Shown here piece after piece: positions 1-64,000 of a stretch of 64,000 nt of DNA. A program made the translations under genes and the position numbers. The notes under the pieces were generated by a model that saw nothing but the letters and a program-made list of their open reading frames with translations, did no database searches and was not told the origin of the DNA. Source of the DNA: Lutibacter profundi (GTDB lineage Bacteria > Bacteroidota > Bacteroidia > Flavobacteriales > Flavobacteriaceae); the NCBI RefSeq assembly GCF_001543325.1, contig NZ_CP013355.1, positions 682,001-746,000 of the forward strand. Reading direction: 5' to 3'. Position 1 is the first letter of the stretch. Each line of letters begins with the position of its first letter.

Positions 1-19
1 AACTCTAATCCCGTTGCTT
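1..19 (+). repeat. Right end of an attC-like site (cut by window edge)
   Basis: The first bases end in CTCTAATCCCGTTGCTT, closely like the right end of the site at 3993-4123 (CTCTAACCGTTGGCT). R' would be GTTGCTT at 13-19. The expected partner R'' (AAGCAAC) was not found after the next gene, so this call is tentative. Confidence 0.4.
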
Positions 20-1027
20 TTAGAACTAAATAATGATTTCTCTAAAACCCTTATTTCTAATCTCTTTTCAATCGTTTTAAAAAGCGAAAAAAAGAAACCA
101 GCTCCCAATTGGAAGTTAGTTAACGATTTTTGTAATCATATTAACCCTGAAGTTCTCTCACGCGAATGTTCAACCATACAAATTGAAAGGAAAGGTCAAA
201 TGAGAGATATGGAATTAGCATCTGACATTGAGAATTGGTACGCATACAAAACCAAAGCCCTTATGAAATTAGGGGAATGGCAAGAATGTTTTGAGAAATC
301 TAAAGAGGCTCTTGTTATATTGGAAAGCTTCCATTATTCAAATGATGTTTGGTTTTCAAGGCGGATTGCCCTTTCAAAAAAAAATTTGGGAAATACAAAA
401 GATACTATTGAAGAACTAAAACACATACTTCGTAAGAAAAAGGAGTGGTTTATTCAAAAGGAATTAGCAGAATTATATTTTGATGAGAATGATTTAGAAA
501 ATGCTTTTAAGTATGCTATTCAAGCAATTACTAATTTTGGACATTTGGAGTTTAAAGTTGATTTACTATTTCTATTAGGCAAAATTTTAAACAAGAAAGA
601 CGAAACAGATTTAGCCTTTAAGCACTTTTCTTTATCTAAACTCATAAGACAAGTTGAAGAATGGAAAATACCTCAAAAAGTATTTGATGAATTACGAAAC
701 TTTGAAAGTGTAGAAATCAATATCAATGATATAGGTAAGTTAAAATTAGAACTTAAAAAATATTGGAATGGTTTTTCTCAAGAGAAGAAGAAGTCATTTT
801 CTAATACAAAAGGGACTCAAAAAGGAGAAATTATAAGAATAATAAATGATAATGAAAGAGGAAAAGATGGCTTTTTGAAAAGTAATAACAAAGACTTCTA
901 TTTTTCGTTATCATCAAAATTTTATTTAACGGGAAAAGTTGAAATAGGTACAATAGTTGAATTTATTGTAATACCTTCAAAAGATGGAAAAAAGGAACAA
1001 ACAAGAATAAAAAAGATTATAAAATGA
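14..1027 (+). CDS. TPR-like protein with C-terminal cold-shock/S1-like domain, start uncertain
   Basis: A 337-residue reading frame, open to the left edge of the window, so the true start may lie outside. The first available start is a TTG at base 14, inside the presumed R' of an attC-like site. Residues about 65-215 are helical repeats of TPR character, with alternating aromatic and Ala positions. The last 70 residues (from GEIIRIINDN) look like a small beta-barrel of the cold-shock/S1 type, with a GKDGFL segment, which suggests nucleic-acid binding. It is the first gene of the cassette array. It is followed by 120 bp that contain an inverted repeat, then by an attC site whose R'' does not match the R' at base 13. 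Function unknown. Confidence 0.6.
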   Translation: MLLELNNDFSKTLISNLFSIVLKSEKKKPAPNWKLVNDFCNHINPEVLSRECSTIQIERKGQMRDMELASDIENWYAYKTKALMKLGEWQECFEKSKEALVILESFHYSNDVWFSRRIALSKKNLGNTKDTIEELKHILRKKKEWFIQKELAELYFDENDLENAFKYAIQAITNFGHLEFKVDLLFLLGKILNKKDETDLAFKHFSLSKLIRQVEEWKIPQKVFDELRNFESVEININDIGKLKLELKKYWNGFSQEKKKSFSNTKGTQKGEIIRIINDNERGKDGFLKSNNKDFYFSLSSKFYLTGKVEIGTIVEFIVIPSKDGKKEQTRIKKIIK

Positions 1028-1044
1028 AACCCTACGCTAAAAGC

Positions 1045-1103
1045 CATACACATTTGCAATTCGCACCAGCCAACGCTACAACCAAAAATTGCAAAAGAGT
1101 ATG
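1045..1103. repeat. Imperfect inverted repeat (17-bp arms)
   Basis: Arms CATAC-N3-TTTGCAATT (1045-1061) and AATTGCAAA-N3-GTATG (1087-1103) could form a hairpin with a 25-nt loop. The copies GCCAACGCTA near 1069 and GCCAACGCTAA near 1110 flank or lie within it. It differs from the attC sites of the array and may be a relic site or another repeat family. Confidence 0.5.
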
Positions 1104-1145
1104 TCTTTGCCAACGCTAACAGACAGACGAAAAAAAAGTACGACC

Positions 1146-1275
1146 GCACAACAAGGTGTATAAATCATTGGGCGATAAGTAGTTAAATGATAATTATAAA
1201 TATAAACTAACATAACGGTAAACTGAAAATGAAGTGCTACGAAATGCCCAACGCTTCATACACAAACCGTTAGCA
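1146..1275 (+). repeat. attC-like site 1 (type C)
   Basis: R'' GCACAAC at 1146-1152 and R' GTTAGCA at 1269-1275. The arms TGTATAAATCATTGGGC and GCCCAACGCTTCATACACA are near-complementary. Its R' is matched by TGCTAAC at 3185, across the IS481 insertion, which proves that the IS split one cassette. Confidence 0.75.
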
Positions 1276-1283
1276 CACATAAG

Positions 1284-2594
1284 GTATGATAAAGGGACAT
1301 CGTTTACAAAGTTAAAGAGACATAGTTTACACTTTTTAGGTTGTAATTTGAGAAATAAAATCAAATTATTATGCCTTGGAAAGAAACAACAACTATGGAA
1401 CAAAAAATTGAATTTATTTGTGAATGGAGAACTGGAAAATATACCATCACAGAATTATGTAAAAACTTTGAAATCTCAAGACCCACCGCCTATAAGTTAA
1501 TAAATAGGTTTGAAAAACAAGGTTTTGAAGGCTTAAAAGAGCAATCAAGAACTCCAAAGGAACATCCAAATGCGACAAAGGAAAATATTGTTGATGGGAT
1601 ACTTAAATTAAAGAAAAAACACCCACGCTGGGGAGCTAAAAAAATCAATAAACTATTGTTTAACGATTTTACAGAAAATGAGATCCCCTCGGTGGTTACT
1701 GTTCACAACATACTCAAAAGACACGGTTTAGTATGCCCTCAAAAAAGGTTAAGAAGAGTCAAACCTGTATATCCTATTTTTGATCCAAAAGTGTGTAATG
1801 AAGTATGGAGTGCAGATTACAAAGGAAAGTTTTTAATGGGTAATAAAGTGTATTGTCACCCACTGACCATTGCTGATTCCAAAAGTAGATTTTTATTCAC
1901 AGCTAAAGGACATTATAAAGAAACTTTAAAGTACGCAAAGGCTGAATTTACAAAGGTTTTTAGGAAATATGGAATCCCTAAACAACTCCACACAGACAAC
2001 GGAAGTCCCTTTGGGTCTGTTCGTGCTATTCAACGATTTACACAACTCTCCTATTGGTTTATTGAACTTGGAATTATACCCGTTTTTTCTGACCCAGCAC
2101 ACCCAGAACAAAACGGAAGACACGAACGTATGCATCGCGATTTAAAAGCGGCTTGTGCCAAACCTTCAGCCTATGACTTAAAAGCACAACAAAGACGTTT
2201 AAATCACTTTGTAAAAGAATATAATCACATAAGACCTCACGAAGCCTTAGGGATGGAAACACCTGCTTCAATGCATAACTTTTCCTCCAGACCTTTTCCT
2301 GAAAAAATACCTAACTTTGACTATAATTCAAATCTCAAAATTTTAAAAGTAACTCAAAATGGAGCAATCAGATGGAAGTCGTATTATTGGGTATATTTAA
2401 CAGCAGCTTTAAAAGGAAAATACGTAGGTATTGAAGATTTAGGTAATGGAATTTGGAAAGTCTTTTATAGAGACGTATTTTTAGGTTTCTTTAATGAAAC
2501 ACAATTAAGAAATAAAGAAAAGTCAATAAGGTTAGAAACTAATTTAGTGTAAAGTCTAATCTTTAACTTGTGTAAACTATGTATCTTAACGAAC
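1284..2594 (+). mobile_element. IS481-like element, copy 1 (1311 bp)
   Basis: Bounded by the 5-bp direct repeat ATAAG at 1279-1283 and 2595-2599. The left end starts GTATGATAAAGGGACATCG; the right end, read inward on the other strand, starts GTTCGTTAAGATACATAG, and both continue into GTTTACA and AAGTTAAAG, so the ends are imperfect inverted repeats. It carries one transposase gene. It lies 15 nt from the G of the R' GTT at 1269 and directly in front of the next cassette gene, whose ATG follows the right-hand repeat. Confidence 0.85.
1371..2552 (+). CDS. IS481-family DDE transposase, copy 1
   Basis: 393 residues from the ATG at 1371; a second ATG at 1395 would give 385. A helix-turn-helix lies at residues about 26-47 (ITELCKNFEISRPTAYKLI). 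An rve-type integrase core follows, with D149 (SADYKG), D209 (HTDNGS) and E252 (NGRHERMHR) as the likely catalytic triad. Length, single reading frame and 1.3-kb element size fit IS481. It differs from copies 2 and 3 by very few residues (GIIPVF against GITPVF, SSRPF against STRPF), so the transpositions are recent. It appears intact. Confidence 0.85.
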   Translation: MPWKETTTMEQKIEFICEWRTGKYTITELCKNFEISRPTAYKLINRFEKQGFEGLKEQSRTPKEHPNATKENIVDGILKLKKKHPRWGAKKINKLLFNDFTENEIPSVVTVHNILKRHGLVCPQKRLRRVKPVYPIFDPKVCNEVWSADYKGKFLMGNKVYCHPLTIADSKSRFLFTAKGHYKETLKYAKAEFTKVFRKYGIPKQLHTDNGSPFGSVRAIQRFTQLSYWFIELGIIPVFSDPAHPEQNGRHERMHRDLKAACAKPSAYDLKAQQRRLNHFVKEYNHIRPHEALGMETPASMHNFSSRPFPEKIPNFDYNSNLKILKVTQNGAIRWKSYYWVYLTAALKGKYVGIEDLGNGIWKVFYRDVFLGFFNETQLRNKEKSIRLETNLV

Positions 2595-2599
2595 ATAAG

Positions 2600-3175
2600 A
2601 TGAAAAAGATTATTCTGATAATATTGATAATAATTTCGAGTCTAACTTACGGACAAGAAGTTGGAGTTCAAAATCTATCTGATGCTGCAATAGAACTTAC
2701 AAGACAAAAAGTAACTTACGACCCAAGTTATTTCTCAATCAATTACCCAAACGGAGATATTCCGAGTGATAAAGGAGTTTGTACAGATGTCATAATAAGA
2801 GCTTTCCGAAAAACTGGAATTGATTTGCAAAAAGAAGTTCACGAGGATATGAAATCTAACTTTAATCTCTATCCGAAAAATTGGGGATTAAAAACAACTG
2901 ATAAAAATATTGACCATCGGAGAGTTCCTAATTTGATGAAATTCTTTGAGAGAAAAGGAACTGTAAAAGTTAAATCGACAAACCCGAGTGATTATAAACC
3001 GGGAGATATAATTTGTTGGAATTTATCGGGAGGAATTACTCACATTGGAATTGTTGTAAAAAGAAAATCATCAGATAATAAAAGATATTTGATTGTTCAC
3101 AATATCGGAGCAGGACAAGTTTTAGAGGACTGTATGTTTGATTTTAGGATTATTGGACATTATAGATACGATTGA
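2600..3175 (+). CDS. DUF1287 family secreted protein
   Basis: 191 residues from the ATG at 2600. A longer frame from 2579 would begin inside the IS481 right end and is an artefact of the insertion, since the ATG immediately follows the 5-bp target repeat. A signal peptide (MKKIILIILIIISSLTYGQ) exports it. The family signature is clear: YDPSYFSINYPNGDIPSDKG, VCTDVIIRAFR, HEDMKSNF and IDHRRVPNLM. The family resembles papain-like amidase folds, with the Cys of GVCTDV and the His of THIGIVV as candidate active residues; that role is inferred. It is the single gene of its cassette, with an attC site 10 bp after the stop. Confidence 0.85.
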   Translation: MKKIILIILIIISSLTYGQEVGVQNLSDAAIELTRQKVTYDPSYFSINYPNGDIPSDKGVCTDVIIRAFRKTGIDLQKEVHEDMKSNFNLYPKNWGLKTTDKNIDHRRVPNLMKFFERKGTVKVKSTNPSDYKPGDIICWNLSGGITHIGIVVKRKSSDNKRYLIVHNIGAGQVLEDCMFDFRIIGHYRYD

Positions 3176-3184
3176 TAAAACGTG

Positions 3185-3317
3185 TGCTAACACCTCATAA
3201 AATTTATGCTTACATTTAAACAAAATAACGAACAGACAAACATTCAACTAACGATTTGCTACAACCGAAAAATCTCCGATTTTCCAGTCGCACAAATCTT
3301 ATAAAAACTCGTTGGCT
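3185..3317 (+). repeat. attC-like site 2 (type A)
   Basis: R'' TGCTAAC (3185-3191) is the exact complement of R' GTTAGCA at 1269. R' is GTTGGCT (3311-3317). The outer arms ATAAAATTTATGC and GCACAAATCTTAT are near-complementary, and an inner hairpin AAAATC-TCC-GATTTT lies to the right of centre. Confidence 0.85.
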
Positions 3318-3338
3318 TTAATTTGACTAAATAACCAA

Positions 3339-3992
3339 ATGACAGAATCTATTAAACATTTTTTTAATTTATTATTTGATAATTCAAAATCTTGGACATT
3401 CAGAACTGCTGCTGGAATTTCAATAATTGGATTTTTAATACTTACTGACATAACTTTAAGTTTTACTTATAATATTTACATTAATAACAAAATTGACCAA
3501 TTAGAAAAAATACAAACTCTCAAAAAAGATTATAAATATGACTCTTTGAAACTCAAAAAAATTGTATTTCTTGAAAATAAAATACTTAACAAAGAGCATT
3601 ACACAGAATTTTTATCTCGTAATTTATCAAATATATCTTTCAAATCAAGTATTAAAGACCAAAACGTAAACCAAAGTACAACCGATACTATAACGACTAC
3701 GAAACCCATACAATCATTATTTTGGATGGTTTTTTCATCAAATTATTTATTAGTCTTAATTTCACCTTTTTTAATTCTTTTGCCAGTTTATAATAGAGAA
3801 AGTAGAACTGGGGCTGGAATTTTAGGATGGTTTGCATCATTAGTAATGATTGTAGCAATCGTAACTTTGATAACTTGGATTTCATACCAAATACCATTAA
3901 TTTGGCATAATCCGATTTGGAATTATATTCTGAATTTTTTAATACACACTTTACTTTTGATTTTAATTGTAAAACTGAATAAAAAAAACTAA
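3339..3992 (+). CDS. Cassette-encoded membrane protein, unknown function
   Basis: 217 residues from the ATG at 3339, 22 nt after the R' of site 2. Four hydrophobic segments can be seen: residues about 22-45, 130-150, 160-185 and 190-212. A polar, Lys-rich stretch of about 80 residues lies between the first two. A transmembrane pair flanking a short loop, with a charged C-terminus (KLNKKN), suggests an inner-membrane protein. No motif was recognised. The stop codon abuts the R'' of site 3, as is usual for cassette genes. Confidence 0.75.
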   Translation: MTESIKHFFNLLFDNSKSWTFRTAAGISIIGFLILTDITLSFTYNIYINNKIDQLEKIQTLKKDYKYDSLKLKKIVFLENKILNKEHYTEFLSRNLSNISFKSSIKDQNVNQSTTDTITTTKPIQSLFWMVFSSNYLLVLISPFLILLPVYNRESRTGAGILGWFASLVMIVAIVTLITWISYQIPLIWHNPIWNYILNFLIHTLLLILIVKLNKKN

Positions 3993-4123
3993 AGCCAACA
4001 ATGCGTAAAAAAAATTGCTTAATTCTATTAAATACTTTATTTTTCATTTCTAATTATTTTTTAATTATTAATCGGAAAATAACGGTTTTAAATCCGCAAC
4101 TTTCCTTACTCTAACCGTTGGCT
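3993..4123 (+). repeat. attC-like site 3 (type B)
   Basis: R'' AGCCAAC (3993-3999) complements R' GTTGGCT at 3311; R' GTTGGCT is at 4117-4123. The arms differ in sequence from type A (ATGCGTAAAAAAAATTGC at left, CCGCAACTTTCCTTACTC at right) but the site has the same length and architecture. Confidence 0.8.
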
Positions 4124-4146
4124 GTAATAACACGAAAAAGATAAAA

Positions 4147-4743
4147 ATGACACCGAAACAAGTAGAAAGAATAAAAAATAAAATCACGAAAATTAAACGT
4201 GCGCTTTCTGCTGACAAAAAACGTTGGGGAGGATATTATGATGACAGCCGAGGACTTCGATATTTACCACCAGAATTATATTTAAAAATAAACGATTATT
4301 CAGGAGCTTTAAGATATTATAACTGGTTTGATAAAAATTTCCCTGAGGACTCAGGATATCCAATATTTCTTTTTGAATGGACTATTACCCTTTTTAAAAC
4401 TAAACGGATTAAACAGGCTGAGAAAAAGGTTATGGAAACATTTTACTCTAACACGTATTTGATTGACAAATTTTTAAACAAAGAATTACTTGACTTTGGC
4501 AAATTAGAGAATTCAAATTGGGAATATTCGAGTTTAGTTGAACAATTAATTTATTCAAAAGACCAAAACGAGTTAATTGATTTTGCTGACTGGTTAGAGA
4601 ATTTTATTACTACTGAAAAATTTAAAGCTTTTGCCAATAAATTCATCGAAATTGAAAGTGTTTTAAAAACAGAGCCGATTGGAGAGAAAAGAACAAAACT
4701 TGTTAAAGAAAAATATAAACTGATAGATAATATTAACGATTAA
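4147..4743 (+). CDS. Cassette-encoded hypothetical protein, helical repeat-like
   Basis: 198 residues, soluble, with no signal peptide. The N-terminus is basic (KNKITKIKRALSADKKRWGG). Residues about 50-100 (RYLPPELYLKINDYSGALRYY and the following FPIFLFEWTITLFK-like stretch) look like paired helices of TPR type, with the GALRYY motif typical of such repeats. The rest is acidic and helical. It is the only gene in its cassette; R'' follows 7 bp after the stop. I do not recognise a function. Confidence 0.7.
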   Translation: MTPKQVERIKNKITKIKRALSADKKRWGGYYDDSRGLRYLPPELYLKINDYSGALRYYNWFDKNFPEDSGYPIFLFEWTITLFKTKRIKQAEKKVMETFYSNTYLIDKFLNKELLDFGKLENSNWEYSSLVEQLIYSKDQNELIDFADWLENFITTEKFKAFANKFIEIESVLKTEPIGEKRTKLVKEKYKLIDNIND

Positions 4744-4750
4744 AAACTAC

Positions 4751-4883
4751 AGCCAACACCTCATAAAATTTATGCTTACATTTAAACTAAATAACGAACC
4801 GACAAACATTCAACTAACGATTTGCTTCAACCGAAAAATCTCCGATTTTCCAATCGCACAAATCTTATAAAAACTCGTTACCA
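4751..4883 (+). repeat. attC-like site 4 (type A)
   Basis: R'' AGCCAAC (4751-4757) complements R' GTTGGCT at 4117. R' is GTTACCA (4877-4883), matched by TGGTAAC at 5475. Confidence 0.85.
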
Positions 4884-4905
4884 CACATAAAAACTGAAAT
4901 AAATT

Positions 4906-4939
4906 TTGAATAACAATATTTTGTACTTAATTTTGTACA
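4906..4939 (+). promoter_or_regulatory. Bacteroidota-type promoter with TGTACA operator for the YefM/YoeB pair
   Basis: TTG at 4906-4908, 19 bp, then TAATTTTG at 4928-4935 fits the TTG-N19-TAnnTTTG promoter of this phylum. TTGTAC at 4921 and TGTACA at 4934-4939 lie in the same stretch. TGTACA is the core recognised by YefM-type antitoxins, so autorepression is likely (inference). This cassette therefore carries its own promoter. Confidence 0.65.
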
Positions 4940-4958
4940 TAATTAAAATTATTGAATT

Positions 4959-5210
4959 ATGATTACAACGACAATATCAGATTTCAGAAAAGATATAAAG
5001 GATTACTTTAATAGAGTTACAGAAAACTTTGAGACACTAATTATTAACCGAGGTAAAAACACGGGAGTTGTAGTGATTTCTTTAGAAGAATACAATTCTC
5101 TTATTACAACTCAACACGAAATGTCTTCAGAAAAAAATAGAGCAAGGTTAGATTCTGCAATTGAGAAATTTAAAAAAGGAGATTCTTTTAACAAAAATCT
5201 TCTTGAGTAA
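4959..5210 (+). CDS. yefM: YefM/Phd-family antitoxin
   Basis: 83 residues. The N-terminal half (MITTTISDFRKDIKDYFNRV, then GVVVISLEEYNSL) is the Phd/YefM DNA-binding and dimerisation fold. The C-terminal tail is charged and flexible, as expected for the part that wraps and neutralises a toxin. The stop codon overlaps the toxin ATG by one base (TAATG at 5208-5212), so the two genes are translationally coupled. It should repress its own promoter through TGTACA boxes upstream. Toxin-antitoxin cassettes are common in large integron arrays and are thought to stabilise them. Confidence 0.9.
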   Translation: MITTTISDFRKDIKDYFNRVTENFETLIINRGKNTGVVVISLEEYNSLITTQHEMSSEKNRARLDSAIEKFKKGDSFNKNLLE

Positions 5211-5467
5211 TGAAATATGTATTTGTAGATGAATCTTGGGATGATTATCTGTATTGGCAGAAAATTGATAAAAGAATACTAAAAAGAATAAATTTACTTC
5301 TAAAAGATATTTCCAGACAGCCTTATGATGGAATAGGAAAACCTGAGCCATTGAAACATAATTATCGAGGGTTTTGGTCGAGAAGAATTGATGGAGAGCA
5401 TAGATTAATTTATCAAGTTAGAGATGATGAAATTAGAATAATAAAATGTAGATTTCATTATGATTAA
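5210..5467 (+). CDS. yoeB: YoeB/Txe-family mRNA interferase toxin
   Basis: 85 residues, the standard YoeB length. All four residues known to matter in E. coli YoeB are present at identical numbers: E46 (KPEPL), R65 (GEHRLIY), H83 and Y84 (CRFHYD end). YoeB cleaves mRNA in the ribosomal A site and is held inactive by YefM. It overlaps the antitoxin gene by one base. The stop is 8 bp before the R'' of site 5, so antitoxin and toxin form one cassette. Confidence 0.92.
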   Translation: MKYVFVDESWDDYLYWQKIDKRILKRINLLLKDISRQPYDGIGKPEPLKHNYRGFWSRRIDGEHRLIYQVRDDEIRIIKCRFHYD

Positions 5468-5474
5468 AAACGTG

Positions 5475-5607
5475 TGGTAACACCTCATAAAATTTATGCT
5501 TAAATTTGAACTAGTACGAAATGACAAACATTTTAACAAACCGATTTGCTACAACCGAAAAATCTCCGATTTTCCAGTCGCACAAATCTTATAAAAGCCC
5601 GTTGGCA
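5475..5607 (+). repeat. attC-like site 5 (type A)
   Basis: R'' TGGTAAC (5475-5481) is the exact complement of R' GTTACCA at 4877, and does not match its own R' GTTGGCA (5601-5607). Confidence 0.88.
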
Positions 5608-5996
5608 AATATGGCGGATTATGCTCAGATTTTATAAAAGTTATTTAAAATGGAAATTTAGAAAGCCGACAAATTTCAGATTATTTTTCTAAAGTAATGA
5701 TATGAGAAATGAAACGGTCAGATTGATTTTCAGAACGCACAGATTTGAGAAATGAAACGTGAAAAACTGTTGAATTGCACAGATTTTAGAAATGAATCGC
5801 ACAAAATGAGAAATGACACGAACAGAGAAATGAATCCGATTTTATGTTCATAGCGGAGAAAACTATGATTGAAAAATTGTAACTAAACCGATAAAAATAG
5901 CAGGATTTTATTCTCATTACGCACAAACGGAGAAAAAATTGACAAAAAAATATAGAATATAAATAGGGACATATTGATATGATTAAAAACCACATT
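5608..5996. other. Gene-less cassette, first of a near-identical pair
   Basis: No convincing reading frame on either strand. The body repeats short motifs such as GAGAAATGAAACG and AGAAATGAATC at irregular spacing, and holds TCCGATTTTATGTTCA. It is nearly identical to the cassette at 6130-6499. Conservation without coding potential suggests an RNA or purely structural role, or a recent duplication. Confidence 0.6.
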
Positions 5997-6129
5997 AGCC
6001 AACAAATCATAAAATTTATGCTTAAATATGGATTTAGTACGAAATGACAAACATTTTAACAAACCGATTTGCTACAACCGAAAAATCTCCGATTTTTATG
6101 TCGCACAAATCTTATAAAAGCCGTTGCCA
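5997..6129 (+). repeat. attC-like site 6 (type A)
   Basis: R'' AGCCAAC (5997-6003) matches the complement of R' GTTGGCA at 5601 in 6 of 7 positions. R' GTTGCCA is at 6123-6129. Confidence 0.82.
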
Positions 6130-6499
6130 AATATGGCGGATTATGCTCAGATTTTATAAAAGTTCTTTAAAATAAAAATTTAGAAAGCCGACAATTTTCA
6201 GATTATTTTTCTAAAGTAATAATATGAGAAATGAAACGGTCAGATTGATTTTCAGAACGCACAGATTTGAGAATTGAAACGTAAAACTGTTGAATTGAAC
6301 AGATTTTAGAAATGAATAGCACAAAATGAGAAATGAATCCGATTTTATGTTCATTGCGGAGAAAACTATGATTGAAAAATGGTAACTAAACCGATAAAAT
6401 TGTTGGACTTCACTCCTATTTCGCACAAACGGAGAAAAAAATTGACAAAAAAGTATAGAATATAAATAGAAACATCTTGATATGATTAAAAACCACATT
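6130..6499. other. Gene-less cassette, second of a near-identical pair
   Basis: Near-copy of 5608-5996 with small deletions (one ATGAGAAATGACACGAAC block is missing) and substitutions. The minus-strand frame of up to 117 codons is not conserved in length in the first copy and looks accidental. R'' of the pair co-varies with its R' (GTTGG with CCAAC, GTTGC with GCAAC), so each behaves as a separate cassette. Confidence 0.6.
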
Positions 6500-6631
6500 A
6501 GGCAACAAATCATAAAATTTATGCTTAAATTTGAACTAGTACGAAACGACAAACATTTTAACAAACCGATTTGCTACAACCGAAAAATCTCCGATTTCTC
6601 AGTCGCACAAATCTTATAAAAGCCGTTGGCA
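6500..6631 (+). repeat. attC-like site 7 (type A)
   Basis: R'' AGGCAAC (6500-6506) matches the complement of R' GTTGCCA at 6123 in 6 of 7 positions. R' GTTGGCA is at 6625-6631. Confidence 0.82.
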
Positions 6632-6641
6632 AACATAACCG

Positions 6642-7139
6642 ATGAAATACACACCATTTGACAAATTTATAATTGAAACGAAAAATGGAGAGCCAGAATT
6701 GACTACTCGACTTTCTGAACAAATAGAACCAAAAAAATATTTTAGGACAAATCAATATTCCTCTAATAAAGAATTAAAACCTTACGAAGGAATAATTGAG
6801 AATAATTCATTTAGAATAAATCGGATTATTAAATATCAAAATCCATTCTTACCGAGAATAACTGGAGAGTTTAAAACTCAATATGGTGGAGGCTCGAAAA
6901 TTCTTATTAAAATGAGAATTAAATATTCAATAATGATTTTTGCAGTTATTTGGTCATTTGCACCTACTCTATTTTTTTTAAGTTTCTCATCAAATTCAAC
7001 TGAAGATAAAAATATTATTCCACAAATTTTGATTAGTTTTATTTGGATTAGTATAGGTTATTTATCAACTTATCTTCCTTTTAATTATGAGAAAAAAAAA
7101 TCAAAGAAATTCTTGATTGATTTATTTAAAAATAGTTAA
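6642..7139 (+). CDS. Cassette-encoded two-helix membrane protein, unknown function
   Basis: 165 residues from the ATG at 6642, 10 nt after R' of site 7. The N-terminal 90 residues are soluble and end in a Gly-rich, basic segment (TQYGGGSKILIKMRIKY). Two hydrophobic helices follow at about 92-115 and 127-148, and the tail is Lys-rich (NYEKKKSKKF), so both ends probably face the cytoplasm. No catalytic motif is visible. Single gene of its cassette; the stop is 18 bp before R''. Confidence 0.7.
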   Translation: MKYTPFDKFIIETKNGEPELTTRLSEQIEPKKYFRTNQYSSNKELKPYEGIIENNSFRINRIIKYQNPFLPRITGEFKTQYGGGSKILIKMRIKYSIMIFAVIWSFAPTLFFLSFSSNSTEDKNIIPQILISFIWISIGYLSTYLPFNYEKKKSKKFLIDLFKNS

Positions 7140-7157
7140 GATTAATGTAAAACGATT

Positions 7158-7290
7158 TGCCAACAATGTATAAAATTTATGCTAAAATTTAAACTAAATA
7201 CAAACCGACAAACATTCAACAAACGATTTACTACGTCCGAAAAATCTCCGATTTTTAAGTCGCACAAATCTTAATACTAAACCGTTAGGC
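7158..7290 (+). repeat. attC-like site 8 (type A)
   Basis: R'' TGCCAAC (7158-7164) is the exact complement of R' GTTGGCA at 6625. R' GTTAGGC (7284-7290) fits the classical integron consensus GTTRRRY. Confidence 0.86.
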
Positions 7291-7317
7291 ACAAGCAAAA
7301 TAAACATTCGTAAATAA

Positions 7318-8466
7318 ATGAACTTACAGCAATTAAAAGAAAAAACTGAACTAATTATTTCGGATTTAAAAGACAATGGTCGTTTTCCAAAAGAAAATAA
7401 TGGAATTGATTATAAGTTGAAACTTAATATTGCAAAAACAAAAACGCCTTTAGAAAACTTCTTACTAAATTTCACAAAAGATATATTGTCTTTTTCAAAT
7501 TCAGATGGCGGAATATTACTTTTAGGAATAAATGAAGATTCTGCTTCAGGAGTTCACACAGAAACGGGTTTAGAAAAAGATAATCTTGATTTGCTAAATC
7601 AAATTGACCTAAATGATATAACCCAAAAATTTGAAAAGATAGTGAAAATAGGTATTTCTATAGATTTACAGATATTTCAAATCGGAACAAAAAAATTCTA
7701 TTATTTAATCATTGAGAAAAGTAGTCAGGTTCTAATTCCTGTAAACGATTTTCCTGAATATAAAATTACAAAAGGGTCGATATATTATCGTGCTTCAAGT
7801 AAAAATGAGCACGCAAACAAATCAACAACTGATTTCAATAGGTTTTTGCAAATAAAAGCCAATGAAAAAAGTAAAGAATTTATGGAGATTTGGTCAAAAC
7901 TTCTTCCTGAAATGGTTGATATAAATCCAAGAGAAATTTTGATTATAAATCCTGCACAACATAAGGTATATGGATTTAATAGTAAAGATAAAATTCTTTC
8001 AGGAAGTGATATTGAAATTGATGAAACTCAAAATGGAGTATTTAATATAATTTTAAATGCTATTTCAGCAGGAGAAATTGGAAAAATAACAACAGACGAA
8101 GGAAAACCAATTTATAAAATTGTTGGAGAATTTCAAACTGACAGAGAACATATAATTCTAAATAGTCTTGAACAAGAAGTCAAAAAGAAGTCAAAATTTA
8201 AATTTACTAATGTTCAACTGAAAGTAGCAATACATCATTTGGGTTGGGTTAGTAATCCTAATTTTAAAGTCGTTAATCCACCAGAAGGTACGGTTATACC
8301 ATCAAAAAGAAAATATATTTGGACTGAAACAATGGACCAAGTTTCTAATCGATCAAAAGTATATTTCTCATCAGATGCAATAGAGAAATTAGCAGAATTA
8401 ATTGATGACGAAACGAAACATACAGAATTATTTAATAAGAAATTGAGTAAGAAAGCCAGTGCCTAA
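7318..8466 (+). CDS. AlbA_2 (Schlafen-type) domain protein
   Basis: 382 residues from the ATG at 7318. Residues about 25-165 form an AlbA_2 domain, seen in NFTKDILSFSNSDGGILLLG and in YYLIIEKSSQVLIPV with the later GSIYYRASSKN. This domain binds nucleic acids and occurs in Schlafen-like regulators and some anti-phage proteins. The C-terminal part (about 275-350) resembles a winged-helix module, with FKFTNVQLKVAIHHLGWV and KRKYIWTETMDQVS. The last codons overlap the R'' of site 9 (GCCTAAC contains the TAA stop), so gene and recombination site are fused. A defence role is plausible but not shown. Confidence 0.8.
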   Translation: MNLQQLKEKTELIISDLKDNGRFPKENNGIDYKLKLNIAKTKTPLENFLLNFTKDILSFSNSDGGILLLGINEDSASGVHTETGLEKDNLDLLNQIDLNDITQKFEKIVKIGISIDLQIFQIGTKKFYYLIIEKSSQVLIPVNDFPEYKITKGSIYYRASSKNEHANKSTTDFNRFLQIKANEKSKEFMEIWSKLLPEMVDINPREILIINPAQHKVYGFNSKDKILSGSDIEIDETQNGVFNIILNAISAGEIGKITTDEGKPIYKIVGEFQTDREHIILNSLEQEVKKKSKFKFTNVQLKVAIHHLGWVSNPNFKVVNPPEGTVIPSKRKYIWTETMDQVSNRSKVYFSSDAIEKLAELIDDETKHTELFNKKLSKKASA

Positions 8467-8649
8467 CAAAGTGTAAAAATAATAAGGGTTTTAGTGCTTA
8501 ACCCAAAGTGAAGTACATTTTACAAAGTCCGCAAAATTTACAATTTTGCGTGTCTATTAAATAAAGAAAAAATTGTAAATTTGGCTAAGTGATAAACCGA
8601 AAGTTCAGCCCTTCGAAATCCCTTACTATTCTTACACAGAACGTTATAA
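8461..8649 (+). repeat. attC-like site 9 (type C, long)
   Basis: R'' GCCTAAC (8461-8467) is the exact complement of R' GTTAGGC at 7284. R' GTTATAA is at 8643-8649. At 189 bp it is the longest site; it has outer arms GTGTAAAAATAATAAGGG and CCCTTACTATTCTTACAC and an inner AAATTTACAATTTT/AAAATTGTAAATTT stem. Confidence 0.82.
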
Positions 8650-8658
8650 ACTAGTTCG

Positions 8659-9339
8659 ATGAAAAAATTACTCTTAATATTTACTGCAATTGGAATTATT
8701 TCTTGTAAAGAAAAAAATGTTGTCGGAGTTTGGATGTCATATAACGATAGAGTTATTGATTATAATAAATCGTTTGTTGGAGGACAAAGTGGTTATGTAA
8801 TTGATTTTGATAACAACAATTGGAGTCATATGCTTTCAGATTCAGTAAAAAGAGTGAATTTTGATTTTAAAAGAAAATTCTTTCAAATATTTCCAGACAC
8901 AACTAGTTATGATTTCAAAATTTATAAGAAAGACTCAATAGAAATTGAATTATTCGAAAATACAATGTCTGTATTTCGACCTTTAAATCTTAATTATAAA
9001 ATAAATAGAACAAAAAAACAGATTTTTGATTTTTTAACCCAAAATAAATTTGAAAATATTAGAGATTCAACTAGTATTGAGTTTTCAGAATCTTTTCACA
9101 GGTTTGATAAAAATAAAGAGTTAAGATTACTAAAAGGAAATTCATTCAATAGTCCAATAATTGGATATTGGTATTTAGGAGAAATTCATCAGAATTATTT
9201 TTTATTTTTCACAATAGATGATTGTCTTGAACATAATATTTATCAGATTAAATCATTAGAAAATGACAGATTACTATTAAAGAAAATTCAGGAGAATGAT
9301 TTGATATTCGGATTGAATGAATTAAAAACCAGTTTATAA
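8659..9339 (+). CDS. Cassette-encoded lipoprotein, unknown function
   Basis: 226 residues from the ATG at 8659. The N-terminus is a lipoprotein signal (MKKLLLIFTAIGIISCKEK) with Cys at residue 16, so the mature protein is anchored in a membrane outside the cytoplasm. The remainder is rich in beta-type alternation and charged residues (YDFKIYKKDSIEIELFE and similar), reminiscent of lipocalin-like sensor lipoproteins, but no family was recognised. The stop codon overlaps R'' TTATAAC of site 10. A short leader of 9 nt separates R' from the ATG. Confidence 0.75.
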   Translation: MKKLLLIFTAIGIISCKEKNVVGVWMSYNDRVIDYNKSFVGGQSGYVIDFDNNNWSHMLSDSVKRVNFDFKRKFFQIFPDTTSYDFKIYKKDSIEIELFENTMSVFRPLNLNYKINRTKKQIFDFLTQNKFENIRDSTSIEFSESFHRFDKNKELRLLKGNSFNSPIIGYWYLGEIHQNYFLFFTIDDCLEHNIYQIKSLENDRLLLKKIQENDLIFGLNELKTSL

Positions 9340-9466
9340 CAACTCATAAAATTTATGCTTAAATTTGAACTAGTACGAAATGACAAACATTTTAACAAAC
9401 CGATTTGCTACAACCGAAAAATCTAACGATTTCTCAGTCGCACAAATCTTATAAAAGCCGTTGCCA
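9334..9466 (+). repeat. attC-like site 10 (type A)
   Basis: R'' TTATAAC (9334-9340) is the exact complement of R' GTTATAA at 8643. R' GTTGCCA is at 9460-9466. Confidence 0.86.
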
Positions 9467-9492
9467 GTAATACGATTAAAATTGCAAAAAAA

Positions 9493-11013
9493 ATGAGAAA
9501 TACTGATTTAATCAAAGTCTTAAAATTTATTGAAGAAAATATAAGAATAACTGATCAAACTTCAATTGAATATTTAGACCCTAAAGGTCACATTGAAAGA
9601 CTTGATAGTAAACAAAATCAAATAATTTTTGGACGAAGAGGCTCTGGAAAATCTCTACTTCTAAAATCTTTAAAAGAAACTAAACCTGAAATTCTTTGCT
9701 TAACAATAAACCTCGAGGATTTTAAAGATATTAGTTTTCCTAATTCAATTACACAAGTTTTAAGAAGTCTAATTAAACAACTAAAAAAGGAAGTTGAAGG
9801 AGAGTTTAGTTTTTTTAAATCCAATAAAAAATGGAGAGCTAGAAGAAAAATAACTAAACAATTTGATAAAATTCTAAAAAAACTTGAACAAAGATTAAAA
9901 CAGCCTGATTCATTTGACGAATCAATAAGAGAAAAAAAAGGAGCAAAAGTTTCTGCTGAAGCTAAAGGTTCATATACAACAACTTCAACAGCAGTAAGAG
10001 CAGAACAATCTAAGGAAATTGAAACTTCAAAAAGCTTCAAAATTGACAAATTAAACATTTTAAAAAATGAGTTACCCGATTTAAAAGAACTTATAAATGA
10101 AACTTGTTCCCTTTTAGATAAAAGTATATTTTTAGTATTAGATGATTTCTATTTTATCCGTAAGTCTGACCAACCATATTTTGCAGATTTTTTTCACCGT
10201 TTATGCAAAAATACAGGTGTATATTTAAAAGTTGCAACAATAAAACATCGAACTTCATTATACATTCAAGGAGAAACTTATGTTGGTATGGAAATCGGAC
10301 ACGATGCACAAGCTCTTAATCTTGATTATAGTTTAGAAAATTTCAATTCTTTAGTTCGATTTATGAGAGATTTATTAAAACACGTTAATGAAAAGGTAGG
10401 TGTTAATATTAATTATAATAATATTTTAACTGAGAATGCATTTAAATTTTTGTGTTTAGCCTCTGGAGGAGTTCCAAGAGATTTTTTCACGCTTTTTATT
10501 TCTCTTGGCAACAAAATGATTGACGGAAACAAATCTATAAGCAAACCGAATGTTATTGATTGTAGTATTGAAAATTTACCAAATAAACTTGAAGCATTCA
10601 AGACAGATACAGCAGATGAAAAAGAAGTTTTAGAACATTATTTACAATATATTAGAGAAGAAATTATCTCCAATAAAAAACATAATGCCTTTCTCATTCC
10701 TAATGCTGAAATATTAAAATATTCTCAAATTAACCAAGCTATCAAAGAACTTGTAGATTTAAGATTAATTCATCTTGTCAATTCAAATACAAGTTCTGCT
10801 CCAAGTGATGGATTAAGATATTCAGCTTATATGGTTGATATTGGCTTATTCCCTAATGCAAATCCAAGAGATTTTAAACAGGTACAACCAGGCGAAAAAG
10901 ATGACAGAGGAAGAGATGATAAAATAAGATCTGCACCAAAGGTTCATTTGAATAAGTATCAAGAATTTATTAATGAACTGAATTTGAATAAAACATTAAC
11001 TTTAACTGATTAA
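9493..11013 (+). CDS. P-loop ATPase, STAND/AAA-like, cassette-encoded
   Basis: 506 residues. Walker A is GRRGSGKS at residues 47-54 and Walker B is LVLDD at 214-218. A basic, Lys-rich insertion with a coiled-coil look lies between them (about 95-150), followed by a low-complexity stretch rich in Ser and Thr. A sensor-like CLASGGVPRDFFTLF segment near 320 resembles the region following the core in Orc/Cdc6-type ATPases. The C-terminal part is likely winged-helix. Such stand-alone ATPases are frequent in defence islands, but no partner effector is visible in this cassette. The stop is 5 bp before R'' of site 11. Confidence 0.8.
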   Translation: MRNTDLIKVLKFIEENIRITDQTSIEYLDPKGHIERLDSKQNQIIFGRRGSGKSLLLKSLKETKPEILCLTINLEDFKDISFPNSITQVLRSLIKQLKKEVEGEFSFFKSNKKWRARRKITKQFDKILKKLEQRLKQPDSFDESIREKKGAKVSAEAKGSYTTTSTAVRAEQSKEIETSKSFKIDKLNILKNELPDLKELINETCSLLDKSIFLVLDDFYFIRKSDQPYFADFFHRLCKNTGVYLKVATIKHRTSLYIQGETYVGMEIGHDAQALNLDYSLENFNSLVRFMRDLLKHVNEKVGVNINYNNILTENAFKFLCLASGGVPRDFFTLFISLGNKMIDGNKSISKPNVIDCSIENLPNKLEAFKTDTADEKEVLEHYLQYIREEIISNKKHNAFLIPNAEILKYSQINQAIKELVDLRLIHLVNSNTSSAPSDGLRYSAYMVDIGLFPNANPRDFKQVQPGEKDDRGRDDKIRSAPKVHLNKYQEFINELNLNKTLTLTD

Positions 11014-11018
11014 ACTAC

Positions 11019-11150
11019 TGGCAACAATGCATATAAAAAATTGCTAAATTCAATAAAATATAATGTTTCTAAAATTAAAAAAACTTAAATTTAAACATCG
11101 GAAAATTGCGTTTTAAAACCCGCAACTTTTCATATTCTAACCCGTTGGCA
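11019..11150 (+). repeat. attC-like site 11 (type B)
   Basis: R'' TGGCAAC (11019-11025) is the exact complement of R' GTTGCCA at 9460. R' GTTGGCA is at 11144-11150. The arms resemble site 3. Confidence 0.84.
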
Positions 11151-11232
11151 ACAAGCGGATTTCAAATCATAAGATAAATTTAACTCTGAATTTAAAATAG
11201 ATTTTGTATTTTTGATTAAAAGTAATTGATGT

Positions 11233-11475
11233 ATGAATTTAGAAACTAGAAAATTATCATTTATTCAAGAAATTCTTAGAATACAAAGTGAGAAAACCAT
11301 TTCTCGACTTGAAACTATTTTGAGAAAAGAAAAAACTGTAATTGAATTTGAGAATATTCAGCCAATGACTATGAAAAAATTTAATCAACGAATTGATAAA
11401 TCTTTGGAAAACTCTAAAAAAGGAAAATTGACAGAGGTAAATGACTTAATTTCGGAGATTGACAAATGGAGCTAA
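11233..11475 (+). CDS. Antitoxin of a RelE/ParE-type pair
   Basis: 80 residues, acidic-basic and helical: an N-terminal helix (LETRKLSFIQEILRIQSEKT), an ERLE-like helix and a C-terminal MTMKKFNQRIDKSLENSKKG segment typical of Bacteroidota antitoxins that precede RelE/ParE toxins. It overlaps the toxin gene by 10 bp in another frame, which couples their translation. A TATTTTTG box at 11207-11214 is a possible promoter element within the cassette leader. Assignment rests on size, position and partner. Confidence 0.78.
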   Translation: MNLETRKLSFIQEILRIQSEKTISRLETILRKEKTVIEFENIQPMTMKKFNQRIDKSLENSKKGKLTEVNDLISEIDKWS

Positions 11476-11783
11476 AAATTTACTGGACTGATTTTTCTAA
11501 AAAAGAACTTCAAAACATTTTCGAATACTACAAAGAAAATGCAACTTTAAAAGTTGCTAAGAGTTTGACTATAGGAATTGCAAAAGAAACTTTAAAGCTA
11601 AAAAAACAACCTGAGATTGGTCAGATTGAGGAATTGCTAATTGATAGGCCAAATGAATTCAGATATTTAGTTTATAAAAATTACAAAATAATTTATTGGA
11701 TAAATAAAAGTAAAAAACGAATTGAAATTAATGATGTTTTTGATTCTCGACAAAACCCTATAAAGATTGATAGAATTGAATAA
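11466..11783 (+). CDS. RelE/ParE-superfamily toxin
   Basis: 105 residues. The N-terminal IYWTDFSKKELQNIFEYYKE helix pair, a central REFRYLVYKNYKIIYWI-type beta hairpin (here NEFRYLVYKNYKIIYWI) and the end INDVFDSRQNP are the signature of RelE/ParE toxins in this phylum. The DVFDSRQNP ending is characteristic of ParE-like gyrase or ribosome-targeting members; which target applies cannot be told from sequence. It lies 8 bp before R'' of site 12 and forms one cassette with its antitoxin. Confidence 0.87.
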   Translation: MELKIYWTDFSKKELQNIFEYYKENATLKVAKSLTIGIAKETLKLKKQPEIGQIEELLIDRPNEFRYLVYKNYKIIYWINKSKKRIEINDVFDSRQNPIKIDRIE

Positions 11784-11791
11784 GAGCCAGT

Positions 11792-11924
11792 TGCCAACAA
11801 CTCATAAAATTTATGCTTAAATTTGGATTTAGTACGAAATGACAAACATTTTAACAAACCGATTTGCTACAACCGAAAAATCTCCGATTTTCCAGTCGCA
11901 CAAATCTTATAAAAGCCGTTATAT
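11792..11924 (+). repeat. attC-like site 12 (type A)
   Basis: R'' TGCCAAC (11792-11798) is the exact complement of R' GTTGGCA at 11144. R' GTTATAT (11918-11924) is matched by ATATAAC at 14199, beyond the IS30 insertion. Confidence 0.86.
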
Positions 11925-11942
11925 GCGATTTTAAGAAACACC

Positions 11943-13155
11943 CCTGAATTCAAGAACTTAACGCAACAAATCATAATCTTAGATTTGTTGTATGAAAGCA
12001 AATAAATATAAGCGACTAACATTAAAAGAACGTGTTGTAATAGAAACCTTATTACAAGAAAACAAGACCAAAAGCTATATCGCAAAAAGACTAAATCGGT
12101 CACGTTCTACCATCACCAGAGAAGTCAATAAATGGGGTGGAGATTACAATGCAACTCTTGCAAATTGGTCTGCAAAAGACGATTATTTAAACAAAAGAAA
12201 TAAGGATAAAATAAACACCTATAATAGACTAAAAATATTCGTTTATCGAGGACTATTAAGCGGTTGGTCACCCGAACAAATTTCAGGTAGAATAAAGCTA
12301 AAATATCCAAATGACCCTGTAATGTCTATCTCTTATGAAGCCATTTATATGCATATTTACGCACATCGCCAAGCGCGTTTAAATCGTAAATTGATAGCAT
12401 TATTACCCTATCAAAAAAGCCAAAGAAGAAGAGCAAATGCTAAGAGTAAAAGAGGTGTAAAAATAAAAGATCAAACCAGTATTGATGATAGACCAAAGCA
12501 CATCGAAAACAGAGAAGAAATTGGACACTGGGAAGGAGATTTAGTTATCGGAAAAGGACAGCAAAGTGCCATAGGTACTCTAGTTGAGCGAAAAGCACGA
12601 TATACATTTATTGTAAAACTTAAAAGCAGAAAATCAGCAACCGTTAGAAAAGGTTTTGCTAAAGAGTTTAATCAAATAGCCCCCCTTTTTACAAAGTCTC
12701 TAACCTACGATAATGGAATGGAAATGGCAGAGCACAAACAGTTCACAAATCACACATCAATGCCAGTATATTTTGCACATCCATATTCCTCGTGGGAGCG
12801 AGGAACCAACGAAAATACAAATGGACTCATTAGACGCTTTTTCCCAAAGGGAACTGACTTTAGTAAGGTAACCGAAAAAGAACTAAAGATAGTGCAGGAA
12901 AAGCTAAATAATAGACCAAGAAAAGTACTCGGATATAGAACTCCAAAGGAAGTTTTTTATTCTGAAATAGTAAACCATAAAATTAAAAATATGATGCTAA
13001 TGTAACGGCTTGTTGAACTGGAAATAACTCGACCGTAGGAAGAGTTATTCTATTTCAACAATGCACCGTTTTAAAATAAAAATTAAACTCGTATATTTGA
13101 GTAATGTTTAACCAAAATTAATAACGTTTTGTTGCGTTAGAACCTTGAATCCAAG
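11943..13155 (+). mobile_element. IS30-like element, copy 1 (1213 bp)
   Basis: Flanked by the 3-bp repeat ACC (11940-11942 and 13156-13158), as is usual for IS30. The ends CCTGAATTCAAGAACTTAACG and, inward from the right, CTTGGATTCAAGGTTCTAACG are imperfect inverted repeats. It inserted in the cassette leader between R' GTTATAT and the ATG at 13166, leaving 10 bp of original leader before that gene. Confidence 0.87.
11992..13005 (+). CDS. IS30-family transposase, copy 1
   Basis: 337 residues. The N-terminal helix-turn-helix (SYIAKRLNRSRSTITREVNKW, residues 28-48) is the IS30 signature that binds the ends. The DDE core has D183 (HWEGDLVIG), D240 (LTYDNGMEM) and E274 (GTNENTNGLIRRFFPKG). The copy at 19002 encodes an identical protein, so both are recent. 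The frame is intact. A more diverged IS30 relic lies near 45,180-45,553. Confidence 0.92.
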   Translation: MKANKYKRLTLKERVVIETLLQENKTKSYIAKRLNRSRSTITREVNKWGGDYNATLANWSAKDDYLNKRNKDKINTYNRLKIFVYRGLLSGWSPEQISGRIKLKYPNDPVMSISYEAIYMHIYAHRQARLNRKLIALLPYQKSQRRRANAKSKRGVKIKDQTSIDDRPKHIENREEIGHWEGDLVIGKGQQSAIGTLVERKARYTFIVKLKSRKSATVRKGFAKEFNQIAPLFTKSLTYDNGMEMAEHKQFTNHTSMPVYFAHPYSSWERGTNENTNGLIRRFFPKGTDFSKVTEKELKIVQEKLNNRPRKVLGYRTPKEVFYSEIVNHKIKNMMLM

Positions 13156-13165
13156 ACCCAACAGA

Positions 13166-14182
13166 ATGAAGATATCACTGACAATATTCGCATTATTTCA
13201 ATTTTGTTTTGTTTTCGGACAGACATTTAACGTGACGACTAAAAATATTGACCTTGAAATTAAAGACTTAATTATACCAGTGACAAAAGTTGAACTGACT
13301 CACGCAGTAAAACACAAAGACATATTTTATTGCTTCTTCAATGAAGTTAAGAAAGATAATTACAGACGAGACATTAAGTTCTTTTTTACCTTTTCAGAAA
13401 AAGGTGATAATCTTAGAAAAATTGAAGTTCCTAAGGAAATTCAGAATACTGTTTACTTTGACTTGTTTTTAAGAAATGACACCATTTTCGCAAAAACATA
13501 TATGAACAGCAAAACATTTTATTTCGACAGAGACAAGCAAAAATGGGAAAACAATTCAGAAGTTGACGATATGATTTTTGAAGATGACAGATTTTACTTC
13601 ACATACATAGACTTTGGAGAATGGGGTTCTACTACTTGGATTAAAGACAAACAGACTGAAGTGGAATATGAACTTGCATCATCGGGAGAAATAGTTAATA
13701 GAATTGATAGCACCTATTACATTACTTCTGGATTAAGAATTTTGAAAATTGATAATACTGAAAAAATGAAAGCATCTAACAGCAATTATCTCTATGAAGT
13801 TATAAAAAAGAAAGACTACGCAGAAGGAACAAATTCATTACAAGGTGCTGAAATCATTTTTAAAGACACAACTTTTTCTGAATGGAATTGGATAAATAAA
13901 GAACCTAAACTTCGTATTGTAACATCTTTTGTACGAGAAAATAAACTTTATCATTTATGTGTTGACAGCACAAAAACTTTTATTGCAGAACTTAAAGATG
14001 GACAAATGAAACTAATTCAACAGATTGACAGAAAACTTTCTTTTTTTGATTGGTATTATTCACATCGCAGTAAGATACAAAAAGACGGTAGTCAACTATT
14101 GAAATTTAAGAAAAACAACAAGTTTGGAATTATGGAAATCAACCGACAGGTCATCAATATTTATAGTTTAACCTTAAAATGA
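13166..14182 (+). CDS. Cassette-encoded secreted protein, unknown function
   Basis: 338 residues from the ATG at 13166. A TTG 21 nt upstream extends the frame but lies inside the IS30 right end and is not original. A signal peptide (MKISLTIFALFQFCFVFGQ) precedes the mature protein. The body has repeated aromatic beta-strand motifs (FYCFFNEV, KTFYFDRDKQKW, FKKNNKFGIMEINR), which suggests a beta-propeller-like or WD-type fold, but no family was recognised. R'' ATATAAC of site 13 follows 17 bp after the stop. Transcription may now depend on the IS30 element. Confidence 0.72.
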   Translation: MKISLTIFALFQFCFVFGQTFNVTTKNIDLEIKDLIIPVTKVELTHAVKHKDIFYCFFNEVKKDNYRRDIKFFFTFSEKGDNLRKIEVPKEIQNTVYFDLFLRNDTIFAKTYMNSKTFYFDRDKQKWENNSEVDDMIFEDDRFYFTYIDFGEWGSTTWIKDKQTEVEYELASSGEIVNRIDSTYYITSGLRILKIDNTEKMKASNSNYLYEVIKKKDYAEGTNSLQGAEIIFKDTTFSEWNWINKEPKLRIVTSFVRENKLYHLCVDSTKTFIAELKDGQMKLIQQIDRKLSFFDWYYSHRSKIQKDGSQLLKFKKNNKFGIMEINRQVINIYSLTLK

Positions 14183-14198
14183 CAGAAAGAAAAACCGC

Positions 14199-14328
14199 AT
14201 ATAACAAAGTGTATAAATCATTGGGCAATAAGTGGTTAAATGAAAATTATAGATACAAATAAAAATTACGGTAAACTGAAAATGAAGTGCTTTGAAATGC
14301 CCAACGCTTCATACACAAACCGTTAGCC
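14199..14328 (+). repeat. attC-like site 13 (type C)
   Basis: R'' ATATAAC (14199-14205) is the exact complement of R' GTTATAT at 11918. R' GTTAGCC (14322-14328) is matched by GGCTAAC at 16862. The arms are nearly identical to site 1. Confidence 0.87.
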
Positions 14329-14336
14329 AAAATACG

Positions 14337-15647
14337 GTATGATAAAGGGACATCGTTTACAAAGTTAAAGAGACATAGTTTACACTTTTTAGGTTGTAAT
14401 TTGAGAAATAAAATCAAATTATTATGCCTTGGAAAGAAACAACAACTATGGAACAAAAAATTGAATTTATTTGTGAATGGAGAACTGGAAAATACACCAT
14501 CACAGAATTATGTAAAAACTTTGAAATCTCAAGACCCACCGCCTATAAGTTAATAAATAGGTTTGAAAAACAAGGTTTTGAAGGCTTAAAAGAGCAATCA
14601 AGAACTCCCAAGGAACATCCAAATGCGACAAAGGAAAATATTGTTGATGGGATACTTAAATTAAAGAAAAAACACCCACGATGGGGAGCTAAAAAAATCA
14701 ATAAACTATTGTTTAACGATTTTACAGAAAATGAGATTCCCTCGGTGGTTACTGTTCACAACATACTCAAAAGACACGGTTTAGTATGCCCTCAAAAAAG
14801 GTTAAGAAGAGTCAAACCTGTATATCCTATTTTTGATCCAAAAGTGTGTAATGAAGTATGGAGTGCAGATTACAAAGGAAAGTTTTTAATGGGTAATAAA
14901 GTGTATTGTCACCCACTGACCATTGCTGATTCTAAAAGTAGATTTTTATTCACAGCTAAAGGACATTATAAAGAAACTTTAAAGTACGCAAAGGCTGAAT
15001 TTACAAAGGTTTTTAGGAAATATGGAATCCCTAAACAACTCCACACAGACAACGGAAGTCCCTTTGGGTCTGTTCGTGCTATTCAACGATTTACACAACT
15101 CTCCTATTGGTTTATTGAACTTGGAATTACACCCGTTTTTTCTGACCCAGCACACCCAGAACAAAACGGAAGACACGAACGTATGCATCGCGATTTAAAA
15201 GCGGCTTGTGCCAAACCTTCAGCCTATGACTTAAAAGCACAACAAAGACGTTTAAATCACTTTGTAAAAGAATATAATCACATAAGACCTCACGAAGCCT
15301 TAGGGATGGAAACACCTGCTTCAATGCATAACTTTTCCACCAGACCTTTTCCTGAAAAAATACCTAACTTTGACTATAATTCAAATCTCAAAATTTTAAA
15401 AGTAACTCAAAATGGAGCAATCAGATGGAAGTCGTATTATTGGGTATATTTAACAGCAGCTTTAAAAGGAAAATACGTAGGTATTGAAGATTTAGGTAAT
15501 GGAATTTGGAAAGTCTTTTATAGAGACGTATTTTTAGGTTTCTTTAATGAAACACAATTAAGAAATAAAGAAAAGTCAATAAGGTTAGAAACTAATTTAG
15601 TGTAAAGTCTAATCTTTAACTTGTGTAAACTATGTATCTTAACGAAC
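14337..15647 (+). mobile_element. IS481-like element, copy 2 (1311 bp)
   Basis: Flanked by the 5-bp repeat ATACG (14332-14336 and 15648-15652). Same length and ends as copy 1, and again exactly 15 nt from the G of the R' GTT (14322). It separates R' of site 13 from the Fic gene. Confidence 0.88.
14424..15605 (+). CDS. IS481-family DDE transposase, copy 2
   Basis: 393 residues, the same frame and catalytic residues as the copy at 1371 (D149, D209, E252), with Thr at the GITPVF position and Thr in STRPF. It is identical at those positions to the third copy at 20246. Intact reading frame, single-gene element of 1311 bp. Confidence 0.87.
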   Translation: MPWKETTTMEQKIEFICEWRTGKYTITELCKNFEISRPTAYKLINRFEKQGFEGLKEQSRTPKEHPNATKENIVDGILKLKKKHPRWGAKKINKLLFNDFTENEIPSVVTVHNILKRHGLVCPQKRLRRVKPVYPIFDPKVCNEVWSADYKGKFLMGNKVYCHPLTIADSKSRFLFTAKGHYKETLKYAKAEFTKVFRKYGIPKQLHTDNGSPFGSVRAIQRFTQLSYWFIELGITPVFSDPAHPEQNGRHERMHRDLKAACAKPSAYDLKAQQRRLNHFVKEYNHIRPHEALGMETPASMHNFSTRPFPEKIPNFDYNSNLKILKVTQNGAIRWKSYYWVYLTAALKGKYVGIEDLGNGIWKVFYRDVFLGFFNETQLRNKEKSIRLETNLV

Positions 15648-15669
15648 ATACGATCGCTGAAAAAAGACA

Positions 15670-15753
15670 ATGATAAATAAATCAAAATATTTTATCATTT
15701 AACAAAGTTATGATAAGAAAATACAATTATTTTATCATAATGAATTATATTTG
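15670..15753 (+). promoter_or_regulatory. Repeated ATGATAA/TTATCAT boxes and TATATTTG promoter box before fic
   Basis: Four 7-mers alternate in orientation: ATGATAA at 15670 and 15710, TTATCAT at 15692 and 15732. They form inverted pairs, most likely operator sites. TATATTTG at 15746-15753 fits the phylum's -7 box. The winged-helix end of the Fic protein is a candidate binder (inference). Confidence 0.55.
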
Positions 15754-15780
15754 TAAAGAAAATTAACATTTCTATACATA

Positions 15781-16854
15781 ATGGAATCTGAAAAACTAAA
15801 AAAATTACCTCTTATACAAGATATTGAAACTAAAAAAGTTCTTAAGAAATTAGCTTCAGCTCACAGAGCATTAGCCGAGTTAAAAGGAATTGTTTCAAGC
15901 ATTCCGAATGAAAATATTTTAATCAATACTTTAGGTCTTCAAGAGGCTAAAGACAGTTCTGCAATTGAAAATATTATAACAACTCACGATGACATATTTA
16001 AAGCTGAATTAAATCTTGAAGGTTTCAAATCATTAAATGCCAAAGAAGTTCAAAATTATATCTCCGCACTAAAAAAAGGGTTTGGATTAATTACAAAAAA
16101 TAAAATTTTAACTAATAATGATATTATTGTAATACAATCTGAATTAGAGAAAAATAATGCTGGATTTAGAAAAGTTCCTGGGACAGCTTTGAAAAATGCA
16201 ACAACCGGAGAAATTGTATACACACCGCCACAAGATTATGAGACAATTCTAGATTTAATGACAAATTTAGAGCAATACATCAATGATGAAAGTATGTCTA
16301 AATTTGACACATTAGTTAAAATGACTATAATTCATTACCAATTTGAGAGTATTCACCCTTTTTATGATGGAAATGGAAGAACTGGACGAATTATTAATGT
16401 ATTATATTTAGTAATGAACGATTTACTAAATTTACCTATTCTATATTTAAGTCGCTACATTATTGAGCACAAAGCAGACTATTATAAACTTTTACAGGAA
16501 GTTAGAGAAACTGATAATTGGGAAAATTGGGTGTTATATATGTTAGATAGCATTGAGCAAATCTCAAATGAGACAATTATACTTATTGGAAAAATAAGAG
16601 ATTTGATATACGAATATAAAAACTTGTTGAGAAATAATTATAAATTTTATAGTCAAGACTTATTAAACAATTTATTCAAACATCCATATACAAAAATTGA
16701 ATTTATTGAGAACGATTTAGGGGTTTCGAGAATTACAGCTTCAAAATATCTTAATAGATTAGCAAAAGACAAAGTGCTTAAAAAACAAAAATTAGGAACA
16801 GGAAATTATTACATTAATGAGAAATTAATTAAAATTCTAACTCTTAAAAAATAA
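15781..16854 (+). CDS. fic: Fic-family protein (class II, with C-terminal winged helix)
   Basis: 357 residues. The Fic active-site motif HPFYDGNGRTGR begins at H192; the His deprotonates the target hydroxyl for AMP transfer. An N-terminal inhibitory helix carries SSAIEN (residues 59-64), matching (S/T)xxxE(G/N), with E63 the likely blocking residue, which puts it in class II. The C-terminal 70 residues form a winged helix (IEFIENDLGVSRITASKYLNRL) that could bind DNA. The gene is the only one in its cassette, has its own promoter with repeated ATGATAA boxes, and is separated from its R' by IS481 copy 2. Role in the cell (stress toxin or regulator) is not evident. Confidence 0.9.
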   Translation: MESEKLKKLPLIQDIETKKVLKKLASAHRALAELKGIVSSIPNENILINTLGLQEAKDSSAIENIITTHDDIFKAELNLEGFKSLNAKEVQNYISALKKGFGLITKNKILTNNDIIVIQSELEKNNAGFRKVPGTALKNATTGEIVYTPPQDYETILDLMTNLEQYINDESMSKFDTLVKMTIIHYQFESIHPFYDGNGRTGRIINVLYLVMNDLLNLPILYLSRYIIEHKADYYKLLQEVRETDNWENWVLYMLDSIEQISNETIILIGKIRDLIYEYKNLLRNNYKFYSQDLLNNLFKHPYTKIEFIENDLGVSRITASKYLNRLAKDKVLKKQKLGTGNYYINEKLIKILTLKK

Positions 16855-16861
16855 GTACTTT

Positions 16862-16993
16862 GGCTAACACCTCATAAAATTTATGCTTACATTTAAACTA
16901 AATAACGAACCGACAAACATTCAACTAACGATTTGCTACAACCGAAAAATCTCCGATTTCTCAGTCGCACAAATCTTATAAAAGCCGTTGTAA
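16862..16993 (+). repeat. attC-like site 14 (type A)
   Basis: R'' GGCTAAC (16862-16868) is the exact complement of R' GTTAGCC at 14322. R' GTTGTAA is at 16987-16993. Confidence 0.87.
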
Positions 16994-17016
16994 CCAATTA
17001 CGACAAAACAACTAAA

Positions 17017-17523
17017 ATGAAAAATATTTTTATCTTATTGACTGTTATAATTCTTTTCAATTCTTGTAAAAAGACAAACGGAAAGATTAATATCAATGGA
17101 AAATGGAATACATTATCAAATGGTTTTGGATATATGGAATTTGATATTGATAGCGACAAAATTGGAATATTTTCTCATTTAGATGGAGACTTAGGATTAA
17201 TTGAATATAAATTACTAAATGACTCATTATTTATTGGTTCAAATACTTCATTTAAAATAGAAAAAATATCAGATTCCTTGATTATTTTAAAAAATATTTC
17301 TCAAAATGACACATTGAGAAAGATGAATAAAACAATAATGACTTATCATGAAATAGATTCTAAAAATGATTCACTATTAGATATATTCTATGAAAAATTT
17401 GAAAAAAGAATATATAAAAAATGGATTAAAAGTGGATATGTAACTGAAGATGAATTGAAAAATTCCTTTCTTGATTCGATTGAATTAAAATTCATTGACT
17501 CCATTGAAAAATCAGCATTTTAG
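17017..17523 (+). CDS. Cassette-encoded lipoprotein, unknown function
   Basis: 168 residues from the ATG at 17017; an upstream extension to 16933 would read through the attC site and is rejected. The signal MKNIFILLTVIILFNSCKK has a lipobox with Cys at 17. The mature part begins with Lys and Gly-rich KTNGKININGKWNTLSNGFGY and has strand-like motifs typical of small lipocalin-like lipoproteins (KWNT...FDIDSDKIGIF). The C-terminus is helical and charged. No family was recognised. R'' follows 24 bp after the stop. Confidence 0.75.
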   Translation: MKNIFILLTVIILFNSCKKTNGKININGKWNTLSNGFGYMEFDIDSDKIGIFSHLDGDLGLIEYKLLNDSLFIGSNTSFKIEKISDSLIILKNISQNDTLRKMNKTIMTYHEIDSKNDSLLDIFYEKFEKRIYKKWIKSGYVTEDELKNSFLDSIELKFIDSIEKSAF

Positions 17524-17547
17524 AGAGGTAAATAAAATATTAACTGG

Positions 17548-17680
17548 TTACAACACCTCATAAAATTTATGCTTACATTTAAACTAAATAACGAACCGAC
17601 AAACATTCAACTAACGATTTGCTACAACCGAAAAATCTCCGATTTTTATGTCGCACAAATCTTATAAAAACTCGTTGCCA
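17548..17680 (+). repeat. attC-like site 15 (type A)
   Basis: R'' TTACAAC (17548-17554) is the exact complement of R' GTTGTAA at 16987. R' GTTGCCA is at 17674-17680. Confidence 0.87.
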
Positions 17681-17750
17681 GTAATTTAGGAAAACGACCA
17701 GAATTCAATTACAATATAAAAAAATTAATCTTTAAATGAAATCACATTAA

Positions 17751-18794
17751 ATGAAAAAAACTATTTTTCTAATTCTACTTTTAGCTTCATTAAAATGTAT
17801 CGGACAAAAATCGAAATTAAACATAACAATTGACGAAAGGATAGAGACCATCTATACAATAGCATTTTTAGACAATTACTTTTTAGTCAATAACCACGAC
17901 AATCTTTACAAATCAAAGCTGAACAGTAAATTTAAAGCACTTAAAAACCATAAGGCAGTAGCTTTGTTTGATACATTATCTAAAAAACACGATTTTAATT
18001 TTAATAACGTTACCGATTGGGTGCTACAGTTCGGGGAATTTCCCGAATTGAATAAAGTAAGAGAAGTTGTAAATCCTAACTCTTTTGATGAAAGTAAAGG
18101 AGACTATTTAATTAGAAAATTCAAAAAAGAACTTATTTCCTTTAATCAAGATTCATTATTTCAAGCCTATTTAATTGAAGTAAAAGAATTAAATGAGAAA
18201 GTAATTAAACAAGTTAAACAATCTAAATCTATTCAATATCTTCCTGCTTATTTAGAAAAATATTACGGAAGTGAATTGGGTTCCTACAATTTAATTCTCT
18301 CACCATTAGTTCATTCAGGAGGTTTTAATTCAAAATTCATAGCAGATGGAAAAATTGAAGTTTATGCTATAATTGGACCAAATGGAGAAATTGAACATAT
18401 CCCATATTTTGAGAAAGGATATCTTGAAATGGATATGATTTTACACGAATTTGGACATTCCTTCGTAAATCCTCTAACGGAAAAATTTCAAGATGAGATA
18501 GCAACGATTAAAGAAAAATATTACACCGAAAGTTTAAAAAAAGATGGAAAAACCCAAGCTTATGGAGAATGGAAATATCTATTTAACGAACTCGTAATAA
18601 GAGCAATAACAATAAGAATAGCAAATAAATACTTTGGAACAGAAAAGGCTAAAGAACTTTTAAACTACGAAAAATCTATTGGGTTTTCATTAGTAGAAAA
18701 TATTGTAGAAATTTTAAAAGAATATGAAAATAACAGAGAAAAATATTCGGAATTTAGTGCGTTTTACCCAATTTTAATTGAACGAATGAAATAA
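17751..18794 (+). CDS. DUF4932 family secreted metalloprotease-like protein
   Basis: 347 residues with a signal peptide (MKKTIFLILLLASLKCIGQ). The zinc-site motif HEFGHS (in MDMILHEFGHSFVNPL, about residue 236) fits HExxH. A later acidic helix (LFNELVIRAITIRIANKYF) supplies a candidate third ligand Glu, as in gluzincins. Overall sequence pattern fits DUF4932, a Bacteroidota family of extracellular peptidase-like proteins. It is single in its cassette; R'' TGGCAAC follows 10 bp after the stop. Confidence 0.8.
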   Translation: MKKTIFLILLLASLKCIGQKSKLNITIDERIETIYTIAFLDNYFLVNNHDNLYKSKLNSKFKALKNHKAVALFDTLSKKHDFNFNNVTDWVLQFGEFPELNKVREVVNPNSFDESKGDYLIRKFKKELISFNQDSLFQAYLIEVKELNEKVIKQVKQSKSIQYLPAYLEKYYGSELGSYNLILSPLVHSGGFNSKFIADGKIEVYAIIGPNGEIEHIPYFEKGYLEMDMILHEFGHSFVNPLTEKFQDEIATIKEKYYTESLKKDGKTQAYGEWKYLFNELVIRAITIRIANKYFGTEKAKELLNYEKSIGFSLVENIVEILKEYENNREKYSEFSAFYPILIERMK

Positions 18795-18803
18795 AAAAAC
18801 TCC

Positions 18804-18934
18804 TGGCAACAAAGTATAAAAATAATAGCCGAAATAGTAGTAAATATGAACATTGTAGTCCGCAATAAAATTAGTAGTAAATTGAAAAATTCTACTTCCG
18901 AAATCGGCTACTATTCTTATACAAACCGTTAGCA
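18804..18934 (+). repeat. attC-like site 16 (type C)
   Basis: R'' TGGCAAC (18804-18810) is the exact complement of R' GTTGCCA at 17674. R' GTTAGCA is at 18928-18934. The arms TATAAAAATAATAGCCGA and TCGGCTACTATTCTTATA are nearly perfect. Its R' has no matching R'' downstream: the next site begins CCCCAAC. Confidence 0.86.
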
Positions 18935-18952
18935 CCAATTAGGTATGATAAA

Positions 18953-20165
18953 CCTGAATTCAAGAACTTAACGCAACAAATCATAATCTTAGATTTGTTG
19001 TATGAAAGCAAATAAATATAAGCGACTAACATTAAAAGAACGTGTTGTAATAGAAACCTTATTACAAGAAAACAAGACCAAAAGCTATATCGCAAAAAGA
19101 CTAAATCGGTCACGTTCTACCATCACCAGAGAAGTCAATAAATGGGGTGGAGATTACAATGCAACTCTTGCAAATTGGTCTGCAAAAGACGATTATTTAA
19201 ACAAAAGAAATAAGGATAAAATAAACACCTATAATAGACTAAAAATATTCGTTTATCGAGGACTATTAAGCGGTTGGTCACCCGAACAAATTTCAGGTAG
19301 AATAAAGCTAAAATATCCAAATGACCCTGTAATGTCTATCTCTTATGAAGCCATTTATATGCATATTTACGCACATCGCCAAGCGCGTTTAAATCGTAAA
19401 TTGATAGCATTATTACCCTATCAAAAAAGCCAAAGAAGAAGAGCAAATGCTAAGAGTAAAAGAGGTGTAAAAATAAAAGATCAAACCAGTATTGATGATA
19501 GACCAAAGCACATCGAAAACAGAGAAGAAATTGGACACTGGGAAGGAGATTTAGTTATCGGAAAAGGACAGCAAAGTGCCATAGGTACTCTAGTTGAGCG
19601 AAAAGCACGATATACATTTATTGTAAAACTTAAAAGCAGAAAATCAGCAACCGTTAGAAAAGGTTTTGCTAAAGAGTTTAATCAAATAGCCCCCCTTTTT
19701 ACAAAGTCTCTAACCTACGATAATGGAATGGAAATGGCAGAGCACAAACAGTTCACAAATCACACATCAATGCCAGTATATTTTGCACATCCATATTCCT
19801 CGTGGGAGCGAGGAACCAACGAAAATACAAATGGACTCATTAGACGCTTTTTCCCAAAGGGAACTGACTTTAGTAAGGTAACCGAAAAAGAACTAAAGAT
19901 AGTGCAGGAAAAGCTAAATAATAGACCAAGAAAAGTACTCGGATATAGAACTCCAAAGGAAGTTTTTTATTCTGAAATAGTAAACCATAAAATTAAAAAT
20001 ATGATGCTAATGTAACGGCTTGTTGAACTGGAAATAACTCGACCGTAGGAAGAGTTATTCTATTTCAACAATGCACCGTTTTAAAATAAAAATTAAACTC
20101 GTATATTTGAGTAATGTTTAACCAAAATTAATAACGTTTTGTTGCGTTAGAACCTTGAATCCAAG
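18953..20165 (+). mobile_element. IS30-like element, copy 2 (1213 bp), nested in IS481 copy 3
   Basis: Flanked by AAA (18950-18952 and 20166-20168). It lies 10 bp inside the left end of IS481 copy 3. Same length and ends as copy 1 and the same encoded protein. Removing it and one AAA restores the IS481 left end seen in copies 1 and 2. Confidence 0.9.
19002..20015 (+). CDS. IS30-family transposase, copy 2
   Basis: 337 residues, identical in sequence to the protein at 11992. N-terminal helix-turn-helix followed by the D183, D240, E274 core. Intact frame. Because it disrupts the IS481 left end, the third IS481 copy is probably no longer able to transpose by itself. Confidence 0.92.
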   Translation: MKANKYKRLTLKERVVIETLLQENKTKSYIAKRLNRSRSTITREVNKWGGDYNATLANWSAKDDYLNKRNKDKINTYNRLKIFVYRGLLSGWSPEQISGRIKLKYPNDPVMSISYEAIYMHIYAHRQARLNRKLIALLPYQKSQRRRANAKSKRGVKIKDQTSIDDRPKHIENREEIGHWEGDLVIGKGQQSAIGTLVERKARYTFIVKLKSRKSATVRKGFAKEFNQIAPLFTKSLTYDNGMEMAEHKQFTNHTSMPVYFAHPYSSWERGTNENTNGLIRRFFPKGTDFSKVTEKELKIVQEKLNNRPRKVLGYRTPKEVFYSEIVNHKIKNMMLM

Positions 20166-20245
20166 AAAGGGACATCGTTTACAAAGTTAAAGAGACATAG
20201 TTTACACTTTTTAGGTTGTAATTTGAGAAATAAAATCAAATTATT

Positions 20246-21427
20246 ATGCCTTGGAAAGAAACAACAACTATGGAACAAAAAATTGAATTTATTTGTGAAT
20301 GGAGAACTGGAAAATATACCATCACAGAATTATGTAAAAACTTTGAAATCTCAAGACCCACCGCCTATAAGTTAATAAATAGGTTTGAAAAACAAGGTTT
20401 TGAAGGCTTAAAAGAGCAATCAAGAACTCCAAAGGAACATCCAAATGCGACAAAGGAAAATATTGTTGATGGGATACTTAAATTAAAGAAAAAACACCCA
20501 CGCTGGGGAGCTAAAAAAATCAATAAACTATTGTTTAACGATTTTACAGAAAATGAGATCCCCTCGGTGGTTACTGTTCACAACATACTCAAAAGACACG
20601 GTTTAGTATGCCCTCAAAAAAGGTTAAGAAGAGTCAAACCTGTATATCCTATTTTTGATCCAAAAGTGTGTAATGAAGTATGGAGTGCAGATTACAAAGG
20701 AAAGTTTTTAATGGGTAATAAAGTGTATTGTCACCCACTGACCATTGCTGATTCCAAAAGTAGATTTTTATTCACAGCTAAAGGACATTATAAAGAAACT
20801 TTAAAGTACGCAAAGGCTGAATTTACAAAGGTTTTTAGGAAATATGGAATCCCTAAACAACTCCACACAGACAACGGAAGTCCCTTTGGGTCTGTTCGTG
20901 CTATTCAACGATTTACACAACTCTCCTATTGGTTTATTGAACTTGGAATTACACCCGTTTTTTCTGACCCAGCACACCCAGAACAAAACGGAAGACACGA
21001 ACGTATGCATCGCGATTTAAAAGCGGCTTGTGCCAAACCTTCAGCCTATGACTTAAAAGCACAACAAAGACGTTTAAATCACTTTGTAAAAGAATATAAT
21101 CACATAAGACCTCACGAAGCTTTAGGGATGGAAACACCTGCTTCAATGCATAACTTTTCCACCAGACCTTTTCCTGAAAAAATACCTAACTTTGACTATA
21201 ATTCAAATCTCAAAATTTTAAAAGTAACTCAAAATGGAGCAATCAGATGGAAGTCGTATTATTGGGTATATTTAACAGCAGCTTTAAAAGGAAAATACGT
21301 AGGTATTGAAGATTTAGGTAATGGAATTTGGAAAGTCTTTTATAGAGACGTATTTTTAGGTTTCTTTAATGAAACACAATTAAGAAATAAAGAAAAGTCA
21401 ATAAGGTTAGAAACTAATTTAGTGTAA
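20246..21427 (+). CDS. IS481-family DDE transposase, copy 3
   Basis: 393 residues with D149, D209 and E252 in place and no frameshift. The gene itself is intact although the element's left terminal region is split by IS30. Its promoter would have to lie in the 80 bp between IS30 and the ATG. Confidence 0.87.
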   Translation: MPWKETTTMEQKIEFICEWRTGKYTITELCKNFEISRPTAYKLINRFEKQGFEGLKEQSRTPKEHPNATKENIVDGILKLKKKHPRWGAKKINKLLFNDFTENEIPSVVTVHNILKRHGLVCPQKRLRRVKPVYPIFDPKVCNEVWSADYKGKFLMGNKVYCHPLTIADSKSRFLFTAKGHYKETLKYAKAEFTKVFRKYGIPKQLHTDNGSPFGSVRAIQRFTQLSYWFIELGITPVFSDPAHPEQNGRHERMHRDLKAACAKPSAYDLKAQQRRLNHFVKEYNHIRPHEALGMETPASMHNFSTRPFPEKIPNFDYNSNLKILKVTQNGAIRWKSYYWVYLTAALKGKYVGIEDLGNGIWKVFYRDVFLGFFNETQLRNKEKSIRLETNLV

Positions 21428-21512
21428 AGTCTAATCTTTAACTTGTGTAAACTATGTATCTTAACGAACATACAAAATATTTGTAAGATTATAATCAGAT
21501 CAAAATTTATAA

Positions 21513-21520
21513 TATCTTTG
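21513..21520 (+). promoter_or_regulatory. Candidate -7 promoter box for metE
   Basis: TATCTTTG fits TAnnTTTG and lies 40 bp before the riboswitch. No TTG at the usual 19-21 bp spacing was seen, so the call is weak. Confidence 0.35.
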
Positions 21521-21559
21521 TTGCTAGAAAGAAGTTCTTTTATATAATTTTATCGTACG

Positions 21560-21735
21560 AAGAGGTTTTACTTAATTGTAGATTAATAGGGAATCTGGTG
21601 TAAATCCAGAGCTGTCGCGCAACTGTAAGTAACATTCAAAAGATTTTTATCCTAGTGTTCCACTGTTTTTAATGAAAATGGGAAGGACGATAAAAACTGT
21701 TATAAGTCAGGAGACCTGCCCTTTTCGATATGACT
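21560..21735 (+). promoter_or_regulatory. Cobalamin riboswitch controlling metE
   Basis: Two conserved blocks are plain: GGGAATCTGGTGTAAATCC with GAGCTGTCGCGCAACTGTAA (about 21590-21627), and the B12 box AAGTCAGGAGACCTGCC (21704-21720). It precedes metE, the B12-independent methionine synthase, which such riboswitches shut off when cobalamin is bound. Confidence 0.92.
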
Positions 21736-21924
21736 TTGCTTTCGCGATTTGGAGTGATTGGTCAATTTTGGTGCTATTTTTAAACAACGGGAATCTAACT
21801 TTTAGATATCCTATGTGTTTTTTTGCGCATGTCTTTTAACTCCCAATTTTATTTCTCGAAAAGCAAAAGAAGTTTTTAATAGAACTTTTAAGTAATTATT
21901 TATTCATTATTTAAAAGTAAAAAA

Positions 21925-24237
21925 ATGAAAACACACATTTTAGGCTATCCGCGAATTGGTAGCAAAAGAGAATTAAAGAAAGCCTGCGAACAGTATTGGT
22001 CAGGTAAAATTTCAACAGATGAACTAAAAAAAGTAGGAGCTGATATTAAAAACTACAATTGGAACCTTCAAAAAGAAGCAGGTATTGACTTAGTTACTAC
22101 AAACGATTTTTCGTATTACGATCAAGTTTTAGACATGACACTCACCGTTAATGCTATACCTGAAAAGTATAAAAATCTTGATTTCAAATCGGAACTAGAT
22201 TTATATTTTGCTATGGCTAGAGGACACCAAAAAAACAACATAGATGTTCCTGCAATGGAAATGACAAAGTGGTTTGATACCAACTATCATTATATTGTTC
22301 CTGAATTTAAAAAAGAGCAAAAATTTAATCTATTTTCAACAAAAGTAATCGATGAATTTCAAGAAGCTAAAAAACAAGGAATTATTACAAAACCCGTTCT
22401 TATTGGATCTGTTTCTTATTTACTATTAGGAAAAGAAAAAGAAGAAGGTTTTCATAGAATTGATTTAATAACGAATCTGTTACCAGTTTATTTTGAAATT
22501 TTAAACCAGTTAGAAAAAGCAGGTGCTGAGTGGATTCAATTTGATGAACCTTTTTTAGCTCTAGATTTAACCGATAAAGAAAAAACCGTAATAGCTGAAA
22601 CTTATACGGCTATTCAAGAAAAATTTCCAAAACTTAAAATTATCGTTGCCACCTATTTTGAAGGCTTACAAGATAACTTGAAGTTAGCAATTAACCTTCC
22701 TGTAAACACATTACATATTGACTTAGTGAGATACCCAAATCAATTACAAGAAGTGTTAGAAAATGCACCCAAAAACCTATCAATATCATTAGGTATTGTG
22801 GATGGTAGAAATGTATGGAAAAATGATTATCAGCAATCATTATCTACAATACAAAAAGCCGTAGATATGTTAGGAAAGGATAGAGTGTTAATAAGCACAA
22901 GTTGCTCTTCACTTCATGTTCCTTGTGATTTGGAAAATGAAAATAATGAAGACATATTAACTTCAGAAATAAAAAATTGGCTTGCCTTTGCAAAACAAAA
23001 GGTAAATGAAGTTGTTACTTTAAAGCAATTATTTTTAGATGATAATACGGAAAATAATAAAAAAGTAGTCGCAGAAAATCGTGAAGCTATCGAAAGCAAA
23101 AAAACATCTAGCTTAATAAATAATCCAGAAGTTAAATATAGAGTTACTACCATTTCTGATGATGATGCAAAACGAAAAAGTCCATTTTCATCTCGTAAAA
23201 TCATACAAAATAAAGCATTAAATCTCCCATTGTATCCTACTACAACTATTGGTTCTTTTCCGCAAACAAAAGAGGTCCGTTCTTGGAGAAGTAAATTTAA
23301 AAAAGAAGAAATTAGCCAAAAAGAATATGAAGACTTACTAAAAAAAGAAACGGAAAAAGCCATTCGTTGGCAAGAAGAAATTGACATTGATGTACTTGTT
23401 CACGGAGAGTTTGAACGTAATGACATGGTGGAATATTTTGGTGAAAAACTAAATGGATTTGTCTTTACAAAATTTGGTTGGGTACAAAGTTATGGTAGTA
23501 GATGTGTAAAACCCCCTATCATTTTTGGAGATATTTCACGTCCAAATCCGATGACCGTAAAATGGACAAGTTATGCACAAAGTTTAACCCCTAAATTAGT
23601 AAAAGGGATGCTCACCGGTCCTGTAACTATTTTACAGTGGAGTTTTGTAAGAAATGACCAAGAGCGTTCTGTTACTTGTAATCAAATTGCATTAGCCATA
23701 AGAGATGAAGTGAAAGACCTAGAAAATGTTGGAATTAAAATCATTCAAATTGATGAGCCCGCTATTAGAGAAGGTTTGCCATTGCGAAAATCCGATTGGC
23801 AACGCTATCTAAAATGGGCAATCAATGCTTTTAAAATATCATCTTCAGGAATTAATGATGAAACTCAAATACACACACACATGTGTTATTCTGAGTTTAA
23901 TGATATCATCCAAAATATTGCAGATATGGATGCTGATGTGATAACCATTGAATGTTCTCGTTCGCAAATGGAATTATTAGATGCTTTTGCTGATTTTAAT
24001 TACCCGAATGAAATTGGACCTGGAGTTTATGACATACACTCTCCAAGAGTTCCTAATAAAGATGAAATGGTTTTATTGCTCAACAAAGCAAAAAAAGTTA
24101 TTCCTAAAGAACTACTTTGGGTAAATCCTGATTGTGGTTTAAAAACAAGAGGTTGGGATGAAACCAAAAAAGCCTTAACCGAAATGGTAACTGCAGCTAA
24201 AACTTTAAGAGAGAAAACAGTTTCAAATACCATTTAA
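21925..24237 (+). CDS. metE: Cobalamin-independent methionine synthase MetE
   Basis: 770 residues, the usual length. The enzyme transfers methyl from methyltetrahydropteroyl-triglutamate to homocysteine in the last step of methionine synthesis, in the cytoplasm. The N-terminus LGYPRIGSKRELKKA is the family start. The second barrel contains PTTTIGSFPQT and the zinc ligands His and Cys in HTHMCYSEF and the distal Cys in VNPDCGLKTRGW. It is preceded by a cobalamin riboswitch, so it should be expressed only when B12 is short, alongside the riboswitch-controlled nrdGD. It lies between IS481 copy 3 and a thioesterase followed by an attC site. Confidence 0.96.
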   Translation: MKTHILGYPRIGSKRELKKACEQYWSGKISTDELKKVGADIKNYNWNLQKEAGIDLVTTNDFSYYDQVLDMTLTVNAIPEKYKNLDFKSELDLYFAMARGHQKNNIDVPAMEMTKWFDTNYHYIVPEFKKEQKFNLFSTKVIDEFQEAKKQGIITKPVLIGSVSYLLLGKEKEEGFHRIDLITNLLPVYFEILNQLEKAGAEWIQFDEPFLALDLTDKEKTVIAETYTAIQEKFPKLKIIVATYFEGLQDNLKLAINLPVNTLHIDLVRYPNQLQEVLENAPKNLSISLGIVDGRNVWKNDYQQSLSTIQKAVDMLGKDRVLISTSCSSLHVPCDLENENNEDILTSEIKNWLAFAKQKVNEVVTLKQLFLDDNTENNKKVVAENREAIESKKTSSLINNPEVKYRVTTISDDDAKRKSPFSSRKIIQNKALNLPLYPTTTIGSFPQTKEVRSWRSKFKKEEISQKEYEDLLKKETEKAIRWQEEIDIDVLVHGEFERNDMVEYFGEKLNGFVFTKFGWVQSYGSRCVKPPIIFGDISRPNPMTVKWTSYAQSLTPKLVKGMLTGPVTILQWSFVRNDQERSVTCNQIALAIRDEVKDLENVGIKIIQIDEPAIREGLPLRKSDWQRYLKWAINAFKISSSGINDETQIHTHMCYSEFNDIIQNIADMDADVITIECSRSQMELLDAFADFNYPNEIGPGVYDIHSPRVPNKDEMVLLLNKAKKVIPKELLWVNPDCGLKTRGWDETKKALTEMVTAAKTLREKTVSNTI

Positions 24238-24244
24238 TTAAATG

Positions 24245-24284
24245 AACCCACTTTACGAATTTTAAAATTTCAGTAAAGTGGGTT
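24245..24284 (+). terminator. Hairpin terminator after metE
   Basis: Perfect 12-bp stem AACCCACTTTAC / GTAAAGTGGGTT with a self-complementary A/T-rich loop, 8 bp after the metE stop. No clear T-run follows. Confidence 0.7.
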
Positions 24285-24306
24285 ATCATTATTAATTCAA
24301 ATAGAA

Positions 24307-24693
24307 ATGACAATACAAGAAAGAATAGAAAAGTCTGAAACAAGGTTATTTAAAGCTGTTTTTCCAAATACCACAAATCATTATGATACACTTTTTGGAG
24401 GAACTTCTTTATACCTAATGGATGAAGTTGCTTTCATTACAGCAACAAGATTTAGTAGGCAAAAAATGGTCACAGTAAGTAGTAACAAAATAGACTTTAC
24501 CAAGCCCATACCTGCTGGCACAATAATAGAACTTGTTGGTAAAGTATCGCATATCGGAAATACAAGCCTAAGAGTAGAAGTTAATATTTACATAGAACAA
24601 ATGTATAGTTACAAAAAAGAACACGCTATTTGTGGAGAGTTTACTTTTGTGGCTATTAATGATAAAAAAGAACCTATGAAAATTATGAGATAA
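24307..24693 (+). CDS. Acyl-CoA thioesterase (YciA-like hotdog fold)
   Basis: 128 residues, one hotdog domain. NHYDTLFGGTSLYLMDEVAF carries the conserved Asn-His..Gly-Gly and the catalytic acid, and VTVSSNKIDFTKPIPAGT is the second family segment. Such enzymes hydrolyse acyl-CoA esters in the cytoplasm; chain-length preference cannot be read. It has a separate leader from metE, after a terminator. An attC site begins 10 bp after its stop, so it is, or was, a cassette gene; the R' that should pair with its R'' CCCCAAC is absent. Confidence 0.85.
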   Translation: MTIQERIEKSETRLFKAVFPNTTNHYDTLFGGTSLYLMDEVAFITATRFSRQKMVTVSSNKIDFTKPIPAGTIIELVGKVSHIGNTSLRVEVNIYIEQMYSYKKEHAICGEFTFVAINDKKEPMKIMR

Positions 24694-24702
24694 TGTACAC
24701 TG

Positions 24703-24837
24703 CCCCAACAATGTATAAAATTTATGCTCACATTTAAACTAAATAACGAACCGACAAACATTTTAACAAACCGATTTGCTACAACCGAAAAATCTCCGAT
24801 TTTCCAGTCGCACAAATCTTATAAAAACTCGTTGTGG
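24703..24837 (+). repeat. attC-like site 17 (type A), unpaired R''
   Basis: R'' CCCCAAC (24703-24709) does not match the preceding R' GTTAGCA at 18928. R' GTTGTGG (24831-24837) does match CCACAAC at 26971. The break coincides with IS481 copy 3 and its mismatched flanks. Confidence 0.84.
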
Positions 24838-25008
24838 TTTATATTTCGACAGAAACAAAAACAGAAAAATTGCATTGAAACACAAAGAAATTAATACTGA
24901 CAAATAGTAAGCATTTACCTTACTTATTTTACGGATTTACCTTACAACTAAATGAAATATTTTTAGTATTCTTGAAAATCAAATATTAACACTTAAATTA
25001 AAATTATT

Positions 25009-26478
25009 ATGAAAAAAATTAAAAATTCTATGAAAATCAAAATTCTTTTATTATTTGTTTTGATAACATTAACCAATTGTGAAAAAGATAATTATTTAGA
25101 CTCTTCAGACTTAGAATTAATAAGTCAAAGACAGAATATTTTATTTAATTCTTTTAAAAAGGATTTTACATTAAAAAATTTTAAGAATAATTTCATTAAA
25201 AACAATCTCCAAGTTAATTAGAATTTATATACAAATATTACCAATTCCGACTCATTAAAAATGTACGAATTTGAAACAAATCTTAAATCTGAAATAAATT
25301 CAAAAAAAATTAAGAATAATATAAATAAATTGTATATTAAATATAATATTTTAGTTACATTATATAATAAAAATATGGCAACAATTGAGCTTGTTAAATA
25401 TTTATCTAGAACTAAAAAATCACTAAAAAAAATAAATTTAAATACTTTAGACGATTTTAATGGTATAATAACCTATTACGAAACAAACGGCACAATAAAA
25501 AAAATAACTTCTTATGAAAATGGAATTCAAGTTAATGAATTTAATCAAAAACAAATTTCTAAAAATTTATCAGCTAAAGTACCTTCTATTGGTACTACAT
25601 TAATCCCTGTTTTTATAGACCATTGGAGAGATATTTATCAGAATTTAGGGGGTGGGTCTACATATTTCTATTATATAAATTCTCATTATGAAGGTACTAC
25701 AGTGGAATATGTTTATGTTAATACAGGATTTACAAGTTATGGTACTTACCATGGGCATTTTGATGACCCACACGGTCCACCAAATCACCCTGATAATCAC
25801 CCTGATGAAATTCTTATAAATCCAAACTTTGAGAATACAAAAGCAGAATGCATTTATAACAAATTAAATGAATTAAGTACCAGTTTTAAGGAAGCTATAA
25901 AAAAATTTGATGGTGATTTCCCTGTTAGTCATTTAAGGTTAACAATAAACAATAATTTAGGATTAAACACTTATGGTGAGACACAACCTCCCCAAAATTA
26001 TATTACTGAAATTCAGTTTAATGAAAATAGATTCGGAAATTTGTCAGATTTAGGTAAGGCTATAGTTTTTGCTCACGAAATAATACACGCTGAAATATTC
26101 AGAAAAATGCTATCAGCAGCACAGCAAGGTGATTTAAATCTTAATCTTTATTCAACTCAAGAAAGAATTAATTATATAAACTCACTTAAGGATAATTTTC
26201 CTGGAATTTATGATTATTATGTGGAAAGATACAAACCTACTTGGAATCATGAAATGATGGCAAGTCACTATAGAAACACTATTGCTGATATGCTACAAGA
26301 ATTCGATAATAATAGACTATCTCGTTTAACATATGAAAATTTGGCTTGGGTAGGATTAGGTAAACTTGAAAACAACCAAAGCACTATTGCTTGGGATAAT
26401 TTAACCATAGATGAAAAACAAACAATTGAACAATTAATTAATCAGTATTTCTTCAATGGTCCATCAAATTGTAATTAA
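25009..26478 (+). pseudogene. Lipoprotein zincin-like protein split by one in-frame TAG
   Basis: Two frames, 25009-25221 (70 codons) and 25261-26478 (405 codons), are in the same phase and separated only by the TAG at 25219 and 13 sense codons, so this is one gene of about 490 codons with a single nonsense codon. The first part gives a lipoprotein signal (LLLFVLITLTNCEKDN). The second carries HEIIHAE (in VFAHEIIHAEIFRKML), a HExxH zinc motif, and a later NHEMMASHY segment. The family appears to be an uncharacterised Bacteroidota surface peptidase. Without read-through, the long part would lack its export signal and start at an internal ATG. Confidence 0.75.
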
Positions 26479-26480
26479 TC

Positions 26481-26948
26481 ATGAAAAAAATAGTCTTCAT
26501 TATCTTTATACTTAGTACTAATTTATTCTTTTCACAAGAAAAAAACAATAACTATTTCAGCCTTTACAAGGATGGAAAAAGTTATTTAAAGCCTATTAAA
26601 TATATTTTATTTTTACCTGAAAGAGATAGAGAAAAAGATTATAAGTCAGATATATTCTTCTACATACAAGGTGAAAGGTTCGTGTTTTCTAAAAATATAC
26701 ACAGCATAGATACTTGCTCCAATATTTTTTTTAAAAAACTAAAATTTGAAGATGTTAGTGGGCTTAAAGAAAAAGAATATTTATTTTTTAAACAAAAGGT
26801 AAATGAAAATAATTTGAATAAAAAACTATTTAGCTCTATGCCTTTAACTAAAACACATTTATTTTTCAAAGTTTTTATAATTAAGAAAGTTGAAAATGAT
26901 AAATATATAAAATATGAAGTTGACTGGGAGTATTCACATTCTTATTAA
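26481..26948 (+). CDS. Cassette-encoded secreted protein, unknown function
   Basis: 155 residues with a signal peptide (MKKIVFIIFILSTNLFFSQ). It starts 2 nt after the stop of the preceding zincin-like gene, so the two are an operon in one cassette, which is the only multi-gene cassette here besides the toxin-antitoxin pairs. The mature part is Lys-rich with strand-like aromatic segments. No family recognised. A role as partner of the upstream lipoprotein is a guess based on spacing. Confidence 0.72.
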   Translation: MKKIVFIIFILSTNLFFSQEKNNNYFSLYKDGKSYLKPIKYILFLPERDREKDYKSDIFFYIQGERFVFSKNIHSIDTCSNIFFKKLKFEDVSGLKEKEYLFFKQKVNENNLNKKLFSSMPLTKTHLFFKVFIIKKVENDKYIKYEVDWEYSHSY

Positions 26949-26970
26949 ATAAAAACATATAAAATACAAA

Positions 26971-27085
26971 CCACAACACCTCATAAAATTTATGCTTACA
27001 TTTGAACTAAATAACGAAACGACAAACATTGGACTACCTAGTAAATTTGGTACAATTTGAGTTCTAAAATAGAATAAAGTTGCCA
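26971..27085 (+). repeat. attC-like site 18, right arm replaced
   Basis: R'' CCACAAC (26971-26977) is the exact complement of R' GTTGTGG at 24831. The left half is type A up to 27030; then the normal continuation is replaced by GGACTACCTAGTAAATTT and following bases up to a candidate R' GTTGCCA (27079-27085). Confidence 0.65.
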
Positions 27086-27149
27086 GAATATTATGCAGTT
27101 GGAGTTTAAAGCTAAAACGCAGAAAGATTGATAATTAAATAAAAAAGAA

Positions 27150-27290
27150 ATGAAAAAAAGAAACTTAATGATTATTGGAATAATATTAGCATCATTAATT
27201 ATTTCAACATTTGTATATTCTTTTGGTAAAAAGATTGGAAAATCATTACACCATTATCAAAATGATTTTGAGAAAGTTCAAGTAGAATAA
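27150..27290 (+). CDS. Small single-helix membrane protein (46 aa)
   Basis: A 46-codon frame: basic start (MKKRNLMIIG), one hydrophobic helix to about residue 25, then a basic-acidic tail ending FEKVQVE. The shape resembles a signal-anchored small membrane protein. It begins 64 nt after the candidate R' at 27079, a reasonable leader within a degenerate cassette. No homology claim is possible from sequence reading alone. Confidence 0.5.
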   Translation: MKKRNLMIIGIILASLIISTFVYSFGKKIGKSLHHYQNDFEKVQVE

Positions 27291-27488
27291 ATTCCCTACA
27301 CAATTTTGAGCATTAAATCAGTTTAATTTTATCAAAATAACGGAGAAATAAGATATACGAAATGAATAATTGTAACAAAGCTGAGAATATTTCTGAGTTT
27401 TTCTATCATAACGGATAGAAATCGAAACCGATATATTTTTAGCAATTTAAATAGAGAAATTAAAAACCGATAAATAACAGATACTATC

Positions 27489-27593
27489 ATGGCAAAAGGT
27501 AAAGATTCAAGGAAAAACGTGAAAAAAGAAGCTGCTAAAACTCCTAAAGAAAAAAAAGCAGAAAAAAAACTGAAAAAAGCTAGAAAAGATTAA
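27489..27593 (+). CDS. Small Lys/Ala-rich basic protein (34 aa)
   Basis: A 34-codon frame beginning MAKGKDSRKNVKKEAAK and ending KKLKKARKD. Composition is dominated by Lys, Ala and Glu. Short MAKGKDsrK-type proteins like this occur widely in flavobacteria; function unknown. A start with plausible leader is present. It shares a degenerate cassette with the 46-residue gene upstream. Confidence 0.55.
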   Translation: MAKGKDSRKNVKKEAAKTPKEKKAEKKLKKARKD

Positions 27594-27691
27594 TTATAAC
27601 TTAACTGAAAACATTTTCGAATTTTCCTATCATAATGGATAGAAAATAGAAAACGGATAGATTTTTAGAATATGGATAGAAAGCCACTAAA

Positions 27692-27819
27692 TTGCAGCAA
27701 TGCGTATAAAAATAGCTCATCTCTAACTAAATATGATATTTAATACAAATAAAAAACTTATTTTTAAACTGGACTACCTAGTAAATTTTGCACAATTTTA
27801 TCAGGTAGTCCAGTTGCAG
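27692..27819 (+). repeat. Degenerate attC-like site 19 with GGACTACCT hairpin
   Basis: The left end TTGCAGCAATGCGTATAAAAA resembles type B sites, but R'' is TTGCAGC (5 of 7 against the expected TGGCAAC). The right part holds a perfect 12-bp inverted repeat ACTGGACTACCT / AGGTAGTCCAGT (27768-27779, 27803-27814), then GTTGCAG at 27813. The GGACTACCTAGTAAATTT core is the same as in site 18. Confidence 0.5.
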
Positions 27820-27980
27820 ATTCTACAGATGCGTACTTATTTAAAATTTCCATTAGGACAACTTTTGATTCAGAACTTAGTGTAAGTAATATTAAATGAT
27901 GAAATAAAAAAACACATTGTTATGTGATTGCATACGTTAAAAAACACTTGTATTTTTATATTATAATAATATAAAAAAAA

Positions 27981-28607
27981 ATGAGACCTATACATTTAGC
28001 CATCATAGAAGACGACTTAATTATTCAAGAAAGTTTGGTAGAATATTTTGGACTACAGGATGCTATTGAAGTTGTTTTAGTGGCAAGTAGTGTAGAAGAA
28101 TTTTTAAAAAAAATTATGACTAGCGAAAAGCAACCTAGTATTTTATTGTTAGATATCAATCTCCCAGGTATATCTGGTTTGGAAGGGCTTCCCTTAATTA
28201 AAAATAAATTACCCGAGTTGGATGTGATGATGCTAACCACTTTTGATGAAACCGATAAGATTTTTAAAGCTCTTTCTTGTGGAGCCTGCTCGTATATGTC
28301 TAAACGTATTTCACTTCAAAAAATATTGGAAGCAGTGCTTATTGTAAATGAAGGAGGATCCTATATGTCTCCTGCCATAGCTAGAAAAATAGCCAATTAT
28401 TATGCACCCAAAAAGAAACAACTCCTCACTGAAAGACAATTAGAAATTGTTGAAGGCATTGTTGCGGGTCAAAGCTATAAAATGATTGCAGCAGATTTAT
28501 TTGTGTCTATAGATACGGTACGAAGCCATATAAAAAACATTTACAAAACCCTCGAAATAAATTGCAAAGCCGAGCTTATACGAAAATCATTTGATAAAGA
28601 AATATAA
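27981..28607 (+). CDS. NarL/LuxR-type response regulator (orphan)
   Basis: 208 residues. The receiver domain has the acidic pocket E10-D11-D12, phospho-acceptor D58 (LLLDINLPG), the switch Thr in MLTTFDE and Lys in YMSKRIS. The C-terminal LuxR helix-turn-helix is LTERQLEIVEGIVAGQSYKMIAADLFVSIDTVRSHIKNIY. No kinase is adjacent. Such regulators pair with HisKA_3 kinases, and the large propeller kinase at 48673-51717 has that type without its own regulator nearby, so pairing is possible but unproven. It lies just outside the cassette array. Confidence 0.92.
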   Translation: MRPIHLAIIEDDLIIQESLVEYFGLQDAIEVVLVASSVEEFLKKIMTSEKQPSILLLDINLPGISGLEGLPLIKNKLPELDVMMLTTFDETDKIFKALSCGACSYMSKRISLQKILEAVLIVNEGGSYMSPAIARKIANYYAPKKKQLLTERQLEIVEGIVAGQSYKMIAADLFVSIDTVRSHIKNIYKTLEINCKAELIRKSFDKEI

Positions 28608-28922
28608 TTAATTTTGTTTTAATTTATTAATTTCTACTAAGATTTGAAATTTTCGCTTCTCCATCTATACTTTTCCAAGCTCTGTATTAAAACTTTCATT
28701 GTAGTTTTTTAACAAAAATTATCTTAAAGACAAACAAGTATCAATTAGTTTAAATAAAATATGGTATAAACTAGATTTTTAATGTATATATTGTAAATAC
28801 GTTCTTCTAAACAAAGTGTTCTAATGGTTGGTTGTGTTAAGGAACATATATTTTGCAACGTGTGTGTTTTCCGTCTTTTTTATTGCCAATTTTTGTTTGC
28901 TATTAATTTAAATTAGGGTTTT
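28608..28922. other. Intergenic region, nothing recognised
   Basis: 315 bp between the response regulator and nrdD, genes that converge. A/T-rich, without an evident gene, attC-like site or strong hairpin. Confidence 0.5.
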
Positions 28923-30809
28923 CTAATATTGTTTGTGATTTTTCGGTTTTACGAGACTCTTTATACTCATTAAATTATATTCATTAAACTTTTTAATTCT
29001 TGAATTTTGTAGATGTTCTATAGATGTCTTTGATTCATCATAATGGTAAAATCTTAAATCATGTTCTTTTTGCCGTTCGGAACTAAAATTTGAAACACGT
29101 TTTAAATAGCCAATCACTCTTGTTCCATAATCTATATTTTTAGAATTACATTGACTACATTTTTGAAGTGTTCTTTTATCAATATTTCCACACTCGTTAC
29201 AAATGGTTATTTTTATGTTAAAACAAAAGTAATTACACCCTGCTAAAGCGGTAGCGTTAATTAATTTTAAAAAACCTTCTTTATTGGGTGATTCTTCTAA
29301 ATTTAGGTGAAGAGCAGAACCTCCGTCTAAATACTGTATAATTTCATTTCCATGAAGCATTATTTTGTCTAAAGAATTTATTGAAGAGTCTTCTACAGGG
29401 TAGAAATAAGAATTGTAACAATCACGAGGAACAAATAAACCATCTTCTCTATCCCATTTTGCATTTTTTACCCCTAAATTTTCTGCTGGAACAAACTCGG
29501 TATTAAACATATATCCATATTGTTTTTTTGCTTCTTTATTAGCATCATAGATAACTTTTAGTTGTTTGGTTATGAAATCTTTATAAATTATGCTATTTTT
29601 AGCTATAATTCCTTTGCTCTCAGCAGCCTCAACCATTCCATTTATTCCAATAGTTAAAAATTGTTTGTCTAATGAAATAAACCCTGCATCATAAACAGGT
29701 AACATTCCTGCTTCTTTATATTCTTCAATCAATTTTCTATAAGCAACTTGATACTTATGAATTTTATTTATTTCAGTTTTGAGGTTTTTATCTTTTTGTA
29801 TTAACCGGTTCATATTTAATGTAATTACATTAATTGACCCGGTTGAAACTCCTCCAGCACCAAGAGAGTAACTAAATGTATTATCGCTAATTTCATTTCT
29901 TAATCTGCAGCAAGATGCTAAACTGTCTGCACTTTCTGATTGATAAATAAAGAACGAATTTCCCTCGCTTAATTCTGTTGCACACATATCTGCAAATTCA
30001 GAATCAACGGGCTTCCCATTCTTAACCAGCATTGCAGCGGTAACAACAGGAAATGTTAATACTGCTTTTTCTCTTTCTTTATTAAACCATTTCATAAAAA
30101 ACTGTTGCATTTTTTTTAGGCTATCCCATTTAGGCTTACTCATATCAGGAAACACAAAATCATCAAACATGCTATTGAAATACAATTCATCATACAAGGA
30201 TATATTCCAAAAAACGGATTGATAACCACGAGCTGCAGCTGGTTGATTAATAGCGTAAACGGCATGTTGAAGATGGTTGAAAACTGACTTCTTATTTGTA
30301 TTTAAATAATCATCACCAAAATCCTTTTTTGCAAAATAATCAAAATACAACAAAAATTCAACTGTTGCCAAAGCACCTGCAAACTGTGAACTAACAGCAA
30401 AAACTAGATTTACAAACTCTCCACAAAAACTTTCCAAATGTTGCGGAGCTTTACTTTCGCCTCCAAGTTTGGTTAATCCATCAAATAAAAAGGGATACAT
30501 ACTAATTGATACACAATATGGTTTTAATGATGTTTCGTCATGAACATATATTTCATGAGATTCTATTTGTCTAACATATTCATTGGCTAAGTCTTTGTCA
30601 AATAATTGAGCAATCTTGTTTTTTACTAATTGTCTATTTACTTGTACATTAATGTCTTTGTTAAGTTCTGCTTCCATGGTGGCAATATTTTTTGAAGAAA
30701 CATTAGCATTGGCATCTATTTTTGAACCATCAGCAGCATTGTTTGCATTAATATAGTTATTAATAAAATTAATTTTTTTATTTATCTGTTCTTGTGATAG
30801 TCTAATCAT
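28923..30809 (-). CDS. nrdD: Anaerobic ribonucleoside-triphosphate reductase NrdD
   Basis: 628 residues. Class III reductase that makes deoxynucleotides without oxygen using a glycyl radical. The C-terminus shows the zinc site CNECG and CSQCN followed by the glycyl-radical stretch TRVIGYLKRVSNFS. Catalytic-site segments SLASCCRLRNEI and SYSLGAGGVSTGSINVITLN are present. It is shorter than forms with an N-terminal ATP-cone, which I do not see. Start overlaps the end of nrdG by 4 bp, so nrdG-nrdD is an operon; a cobalamin riboswitch lies upstream. Confidence 0.93.
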   Translation of the reverse strand: MIRLSQEQINKKINFINNYINANNAADGSKIDANANVSSKNIATMEAELNKDINVQVNRQLVKNKIAQLFDKDLANEYVRQIESHEIYVHDETSLKPYCVSISMYPFLFDGLTKLGGESKAPQHLESFCGEFVNLVFAVSSQFAGALATVEFLLYFDYFAKKDFGDDYLNTNKKSVFNHLQHAVYAINQPAAARGYQSVFWNISLYDELYFNSMFDDFVFPDMSKPKWDSLKKMQQFFMKWFNKEREKAVLTFPVVTAAMLVKNGKPVDSEFADMCATELSEGNSFFIYQSESADSLASCCRLRNEISDNTFSYSLGAGGVSTGSINVITLNMNRLIQKDKNLKTEINKIHKYQVAYRKLIEEYKEAGMLPVYDAGFISLDKQFLTIGINGMVEAAESKGIIAKNSIIYKDFITKQLKVIYDANKEAKKQYGYMFNTEFVPAENLGVKNAKWDREDGLFVPRDCYNSYFYPVEDSSINSLDKIMLHGNEIIQYLDGGSALHLNLEESPNKEGFLKLINATALAGCNYFCFNIKITICNECGNIDKRTLQKCSQCNSKNIDYGTRVIGYLKRVSNFSSERQKEHDLRFYHYDESKTSIEHLQNSRIKKFNEYNLMSIKSLVKPKNHKQY

Positions 30810-31264
30810 AGCTTAATAGTTTTTAAGAATAAATGATTTAATTTTTTATTTGTTTGTACTTCCAAAAATTTCTGATTCGTTGTAAGGCTTTCTAAACCTC
30901 CTTTTTCAGATATCCATTTTCCAGTTTTAATCCATGTAAGATGATTTAAAATGGATTTTTCAATTTTATCTTCACCAGAATAAAGACATGTTTTGTAGCC
31001 TTTTTTTTGAGCATATTTTAAATGGGAAATAAGTTCTTGTTTATTCCATTCTCCACCCATAAACAAAACGCAACTGGCAAATCCGCTGTATTTTATTAAT
31101 GTATTTTGGAAAATAGTAGAAGTAAGTTTTTGCCCATTATTTTCTTTCCACAAAATAGGAGAATGACAACCTTCACAGTGAACTTTACAACCGCAAATGC
31201 TAAAACATATACTAACTTCTCCAGGTACTTCTTGTAGTACAATTTGAATGGTAGAATAATTCAT
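30806..31264 (-). CDS. nrdG: NrdD-activating radical SAM protein NrdG
   Basis: 152 residues. It installs the glycyl radical on NrdD using S-adenosylmethionine and a 4Fe-4S cluster. The cluster motif CKVHCEGC (CX3CX2C) follows VSICFSICG. The FMGGEW segment fits the SAM-binding GGE motif. First gene of the operon, 4-bp overlap with nrdD; the riboswitch ends about 120 bp before its start. Confidence 0.9.
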   Translation of the reverse strand: MNYSTIQIVLQEVPGEVSICFSICGCKVHCEGCHSPILWKENNGQKLTSTIFQNTLIKYSGFASCVLFMGGEWNKQELISHLKYAQKKGYKTCLYSGEDKIEKSILNHLTWIKTGKWISEKGGLESLTTNQKFLEVQTNKKLNHLFLKTIKL

Positions 31265-31387
31265 TTTTTCTAAATTTTATTAGTAAAAAAGTCATTAATA
31301 ATTCTGTCAAAAAAGGTACGGTTATTCTAAAATTGAATATATCGTGCCAATAACTTTTTGCCCGAAAGTTTGACATTCTTTTGAAAG

Positions 31388-31560
31388 AGGCAGGTCTTCT
31401 GACTTACTCCAGTTTTTACGTCTTCCCATCTGCCATCAGGCAAACAGTGACAAAGAATGTAAAAACCATAAAGAGTTTACAGCTGCGGGAACAGTTCAGG
31501 ATTTACACCTAATTCCCTTTTAATCCAATACAATTGCCTATTGTAATAGAACCAAATTCA
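31388..31560 (-). promoter_or_regulatory. Cobalamin riboswitch controlling nrdG-nrdD
   Basis: On the minus strand: GGGAATTAGGTGTAAATCC (about 31520-31502), CCCGCAGCTGTAA, then the B12 box AAGTCAGAAGACCTGCC (31405-31389). The box has one A in place of the usual G. It should repress the B12-independent reductase when cobalamin is present. Confidence 0.88.
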
Positions 31561-31569
31561 TATCAAATG

Positions 31570-31894
31570 TAAAGGGATTTTTCTTAAAATTTGTACAACT
31601 TAAAATAAATTATTAAAAAACTTATTAACAGAAAAAGATTATTTTTTTGATAGCATGTTTCAAAATATGGTTATAGGCTAAAATGAATATTCGGTTAGTT
31701 AAACAGGGTGTTTTTGTGTTATTTTACTTAATTCTACAATTTGCTATTTACAGAGTTATCCAAAGTATTTATTTAGCTGGAGCTAATTTAGACACTCACC
31801 TAAAACGCATAAAATAAGTTATTTATATTTTATTTTAAACCTTCTATTTTATTGTTCGTATTTGTTATTGTCTATTTTATTAAATAATATTGAT
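31570..31894. other. Intergenic region, nothing recognised
   Basis: A/T-rich stretch between the nrdG riboswitch and the copper-oxidase gene. It should hold the nrdG promoter and the end of the copper oxidase transcript; no clear box or hairpin seen. Confidence 0.4.
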
Positions 31895-34140
31895 TTAAAA
31901 TCTTATTGAAAGACCACCTCCTGTACCAAATCGGTTATCATAACTTGCCATCAAAGAAAAATTTCTTGAAAGCATATACTCTGCTCCTACGCTCCAAACG
32001 GTTTCAGATTCATAATTAATTCCGGTTGAAAAATTATTTACTAGCCCAAAATCTAATTGATATTCATAATAACCAAAAACAGAAAATTTTGGGAATAGCA
32101 TTATGCTTCTTCCTATTGAAACTCGAGGTCTTAATTCACTATCAATTCGAGCATCTATACTGAATAAATAAGGTGATAAATATCGAATTCCTGCCACAGC
32201 TACGGTATTGAATTCATCTAAATTATCTGCAATTTTATTTTCAATATTTACACCTCCAAATACTCTAAAGTAATCGTGTAAATAATATTCATAAGTTACT
32301 TCTGCTTCTAAATTCTCATTCCATCCATATTCAAAGGATATATTAAATTGATTTCGAATATTAGATGTTGAGGCATTTAATGAAATTGCATTTGAAGCTA
32401 TATCTAACAATCCCCAAGAGTAATATCTGTCTGTTTCAGCCACTCCTGTTTTAATAGGAAATCCTTTCATCCTTATATCTCTTGGCGTATCATAACTTAT
32501 TACACGAGCCATTCCGCCCATTAAATGGTATAATATATGGCAATGAAAAAACCAATCACCATATTCATTTCCGTAAAATTCTATGGTAACTGATTCCATT
32601 GGAGGAACATTTACCGTGTGTTTTAATGGAGAATATTCTCCGTTTTTGTTAAGTACCCTAAAAAAATGCCCGTGTAAATGCATTGGGTGATGCATCATAG
32701 TAAGGTTGTTTAATGTAATTCGAGTTACTTGATTTCCTTTTATTTTTATTTTATCAGCTTCGGATAATGGCACACCATTCATACTCCAAATATAACGTTG
32801 CATATTTCCGGTAAGATTCAGTAATATTTCTTTTACAGGAATCTCTTTATCTAAATTTGTTTTTTTAGGTGATTTTAAATAATCATAGGTATAAGGTGAT
32901 GTTTTTTCTTTTGGGGTTTTTATTACTGTTTTTTCTGACATTTTCATTTGATCTGAATCTTCCTTTTTCATACCCGTCATTTTCTCATCGCTCATTTGCA
33001 TTCCGTATTCTTTCTTCATTTCATAACGTTCGTCTTTTTTAGGTCTATATTTTAAAGCATGTGCACCCATTTCCATGTCCATTTTTGCCATTTTCATCAT
33101 CATCCCAATTTTATCGGGACGTGGAATATCTGGTGCTTTAAGTATTTCTCCTTTTCCTAAAAAGGCTGATGCAGTACCTGATCCATCTTGTGCTGTGATT
33201 TTAAATTCAATTTTTTTGTTTTTGGGAATGGTTATTATGTAATCATAAGCTTCAGCAATAGCGATAAACGTTTTATTTTTTTAACGGGAACAATATCCAA
33301 TCCATCAGCAGATACCAAAATGGGGTCTCCACCTCCAAATGTTATCCAAAATGAAGTAGAAGCACCGCCATCAATAATTCGCAATCGCACTTTTTCTCCA
33401 GGTTTAAAATTGGGATATTCTATTGATTCTTCCCCATTAATTAAAAATGCTTCATAGTATATGTCTGCAATGTCTGCGCCTTCCATACGCTGTTTCCAGA
33501 AATTCATTTGTGCACCAAAAGCACCTCTTTTTATTACTTGATTTAAGGGAGTTGAAGTTCCTTTTCGGTAATTATACCATTCGTTGCCACGTTTGAGGTT
33601 TCGTAAAACACTCATTGGTTTTTCGTTGGTCCAATCTGAAAGCATTAAAACCAATTCTTTATCATAGTTTAAGGTTTCTTTTTTAGGATGAATTACAATC
33701 GATCCAAATACACCTACTTGTTCTTGTAACATTGTATGTCCGTGATACCAATACGTACCAGATTGTTTAATGGCAAACTCGTATTTTAATGTATGTCCAG
33801 GTTCTATGGGTGGTGTTGTTAAATATGGAACACCATCATAAAAATTAGGTAATAACAAGCCATGCCAATGAATAGAAGTTTCTACATTCATTTCATTTTT
33901 AACATAAATTACAGCATATTCACCCTCGGTAAATTCAAGTGTTGGGCCAGGAATACTTCCATTAATGGTCATTCCCATAACTTCTTTTCCTGCTTTAGTT
34001 ACTTTTTCTTGTTTAAGTGTTAATGTATATTCTCTTACAGGAATATTATTTATGTTACCTTCAATAGATTTTTCAATTTGAGCTTGTAAAAGTATTGGTA
34101 TAAAGAGTATTGCAAGAATAGTATAATGTTTTATGTTCAT
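31895..34140 (-). pseudogene. Multicopper oxidase fused to an outer-membrane barrel (CopA-CopB-like), one frameshift
   Basis: The N-terminal part (34140 to about 33280) has a signal peptide and copper motifs HWHG and WYHGH. The C-terminal part (from about 33275) resumes in another phase with DYIITIPKNKKIEFK, Met-rich MMMKMAKMDMEMG, then HPMHLHGHFFRV and HCHILYHLMGG. The junction is a run of seven A on the coding strand (33282-33276); eight would restore the frame as VKKNKTFIAIAEAYDY. The last 180 residues (from YYSWGLLD) alternate as beta strands and end in Phe, like the CopB outer-membrane protein, so oxidase and barrel are one polypeptide. A single-base error, true decay or -1 slippage on the A-run are all possible. 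Confidence 0.82.
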
Positions 34141-34500
34141 AGTTCTTGGTTTGAAATTATGTAGCCTATATTTAGAATGAGTAGATTAGTTGTTCATTTA
34201 AACACCTAAATTTAAGCATTTTTTAACAGAACTATTTCTTCCTGATTTTTGGTAAATACACAAATGTTAATCTATAATTACATTTATACACTGAAACCTG
34301 CTGTATTATTGAATATATTTATTAATATTCAGCCTTTTTACTACTCCTGCTCCTAATTTAGGTACTCTAAACCAATGACATAATTGACGTTTGATAATTT
34401 CGTCTTTTTTTATTCCCTTCAACACCATTAATAGGTCTATTTTTGATAGGAATAGAAATAACTTAAAAATTAATATTCTCTATATACACAACGGATTAAA
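34141..34500. other. Intergenic region, nothing recognised
   Basis: 360 bp upstream of the copper-oxidase gene and downstream of the membrane protein at 34501. No convincing gene; the promoter of the oxidase presumably lies in its left part. Confidence 0.4.
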
Positions 34501-35055
34501 TTATAATTTATCAATATTATCTTTGATAATTTCTTCAATATTTATGTTAGATTTTGGGTCTTTTAAAATTAAATCATATCTAATTTTTCCACAAAGTTTG
34601 GCTAGACTTGATGATAATTCATCAGATTCTAAATGTGTAATTTTAGAATCTTTAGCAGTGTTTTTAATTACTTTGATAAAGTTAGAGTAGCCTTTTAATA
34701 CTTCGGGGCTTGCAATAATTGATATTTTATGTGTCAAAAACTCTAACGCAACTAAGTCTTTTTCAGTTATTTCACCTTTTAAAATAATTTTTTCTATAAA
34801 CTCAATTAGTTTAAAATATAAGTTAGATTTCAAATCAAATATTTTTACGCGCTGTTCTTTTTCTATTTCAACTTCACTTTGCTTGTTTAAAAGAGCGGCA
34901 GTAATGGCAATAGTAGCAATGGTTCCTAATACAATTAATATTATTTCTTGTGCAAACGGGATATTTTCAGCATTTATATATGCAAATCGTAAAAATAGAT
35001 AACCCACAATAAATGTGATTAACGAGATTAATAAATACTTTGAGCTTTTGTTCAT
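34501..35055 (-). CDS. Membrane protein with two N-terminal helices, unknown function
   Basis: 184 residues. Hydrophobic helices at about 7-26 (YLLISLITFIVGYLFLRFAY) and 36-56 (AQEIILIVLGTIATIAITAAL), then a charged, helical cytoplasmic part beginning NKQSEVEIEKEQRVKIFDLK. The soluble domain has no motif known to me. No operon partner on the same strand nearby; the neighbour downstream is the copper oxidase 360 bp away. Confidence 0.7.
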   Translation of the reverse strand: MNKSSKYLLISLITFIVGYLFLRFAYINAENIPFAQEIILIVLGTIATIAITAALLNKQSEVEIEKEQRVKIFDLKSNLYFKLIEFIEKIILKGEITEKDLVALEFLTHKISIIASPEVLKGYSNFIKVIKNTAKDSKITHLESDELSSSLAKLCGKIRYDLILKDPKSNINIEEIIKDNIDKL

Positions 35056-35606
35056 TTTGTTATAGTTATAAAAATTAAGTTTGTATGCTTGTTCTTGTAA
35101 ATTTTCTATTATATTTAATTTATGCTGTTTTGAATAACTATTTGTTAGAGATTGATTTTAGTTAATAATTTATATCCAACATTAAGTGTTTTAAAGTCTA
35201 AAGATAAGGGTAATCTTATTTGGTTATATAATTTAATTGTATTTTTTAAGCGTATTGTTAGCTTTTTATACTTTTTTTCTCTCATTATTTAGTTATAAAT
35301 ATTGAATTTTATCCCTATTTTGTTTTAATCATTGAATCATTTCAGTACGATAAGATTGGTAAACGCTCAATATATCCGAAATTTTAGAGTATTTTTGCAA
35401 AAGGATTACATGCCTTTTATATCAATTGTTCACTATCATTTTTGTTGATGGGCTTTTAAAGCTATCTATCACGAAGTTAGCAGACTTCATACTTATAGTT
35501 GAATTAACAGTAACCACTCCAATCATCAGAGTACTAAAAATTAGTACGCCTAAATGCTTTTAAACAAGTGTTTTTTGTTTTTTTTGATGACACGAATAAA
35601 TTAAGT
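35056..35606. other. Intergenic region between divergent genes
   Basis: About 550 bp, A/T-rich, between the divergent 34501 gene and the nucleotidyltransferase at 35607. It must hold both promoters. No RNA gene or repeat recognised. Confidence 0.4.
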
Positions 35607-36404
35607 ATGAATACTAATTTAGAAAATGATTATGATGAAAATCGTATTACTACAGCATTACTTCTTGCCGCAGGAACTGGTAGCCGTCTTTTCCCTTTAA
35701 CCAAAAATGCACCAAAATGCCTTACTCTTGTAAATGAAAAATCTATTCTTGAAAGGCTTGTAAAGAATTTAAAGAAACAAGGATTTAAGCGCCTTGTAAT
35801 TGTTACCGGCCATAAAAAAGAATGTATTATGGATTTTCTTGGTAGCAAATCAAAAGGTTTAACTATTGAGTATATTTACAGCCCTCTTTATCAAACAACA
35901 AATAATATTTATTCATTGTGGATGGCTCGTAATATTATAAAAGAACCTTTCGTTCTATTTGAAAGTGATTTGGTTTTAAAAACATCGTTACTAAACAAAA
36001 TGGTTTTTCCTGATAGAATGGCTGTAGCAAAAATGCAACCTTGGCTGAATGGAACCACTGTTTCTATTAATAAAATGAATCAGGTTACTCAATTTCAAAG
36101 AGGAACAACAGAAACGTATGCCAATATTCGTTTTAAAACAGTTAACATTTACAGTTTTTCGCTTCCATCTTGGCAAGCTATAGTTAAAAAGTTACACCAA
36201 TACATTTCAGAAGGAAGAGTTAATTGTTATTATGAAACTGTTTTATCTGAAATGGTTGATGCTAAAATCCTAACATTTGAAACTGTTTCATTTGACCATA
36301 AACCTTGGTATGAAATTGATACAATTTATGATTTATCTGAAGCTGAAAAACTGTTTCCAATAAAATTAAAAAAACAAATAAAGCTTGAAGTAGCAAAAGT
36401 TTAA
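35607..36404 (+). CDS. Sugar/alkyl-phosphate nucleotidyltransferase (LicC/PntC-like)
   Basis: 265 residues from the ATG at 35607, preferred over a GTG 39 nt upstream. The nucleotide-binding motif LLLAAGTGSRLFPLT with PKCL follows (residues 18-35), then LVIVTGHKKE and an LFESDLVL acidic metal site. The pattern fits cytidylyltransferases such as LicC (phosphocholine) and the N-terminal part of PntC (aminoethylphosphonate). An aminotransferase and a CDP-alcohol phosphatidyltransferase follow on the same strand 21 and 15 bp apart, which suggests CDP-activation of a headgroup for lipid synthesis. The substrate is not determined. Confidence 0.8.
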   Translation: MNTNLENDYDENRITTALLLAAGTGSRLFPLTKNAPKCLTLVNEKSILERLVKNLKKQGFKRLVIVTGHKKECIMDFLGSKSKGLTIEYIYSPLYQTTNNIYSLWMARNIIKEPFVLFESDLVLKTSLLNKMVFPDRMAVAKMQPWLNGTTVSINKMNQVTQFQRGTTETYANIRFKTVNIYSFSLPSWQAIVKKLHQYISEGRVNCYYETVLSEMVDAKILTFETVSFDHKPWYEIDTIYDLSEAEKLFPIKLKKQIKLEVAKV

Positions 36405-36425
36405 TGCATTTAAATCTAAGATATA

Positions 36426-37520
36426 TTGCAACATAAATATAGAACACAAACCGAAAAATACACATACGTATCCAAACAGCATGGGGGTTATTACCGACAT
36501 AATTTTGCTGACCATGCTTATTTATATAATCTTTATTTCCCTCCAAAAGCTGTTTTTACACACCTCAAAGAGAATATTGAAGATTTAGTATTGAACTATC
36601 CTATGGCGCAAGATGCACTTGCCGAATTGATTGGGAATATTATTAATCAGCCTTCAGAAAGAATTGTTGTAGGCAATGGAGCTGCTGAAATTATTAAAAT
36701 ACTTTCTGGTTCTTTAGCAAAAAAAATAATTGTTCCAGTACCCTCATTTAATGAATATGTAAATGCAGCACCGGAAGGTTGTGTGGTAGAATTCCCATTG
36801 GAATTTCCATCATTTCAGCTTAATGTGGATAAGTTTGCAGCTGAAGCAATTAAAGTTGGAGCAGATATAGCCGTTGTGGTTACTCCCAATAATCCAACTT
36901 CTCTATTAGTACCTAAAACCGATTTAATTCGTTTGGCAAAAAAGCTCGAAAAACACAATTGTATGCTTATTGTTGATGAATCGTTTCTCGATTTTACGGA
37001 TAATAAAGAGCAGATAAGCTTAGAACAAAACATTGCTGAATATCCAAACATCGCTATTCTTAAAAGTATGAGTAAAGCTTATGGAATTTGCGGACTGAGA
37101 ATTGGCTATCTATTGACCGCAAACGTAGAATTTGCTGAGGCAGTTCGAAAAGGAATTCATATTTGGAATATTAATGGGTTTGCAGAAGAATTTCTACGAA
37201 TTCTGCCTAAGTATAATCAAGAATTTAAAGACAGTTGCGAAAAGGTAAAAACGGATAGGGATGCTTTTTATAAAATGCTTTGTACTATTGAGGGGATGAC
37301 GGTTTTTAAACCCGATGCTAACTATGTTTTTTGTCGCTTACCTGATAATGCATTAAGTGGACCAGAAGTAACAAAACGCCTATTTATTAAATACAATATT
37401 TATATAAAGGATAGTGTAGGAAAAACACAACCCGATGCAGACCGTTATATTCGAATTGCCAGTCGTACCAATGATGAAAACAATAAGCTTATTGAAAGTT
37501 TGATTGATGTAATGTATTAA
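36426..37520 (+). CDS. PLP-dependent aminotransferase (class I/II)
   Basis: 364 residues from a TTG at 36426; no ATG is available before residue 60, so a TTG start is likely. Fold-type I features are clear: VTPNNPTS, IVDESFLDF and the PLP-binding Lys in SMSKAYGICGLRIGYL. It resembles the histidinol-phosphate / CobD group and the C-terminal half of PntC, in which a cytidylyltransferase and a transaminase are fused. Here they are two genes in the same reading phase, separated by 21 bp that contain two further in-frame stops. Transamination or decarboxylation of a phosphorylated amino compound is plausible; substrate unknown. Confidence 0.82.
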   Translation: MQHKYRTQTEKYTYVSKQHGGYYRHNFADHAYLYNLYFPPKAVFTHLKENIEDLVLNYPMAQDALAELIGNIINQPSERIVVGNGAAEIIKILSGSLAKKIIVPVPSFNEYVNAAPEGCVVEFPLEFPSFQLNVDKFAAEAIKVGADIAVVVTPNNPTSLLVPKTDLIRLAKKLEKHNCMLIVDESFLDFTDNKEQISLEQNIAEYPNIAILKSMSKAYGICGLRIGYLLTANVEFAEAVRKGIHIWNINGFAEEFLRILPKYNQEFKDSCEKVKTDRDAFYKMLCTIEGMTVFKPDANYVFCRLPDNALSGPEVTKRLFIKYNIYIKDSVGKTQPDADRYIRIASRTNDENNKLIESLIDVMY

Positions 37521-37535
37521 AAAAAATGAATAGTT

Positions 37536-38174
37536 ATGAGTATTAAAAAACAAGTTAGTATGCTTGGTTTTGCCAAGGATTTACCAAATATTTGTTCTCT
37601 ATTAGGTTTATTAAGTGCTTTATTTGGAATATATTTTGCGATAACAGGGAATTTTTTAGCTTCAATTATAGGTGTGTTATGGGCAGTACTATTCGATTGG
37701 TTCGATGGAATTATTGCACGAAAGATGAAGGGTAGAACAAAAGAACAGGGTAAATTCGGAAGTCAGCTCGACTCTATGATTGATATTGTAAGTTTTGGTA
37801 TTCTGCCTGCTATTTTGCTGTTGAGCTACGGAAATTATAGTTTATGGTTTATGCCTGGTGCATTTATTATTGTAGCTACCGCAGCTATTCGTTTAAGTTA
37901 TTTTAATATTTACGGTCTTATTGATAGTAAAACATATAAAGGTCTTGCTCTTGATAATAATGTGCTCATCCTGGCTTTTGTCTTTTTATTCGAAAGCTTT
38001 TTTATGCACTCCACTTTTTCAATACTTATTTATGCAATTTTAATAATTCTGTCTGTGTTTAATCTATCCTCAATTAAAACTCCAAAATTTGGAGAGAAGT
38101 GGGTTTATGTACTGATTATATATGTTCTAATACTGACATTAGTTTTTGGATGGATTTTGTGTAAAGAAGTTTAA
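37536..38174 (+). CDS. CDP-alcohol phosphatidyltransferase
   Basis: 212 residues, inner-membrane protein with about six hydrophobic helices. The catalytic motif is DGIIAR, then G-SQL-D-SMI-D followed by IVSFG, as in phosphatidylserine-synthase-like members; the spacing between AR and G is 12 residues, four more than the usual eight. It joins a CDP-activated group to an alcohol or lipid with loss of CMP. Third gene of the set with the nucleotidyltransferase and aminotransferase, so it probably installs the headgroup made by them. Confidence 0.85.
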   Translation: MSIKKQVSMLGFAKDLPNICSLLGLLSALFGIYFAITGNFLASIIGVLWAVLFDWFDGIIARKMKGRTKEQGKFGSQLDSMIDIVSFGILPAILLLSYGNYSLWFMPGAFIIVATAAIRLSYFNIYGLIDSKTYKGLALDNNVLILAFVFLFESFFMHSTFSILIYAILIILSVFNLSSIKTPKFGEKWVYVLIIYVLILTLVFGWILCKEV

Positions 38175-38183
38175 TGCTATAAA

Positions 38184-38291
38184 ACGAAAAGGCTAATTCT
38201 AATTACTACAATTGTTTTATTAACTATCACAACAATTAAAGCTCAAAAGAAAAATATTTTGATGCTAATGGTAAGTAGTTCAGAGTTTTGA
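38184..38291 (+). pseudogene. Truncated secreted-protein remnant
   Basis: A frame of 35 codons without an ATG (from ACG at 38184) reads a signal-peptide-like segment (LILITTIVLLTITTIKAQ) followed by KKNILMLM and stops. The look is that of the first 30 residues of an exported DJ-1/PfpI-like protein with the rest lost. Weak evidence. Confidence 0.35.
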
Positions 38292-38349
38292 GGAATAATA
38301 GGTCTACTGGAATGTCTACTATTGTTAAAACTAATTAATTGAGTTAATA

Positions 38350-38384
38350 AAAGAGGCTACTAATAAAAGCAGCCTCTTTATTTT
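38350..38384. terminator. Hairpin terminator between the lipid-headgroup genes and katG
   Basis: Stem AAAGAGGCT / AGCCTCTTT (38350-38358 and 38371-38379) followed by ATTTTT. It lies between the convergent phosphatidyltransferase and katG genes and may work in both directions. Confidence 0.65.
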
Positions 38385-38480
38385 TCTAATTGATATTGAT
38401 GAAATCTTATTGAAAAATTAGGTTATCAATAGAGCTTTCCAACTAATCATACTTTAATAATATGATAGTTTCATAGCACC

Positions 38481-40804
<2,324 letters not shown>

Positions 40805-40844
40805 ATTAATAATTTATATATTTGTATATATAAAATCTATATTG

Positions 40845-41768
40845 ATGACCATACAACAACTCGAATATGTAATTGCCTTAAATATTTATAGGCATTTTGT
40901 AACTGCTGCTAAAAAATGTTTTGTAACTCAACCTACAATAACTATTCAGGTTAAAAAGTTAGAGAAAGAGATAGGTTTTTCAATCTTTGATAAGAGTACG
41001 TCTCCTTTTAAACCAACCAATTTAGGGCTAATGTTTATAAAAAAAGCCGAAATAATTTTACGTGAAGTAAGTGATTTAAAAAATATGGTAAGTGAAGAAT
41101 TAGATAATATAGATGGTAGTTTTAAAATTGGCGTAATTCCAACAATATCTCCATATCTAATTCCATTAATTTCAGGTTCTTTTTCTAAGAAATATCCAAA
41201 CACTATTCTAAAAATTGATGAAATGCAGACATCTAATATTATTTCAGCATTACAAAAGAAAGAAATAGACGTTGGTATATTGGTTACTCCATTAAATGAA
41301 TCATTTATTAGAGAGATAAAACTGTATAATGAACCATTTGTGTTTTATGGACAAAAAAAAGATTTTATTGAAAATAAGAGAACTATTTCAGCAAAGGAAA
41401 TTGAAAAATTGGACAATGTATGGCTTTTAAAAAGTGGACATTGTTTTAGAAATCAAGTTTTAAATATCTGTAATAATTCAAATAGTAATAAAAACATTAA
41501 ATTTCAAAGTGGCTCCATTGAGGCTTTAAAAAAAATGGTTGATAATTATGGCGGTTTTACATTGGTGCCTGAAATGGCAATTGATGATAGCGATAAAGGT
41601 TGTAATATCCATTTTACAGAGCCCAAACCAATTAGAGAAGTAAGTATTGTTATTCACCATTCCTTTTGTAAAGATGCTTTGGTAGATGCTTTAAGGTTAG
41701 AAATTCTTAAGAAAATACCGAAGGAGTTTGTGAAAAATAAACACTTTATTAAAATTAATTGGCGGTAG
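40845..41768 (+). CDS. oxyR: Peroxide-sensing LysR-family regulator OxyR
   Basis: 307 residues from the ATG at 40845, in preference to a TTG just before it. The N-terminal LysR helix-turn-helix is RHFVTAAKKCFVTQPTITIQVKKLE. The regulatory domain carries the redox pair C200 and C209 in SGHCFRNQVLNIC, with the same spacing as C199/C208 of E. coli OxyR. Oxidation forms a disulfide and activates transcription. Placed divergently next to katG. Confidence 0.93.
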   Translation: MTIQQLEYVIALNIYRHFVTAAKKCFVTQPTITIQVKKLEKEIGFSIFDKSTSPFKPTNLGLMFIKKAEIILREVSDLKNMVSEELDNIDGSFKIGVIPTISPYLIPLISGSFSKKYPNTILKIDEMQTSNIISALQKKEIDVGILVTPLNESFIREIKLYNEPFVFYGQKKDFIENKRTISAKEIEKLDNVWLLKSGHCFRNQVLNICNNSNSNKNIKFQSGSIEALKKMVDNYGGFTLVPEMAIDDSDKGCNIHFTEPKPIREVSIVIHHSFCKDALVDALRLEILKKIPKEFVKNKHFIKINWR

Positions 41769-41867
41769 ATGAGAAATAAGAACTGCTTGTTTTTCAATTT
41801 GGTATAAAGTACAATATTTTACTACTTATTTAAACTTTGTGCTACGGTTACCATTGTTGGCAATAGA

Positions 41868-43376
41868 TTACTTAATACTTTTTACTATTTTTTTAACAGT
41901 AATTTTATTTTTAGCGTCTATTATTTTAATAAAATAAATGCCTTCTATCAAATTTTGAATATAAACTTCAATTTTATTTGAATTTACATTTAAAATTGTT
42001 TGAAGTTGCTGTCCAATTGTATTATATATTCTAATTTCAGTTATTAATTCATTATTTTCTATATAGACTCGATTATTGGCAGGATTTGGAGAAACTATAA
42101 GATTCATATTTTTAAAGTCATTAATAGCTAATGAGTTTGCTTTTTTAGCTTCAAAACTAAAAACTTCTAACGTGTTTGCTACATTTCCAAAATCAGATTT
42201 AAACATTAATTTATCGCCATTGGGTGAAGGTACAGGCATTGGAGATTTATTGTAAGTTCTGGAACTACTGTAATGATGCCCAAAATGTTCAACCAACCCA
42301 GAATTGTCTAATTTAATAGCAATAAGTTGCCCAGAATGTACTTCTTCATCTTGACTAACATAAGCCCAACCAGGTCGATTTAAATTTCTACATGAAACAT
42401 GCCCTTCTCCAGTAAAATCTGAATGATTTGATAATTCAATTCTTTCCATTCTATTTAAATAATACATATTTAAACTACCCGTTGGCCCCCAAAATTGCAC
42501 AAAAACTTCATCTCCATCAACAGCATAACCAAAATCGCCATGATTACCATAATCTGCAATTCGTCTTAAAAATTGCATATTGGAAGTACTATAAATCTCT
42601 ACACCATAATGGCCATTAAAAGGGTTATTTATTGAAGTTGTGTTATGGTTCCACATAATTCCTACATAATTGCCAGATTGTGAAACTGAAATCCAATCGA
42701 TATAATCTGGAACATTATTCCCATTTCCCCAAGCTCCAGTAAAAGTTTCTGTATTTACTATTTGATTGGTTTGTAAATTAAAAACAATAACATCTAAATT
42801 TATACCATTTTTACCTACCAAAGCTACATAGTGGTCATTGTTATCAATATTTCCTTCCCCAGGTCCTAACTTAACTACCTCATACCCTTGTAATTGACAT
42901 AACGTTTGAAAGCTGTTATTTGAAATAGAGTACGTTTTAATTTCGCCATCTTCTCTAAAACTATACATTATATCTGCATTTGTATTTGACCAATAACTAG
43001 GATATAAGTTATTAGGAAGTGTACGAATCATTTGATGTGTGTTTGCATCATAAATAACTACAGAAGAAAATTTATAGATACTTGCATCAGCATTCCAAGG
43101 TTGTATTTTTGAGTAATCATGAATGGGGTACCAATCCCAATTTACGTTGTATTCAGTTATTCTTGTTATTGTGATTGGGTCTGGTACTGTGTTATCTATA
43201 ACGGTATCCAAAAGAGGGGGAAGTGCTGGTGGACTTCCAGTTGGTATTGTTTGATAAGAAGTGTTAATTGGAAATTGCGCCACTGCTATTTTTGAAATAA
43301 AAAATAATATTACAAAAATAAATAGTTGTTTTTTTCTTCTTATAAAGAAATGATTTAATAGGTTTTCCTCTTTCAT
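41868..43376 (-). CDS. Secreted beta-propeller-like protein with T9SS sorting domain
   Basis: 502 residues. A signal peptide follows a basic N-terminus (FIRRKKQLFIFVILFFISKIAVAQ). The middle has repeated strand motifs with SPNGDKLMFKSDFG and similar WD/PD40-type segments, suggesting a propeller. The last 75 residues (SPNPANNRVYIENN to TVKKIVKSIK) are a type A sorting domain that sends proteins through the type IX secretion system. The protein is therefore surface-displayed or released; its ligand is unknown. Downstream end lies near a convergent oxyR. Confidence 0.88.
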   Translation of the reverse strand: MKEENLLNHFFIRRKKQLFIFVILFFISKIAVAQFPINTSYQTIPTGSPPALPPLLDTVIDNTVPDPITITRITEYNVNWDWYPIHDYSKIQPWNADASIYKFSSVVIYDANTHQMIRTLPNNLYPSYWSNTNADIMYSFREDGEIKTYSISNNSFQTLCQLQGYEVVKLGPGEGNIDNNDHYVALVGKNGINLDVIVFNLQTNQIVNTETFTGAWGNGNNVPDYIDWISVSQSGNYVGIMWNHNTTSINNPFNGHYGVEIYSTSNMQFLRRIADYGNHGDFGYAVDGDEVFVQFWGPTGSLNMYYLNRMERIELSNHSDFTGEGHVSCRNLNRPGWAYVSQDEEVHSGQLIAIKLDNSGLVEHFGHHYSSSRTYNKSPMPVPSPNGDKLMFKSDFGNVANTLEVFSFEAKKANSLAINDFKNMNLIVSPNPANNRVYIENNELITEIRIYNTIGQQLQTILNVNSNKIEVYIQNLIEGIYFIKIIDAKNKITVKKIVKSIK

Positions 43377-43426
43377 ATGTTAAATTGATTAATTTTTAGT
43401 TCATCTATTTTTAAAATATCCGATGT

Positions 43427-43875
43427 TCAATTTATATCAAACAATTTACTATTGCTGTTAGATATTGTTCGCATCACTTTAATTATATCTCCTGAACTTA
43501 CAGCAGCAGGAGTAATGCTTTGGTAATCAAGTTGTGCTTTTGAAAAAGAATGTGTACCAGAGTAGGATGCATTTGTAGTTTCATTAATTATTTCAATAAT
43601 ATAATTACCCGACCAAGTGCTTGGGTTTTGATAACCGACACTACAAATTTCACCATTTGCATTTATTTTTATTTGGTATTGGTGTGTTTTTAAATCCATC
43701 AATTCTAGTAAGTCATCATATCCGTTTGCTCTTGAAAAAGTATTTGTAATAGCAGTGCTTACATAGTTATCATCACATACACTGCTTGTTTATCATTGTC
43801 ATTATCGCAGGATGTGATTGCAAATAAACTAAATTCGAATAGAAATACAACTTCTTTTAATCTTTTGTTGTTCAT
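43427..43875 (-). pseudogene. Frameshifted small lipoprotein
   Basis: The start (ATG at 43875, minus strand) reads MNNKRLKEVVFLFEFSLFAITSCDNDND and stops soon after. The remainder continues in another phase (CDDNYVSTAITNTFSRANGYDDLLEL) into MDLKTHQYQIKINANGEICSVGYQNP and ends KLFDIN. The switch falls near 43,780. One indel would restore a lipoprotein of about 149 residues. Confidence 0.7.
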
Positions 43876-43911
43876 TGTTTTTGTTTTTTAATTTTAGTTA
43901 AAAGTAGTATT

Positions 43912-44748
43912 TTATTCAATTGTTATTAGTATTGGAAAATGGTCAGATAAATACATATTATTTGTTCTTCTATCATCAATATTTGCATATTTAAGAATCT
44001 TAATATTGTTGGTTAAAATGTAATCAATTCTCTTTTCTGTTATAATTTCCAAATCAAACCCATTAAAAGTTCCAATTGGTCCATAAGGTTTTAATTTACT
44101 TTCTTTAAATGAGTCTTTCAACTTTGTTTGAAGAATTTTAATAGGTTCGCTTTCAGGAATATTATTGAAGTCTCCCATAACAATAATTTTATTGCTTTCT
44201 ATTTTTTTATCTTCAATGATTTGAAGTATTAATTCTGCAGATTTCTTCTGTGATATCTTTCCTATGTGATCAAAATGGCAATTAAATATTTCTAGTCTTT
44301 CTTGGGATGCGATGTCTAAAAATTCACCAAATGTTACAATCCTGTTCATAGAGGCATCCCATCCTATTGAAACTGAGTCTGGATTTTCAGAAAGCCAGTA
44401 TGTTTTGGTTGAAATAAGTTTAATTTTTTCCTTTCTGTAAAAAATAGCAGTATATTCTCCTTTGGATTTTCCATCATCTCTACCTACACCAACATAATCA
44501 TAATCAACTAATACAGAATCTAGATATTTTACTTGATTTCCCAACCCTTCCTGAATACCTAATACTTCGGGTGAATAATAATTTATCATATCAGTAATTT
44601 CCTTTTTTCTATATTTCCACGAATTTTGATTGTCATTGGGATTGTCATATCTTATATTGAATGACATGATAGAAGTTTGCCCTGTAACAATAAATGTTAT
44701 TATGAACCCAATGAGACTGAAAAAATAAGTGTGTTTTTTTATTTTCAT
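43912..44748 (-). CDS. Secreted endonuclease/exonuclease/phosphatase-family protein
   Basis: 278 residues with a signal peptide (FFSLIGFIITFIVTGQ). Metal and catalytic residues of the family are seen in order: MSFNIRYDN, GIQEGLGNQ (Glu), FNCHFDHIG, VMGDFNNIPES and LSDHFPILI. Members cleave phosphodiesters in nucleic acids, lipids or sugar phosphates; which applies is not evident. Export suggests nutrient scavenging. Upstream lies IS debris. Confidence 0.9.
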   Translation of the reverse strand: MKIKKHTYFFSLIGFIITFIVTGQTSIMSFNIRYDNPNDNQNSWKYRKKEITDMINYYSPEVLGIQEGLGNQVKYLDSVLVDYDYVGVGRDDGKSKGEYTAIFYRKEKIKLISTKTYWLSENPDSVSIGWDASMNRIVTFGEFLDIASQERLEIFNCHFDHIGKISQKKSAELILQIIEDKKIESNKIIVMGDFNNIPESEPIKILQTKLKDSFKESKLKPYGPIGTFNGFDLEIITEKRIDYILTNNIKILKYANIDDRRTNNMYLSDHFPILITIE

Positions 44749-44762
44749 GTTCGTTTAAGATA

Positions 44763-44918
44763 GGTGGTTTACAAAAGTTAAAGATTAGACTTTATACTAA
44801 ATTAGTTTCTAACCTTTATTTATTTATTTTTATTTATTTCTTAAATTCGTATTCGTTAAAAAGCCCTAAAAATACGTTTCTATAATACACTTTCCAAATT
44901 CCACTACCTAAATTGTTC
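44763..44918 (-). mobile_element. Decayed IS481-like right end
   Basis: On the minus strand the stretch aligns with the last 150 bp of the IS481 element here (FGSGIWKVYYRNVFLGLFN-like codons, GGTTAGAAACTAATTTAGT and the TTTGTAAAC end) but has many substitutions and A/T-rich insertions. It is an older relative, not a fourth copy. Confidence 0.75.
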
Positions 44919-44937
44919 GTTTAAAGGTAGATTTACT

Positions 44938-45183
44938 CCTTGGTGTGGACTATCGTGACTAATATACAATTTGGTGTCATGGATTTTACCATTTAACTCC
45001 ATATGGCGTAACGGCTTACTAAACCACCCATACTCATAGCCAAAATCACATTTTTTTCAGTACTACCAGCAGCAGCTTTTAGGATATTTACCCAACGTAT
45101 TACTTCTTCTTCCATGTAAGCATTACATTGTATATACTCTGTACCGTCATAACGAACTTGATAATTTGAAGTAATATACTCTA
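44938..45183 (-). pseudogene. Fragment of an alpha/beta-hydrolase gene
   Basis: Minus-strand codons give YITSNYQVRYDGTEYIQCNA, EEEVIRWVNIL, a nucleophile elbow AMSMGGLVSRYA and, after a frameshift and stop, LNGKIHDTKLYISHDSPHQG. This is part of a secreted lipase/PGAP1-like hydrolase. Both ends are missing. Confidence 0.7.
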
Positions 45184-45553
45184 TCCATATTCCTCGTGGA
45201 AACGAGGAACCAACGAAAATACCAATAGACTCATTAGGTACTTTTTTTCAAAGGAAACTGACTTTAGCAAGGTAACCGAAAAAGAACTAAAGATAGTGTA
45301 GGAAAAACTAAATAATCACCAAAGAAAGATACTAAGATATAGAACACCAAATAAAGTTTTTAAAGTAGAATTAATAAAAATTTAAAAAAAGATGGTGATG
45401 TAAAGGCGCTGGACTGAAAATAACTCGATAGAGTAGGAAGGGTTACTCTATTTCAATATTGCCGCGTATTAAAACCAAAAATAAACTTGTATATTTGAGT
45501 AATGAATAACTAAAATTAATAACGCCTTGTTGCGTTAGAACCTTAAATCCAAG
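45184..45553 (+). mobile_element. Decayed IS30-like right half
   Basis: Follows the IS30 copies at 11943 and 18953 from HPYSSWERGTNEN to the right end AACCTTAAATCCAAG, with stops and deletions. Clearly diverged from the intact copies, so it is an older insertion. It ends 11 bp before the next gene. Confidence 0.8.
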
Positions 45554-45564
45554 AAACCAAATTA

Positions 45565-46128
45565 ATGAAAGAGTTACTAGAATATCTAAATAGTATTCAA
45601 CAATTGACTGATAAATCCCAAAAAGCACTTTCTTTAATTTGTACAGAATTAACTGTTAAAAAAAATTCAGACCTTCATCCAATCGGACATACGTGTAGGA
45701 ATATTTATTTTATTAAAAAAGGGTTACTGTGCATCTATTATTTTAAAGAGGACATTGAAATAATAGAAAGTTTTGAATTTGAAAACTCAATTGTTGCTAG
45801 AGCAGACAGTTTATTCAAAACAAAACCTTCTCGTAAAGGAATTAAGGCTATTGAAAATTCAGAATTAATTGCTATTAACTCTTCCAAACTATTCGAATTG
45901 TATGATAGATATCCTGAAATTGATAGATTGTTTAGAAAAATATATGAAAATGCTTATGTAGAATTAGTTAACAGAGTTGAAAGTATTCAATTTCATTCAG
46001 CAGAAGAAAGGTATCACAATTTATTAAATCAATCTAAACAAACAATTCAAAGAGTACCTTTAAAATTAATAGCTTCTTATTTGGGAATTACTCAGGTGAG
46101 TTTGAGTAGAATTAGAGCAAAAAAGTAA
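45565..46128 (+). CDS. Crp/Fnr-family transcriptional regulator
   Basis: 187 residues. The N-terminal cyclic-nucleotide-binding-like barrel runs to about residue 115 (LKxxSDLHPIGHTCRNIYFI, GLLCIYYFKE, FENSIVARADSLF). The C-terminal helix-turn-helix is LKLIASYLGITQVSLSRIRAKK. This is the common Bacteroidota Crp-like group with degenerate nucleotide pocket. It starts 11 bp after an IS30 relic end. The MFS-rhodanese gene follows 64 bp downstream on the same strand and is a likely target or operon partner. Confidence 0.88.
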   Translation: MKELLEYLNSIQQLTDKSQKALSLICTELTVKKNSDLHPIGHTCRNIYFIKKGLLCIYYFKEDIEIIESFEFENSIVARADSLFKTKPSRKGIKAIENSELIAINSSKLFELYDRYPEIDRLFRKIYENAYVELVNRVESIQFHSAEERYHNLLNQSKQTIQRVPLKLIASYLGITQVSLSRIRAKK

Positions 46129-46192
46129 TTATTTAACATTTGTAAAGTATTTTCTTTTTATTCTTTCAGACCTTTGTAAAAAATCAAAGAAT

Positions 46193-47692
46193 ATGAATAA
46201 TATAACGTTAGGATTGAAAGAAAACTGGAAACAATTTACATTACTGGTTATTGTAAATGCGTTTGTTGGAGGTATGGTTGGTTTGGAACGTTCTATTCTT
46301 CCAGAAATAGCCGAGAAAGAATTTGGATTGGTTGTAAAAACAGCAATTCTTTCATTCATTATTGTTTTTGGTATTACCAAAGCAATAACTAATTATTTTA
46401 CAGGAGCTTTAGCAAATAAATACGGTAGAAAAAACCTATTAATTCTAGGTTGGGTAATTGGAATACCAATTCCTTTTATATTAATGTTTGCTCCAAACTG
46501 GAACTGGATAATTGTTGCCAATATTCTATTAGGAATTAATCAAGGTTTAGCTTGGAGTAGCACAGTTGTAATGAAAATTGATTTAGTTGGAGAAAAACAA
46601 CGTGGCTTTGCAATGGGGCTAAATGAATTTGCAGGTTATTTATCGGTAGCAATTGTAGCCTTTTTAACAGGTTGGATTGCTAGTGAATATGGTTTAAGGC
46701 CTTATCCTTTCTATATCGGAATTATTCTAGTTTTATTAGGTTTGATCTTTAGCATATTTTTTATCAAAGACACTAGACATCACGTTGCAAAAGAATCAAA
46801 ATCCAATACCGTGCCTTTACTAAACAATATTTTTATTGATACAACCTGGAAAAACAAAAACTTAGGTTCTGTTTCTCAAGCGGGACTAATTAATAATCTA
46901 AATGATGGAATGGTTTGGGGTATTTTTCCCTTGTTATTAGCCAGTAAAAGTTTTTCAATAGAGCAAATAGGAATAATTACAGCAATATATCCAGCTGTAT
47001 GGGGAATTGGTCAATTATTCACAGGTAAAATGGCAGATAAATATCCTAAAAAAGAAATGCTGTTTTGGGGAATGCTTCTGCAAGCCATTACACTTTTATT
47101 ATTTGTTTTTGCGAATAATATGTTGGAATATATAATTCTATCTTCAATTTTAGGTTGGGGAACAGCAATGGTTTACCCTACTTTTTTAGCATCAATAGCC
47201 GAAAATACAAACCCGATTGATAGAGCAAAAAGTATTGGCATTTTTAGATTGTGGAGAGATTTAGGCTATGCAATTGGAGCAATAATAACAGGTATAATAG
47301 CTGATTTATATAATATAAACAGTTCTATTATATTTATAGGTGTACTTACGTTACTATCTGCAATTATTATCAAAGCTAGAATGCAAACCAACACAAGTTG
47401 CATTTCAAAACAAGATGTGCAAAAAAAGAAAAATTATATTATCATTGATGTCAGAACTAAAGAAGAACGAGAAACTGAGCATATACCTAATTCTATTCAT
47501 ATTCCAATCAATGAACTTGAAAACAGAATTAATGAACTACCTAAAGATAAAGTTTATATAACTGCTTGTGGAAAAGGAGGCGGAAGGTCAATTAAAGCAT
47601 CTGAAATATTGAAACTACATAAATATAATGCACTATGGCTTTGTAAAGGAACATTAGGCTGGATAGAAGAAAAAGCTGTTCGTACTGTATAA
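46193..47692 (+). CDS. MFS transporter fused to a C-terminal rhodanese domain
   Basis: 499 residues. Residues about 10-395 form a 12-helix MFS transporter with the GRKN-type loop after helix 2 (ANKYGRKNLLILG). Residues about 408-495 form a rhodanese domain (IIDVRTKEERETEHIP) with the active Cys in ITACGKGGGRS. Rhodanese domains carry sulfur as persulfide, so the pump may export or import a sulfur or related compound; the substrate is not known. Fusion of the two in one gene is uncommon. It follows a Crp-family regulator. Confidence 0.87.
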   Translation: MNNITLGLKENWKQFTLLVIVNAFVGGMVGLERSILPEIAEKEFGLVVKTAILSFIIVFGITKAITNYFTGALANKYGRKNLLILGWVIGIPIPFILMFAPNWNWIIVANILLGINQGLAWSSTVVMKIDLVGEKQRGFAMGLNEFAGYLSVAIVAFLTGWIASEYGLRPYPFYIGIILVLLGLIFSIFFIKDTRHHVAKESKSNTVPLLNNIFIDTTWKNKNLGSVSQAGLINNLNDGMVWGIFPLLLASKSFSIEQIGIITAIYPAVWGIGQLFTGKMADKYPKKEMLFWGMLLQAITLLLFVFANNMLEYIILSSILGWGTAMVYPTFLASIAENTNPIDRAKSIGIFRLWRDLGYAIGAIITGIIADLYNINSSIIFIGVLTLLSAIIIKARMQTNTSCISKQDVQKKKNYIIIDVRTKEERETEHIPNSIHIPINELENRINELPKDKVYITACGKGGGRSIKASEILKLHKYNALWLCKGTLGWIEEKAVRTV

Positions 47693-47705
47693 AAATAATA
47701 AGTAT

Positions 47706-48488
47706 TTATTCTATTCCGAAATTTATTGGATTTCCGAAACCGTAACCAATACTTGAATTCCAATATCCATAGAACCATAAGGTTCCTGTAGATTGTACTG
47801 TGTAAACCCCATTGCTTTTCCAAGAATAGAATTCTTCATTTCCTATTTCAGAGTTTCTGTAAAATCTAATTTCAAAATGTAAATGTGCTCCTCCCATAGT
47901 TCCTGAATATAAATTTTCAGAAACAAGGTCTCCCTTATTAACATATAATCCATTAAGTTGTATCAATTGGCTTTCGTCTAAATCTAAATCAATATGTGCA
48001 TAAAGAGTAACTAACTTTCCTATATTGTTATTGTCAGAGTCCTTAATTTCTTTAGTAATTGTTAAATAATGTCTATATTTTGGGCTGTTCCTATAGGTAT
48101 TAACTATTCCTTCATGAACAGCATAAAGAGTAACATCTAATGGATTGGTTGGATGCAAATCTATTGCTGGATGATGTTGTGATGTGCCTCCTAGACCAAT
48201 TCCTGTTCCAAACGCTCTGTTTGTTGAATAAGTTATTATGTCTCCATTAGAATTTTGAAAAGGATGTTGGTATTCGTTAAGTCTTGAAAAGTGAATGAAT
48301 TTATTAATTTCATTTCTCAAATCATTTTTATTAGTATCGTAATAGTCAGGTGTTAAAAAGTCTTGATATATTCCATTTTCATTAATTTCATAAGATATTT
48401 GCTCTACAAGGTCAGTTGTGTCCTCTTTTTTACAACTTGATAAAAATATTAATATTATTAAGATTAGATAGAAGGTTATTTGATTCAT
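47706..48488 (-). CDS. M23-family (LytM) peptidase lipoprotein
   Basis: 260 residues with a lipoprotein signal (LIILIFLSSCKKED). The zinc site is seen as HHPAIDLHP (His and Asp) and HLHFEIR (HxH). The GYGFGNPINFG end follows. M23 peptidases cut peptidoglycan cross-bridges; a lipobox places this one in the periplasm or at the surface. Convergent with the MFS-rhodanese gene. Confidence 0.88.
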   Translation of the reverse strand: MNQITFYLILIILIFLSSCKKEDTTDLVEQISYEINENGIYQDFLTPDYYDTNKNDLRNEINKFIHFSRLNEYQHPFQNSNGDIITYSTNRAFGTGIGLGGTSQHHPAIDLHPTNPLDVTLYAVHEGIVNTYRNSPKYRHYLTITKEIKDSDNNNIGKLVTLYAHIDLDLDESQLIQLNGLYVNKGDLVSENLYSGTMGGAHLHFEIRFYRNSEIGNEEFYSWKSNGVYTVQSTGTLWFYGYWNSSIGYGFGNPINFGIE

Positions 48489-48672
48489 AATTCTCAGTTT
48501 TTTATTTAGACATAAAAATTAATGAATAGTTTAATTACATAGAATAATTTGAATTACCAGTGGCTGTTCCATATTTATGCTAACACCCACAAAAACACAA
48601 GTCAACCTAAATTATGAAGGTGAAAATATAAGAAACAAGCTACAAGTCAATCACATAACAATGTGTGTATTT

Positions 48673-51600
48673 TTAAAAAGCAAAAGGGAGTTTTATAAGA
48701 ATTGTAAAGCCATTAATAGTATAAAAATTAATTTCAGCATTTATTTTTTCGGCACGCATTTTCATATTTTCTAATCCCATTCCTGTTTTGGAGTCTTTCT
48801 TACTTTCGGTACCATTATCTTTAATTTTTAAATAACCCAATCCGCTATTATTTTTAAAACTCACCAAAACTTTGGTCGCATTAGAATGTCGTAAAACATT
48901 GGTAATCGCTTCCTTATAAATAAAATACAACTGTTGTTTTACAGCAATAGGTAGTTTTTTATGGTGATTTAAATTTCCTTTATTAATTTTACAAACTATT
49001 TCTTTGGGGAGTAACATCTCGTCTGCCAACTCTTCCATACGTTCTATTAAATCTAATATACGTTCCCTCCTATTATCAATACTCCAAACCAAATCACGCA
49101 TTTTTACGATGGCATCACGACTAATCTTCGAGATTCTTTTTAATTTGAGTCTGTCTTTTTCGTTGGCATTCATTTCTAGCATTTCGGTTTGCATTGCCAA
49201 GCCCGAAAGTAAGGAGCCTACATCGTCGTGCAGATCGCTAGAAATTTTGGTTCGTAATTGATTCATTGCTTTTAATTGTTGCAATCGGTAGTTAAAAACG
49301 GAATAAATAAATCCAATAATCGCTATAAAAACCAAACCTAAAAACCACCAGGTTTTGTAAAATATTTGGTGAACAGTAAGAGGAAGTGAGAGTACGTTAC
49401 TACTTTTATTTCCGTTGGAATCAGCACCTCTCACCTTTAAAGTATACTCTCCTGACGGAAGTTTATTGTATCTAATTGATGAAGAATTTCCCTGAAAATA
49501 CCAACGATCTTCAAAGCCTTCTAACTTGGTGTAATATTGGTTTTTTGAAATATTAAAAAAATTGGGCATTGTCCAACTTACCGTAAAATACTGATCGTAG
49601 GGTGAAATATCAATCACTGAAACTTTCTGCTTTTCTAGTTCGTACTTAAAAATCTCGTTGGTTTTACTACTATATTTTGAATAATTAGTAAAACGCATTG
49701 CAGGCATAGTTACTTTTTTTAGAATGGGTTTGGGGTTGAACTTTGTAATTCCATTCATTCCTCCAAAATAATAAATACCTTTACTATCCTTAAAAAAAGA
49801 AGTATAATTAAACTCATTATGTGTTAAACCATCTTCTACATAAAAATTCTGAAAACTTGTTGCTTTGGTATCAAAAAGCGATAAACCATCATAGGTACTA
49901 ATCCATAAAAAATCTTCCTGATAAGGTAAAATTCCCACCACGTTATTATCTGACAGTCCTTGTTCTTTATTGAAATTAATTATTCTGTTTTCTGAAGGAA
50001 TAAAACAATCTAAACCACCTCCATAGGTTCCTATCCATAATTTATTATCATCTTCAAACAGTACTAATATGGTGTTATTGGACAATGCAGGAACCGACTT
50101 CGTATTGTATATTGCTTCAATAGTACCCTTTAAATTTATTTTTAAGAGCCCTTTATTTTGTGTGCCAACCCAAACTATATTTTCTTCTTTAGAGGCAAGA
50201 AAAAAACGTAATTCTGAAATATTATCTTCCATTTTTAAATTTGGAAAAACCAAACGACTTTCATTACTCTCAGGATTGAAAACAGTAAGTTTTGATAAAG
50301 AGTAACCAAATAATAAACTACCATCTTTCAAAGCTATTAAAGGGTTTCCGCTTGTAATATTTAGTCTTGAATTAAATTCAGGAAACATTGTTATTAAGCC
50401 ATTGTCAAGATTAATTTTTATTAAATTATCATTCACAGAATAGACAGCCGTTGAATCTTTAGTTAAGGTAAAAGATCGTGAAGCTGCTATAGGAGTTGCA
50501 GAATTGTTGATAGCAGAGTGCAAAGGGACTTCAAATTCTTTTCCAAGGGCATCCATTCCTACGAGTTTATACTGACTTTCGCACATGGCGATAATGCTAC
50601 CCTCCTTTGTTTCAAAAATGCCTCTAAAAGTATTTCCCCAGCCTTCTTTTTCGGTTTTAAACAACTGACTGAACAATTGCTTTTTAATTCTAATTTTAAA
50701 CAAACCATTATCGGTAGCTACCCAAAGCAACTTATTGGAATCTTGAAAAAGTGCATTAATTTTTGAATAATCTAAATGTTTTTTTAGATCTTTAGTAAAA
50801 TCTTGAACATTACCTTCTGTATCAACTCTATACAAGTATTCCTCAGCTGCAAACCAAAAACTACCTTGATGATCTTCAAGAGCATGGTAAATAGGTAATG
50901 GAACATCTAAAAAGTCTTCAAATTTGTTAGTAGTTTTATTAAGTTTTAAAACACCATTTATCTTTTTCCCTTTCGGAAAATAATATTGATTATTTGCTTT
51001 ATCGAAATAAAATTGTGCATAAAACATCTCCTCTCCGTACCAAATAAAACTAACGAGTTTTCTTTCGCTCAGTTGTTTTCCATCCTCATTATACTTAATA
51101 ACCCCTTTTAAAATGGTGCCCCAATACATATTATTATTGTTGTCTGAAATAATATGAGTAAATTCTCTGCTCCCTCTTTTTTCTTCTGCAAAAACGGTAA
51201 ATGCATCTTTCCCATCAAATTTCTGAATGTATTGCTTTGCTTTTCCAGAAGAAGCTTTCCAATAATCATCAGTAACAATCCAAATTTGTTCCTTAACATC
51301 TTTATATAAAAAAAGCACACTCCCTTTTACTCCGTTTTTTTCAGAATAAGAAGAAATACTGTCGGTTTCTATATTTAACTTAAAAATTTGCTCACTTGCT
51401 ACATACCATAGTTCATTTTTGCTTGCTTCAATTTTTATTTGAGCTGTTATTTTATCTTCTTCAATAAAATGAGGGTTGTCTTTATTGCTATTATAGACTT
51501 TAAAGTTATAACCATCATACTGGTTTAAACCTTGTTGTGTACCAAACCACATAAATCCCATGGTGTCTTGAGCTATGGAACGTACATCTCTAAAGGTAAG

Positions 51601-51717
51601 ACCATGTTCTGTTGTTAAAGTTTCAATTTGAGGTACATTTTGTGAACTTACCGAAGTATACTTCAGAAGTAAAAACAATACACATAACAAGTATAACGTA
51701 CAAGAAAATCGTTTCAA
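48673..51717 (-). CDS. Propeller-sensor histidine kinase (HisKA_3 type)
   Basis: 1014 residues. Signal peptide, then two-component regulator propeller repeats (for example IWIGTYGGGLDCF and GLSDNNVVGILPY), a Y_Y_Y domain (KLEGFEDRWYFQGN and LPSGEYTLKVRGADSNGN), one membrane helix near 780-800, a HisKA_3 dimerisation domain with the phospho-acceptor His in SSDLHDDVGSLL, and an HATPase end (MGLENMKMRAEKI). It senses an external ligand in the periplasm. It lacks an adjacent regulator and is divergent from the epimerase operon at 51998, which it might control. Confidence 0.94.
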   Translation of the reverse strand: MKRFSCTLYLLCVLFLLLKYTSVSSQNVPQIETLTTEHGLTFRDVRSIAQDTMGFMWFGTQQGLNQYDGYNFKVYNSNKDNPHFIEEDKITAQIKIEASKNELWYVASEQIFKLNIETDSISSYSEKNGVKGSVLFLYKDVKEQIWIVTDDYWKASSGKAKQYIQKFDGKDAFTVFAEEKRGSREFTHIISDNNNNMYWGTILKGVIKYNEDGKQLSERKLVSFIWYGEEMFYAQFYFDKANNQYYFPKGKKINGVLKLNKTTNKFEDFLDVPLPIYHALEDHQGSFWFAAEEYLYRVDTEGNVQDFTKDLKKHLDYSKINALFQDSNKLLWVATDNGLFKIRIKKQLFSQLFKTEKEGWGNTFRGIFETKEGSIIAMCESQYKLVGMDALGKEFEVPLHSAINNSATPIAASRSFTLTKDSTAVYSVNDNLIKINLDNGLITMFPEFNSRLNITSGNPLIALKDGSLLFGYSLSKLTVFNPESNESRLVFPNLKMEDNISELRFFLASKEENIVWVGTQNKGLLKINLKGTIEAIYNTKSVPALSNNTILVLFEDDNKLWIGTYGGGLDCFIPSENRIINFNKEQGLSDNNVVGILPYQEDFLWISTYDGLSLFDTKATSFQNFYVEDGLTHNEFNYTSFFKDSKGIYYFGGMNGITKFNPKPILKKVTMPAMRFTNYSKYSSKTNEIFKYELEKQKVSVIDISPYDQYFTVSWTMPNFFNISKNQYYTKLEGFEDRWYFQGNSSSIRYNKLPSGEYTLKVRGADSNGNKSSNVLSLPLTVHQIFYKTWWFLGLVFIAIIGFIYSVFNYRLQQLKAMNQLRTKISSDLHDDVGSLLSGLAMQTEMLEMNANEKDRLKLKRISKISRDAIVKMRDLVWSIDNRRERILDLIERMEELADEMLLPKEIVCKINKGNLNHHKKLPIAVKQQLYFIYKEAITNVLRHSNATKVLVSFKNNSGLGYLKIKDNGTESKKDSKTGMGLENMKMRAEKINAEINFYTINGFTILIKLPFAF

Positions 51718-51997
51718 AAATGTTGGCTTTTAAGTTGTTGAACGCAATTATTCCAAAGGTACAAAAATCTAAATAGTAGAAATACCACATTAATATGTGG
51801 TTGACAAGCCCTTAATTTCCTTCTATTTTAGCTTAAAATTATTTTATCTGAAATGGCAATGTAAAAAATAATAACCCTATTTATAGTTTATCAGACGAAG
51901 CTTAATACTCCCCAATTTTTTTTAATAGAATTAACCTTCATTACAAAAAGGTTGTAATGATTCATTTATAAATTGAGTATTAATTAATTAAATTTTT

Positions 51998-52930
51998 ATG
52001 AAAAAAATAGGCATTATAGGAGGCTCCGGATTTATAGGAAGCCACATCACAAAAAAGTTTTTGAAAGAAGGACATCAAGTAAAAGTATCTTCTACCAATA
52101 TTAACAAAGAAGAAAAATACCAGCATTTATGGAAGTTTCCTAACACAGATAAACTTCAAATACAACAACTAGATGTTGCCAACAAAGAACAGCTAACCGA
52201 TTTTGTTAGTGATTGCGAAATCGTTATTCACGGAGGCACTCCTTTTATATTAGATTTTAAAGACCCACAAACCGAATTATTTGATCCCACCATCAAAGGA
52301 ACCGAGAATTTTTTGGAAGTGATTAGCGAAACTCCTAATGTAAAAAAGGTGGTTTTTATAGCTTCGGTTGCTGCGTATAACACAAATTTTCCAATGCCCG
52401 CAGGAGGTAAATATCCTAACAATCAGTTTGACGAAAACGATACACCTTTTATGAGTAAAGAAAGTCATCCCTATGCACAAGCAAAATTTATTGCCAATCA
52501 AACGGTTTCAAAATTTATTGACGACAATCCAAATACTCATTTCGAGATTACTTCTGTTTCGCCCGTAGCGGTGATGGGAAAATCACTTTCCAATCGAGAG
52601 GATTCTACCTCAACAGGTTTGCAGTTTTTGTTTAAAAATAAGATAGCACCCAATCCTTTTGTGCAAATGCTGTATGATACCAATGCCGAATTTGCCATGG
52701 TCGATGTAAAAGATGTTGCCTTGGGAATTTACAAATTGGCAACCATAACTGGACTTCACGGAAAAAATTATTTACTAACAAGTGAGACCTATCCAGTTTC
52801 AGATATTTCATTAATGCTGAACCATAAAAACCCAATTAACAAAGCGAAAATTATTTATCAAAATCAATTGGCTAAACAAGAATTGGGAATGGAATTTCAA
52901 ACAATTCAGAGTTCTTTAAATGAATATTAA
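51998..52930 (+). CDS. NAD-dependent epimerase/dehydratase-family protein
   Basis: 310 residues. Rossmann start IGIIGGSGFIGSHITKKF; catalytic Tyr and Lys in HPYAQAKFIAN; FIASVAAYNTNFP core strand. The family is extended short-chain reductases such as dihydroflavonol 4-reductase-like proteins. Substrate unknown. First of four genes on one strand, with 45, 11 and 2 bp gaps after it, ending with an MBOAT acyltransferase, so a modified carbohydrate or alcohol is a reasonable guess. Confidence 0.85.
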   Translation: MKKIGIIGGSGFIGSHITKKFLKEGHQVKVSSTNINKEEKYQHLWKFPNTDKLQIQQLDVANKEQLTDFVSDCEIVIHGGTPFILDFKDPQTELFDPTIKGTENFLEVISETPNVKKVVFIASVAAYNTNFPMPAGGKYPNNQFDENDTPFMSKESHPYAQAKFIANQTVSKFIDDNPNTHFEITSVSPVAVMGKSLSNREDSTSTGLQFLFKNKIAPNPFVQMLYDTNAEFAMVDVKDVALGIYKLATITGLHGKNYLLTSETYPVSDISLMLNHKNPINKAKIIYQNQLAKQELGMEFQTIQSSLNEY

Positions 52931-52975
52931 AAAGGAATTAAAAATATATTTAAACAACTAATAAAACCAAAAACC

Positions 52976-53851
52976 ATGAAAAAATTAACATTAGTATTTA
53001 GTATCGCAATTGCAATCATATTCAGCTCTTGCGCAGACCAACAAACTAAAAAAGACATCGAATTATACACCCATACTTGGGATGAAATTTTTAATAACAG
53101 AAATCTAGAATATTATAATGAAGACAATTTCGATAAAAATATAACACTCATTATGGAACCTGAAAATGTAGTGGGCATTGAAGCCGTTAAAGAGTATTAC
53201 AACAACTTTCTTGATGGATTTTCTGACATAGAATTTACAATGAAAAAAGTATTTGGACAAAACAATAACCTTGTAAAACACTGGAATTTTAAGGGAACGC
53301 ATACGGGTGATTTCTTTGGAATTCCTGCCACCGGAAACAAAGTAGATTTAGATGGTACAACGATTATAAAAATGAAAAACGGAAAGATTGCTCAAGAACA
53401 AGATTTCTTTGACAATATGGCGTTTATGTCACAACTTGGTTTGGTTTCAGACCCTAATAATTTAGCTGTAATACAAGAACTTTATAATAATTTTGGGAAA
53501 GGTGATGTTCCTGCGGTATTGGCTGTTTTAGATGCCAATGTAGTTTGGAACGAAGCTGAAGGCAATGCTTGGGCAGATGGAAATCCGTACAAAGGTCCAG
53601 AAGCTGTACTCAATGGTGTTTTTGCACGTGTTGGTGCTGAATACGACTATTTTAAAACTGTAGATCTTCAACTACATGAAATGTCTAACAATCAAATATT
53701 AGCCACTTTACGTTACCAAGCTAAATTAAAGAAAAATGGAGCGATGCTCGATGCACAAGCTGCTCACTTTTGGACGCTTAAAGATGGAAAAGTAATTGCA
53801 TTTCAACAATATGTGGATACGAAGCAACTAAATGATGCTAGCAATAAATAA
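52976..53851 (+). CDS. Lipoprotein with two SnoaL-like (NTF2-fold) domains
   Basis: 291 residues. Lipobox signal VFSIAIAIIFSSCADQ. Two NTF2-like halves are seen: residues about 30-150 (YTHTWDEIFNNRNLEYYNEDNFD, with DGFSDIEFTMKK and FKGTHTGDFFG) and 165-290 (LYNNFGKGDVPAVLAVLDANVVWNEAE to WTLKDGKVIAFQQYVDTKQL). SnoaL-like domains often bind small ligands or catalyse ring reactions. Second in the operon. Confidence 0.84.
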   Translation: MKKLTLVFSIAIAIIFSSCADQQTKKDIELYTHTWDEIFNNRNLEYYNEDNFDKNITLIMEPENVVGIEAVKEYYNNFLDGFSDIEFTMKKVFGQNNNLVKHWNFKGTHTGDFFGIPATGNKVDLDGTTIIKMKNGKIAQEQDFFDNMAFMSQLGLVSDPNNLAVIQELYNNFGKGDVPAVLAVLDANVVWNEAEGNAWADGNPYKGPEAVLNGVFARVGAEYDYFKTVDLQLHEMSNNQILATLRYQAKLKKNGAMLDAQAAHFWTLKDGKVIAFQQYVDTKQLNDASNK

Positions 53852-53862
53852 ACACACCAACT

Positions 53863-54900
53863 ATGGAACTTAAAAAAACACTAATCGCTACTATTATTTT
53901 AAGTATTATAGCAATTACCACTTGGGAATTATATTGGCGTTCGCAAGGATTACACCCAACTCTAAGCGACGAAAAAGCCTTATGGGCAAAAGAAAGAGCT
54001 AAACTTGAAAATGCTACTAAAAACGATATTGTTTTAATTGGCGCCTCTAGAACCTATTTTGATATTCAGAAAAAAGTATGGGAAAAAGAAACAGGAATCA
54101 AAGCAATTCAATTATCCTCAACAGGTTCTACTCCACTTCCTGCTTTTCGTGATATTGTTGAAAACACCAACTATAACGGAACACTAATCGTTGGAATAAC
54201 TCCTGCTGTGTTTTTTTCAACCACCTATCCAAAAGCACCGCCTTGGCATAGAATACAATCGAAAGTAGATTATTATTTTGATATGACGTATGCACAAAAG
54301 GCAAATTACTTTTTATCAGTTCCGCTTCAAGAAAATTTAGTATTGATGTCTGCTGATGAAGAAGAATGGGCAGACGACATTGATTTAAAATCACTTTTAA
54401 GACGTGTTGATTTAGGAAAAAGAACTGAAAAAATAAAAATGCCTCCATTCTACAATTTTGGAGATGTTTCTTTAGATAGAAATATAGCGATGTCTAAAAG
54501 AGCGGCGACAGATACCGCTTTTGCTAATTCTATAATTCGAGTGTGGCATTTCTTCGGAAGAACGTCTCCTCCACCCGATAAAGATACGGCCACCGCCTTT
54601 TTTATGAAGGATGTTGAAAAATTTATTGCCCGTGGTGGAAATTTAATTTTAATACGACCTCCTTCTAGCGGAGGAACCAGAATGGCTGAAAACAAGTTTT
54701 TTTCAAGAGAACGGTTTTGGGATTCGTTGGTAGGTTTGACAAAAGTTAAGAGTTATCATTTTGAAGATTACACACAACTAAAAAATCTTACTTGCCCAGA
54801 AGAATCCCATTTAAGTAAAGAAGATGCGGATTATTTTACCAAAGAATTGGCAGGAATTTTAATGCAAAAAAAGGCAATTACTAATATTAAAACCAATTAA
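53863..54900 (+). CDS. SGNH-hydrolase-like membrane-anchored protein (DltD/AlgX-like role)
   Basis: 345 residues with an N-terminal membrane anchor (IATIILSIIAITTWELYW). NDIVLIGASRTYFDIQ suggests the Ser block of an SGNH-type fold, and LIRPPSSGGTR and EESHLSKEDA later supply Gly/Asn/His-like candidate positions. It precedes an MBOAT gene by 2 bp; MBOAT plus such a protein is the usual pairing in polysaccharide O-acetylation, where the second moves acetyl onto the polymer. The acceptor here is unknown. Confidence 0.78.
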   Translation: MELKKTLIATIILSIIAITTWELYWRSQGLHPTLSDEKALWAKERAKLENATKNDIVLIGASRTYFDIQKKVWEKETGIKAIQLSSTGSTPLPAFRDIVENTNYNGTLIVGITPAVFFSTTYPKAPPWHRIQSKVDYYFDMTYAQKANYFLSVPLQENLVLMSADEEEWADDIDLKSLLRRVDLGKRTEKIKMPPFYNFGDVSLDRNIAMSKRAATDTAFANSIIRVWHFFGRTSPPPDKDTATAFFMKDVEKFIARGGNLILIRPPSSGGTRMAENKFFSRERFWDSLVGLTKVKSYHFEDYTQLKNLTCPEESHLSKEDADYFTKELAGILMQKKAITNIKTN

Positions 54901-54902
54901 TT

Positions 54903-56318
54903 ATGTTATTTAACTCACTAAGTTTTATCGTATTTTTTGTAGTGGTTTTAATTTTCTACTATTCAAATTTTTTAAATTGGAAATCTAAAAAAGGCCTTTT
55001 GCTTTTAGCAAGTTATATTTTCTACGGAATGTGGAATCCACCCTTAGTGATACTCCTTTGGATCTCTACGATGATTGACTGGACCGCTGGTAAAAAATTG
55101 GCGGTTGAAGAAAACCAACGCAAAAAAAAAATGTGGCTATACCTTAGTATGGCAGTGAATCTTGGATTTTTAGGTTTCTTTAAATATGGAGATTTCTTAT
55201 TAGAGAATTTCACGCTATTTATGAATTCGGTTGGGGTAGAATACCAAGCAAGACCTATGGATATTATTCTACCAATGGGAATTTCTTTCTATACCTTTCA
55301 GACGATGTCCTACACCATCGATATGTACCATAAGAAAATAGAAAGAGCCAGAACCTTTTTAGATTTTGCATTGTATGTAACCTTCTTTCCGCAGTTAGTT
55401 GCCGGACCCATTGTAAGAGCAAAAGATTTAATCACTCAGTTTTACGAACCCAAAAAAGCAACCATCAAACAATTTATTTGGGGACTATTCTTACTTACTT
55501 TAGGATTATTTCAGAAAGTAGTATTGGCAGACACACTGTTATCCAATACAGCAGATACCGTTTTTAAACCCGGACAAGTTTTAAACTTCTGGGATGCTTG
55601 GAGCGGAACTTTAGCGTTTTCGGGGCAAATATTTTTCGACTTCGCAGGCTATTCTACCTGTGCTATTGGTATTGCCTTGATGTTAGGTATTATACTTCCA
55701 GACAACTTTAGATATCCCTATGCTTCTTTAGGCTTTTCAGATTTATGGAGTCGTTGGCACATCTCCTTATCCAGTTGGTTGCGTGATTATTTATACATTC
55801 CATTAGGAGGCAACCGCCACGGAATTACCAGAATGTATGCTGCCTTAATGATTACGATGTTGTTGGGAGGACTATGGCACGGAGCCGCTTGGACTTTTAT
55901 GGTTTGGGGAGGATTACACGGAACGTATCTGATTTTAGAAAAACTTCAGAAAAAATATTTACCTTTTAAAATCACCCCTTGGAACGGAATGTTTCTGGCA
56001 TTTATAACCTTTACCTGCGTTAATTTTACTTGGGTGTTTTTTAGAGCCAGAGAATTTGATACGGCTTGGAATATGATACAATCCATGTTATTTCTTAACC
56101 CTGAAGGAATCAAAGTACTAGAATCTTTCGACATTATTAAAGTAATGGTATTAATAGGTATTATGTTTGTTACCCATTGGATGATGCGAAACACTTCTGT
56201 AAAAGAAGTGGCAACAAAAGTATCTCCTTGGGTTTTAGGAGTTGTTTGGACAATGCTATTTTTCTTAATTGTAATATCTCAAGGTAATGGAGAGCAATTT
56301 ATTTATTTTCAGTTTTAA
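54903..56318 (+). CDS. MBOAT O-acyltransferase (AlgI-like)
   Basis: 471 residues, many transmembrane helices. The family signature is complete: PMGISFYTFQTMSYTID, FPQLVAGPIVRAKDL, FSDLWSRWHISLSSWLRDYLYIPLGG and the catalytic His in GGLWHGAAWTFMVWGGLHG. It transfers an acyl group, usually acetyl, from the cytoplasm across the membrane to a surface polymer or to a partner protein such as the preceding gene product. Last gene of the operon. Confidence 0.93.
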   Translation: MLFNSLSFIVFFVVVLIFYYSNFLNWKSKKGLLLLASYIFYGMWNPPLVILLWISTMIDWTAGKKLAVEENQRKKKMWLYLSMAVNLGFLGFFKYGDFLLENFTLFMNSVGVEYQARPMDIILPMGISFYTFQTMSYTIDMYHKKIERARTFLDFALYVTFFPQLVAGPIVRAKDLITQFYEPKKATIKQFIWGLFLLTLGLFQKVVLADTLLSNTADTVFKPGQVLNFWDAWSGTLAFSGQIFFDFAGYSTCAIGIALMLGIILPDNFRYPYASLGFSDLWSRWHISLSSWLRDYLYIPLGGNRHGITRMYAALMITMLLGGLWHGAAWTFMVWGGLHGTYLILEKLQKKYLPFKITPWNGMFLAFITFTCVNFTWVFFRAREFDTAWNMIQSMLFLNPEGIKVLESFDIIKVMVLIGIMFVTHWMMRNTSVKEVATKVSPWVLGVVWTMLFFLIVISQGNGEQFIYFQF

Positions 56319-56355
56319 ATCCCCTTAACAATAGGAATCTCATAAACAAAACCTT

Positions 56356-56389
56356 AAAGAGAATAGCATTTTTAAGTGCTATTCTCTTT
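56356..56389 (+). terminator. Terminator after the MBOAT operon
   Basis: Perfect 13-bp stem AAAGAGAATAGCA / TGCTATTCTCTTT with an 8-nt loop. Confidence 0.75.
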
Positions 56390-56420
56390 ACATACGAAAC
56401 TTCAATTTACTATAATCAAC

Positions 56421-56565
56421 TTCTTCAGAAAAAGAGAAAATCTCTCGCAGACGAGAACAAAGCCTTAAAATATGCCCGTTATGCTTTTGGTGAAATTGTA
56501 TTGGTGATTATTGGTATTTAAATTCCTTTCAGTATTATTAATTGGAATGAAAAAAATAAAATTGA
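56421..56565 (+). pseudogene. DUF6090-family gene remnant
   Basis: Codons read FFRKREN in one phase and DENKALKYARYAFGEIVLVIIGI then stop then IPFSIINWNE in another. The family start is FFRKxRxxLL..YAIGEIVLVVIGILIALQINNWNE, so this piece has one frameshift and one nonsense codon, and the rest of the gene is gone. Confidence 0.75.
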
Positions 56566-56730
56566 TACTCATCTAATTAAATAATATATTATCATACAAT
56601 TAACAGAAAAATAGCACTGACTTCAAGCAACAATTAATGGTTCTAAATACTATTACATAAATTCATTATATTTACCTTACACTAGGTAATTAATATTTAG
56701 TACTATGTTAGGTACAACTTAATCTCAACA

Positions 56731-57900
56731 ATGAATATTGATAATAAATTAAAAAATTTACCTTTAACCAAATCTAATCCAAAAACATTGGAGGTCCTAT
56801 TTGGAAAAACTGACCTTATTCCCATGTGGGTTGCAGATATGGAATTTGAAATTGCAAAGCCAATTCAAGAAGCATTAATAAAAAGGATTACAAATTCAAG
56901 TTTTGGTTATGAGTATAAGCCTACCTCCTATTTTAAAGCTCAAAAAAAGTGGTATTTTAACAATTATAAAATTGAACTAAATAAGAATCACATAGTTTAT
57001 AGTCCAAGTATTACAACTACAATTACTATTTTAATTGAAAATTTCACATCAGCAAGTGATGGAATAATAATTCAACCTCCTGTTTTTATGGAATTTAGAG
57101 ATGTAATTAGAAAAACAAATCGTAGAATAACAAAAAACCCTTTAAAATTAATTAACAACCGATATCAAATTGATTTTCAAGATTTAAAAAACAAAGCAAA
57201 ATTAGAAAAGAATAAAGTTTTAATCATTTGTAACCCTCACAATCCAGTTGGTCGAGTTTGGACTAAAGAAGAACTAAAGCAAATAATTGAAATTTGCAAA
57301 GAAAATAACTTACTCCTTATTTCAGATGAAATACATAAAGATATTATCCTTTTCAACAATCAATTTACTTCGACTTTACAATTTATTAATAATTATGAAA
57401 AAATTGTTGTTTGCACCTCTGAGGCAAAGACTTTTAATCTTTGTGGAATAGCAGACTCTATAGCAATTATTTCAAATGATAGAATACGAAATATTGTTTC
57501 TTCTACATTCAAAAAATATAATTTAGGGAGAACTAATGCACTTACAAGAGTTGCATTAGAAGCTGCTTATAATAATGGTGAATATTGGTTGAAAGAGGTT
57601 ATAAACACCATTGAAAAAAATATTAAAAGTATAGAAAGAGAATTAGAAACTTCTAAAATTGAGCTTATAAAACCTGAAGGAACTTATCAAGTTTGGTTAG
57701 ACTTTAGAAAGGTTTATAAAGACACTAAAGAAATGTTCAGCCATTTAACAGAAAACTCTGGAATTGGACTTAATGCAGGTCATTGGTTTGGACGTGAAGG
57801 TACATTATTTATGAGAATGAATATAGCAACCAGCAATAAAAAAGTTACTGATGCAATAGAAAAAATAAAAAAAGCTGTGGCTAATAACAAATTGAAATAA
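56731..57900 (+). CDS. MalY/PatB-type C-S lyase (aminotransferase fold)
   Basis: 389 residues. PLP enzyme of the MalY group, which splits cystathionine or cysteine to pyruvate, ammonia and a thiol. Seen: VADMEFEIAKPIQEAL start, ICNPHNPVGRVW, ISDEIHKDIIL, and the PLP Lys in SEAKTFNLCGI. MRMNIATSNKKV supplies the substrate-carboxylate Arg. The symporter follows 46 bp downstream, so uptake and breakdown of a sulfur compound is possible. Confidence 0.88.
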   Translation: MNIDNKLKNLPLTKSNPKTLEVLFGKTDLIPMWVADMEFEIAKPIQEALIKRITNSSFGYEYKPTSYFKAQKKWYFNNYKIELNKNHIVYSPSITTTITILIENFTSASDGIIIQPPVFMEFRDVIRKTNRRITKNPLKLINNRYQIDFQDLKNKAKLEKNKVLIICNPHNPVGRVWTKEELKQIIEICKENNLLLISDEIHKDIILFNNQFTSTLQFINNYEKIVVCTSEAKTFNLCGIADSIAIISNDRIRNIVSSTFKKYNLGRTNALTRVALEAAYNNGEYWLKEVINTIEKNIKSIERELETSKIELIKPEGTYQVWLDFRKVYKDTKEMFSHLTENSGIGLNAGHWFGREGTLFMRMNIATSNKKVTDAIEKIKKAVANNKLK

Positions 57901-57946
57901 AAGAATTTAAATTTAATTTATTAATCAGTAAAATAAGATCCTATAA

Positions 57947-59539
57947 ATGATACAATTGCTATCCTTTTTCTTTTTCACCTTCTTAGTAGCTTTTATAGCT
58001 TATTTAGCCACACGCAAAACAAAAGAAAACACTTCTGATGGTTATTTTTTAGGAGGCCGAAGTTTGACAGGTGTTGTAATTGCAGGCTCATTATTGCTTA
58101 CAAATTTATCAACCGAACAAATCGTAGGCCTAAATGGAGCTGCCTATAAAGAAGGTATTTTAGTAATGGCTTGGGAAACTCTTGCTGCTATTGCTATAGT
58201 AATAACAGCTTTTGTTTTACTACCTAGATACTTAAAAAGTGGTATTACAACTGTTCCTCAATTTTTAGAAAGCCGATATGATAAAACAACCAAAACAATT
58301 ACTTCTATTTTGTTTCTAAGTGGCTATATGATTGTTTTACTACCTATTGTACTGTATTCTGGTGCTCTTGCTATAAATACAATGTTTGACGTACCCGCAC
58401 TACTAGGTGTTTCAGATGTTACTGCTTTATGGATTAGCGTTTGGACTATTGGAATAGTTGGCTCTATTTATGCTGTTTTTGGAGGATTAAAAGCTGTAGC
58501 TGTATCGGACACAATTAATGCTATTGGTTTATTAACAGGAGGTTTATTAGTACCCTATTTTGGTCTTCTAGCTATTGGAGACGGTAATTTATCTGATGGT
58601 TGGAGTAACTTAATTATTACTAACCCTGAAAAATTTAATGCTATTGGAGATAGCAATGCATCAGTACCTTTTGCAACAATATTTACAGGAATGATGTTAG
58701 TTCAACTTTTTTATTGGGGAACAAATCAGGCAATTATTCAACGAGGACTAGGAGCAAAAAACTTAAAAGAAGGACAAAAAGGTTTATTGTTAGCAGCATT
58801 TATTAAAATTTTAGTTCCATTTATTGTAGTTCTTCCAGGAATTATTGCTTTTCAACTATTTAAAGACCAACCATTAACAAATCCAGACCAAGCTTACCCT
58901 TTTTTAGTGAGTAAAGTTTTACCCGTATCTTTACTCGGTTTTTTTGCTGCAGTTCTTTTTGGTGCGGTTTTAAGTTCTTTTAATTCGGCTCTAAATAGCT
59001 CATCAACTCTTTTTGGTTTAGATATCTACAAAGCATACATTAATAAGAATGCTAATGAACAACAAACGGTAAAAATGAGTAAATTGTTTGGAATTTTATT
59101 AGCCGTTTTTTCAATGCTTATTGCACCTTTCATTGCGTATGCTAATAATGGACTATTTGGCTATTTACAAGAAGTTAATGGATGCTACAGCATACCTATT
59201 TTAACTATAATTTTGGTAGGATACACTACAAAATATGTTCCTGCAATTGCTGCAAAAATTGCTATTATTTCTGGTGTTGTTTTATATAGTATTAGCCAAT
59301 TTATTTTAAAACCATTTGTCTTTGGCTCTGAAAACTACCCTCATTATCTGCATATTATGGCAATTTTATTTGTAATTAATATTATGGTAATGCTAATAAT
59401 AGGATATTTTAAACCAAGAAAAGATGCATATAATTTAAAATATAGTCATGATGTAGATATAACACCTTGGAAATACTTATACTTAATGGGTATTTCCATC
59501 GTAATTATTGTAATTGGTATTTATTTTTATTTTTCATAG
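57947..59539 (+). CDS. Sodium:solute symporter (SSS/SLC5 family)
   Basis: 530 residues with about 13-14 membrane helices. Family segments: DGYFLGGRSLTGVVIAGSLL, LPRYLKSGITTVPQFLESRY, AVFGGLKAVAVSDTINA and FFAAVLFGAVLSSFNSALNSSSTL. These carriers take up sugars, vitamins, amino acids or nucleosides with Na+. Substrate not determined. Same strand and close behind the C-S lyase. Confidence 0.9.
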   Translation: MIQLLSFFFFTFLVAFIAYLATRKTKENTSDGYFLGGRSLTGVVIAGSLLLTNLSTEQIVGLNGAAYKEGILVMAWETLAAIAIVITAFVLLPRYLKSGITTVPQFLESRYDKTTKTITSILFLSGYMIVLLPIVLYSGALAINTMFDVPALLGVSDVTALWISVWTIGIVGSIYAVFGGLKAVAVSDTINAIGLLTGGLLVPYFGLLAIGDGNLSDGWSNLIITNPEKFNAIGDSNASVPFATIFTGMMLVQLFYWGTNQAIIQRGLGAKNLKEGQKGLLLAAFIKILVPFIVVLPGIIAFQLFKDQPLTNPDQAYPFLVSKVLPVSLLGFFAAVLFGAVLSSFNSALNSSSTLFGLDIYKAYINKNANEQQTVKMSKLFGILLAVFSMLIAPFIAYANNGLFGYLQEVNGCYSIPILTIILVGYTTKYVPAIAAKIAIISGVVLYSISQFILKPFVFGSENYPHYLHIMAILFVINIMVMLIIGYFKPRKDAYNLKYSHDVDITPWKYLYLMGISIVIIVIGIYFYFS

Positions 59540-59746
59540 AGAATACTATTTTAACTATTGTGAGTTATCACTATTTTATCATCTATGATAATAAAATTTA
59601 GAATGCCAAGAAACTAAAACAATTCTAAAGTATTTAATTTTTATGTTTGTACATTAGTATACAATTTAACCCGTTATGTATTTAAATAATGCTAATTTTC
59701 AAATTATTAATATTTCTATCAAAAACAAACTTATTAATAAATTAAA

Positions 59747-60145
59747 CCTCTATTTGGAGAACTATAAAACTCTTCCTTACATATTTTACTGCTATTACTT
59801 CAAGATAATTTAACCATCTCTAAAGGCGTACTATCTACAACAAAATAGTTTTCAAATTCATTAAACTTATTTGACAGTTTATTTCTAATAAACGCTATTG
59901 CAAAAATAATTTTCGCTTCCTTCTATTATAAACGGGACGTTCAATCTTATTTTTTTAATCAATAAAAATCTACCTAAACAACTAACATTCAATATCAATA
60001 CTCATATATTCTGCTGTTAAATTTATAGTAATTAATTTTAGATCTCTAAGTCTTGGTTTTCTTTTTGTTTTAAAAATTGTTCTTTTTCTGTAATTGTTTT
60101 TAATATTTCTAAAATTTTGTCGTAATTTGATTTAAAGTTGTTCAT
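59747..60145 (-). pseudogene. IS982-family transposase remnant
   Basis: Minus-strand codons from 60145 read MNNFKSNYDKILEILKTITE, then after a phase change PRLRDLKLITINLTAEYMS, and further along NKFNEFENYFVVDSTPLEM and SNSSKICKEEFYSSPNRG. These are the N-terminal and central parts of IS982 transposases, with frameshifts, stops and both middle and end missing. Confidence 0.8.
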
Positions 60146-60312
60146 ATATTTAATTGCTTGATATTCAAATAAATATACGTCTTTTTATAGTCGATGAACA
60201 ACTTTTTTTATGCAATTATTAATGCACAACGGGGTTAAACAATAATATTTTATTTAAAAACTTTAAAATTACAATTTTAAGTTTGCATTTTTTTTTAACT
60301 ATAAAAAATAAT

Positions 60313-61629
60313 ATGAGTATACACAGAAAAAGGAATAAAACCCTTGGATTAGCTGAACTTGTTGCCATTGCTTTAGGGGGTATGGTAGGTGGTGGAATAT
60401 TTACAATTTTAGGCGTTTCCGTATCATTAATTGGGAATTTAACCCCAATTGCAATTATAATAGGTGGCTTGTTAGCTTCTTTAGCAGCTTATTCATACGT
60501 AAAATTAGGACTTTATTATAAAGATGAAGGTGCAACCTATTCATTCTATAAAAAAACATATCCTAATTCTCCTTTTTCTGCTTCTGCAATAGGTTGGTTT
60601 GTAATTTTTGGCTACATAAGTACTTTAGCTCTCTATGCGTATACTTTTGCTTCTTATGTGATTAGTAGTACTGATTTTGCTAATAATATTTGGATAAGAA
60701 AATCTATAGCTATAGCAGTAATAAGTCTTTTTACACTTATCAATGTTTGGAGTGTTAATGGAATGGGAAAAATAGAAGATTTAATGGTTTATACAAAATT
60801 GGTAGTACTAACCATTATTTCAATTGTATTAATGCAACATGGAACAACTAATTTTGGAACTTTTATAGATAATATGGTAATTGATGCTGAAAAATCAAGT
60901 ATCTTTTCTATTCTTATAGTTGCTTCTATAACTTTTGTTGCTTATGAAGGATTTCAACTAGTTATTAATGCCGTAAGTGAAATGAAAAATCCTGAAAAAA
61001 ATATTCCAAGAGCAATTTATTTGGCCATTGCACTAGCTGTAGTAATATATGTAGTAATATCTATGGGAGCATTATTTGCAATTCCAACTGACGAAATAAT
61101 AAAAAACAAAGAATATGCTTTAGCTGCTGGAGCAGGTAAAGTACTTGGTAGTTTAGGAACCAACCTCGTAATTCTTGGAGCTGTTTTAGCAACAAGTAGT
61201 GCAATTAGTGGTACTGTATTTGGATCTTCCAGGCAAATGGCCGTAGTTGCAGAAGATGGTTTTTTTCCAAATTGGTTATCTTTTAGAAAAAACAATATTC
61301 CTATAAATGCTATTATTTCTATGGCTATAATGTCTTGTGTTTTAATTCTAATTGGTGGTCTTGAATTAATACTAGAGTTTGGAAGTATTACCTTTTTATT
61401 AGTATCTTTATTAATGGCAATTGCCAATTATAAAATTAGATTAAAAACAAATTCATCAAAAACTCTAACTTCTTTATCAATTTTTGGACTGAGCATTGGA
61501 GGTATACTAATTTTATATTACGAGTTTACACACAAATGGGAACAAATGCTCATTATAATTTCACTCTATATTCTACTAGCTCTTGGAGCTTGGCTCTTTT
61601 CAAAAAAGCGCAGTAAAAAACTAGAATAA
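60313..61629 (+). CDS. APC-family amino-acid permease
   Basis: 438 residues from the ATG at 60313, preferred to a TTG 30 nt upstream. Helix 1 carries GGMVGGGIFTILG, the unwound substrate-binding motif of the family, and helix 6 FVAYEGFQLVINAVSEM. About 12 helices. Such carriers exchange or import amino acids; specificity not readable. Confidence 0.9.
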   Translation: MSIHRKRNKTLGLAELVAIALGGMVGGGIFTILGVSVSLIGNLTPIAIIIGGLLASLAAYSYVKLGLYYKDEGATYSFYKKTYPNSPFSASAIGWFVIFGYISTLALYAYTFASYVISSTDFANNIWIRKSIAIAVISLFTLINVWSVNGMGKIEDLMVYTKLVVLTIISIVLMQHGTTNFGTFIDNMVIDAEKSSIFSILIVASITFVAYEGFQLVINAVSEMKNPEKNIPRAIYLAIALAVVIYVVISMGALFAIPTDEIIKNKEYALAAGAGKVLGSLGTNLVILGAVLATSSAISGTVFGSSRQMAVVAEDGFFPNWLSFRKNNIPINAIISMAIMSCVLILIGGLELILEFGSITFLLVSLLMAIANYKIRLKTNSSKTLTSLSIFGLSIGGILILYYEFTHKWEQMLIIISLYILLALGAWLFSKKRSKKLE

Positions 61630-61822
61630 AATTATAACAACATCTTTTACCATGCCAAAATAAAACATTAACCTTCTGAATTTCAAATAATTAAACTTTT
61701 ATTAATTGCAACTCAATAAGAACTTAGAAATCATGAATATTGTTAAATATTTCATAATATTATGAATTTTAAATATAAAACACTATATTTGCATTTAATA
61801 TAAATATTTAATAATAATAATA

Positions 61823-62014
61823 ATGAGTAAAGGAACAGTAAAATTCTTCAATGAAACAAAAGGATTTGGATTTATCAGCGAAGAAGGTTCAAACAAAGAA
61901 CATTTTGTACACATTTCTGGTTTAATCGACGAAATTCGTGAAGGTGATGATGTTGAGTTCGAATTAACAGAAGGTAGAAAAGGCTTAAACGCAGTTAATG
62001 TAAAAGTAATTTAA
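61823..62014 (+). CDS. Cold-shock protein CspA family
   Basis: 63 residues, one cold-shock domain with both RNP motifs (KGFGFIS and HFVHIS). It starts GTVKFFNETKGFGFI, as usual. Binds single-stranded RNA and works as an RNA chaperone. TATATTTG at 61784-61791 is a likely -7 box, and a strong terminator follows 30 bp after the stop. Confidence 0.96.
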   Translation: MSKGTVKFFNETKGFGFISEEGSNKEHFVHISGLIDEIREGDDVEFELTEGRKGLNAVNVKVI

Positions 62015-62043
62015 TATATACTTATTACCTTTTTTCAAACTAG

Positions 62044-62072
62044 AAGCCTATCAAATTTGATAGGCTTTTTTT
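62044..62072 (+). terminator. Terminator after the cold-shock gene
   Basis: Fully self-complementary stem AAGCCTATCAAA / TTTGATAGGCTT followed by a T run; it also overlaps the upstream extension of the next frame, which supports the later start chosen for that gene. Confidence 0.88.
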
Positions 62073-62122
62073 ATGTCATAAACCTTTTTATCTTTTTTAG
62101 TTATAAATTTACAAATCAAAAT

Positions 62123-63391
62123 ATGTTTAAGCACCTCTATAAAACAACATTTATACTGCTTATTATAATTTTATTAACTTCTTGTGGTACAACACATAAA
62201 ATTAAACGTAATTTTAAAAAAGACAATAAGGTAACTTCTTTTTTTAAAGGTTTTGTGTTGTATAATCCTAAAACTAAAAAAGAGATTATAAATTATAATG
62301 GAGCAAAATATTTTACACCTGCATCAAACATAAAATTATTCACTTTTTATACAGCTTACAAAACACTTAAAGATTCTGTTTCAAGTTTAGCTTATTACAA
62401 AACACAAGATTCATTAATTATAAAAGGAACAGCAGATCCTTCATTATTATATGGATTTGATAGTTCAAAAATAATTAATTTTTTTAAAAATGAAACTGAT
62501 AGCATTTATTTATTAGATGAATACATTGATGAAGCACCTTATGGAAGTGGATGGGCCTGGGACGATTTCCAATATTATTATATGCCCGAGAAAAATTTAT
62601 TTCCTATTTATGGAAATATTGTAACGTTTTCTTTGGCAGACAGTTTACAAGTAAATCCTTCTTTTTTTAAACAACAAATAAAAGTACTAGATTCTACCAA
62701 TAGTATTAGGGAACTTTCAAAAAATATTTTTTATGTAGAAAAAGGAAATACACAGGAAAACGAAGTTCCTTTTATTACATCAAATCAATTGACCGCTAAA
62801 TTATTAGGTGAATTTATTCAAAAAAATATTACTGTAATTCCAACTTCTGAAAAATATAAATTTGAAATTTTAAAAGGAGTTAGTTCTAACGACTTATACA
62901 AACAAATGCTTGTTGTAAGTGATAATTTTATTGCCGAGCAATTAATGCTCAAAGTTGCAAAGCAGGTTGCTAATTCTTACAATGTTAAATTAGCCATTGA
63001 ATATTCTTTAGCTAACTACTTACAAAATTTACCTCAAAAACCGCGTTGGGTAGATGGCTCTGGGCTGTCTCGCTATAATTTATTTACACCCAACGACTTT
63101 GTTTTTTTATTAGAAAAAATGCTGAATGAAATTCCTAAACAACAGTTATTAAATTACTTTCCTGTTGGTGGAGAATCAGGCACTTTAAAAAATTGGTATG
63201 GAAATAAAAAACCTTTTGTATACGCAAAATCGGGTTCCTTGTCTAACAATTATAATTTAAGTGGCTATTTAATAACAAAAAAAGGTACACTTCTTATTTT
63301 TAGCTATATGAATAACCATTACCAAATTGAAACTTCAAAAGTTAAAAGTGATATGGAAAGAACCTTAAAAATAATATATAACAACTATTAG
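62123..63391 (+). CDS. dacB: D-Ala-D-Ala carboxypeptidase/endopeptidase (PBP4, S13), lipoprotein
   Basis: 422 residues from the ATG at 62123; the longer frame from 62057 overlaps the preceding terminator. Lipobox signal TFILLIIILLTSCGTT. Penicillin-binding motifs: SxxK as ASNIK, SxN as SDN in VVSDNFIAEQ and K(T/S)G as AKSGSLSNN. It trims or cuts peptidoglycan peptides in the periplasm. Somewhat shorter than E. coli DacB. Confidence 0.9.
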   Translation: MFKHLYKTTFILLIIILLTSCGTTHKIKRNFKKDNKVTSFFKGFVLYNPKTKKEIINYNGAKYFTPASNIKLFTFYTAYKTLKDSVSSLAYYKTQDSLIIKGTADPSLLYGFDSSKIINFFKNETDSIYLLDEYIDEAPYGSGWAWDDFQYYYMPEKNLFPIYGNIVTFSLADSLQVNPSFFKQQIKVLDSTNSIRELSKNIFYVEKGNTQENEVPFITSNQLTAKLLGEFIQKNITVIPTSEKYKFEILKGVSSNDLYKQMLVVSDNFIAEQLMLKVAKQVANSYNVKLAIEYSLANYLQNLPQKPRWVDGSGLSRYNLFTPNDFVFLLEKMLNEIPKQQLLNYFPVGGESGTLKNWYGNKKPFVYAKSGSLSNNYNLSGYLITKKGTLLIFSYMNNHYQIETSKVKSDMERTLKIIYNNY

Positions 63392-63394
63392 ATT

Positions 63395-63553
63395 TACCTG
63401 AAAATTATTGAAAATCCTTTTCATGGCATTTACTTGGTTTATTATTATACAGATAGAACCTTATCGCATAGTGAAGAACTTTTTATTCCAGCACCAACAA
63501 ATATCAATTTAAAAGAATTAATAGCAACTTTAAAAGAATTAAACACGAAATAA
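63395..63553 (+). pseudogene. Short C-terminal gene fragment, family not recognised
   Basis: An open stretch of 52 codons without a start (YLKIIENPFHGIYLVYYYTD, ending LKELIATLKELNTK) lies directly behind the PBP4 gene. It reads like the end of a protein, with the rest deleted. Confidence 0.35.
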
Positions 63554-63622
63554 ATCACTTTATTTTTAAGTTTTTAAGTAATTTTACACCTATAAATTAC
63601 TTTTAACTTCTCATCAAAAAAT

Positions 63623-64000
63623 ATGATATTAATTGATAAACCCTATGTTTCAGATTTTTTAATTGAAACCATAAAAAAAAATAACTTTAAAATTGTTGCA
63701 ACTTCAGAAGCAACAAAAATAATTTTAGACAAATCGTTAAATTGGATTTCCGAAAAAGAAGCTATTCATTTAATCAAAAACAATCCGACTACACCTATCT
63801 ACTCTAATTCAGAAAATATTATTAGTTGGGTTGAGCAAAATTTAGAATTTTCAAAATTACCAAATCAAATTCAGCTTTTTAAAAATAAAATAACATTTAG
63901 AGAATTAGTACAAGATATTTTTCCAAAATACTTTTTTAAAGGTGTTAAATTTGAAGATTTAGACAGTATTTCTATTGATAATTTACCTTTTCCATTTATT
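63623..64000 (+). CDS. ATP-grasp family protein (start only)
   Basis: The ATG at 63623 opens MILIDKPYVSDFLIETIKKN, continuing without stop to the window end (126 codons). The N-terminal substrate domain and the following KNKITFRELVQDIFPKYFFKGV resemble flavobacterial ATP-grasp ligases of unknown substrate. The ATP-binding part lies beyond the window. Confidence 0.65.
   Translation, partial: MILIDKPYVSDFLIETIKKNNFKIVATSEATKIILDKSLNWISEKEAIHLIKNNPTTPIYSNSENIISWVEQNLEFSKLPNQIQLFKNKITFRELVQDIFPKYFFKGVKFEDLDSISIDNLPFPFI

Follow-up and report, generated by a model that had tools for sequence, protein, structure and literature searches.

Does the chromosome of a flavobacterium hold an integron-type cassette array, and if so, which recombinase works it? 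The question was raised by a 64,000-nucleotide stretch of Lutibacter profundi DNA, here called the window (positions 682001-746000 of a single 2.97-Mb contig), in which a preliminary description had seen such an array, 27 kb long. We put at roughly 0.85 the probability that a chromosomal integron-like array, about 100 kb long and made up of about 65 cassettes, has its distal third in the window and is worked by a tyrosine recombinase outside the IntI family.

Pairing of cassette ends in the window and in the whole array

The window carries 17 complete attC-like sites and a truncated one (positions 1146-26977), where about 19 palindromic sites had been counted before. They are given below with the other features of the array, in window coordinates, together with the upstream R' to which the R'' of each site is complementary.

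1146-1275, plus strand: attC-like site 1, R'' GCACAAC, R' GTTAGCA
1290-2600, plus strand: IS481-like insertion inside a cassette, about 21 nt past the crossover, transposase ORF of 393 aa at 1371-2552; ends approximate
3185-3317, plus strand: attC-like site 2, R'' pairing over 10 nt with R' at 1269, across the IS
3993-4123, plus strand: attC-like site 3, R'' 10 nt with R' at 3311
4751-4883, plus strand: attC-like site 4, R'' 10 nt with R' at 4117
4877-5481, plus strand: cassette with a YefM/YoeB toxin-antitoxin pair
5475-5607, plus strand: attC-like site 5, R'' 10 nt with R' at 4877
5997-6129, plus strand: attC-like site 6, 6/7 pairing; closes a cassette that has no ORF of 60 aa on the plus strand
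6500-6631, plus strand: attC-like site 7, 6/7 pairing; closes a sister (88% identical) of the site-6 cassette
7158-7290, plus strand: attC-like site 8, R'' 9 nt with R' at 6625
8461-8649, plus strand: attC-like site 9, long form of 189 nt, R'' 9 nt with R' at 7284
9334-9466, plus strand: attC-like site 10, R'' 10 nt with R' at 8643
11019-11150, plus strand: attC-like site 11, R'' 10 nt with R' at 9460
11144-11798, plus strand: cassette with a ParE-like toxin and a small ORF upstream of it
11792-11924, plus strand: attC-like site 12, R'' 9 nt with R' at 11144
11943-13157, plus strand: IS30-like insertion (named by look) inside a cassette, about 25 nt past the crossover, 337-aa transposase; ends approximate
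14199-14328, plus strand: attC-like site 13, R'' 10 nt with R' at 11918, across the IS
14343-15655, plus strand: IS481-like insertion, second copy of the window; ends approximate
15781-16854, plus strand: Fic-family protein (SoFic-like), in the same cassette as the preceding IS481-like copy
16862-16993, plus strand: attC-like site 14, R'' 10 nt with R' at 14322
17548-17680, plus strand: attC-like site 15, R'' 10 nt with R' at 16987
18804-18934, plus strand: attC-like site 16, R'' 8 nt with R' at 17674
18953-21470, plus strand: IS30-like and IS481-like insertions after site 16; ends approximate
21546-24237, plus strand: cobalamin riboswitch and metE, then a 4HBT thioesterase at 24307-24693; no start of the cassette was found
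24703-24837, plus strand: attC-like site 17, R'' without a partner R' upstream, junction broken
26971-27036, plus strand: attC-like site 18, truncated by loss of its right part, R'' 10 nt with R' at 24831

The R'' of site 1 is complementary over 9 nt to the R' of a site that lies beyond the window, 4.5 kb upstream, and site 18 is the final clearly recognisable site of the whole array. When the R' of each site was compared with the R'' of the next, 14 of the 17 window cassettes paired at 7/7 and two at 6/7; the sole failing junction, from site 16 to site 17, spans two ISs and metE. The complementary runs were 9-10 nt long in 13 of the 17 cassettes. Scored over the four variable positions, cross-pairing reached 63/68, while 100,000 permutations gave a mean of 30.6 (sd 4.2) and a maximum of 50. 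Pairing between the R'' and R' of one and the same site stood at chance level (27/68), with site 2, where they are complementary at 7/7, as an exception to the earlier statement that an R'' usually mismatches its own R'. The 14 junctions and two more at 6/7 claimed before were thus recovered, above all permutations, and both reported cases of pairing across an IS (GTTAGCA at 1269 with TGCTAAC at 3185, and GTTATAT at 11918 with ATATAAC at 14199) proved correct.

The earlier size of 27 kb was too small. The array starts 73 kb upstream of the window, which carries only its last third, and extends over about 100 kb with about 65 cassettes, 62 of whose sites could be placed. In a single-site search of the genome, 40 of 62 candidates were scored, 37 of them on the plus strand at 610-707 kb and three elsewhere. 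With all complete window sites as queries, 60 sites were located with their R' end and 58 with their R''. Across these 58, cross-cassette pairing was 7/7 in 42, 6/7 in seven (including site 36, whose run of only 4 is probably due to chance) and lower in nine, and 40 runs were at least 9 nt long. The cross score over the seven positions after GTT was 337/406, against 164 (sd 10, maximum 198) in 5,000 shuffles, and the own-site score of 164 equalled the shuffle level. Shuffle-level pairing had been named beforehand as the result that would speak against an integron; in the window and in the whole array alike, pairing lies far above the permutations.

In four of the nine weak gaps, arm pairing alone revealed an unrecognised site at normal spacing, which brought the placed sites to 62; five gaps are without a full explanation. 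A covariance model gave 69 matches in the genome at E 0.01, and among those listed, the match at 618694-618817 is one of the four arm-predicted sites and lay outside the training set, while that at 648514-648637 has its R'' at the position expected from the arm rule in a fifth gap. A script counted 65 cassettes, of which 52 have their longest ORF on the plus strand and four on the minus strand, while nine have no ORF of 60 aa; this count clips ORFs that enter the site, and it scored as empty the first cassette, which holds an ORF of 328 aa.

The recombinase and the junction at the array head

No integrase is encoded in the window, as had been noted, but an integrase-like gene stands outside it, at the head of the array. 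It encodes a tyrosine recombinase of 397 aa (genome positions 608003-609196), is co-oriented with the array, and its stop codon is followed after 33 nt by a first attI-like junction that is complementary to the first R'' at 10/10. The residues that we take to be catalytic are invariant in 52 rows. The protein carries an extra N-terminal domain, tentatively HARP-like. The spacing from the R..E to the HxxR box is 89 in this recombinase and 88-90 in all 73 rows that we assigned to the new group, without an intermediate; it is 131 in 25 of 27 IntI rows (L132 gave 87 or 131 depending on the box chosen, L125 none) and 96 in most XerC/D rows. The IntI profile matched at 198.5 bits (cut-off 265) in two stretches, skipping positions 178-238, and the match to IntI4 of Vibrio cholerae (PDB 2a3v) is broken over chain residues 181-247, where the match to the IntI profile, too, has a gap. 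By box spacing and interrupted profile match, the IntI-specific additional domain is absent from the head recombinase, and a profile search of the genome found no IntI above the curated cut-off. The best curated match was the XerA-type model NF040815 (212.5 bits, below its cut-off of 220), and the scores lay below the curated cut-offs for XerD (178.2 versus 329.6 bits) and XerC (176.6 versus 335.15 bits).

In a tree whose root is not fixed and in which IntI is represented by 22 rows from one phylum, a branch at 100/100 sets the IntI rows apart, and the new recombinases all lie outside that group. As far as this tree goes, the system may be a relative that predates IntI, an independent invention or a derived form. 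It is unlikely, in our view, that the recombinase is a true IntI that shed its additional domain and serves an ordinary integron as a degenerate integrase. The 198.5 bits with the IntI profile, albeit in two stretches, would fit such an origin, as would the likeness of the arrays of the two systems, with long R arms in an IntI array too; against it stand the 100/100 branch, the spacing of the 73 rows and a best curated match of XerA type.

Sixty loci were compared, 57 of which show the recombinase end with its stop. Of these 57, 48 have the motif ATATA[AG][CA]..GTT within 420 nt downstream of the stop, or up to the contig end where that comes sooner; nine lack it, and shuffles predict 2.2 loci with the motif. 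One of the 48 (L050) looks by eye like a chance match, and L087 has a junction-like site, TTATAACGA directly followed by GTTG, that the motif missed. All 47 distinct alignable junction windows have A at position +10 and 42 of them have T at +11, and positions +4 to +8 carry only 0.2-0.6 bits; the 10-nt arms after the motif are distinct in 44 of the 48 loci. The closing R'' arm of the first cassette, complementary over 9-10 nt, was found in 24 distinct loci (12 in each of two locus sets). For many loci without a closing-arm match the sequence ends too soon, and no matching R'' was found in 11 loci that have the motif and enough sequence (L061, L072 and nine others). Judged from sequence, these junctions represent a putative attI-like site next to the recombinase gene, and the crossover is probably at G^TT, where we placed it because of the boundary between conserved and variable positions and the cassette pairing.

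Predicted site folding, cassette cargo and arrays in relatives

For the circular form of a cassette, the bottom strand is predicted to form a hairpin of an R stem, an unequal spacer and an L stem. In an alignment of 60 sites (59 distinct) from eight genomes, 96.6% of the cells of the 13-pair L stem are paired, double changes occur in 10 of the 13 pairs, and covariation is 0.575, where shuffles give 0.160 and slid versions no more than 0.156. Two of the L-stem pairs, read on the bottom strand, are nearly always G·T, in 50 and 57 of the 59 distinct rows. Most aligned sites have no bulge in the L box, and a few have an extra base. The R arms carry a strand bias as well: among the mismatches in 172 cassettes of 10 arrays, 165 are G·T on the bottom strand, three are G·T on the top strand and 127 are of other kinds, and in 168 of the 172 cassettes it is the bottom strand that is more stable. 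Cassettes entered this count by exact 8-nt arms, or by at least 7/8 in the own genome, so that only positions beyond these are unbiased. The single IntI array measured gave one bottom-strand and four top-strand G·T, with the bottom strand more stable in 2 of 10. The wobble bias in the R arms points to recombination of the bottom strand, and the models suggest that the sites act as single-stranded hairpin attC sites with an L box, an unpaired spacer and bottom-strand polarity.

The resemblance of the recombinase to XerA and XerC/D would also suit an Xer-like reaction on double-stranded DNA at short GTT cores, in which the hairpins would be by-products such as terminators. We regard this as very unlikely, since the L stem covaries across genomes and the wobbles are on one strand (165 versus 3), and a terminator or double-stranded site requires neither a strand bias nor the pairing of cassette ends hundreds of bases apart.

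We infer instead a reaction on a folded single strand. A cassette would circularise, its R'' end coming to adjoin its own R' start, and the bottom strand would fold with about ten paired R-arm bases, a lopsided spacer and the 13-pair L stem, labelled as the bottom strand by the conserved G·T wobbles. The head recombinase would join the G^TT of the folded site to the ATATAACNNG^TT junction that closely follows its own gene, with its N-terminal domain presumably serving in site recognition. New cassettes would enter at the head, and older ones would be shifted away from it. As sites within the array pair poorly with their own R', excision would require a weaker R box.

Cassette content differs between relatives, as seen in the 44 distinct first arms among 48 loci and in a relocated cassette of two genes. 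This is number 38 in the own array and the second in Lutibacter record L052; its proteins of 77 and 110 aa are 87 and 92% identical, and its arms are GTTGTAAAAT/ATTTTACAAC in the own array and GTTGTACAAT/ATTGTACAAC in L052. Similarly, own-array sister cassettes of 88-90% identity carry GTTGGC..GCCAAC and GTTGCC..GGCAAC, and in the pair closed by sites 6 and 7 both arms differ in concert (GTTGCC versus GTTGGC). Mismatch repair in the folded site might explain such concerted change, which we offer only as an idea.

The cargo was scanned in 72 cassette proteins, with proteins spanning two stretches and the 393- and 337-aa transposases omitted. Among the Pfam matches listed (25 of 64 families), ParE-like toxins were found in five proteins, and YoeB, Phd/YefM antitoxin, PemK, Fic, AIPR, GmrSD, an immunity protein and others as single cases. 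The PADLOC matches listed (25 of 43) include a type IIG restriction enzyme, AbiU, SoFic, HEC-05 and type I specificity subunits. Nine copies of the IS481-like 393-aa transposase (99.5-100% identical) and three identical IS30-like 337-aa transposases lie within the array.

At E 1e-60, 31 of 38 genomes of the genus have the recombinase, and at E 1e-100, 74 of 299 of the family do; the profile of its N-terminal domain matched 181 of 298 genomes in the family and 54 of 114 in the class. Together with the ATATAACNNGTT junction the recombinase occurs across Flavobacteriaceae, at many loci with arrays. Its relatives include four Lutibacter records, and G036, of the same genus, and Lutibacter record L049 have the same recombinase frame and downstream sequence. 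In 20 family genomes, 20-kb stretches downstream of the recombinase were searched for chains of cassettes joined by exact 9-nt arms. The longest chains were 18, 14, 13, 12, 11, 9, 9, 8, 5 and 4, and 1-3 in the other ten, with 0-3 in shuffles; the short chains in 10 of the 20 recombinase-bearing relatives count against our main reading. Of eight IntI regions put to the same test, L195 reached 11 and the other seven 1-3. Pairing alone does not single out the recombinase, as long R'/R'' pairing is present in the IntI array L195 and has been described in print.

Counting the best-scoring rows among the matches listed, 21 of 28 genomes with site and N-domain matches on one contig have a site within 60 kb, and 40 of 41 such site matches lie downstream of the recombinase in array orientation. 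Site-model matches were obtained in 275 of 298 family genomes at E 0.01 and in 36 of 114 class genomes at E 0.001, most of the latter having one to a few weak matches. Of the 275 family genomes with a site match, 178 carry the N-domain, as do 3 of the 23 without a site match (Fisher p 1.4e-6, phylogeny not controlled; counts taken from lists, with three unlisted negatives assigned by elimination). Many genomes have sites without a detected recombinase, and single weak model matches may be false.

Could the cassettes have been assembled in trans by a classical IntI since lost, as a CALIN, with the neighbouring recombinase devoted to another task such as mobile-element integration? Integrase-less attC clusters are described as widespread in print (PMC8618304), and the sites in genomes without a detected recombinase and the nine loci of 57 without the junction motif would agree with this. 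We consider it quite unlikely, however. Classical IntI above the curated cut-off was found in none of 249 Flavobacteriaceae genomes, in a search whose own controls gave no match, versus 107 of 392 genomes in an identical search across the phylum, which served as the positive control and whose positives, among the matches listed, comprise G367 in the same class and otherwise genomes outside the class. In addition, the junction motif lies directly downstream of the recombinase at 48 of 57 loci, and 40 of 41 site matches are on its downstream side.

Ordinary dispersed intergenic repeats without any recombination are hardly credible. Sites of one family do reach 97-98% identity and a few lie outside the array, yet the two arms of each cassette covary independently of the site body, cross-pairing exceeds every permutation, a common cassette occupies another place in another genome with both arms changed in concert, and long paired-end chains occur in about half of the 20 independent genomes examined. 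Repeats scattered without cassette variation had been named earlier as a sign against an array; 37 of the 40 scored sites of the genome are in the array with three strays, and first-cassette arms are distinct in 44 of 48 loci, while in other family genomes site-model matches are also scattered.

Comparison with known integron systems

The proposal of an integron-type array holds for the mode of working, as judged by the pairing, the attI-like junction, the recombinase at the head, the predicted bottom-strand folding and the differing first cassettes, but the recombinase is no classical IntI. An archaeal integron survey (PMC9668308) places the IntI-specific domain among the defining characteristics of IntIs. 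The locus would work like an integron, yet strict membership in the IntI integrons fails because the recombinase has no such domain; it also lies outside the IntI clade. In the open-licence papers searched (PMC8618304, PMC9668308, PMC9024848, PMC2426708 and PMC2727003 among them), we came across no cassette array whose recombinase is described as lacking the IntI domain.

A wider reading, which we hold at somewhat below even odds, is that Bacteroidia possess a second, separately evolved integron system, in which a Xer-like recombinase gained a HARP-like DNA-structure-binding domain instead of the IntI patch and folded bottom-strand sites are read via G·T wobbles, with arrays across Flavobacteriaceae and other families that are hidden from IntI-based surveys. 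Integron surveys rely on IntI with its additional domain and on attC clusters. If the system works, it would form a large cassette-exchange network, unnamed within the papers searched, in a common class of marine and other bacteria, and the IntI domain would not be essential for integron-type recombination. Such a second natural solution would make testable the origin of integrons from Xer-type recombinases and the way in which a folded strand is told from its complement. The cassettes, with their toxin-antitoxin pairs, restriction systems and defence-like genes, are a searchable pool.

Like the sedentary IntI integrons, for example those of Vibrio, the Lutibacter locus has a recombinase gene beside an attI-like junction, a long co-oriented array, pairing cassette ends, folded sites that have R and L boxes and an asymmetric spacer, and toxin-antitoxin cargo. 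Unlike them, it has a recombinase with an extra N-terminal domain and no IntI additional domain, the recombinase gene is directed towards the array, and sites of this type have near-fixed G·T in the R arm and L stem and mostly no clear extrahelical base. An IntI-based search would probably label the locus a CALIN, from which it differs by the conserved recombinase and the attI-like junction at the array head. From the XerA, XerC and XerD types (NF040815, PDB 4a8e and 5hxy), finally, the recombinase is set apart by its extra N-terminal domain, its linkage to a cassette array and its box spacing of 88-90, versus 96 in most XerC/D rows.

Insertion sequences within cassettes and a probable decayed element at the right end of the array

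In the array of this genome, the distance from the cassette crossover to the start of the transposase ORF was 102-103 nt in six of the nine IS481-like copies and 74 nt in all three IS30-like copies (cassettes 6, 60 and 64). Both families seem to have inserted about 21-25 nt within cassettes, adjoining the site, as if the attC-like site were their target. Farther along, inspection by eye showed that the last attC-like site is cut off by two copies of the motif GGACTACCTAGTAAATTT, the second of which is followed by the inverse motif AGGTAGTCC; judged in the same way, these copies probably represent a decayed insertion element that marks where the array stops on its right side.

IS481-like copies near the crossover: array cassettes 10, 19, 34, 44, 49 and 61; window 1269-1371 and 14322-14424
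Window 27031-27072 and 27771-27814: the two copies of GGACTACCTAGTAAATTT, found by eye

Unusual cassette contents and neighbouring riboswitches

Several cassettes of this genome, about 380-450 nt long, lack a plus-strand ORF of 60 aa; each occurs as two or three nearly identical copies, and they might encode RNAs or serve as spacers. The array also holds a cobalamin riboswitch with metE and a thioesterase gene, ahead of a cassette site whose R'' lacks a matching arm. Given this position, a housekeeping-type operon may either have entered by capture as a cassette or have arrived together with the ISs. A second cobalamin riboswitch precedes two minus-strand ORFs that, by eye, look like an anaerobic ribonucleotide reductase pair.

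Array cassettes lacking a plus-strand ORF of 60 aa: 8, 53, 26, 54; 17, 28, 32; 24, 25, 42
Window 5601-6506: cassettes 53 and 54 of this kind
Window 21546-24693: cobalamin riboswitch, metE and thioesterase gene
Window 31372-31571, minus strand: second cobalamin riboswitch, upstream of ORFs 30806-31264 and 28923-30809

Off-array sites, the recombinase neighbourhood and classical integrases

Outside the array, the same genome carries two single cassettes, whose arms of 10 and 9 nt are separated by about 860 and 570 nt, respectively. It also has one further site without a partner arm, and all three are possible off-site insertions. Next to the recombinase of this genome lies a gene with an HU-HIG DNA-binding domain, whose product is a possible accessory factor. 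In some of the loci that lack a clear junction (L050, L075 and the Lutibacter record L049), a similar minus-strand gene seems, by eye, to lie 3′ of the recombinase.

Off-array cassettes and site, own-genome stretches: L045, about 7593-7714; L043, about 8090-8215; L044, about 7133-7258
Recombinase neighbourhood L038, 7233-7634, minus strand: HU-HIG-domain gene

Across the phylum, classical IntI (loci L113-L142) exceeded the cut-off in 107 of the 392 genomes searched; among the matches listed, just one of the IntI-positive genomes belongs to the class of the host, the others falling outside it.
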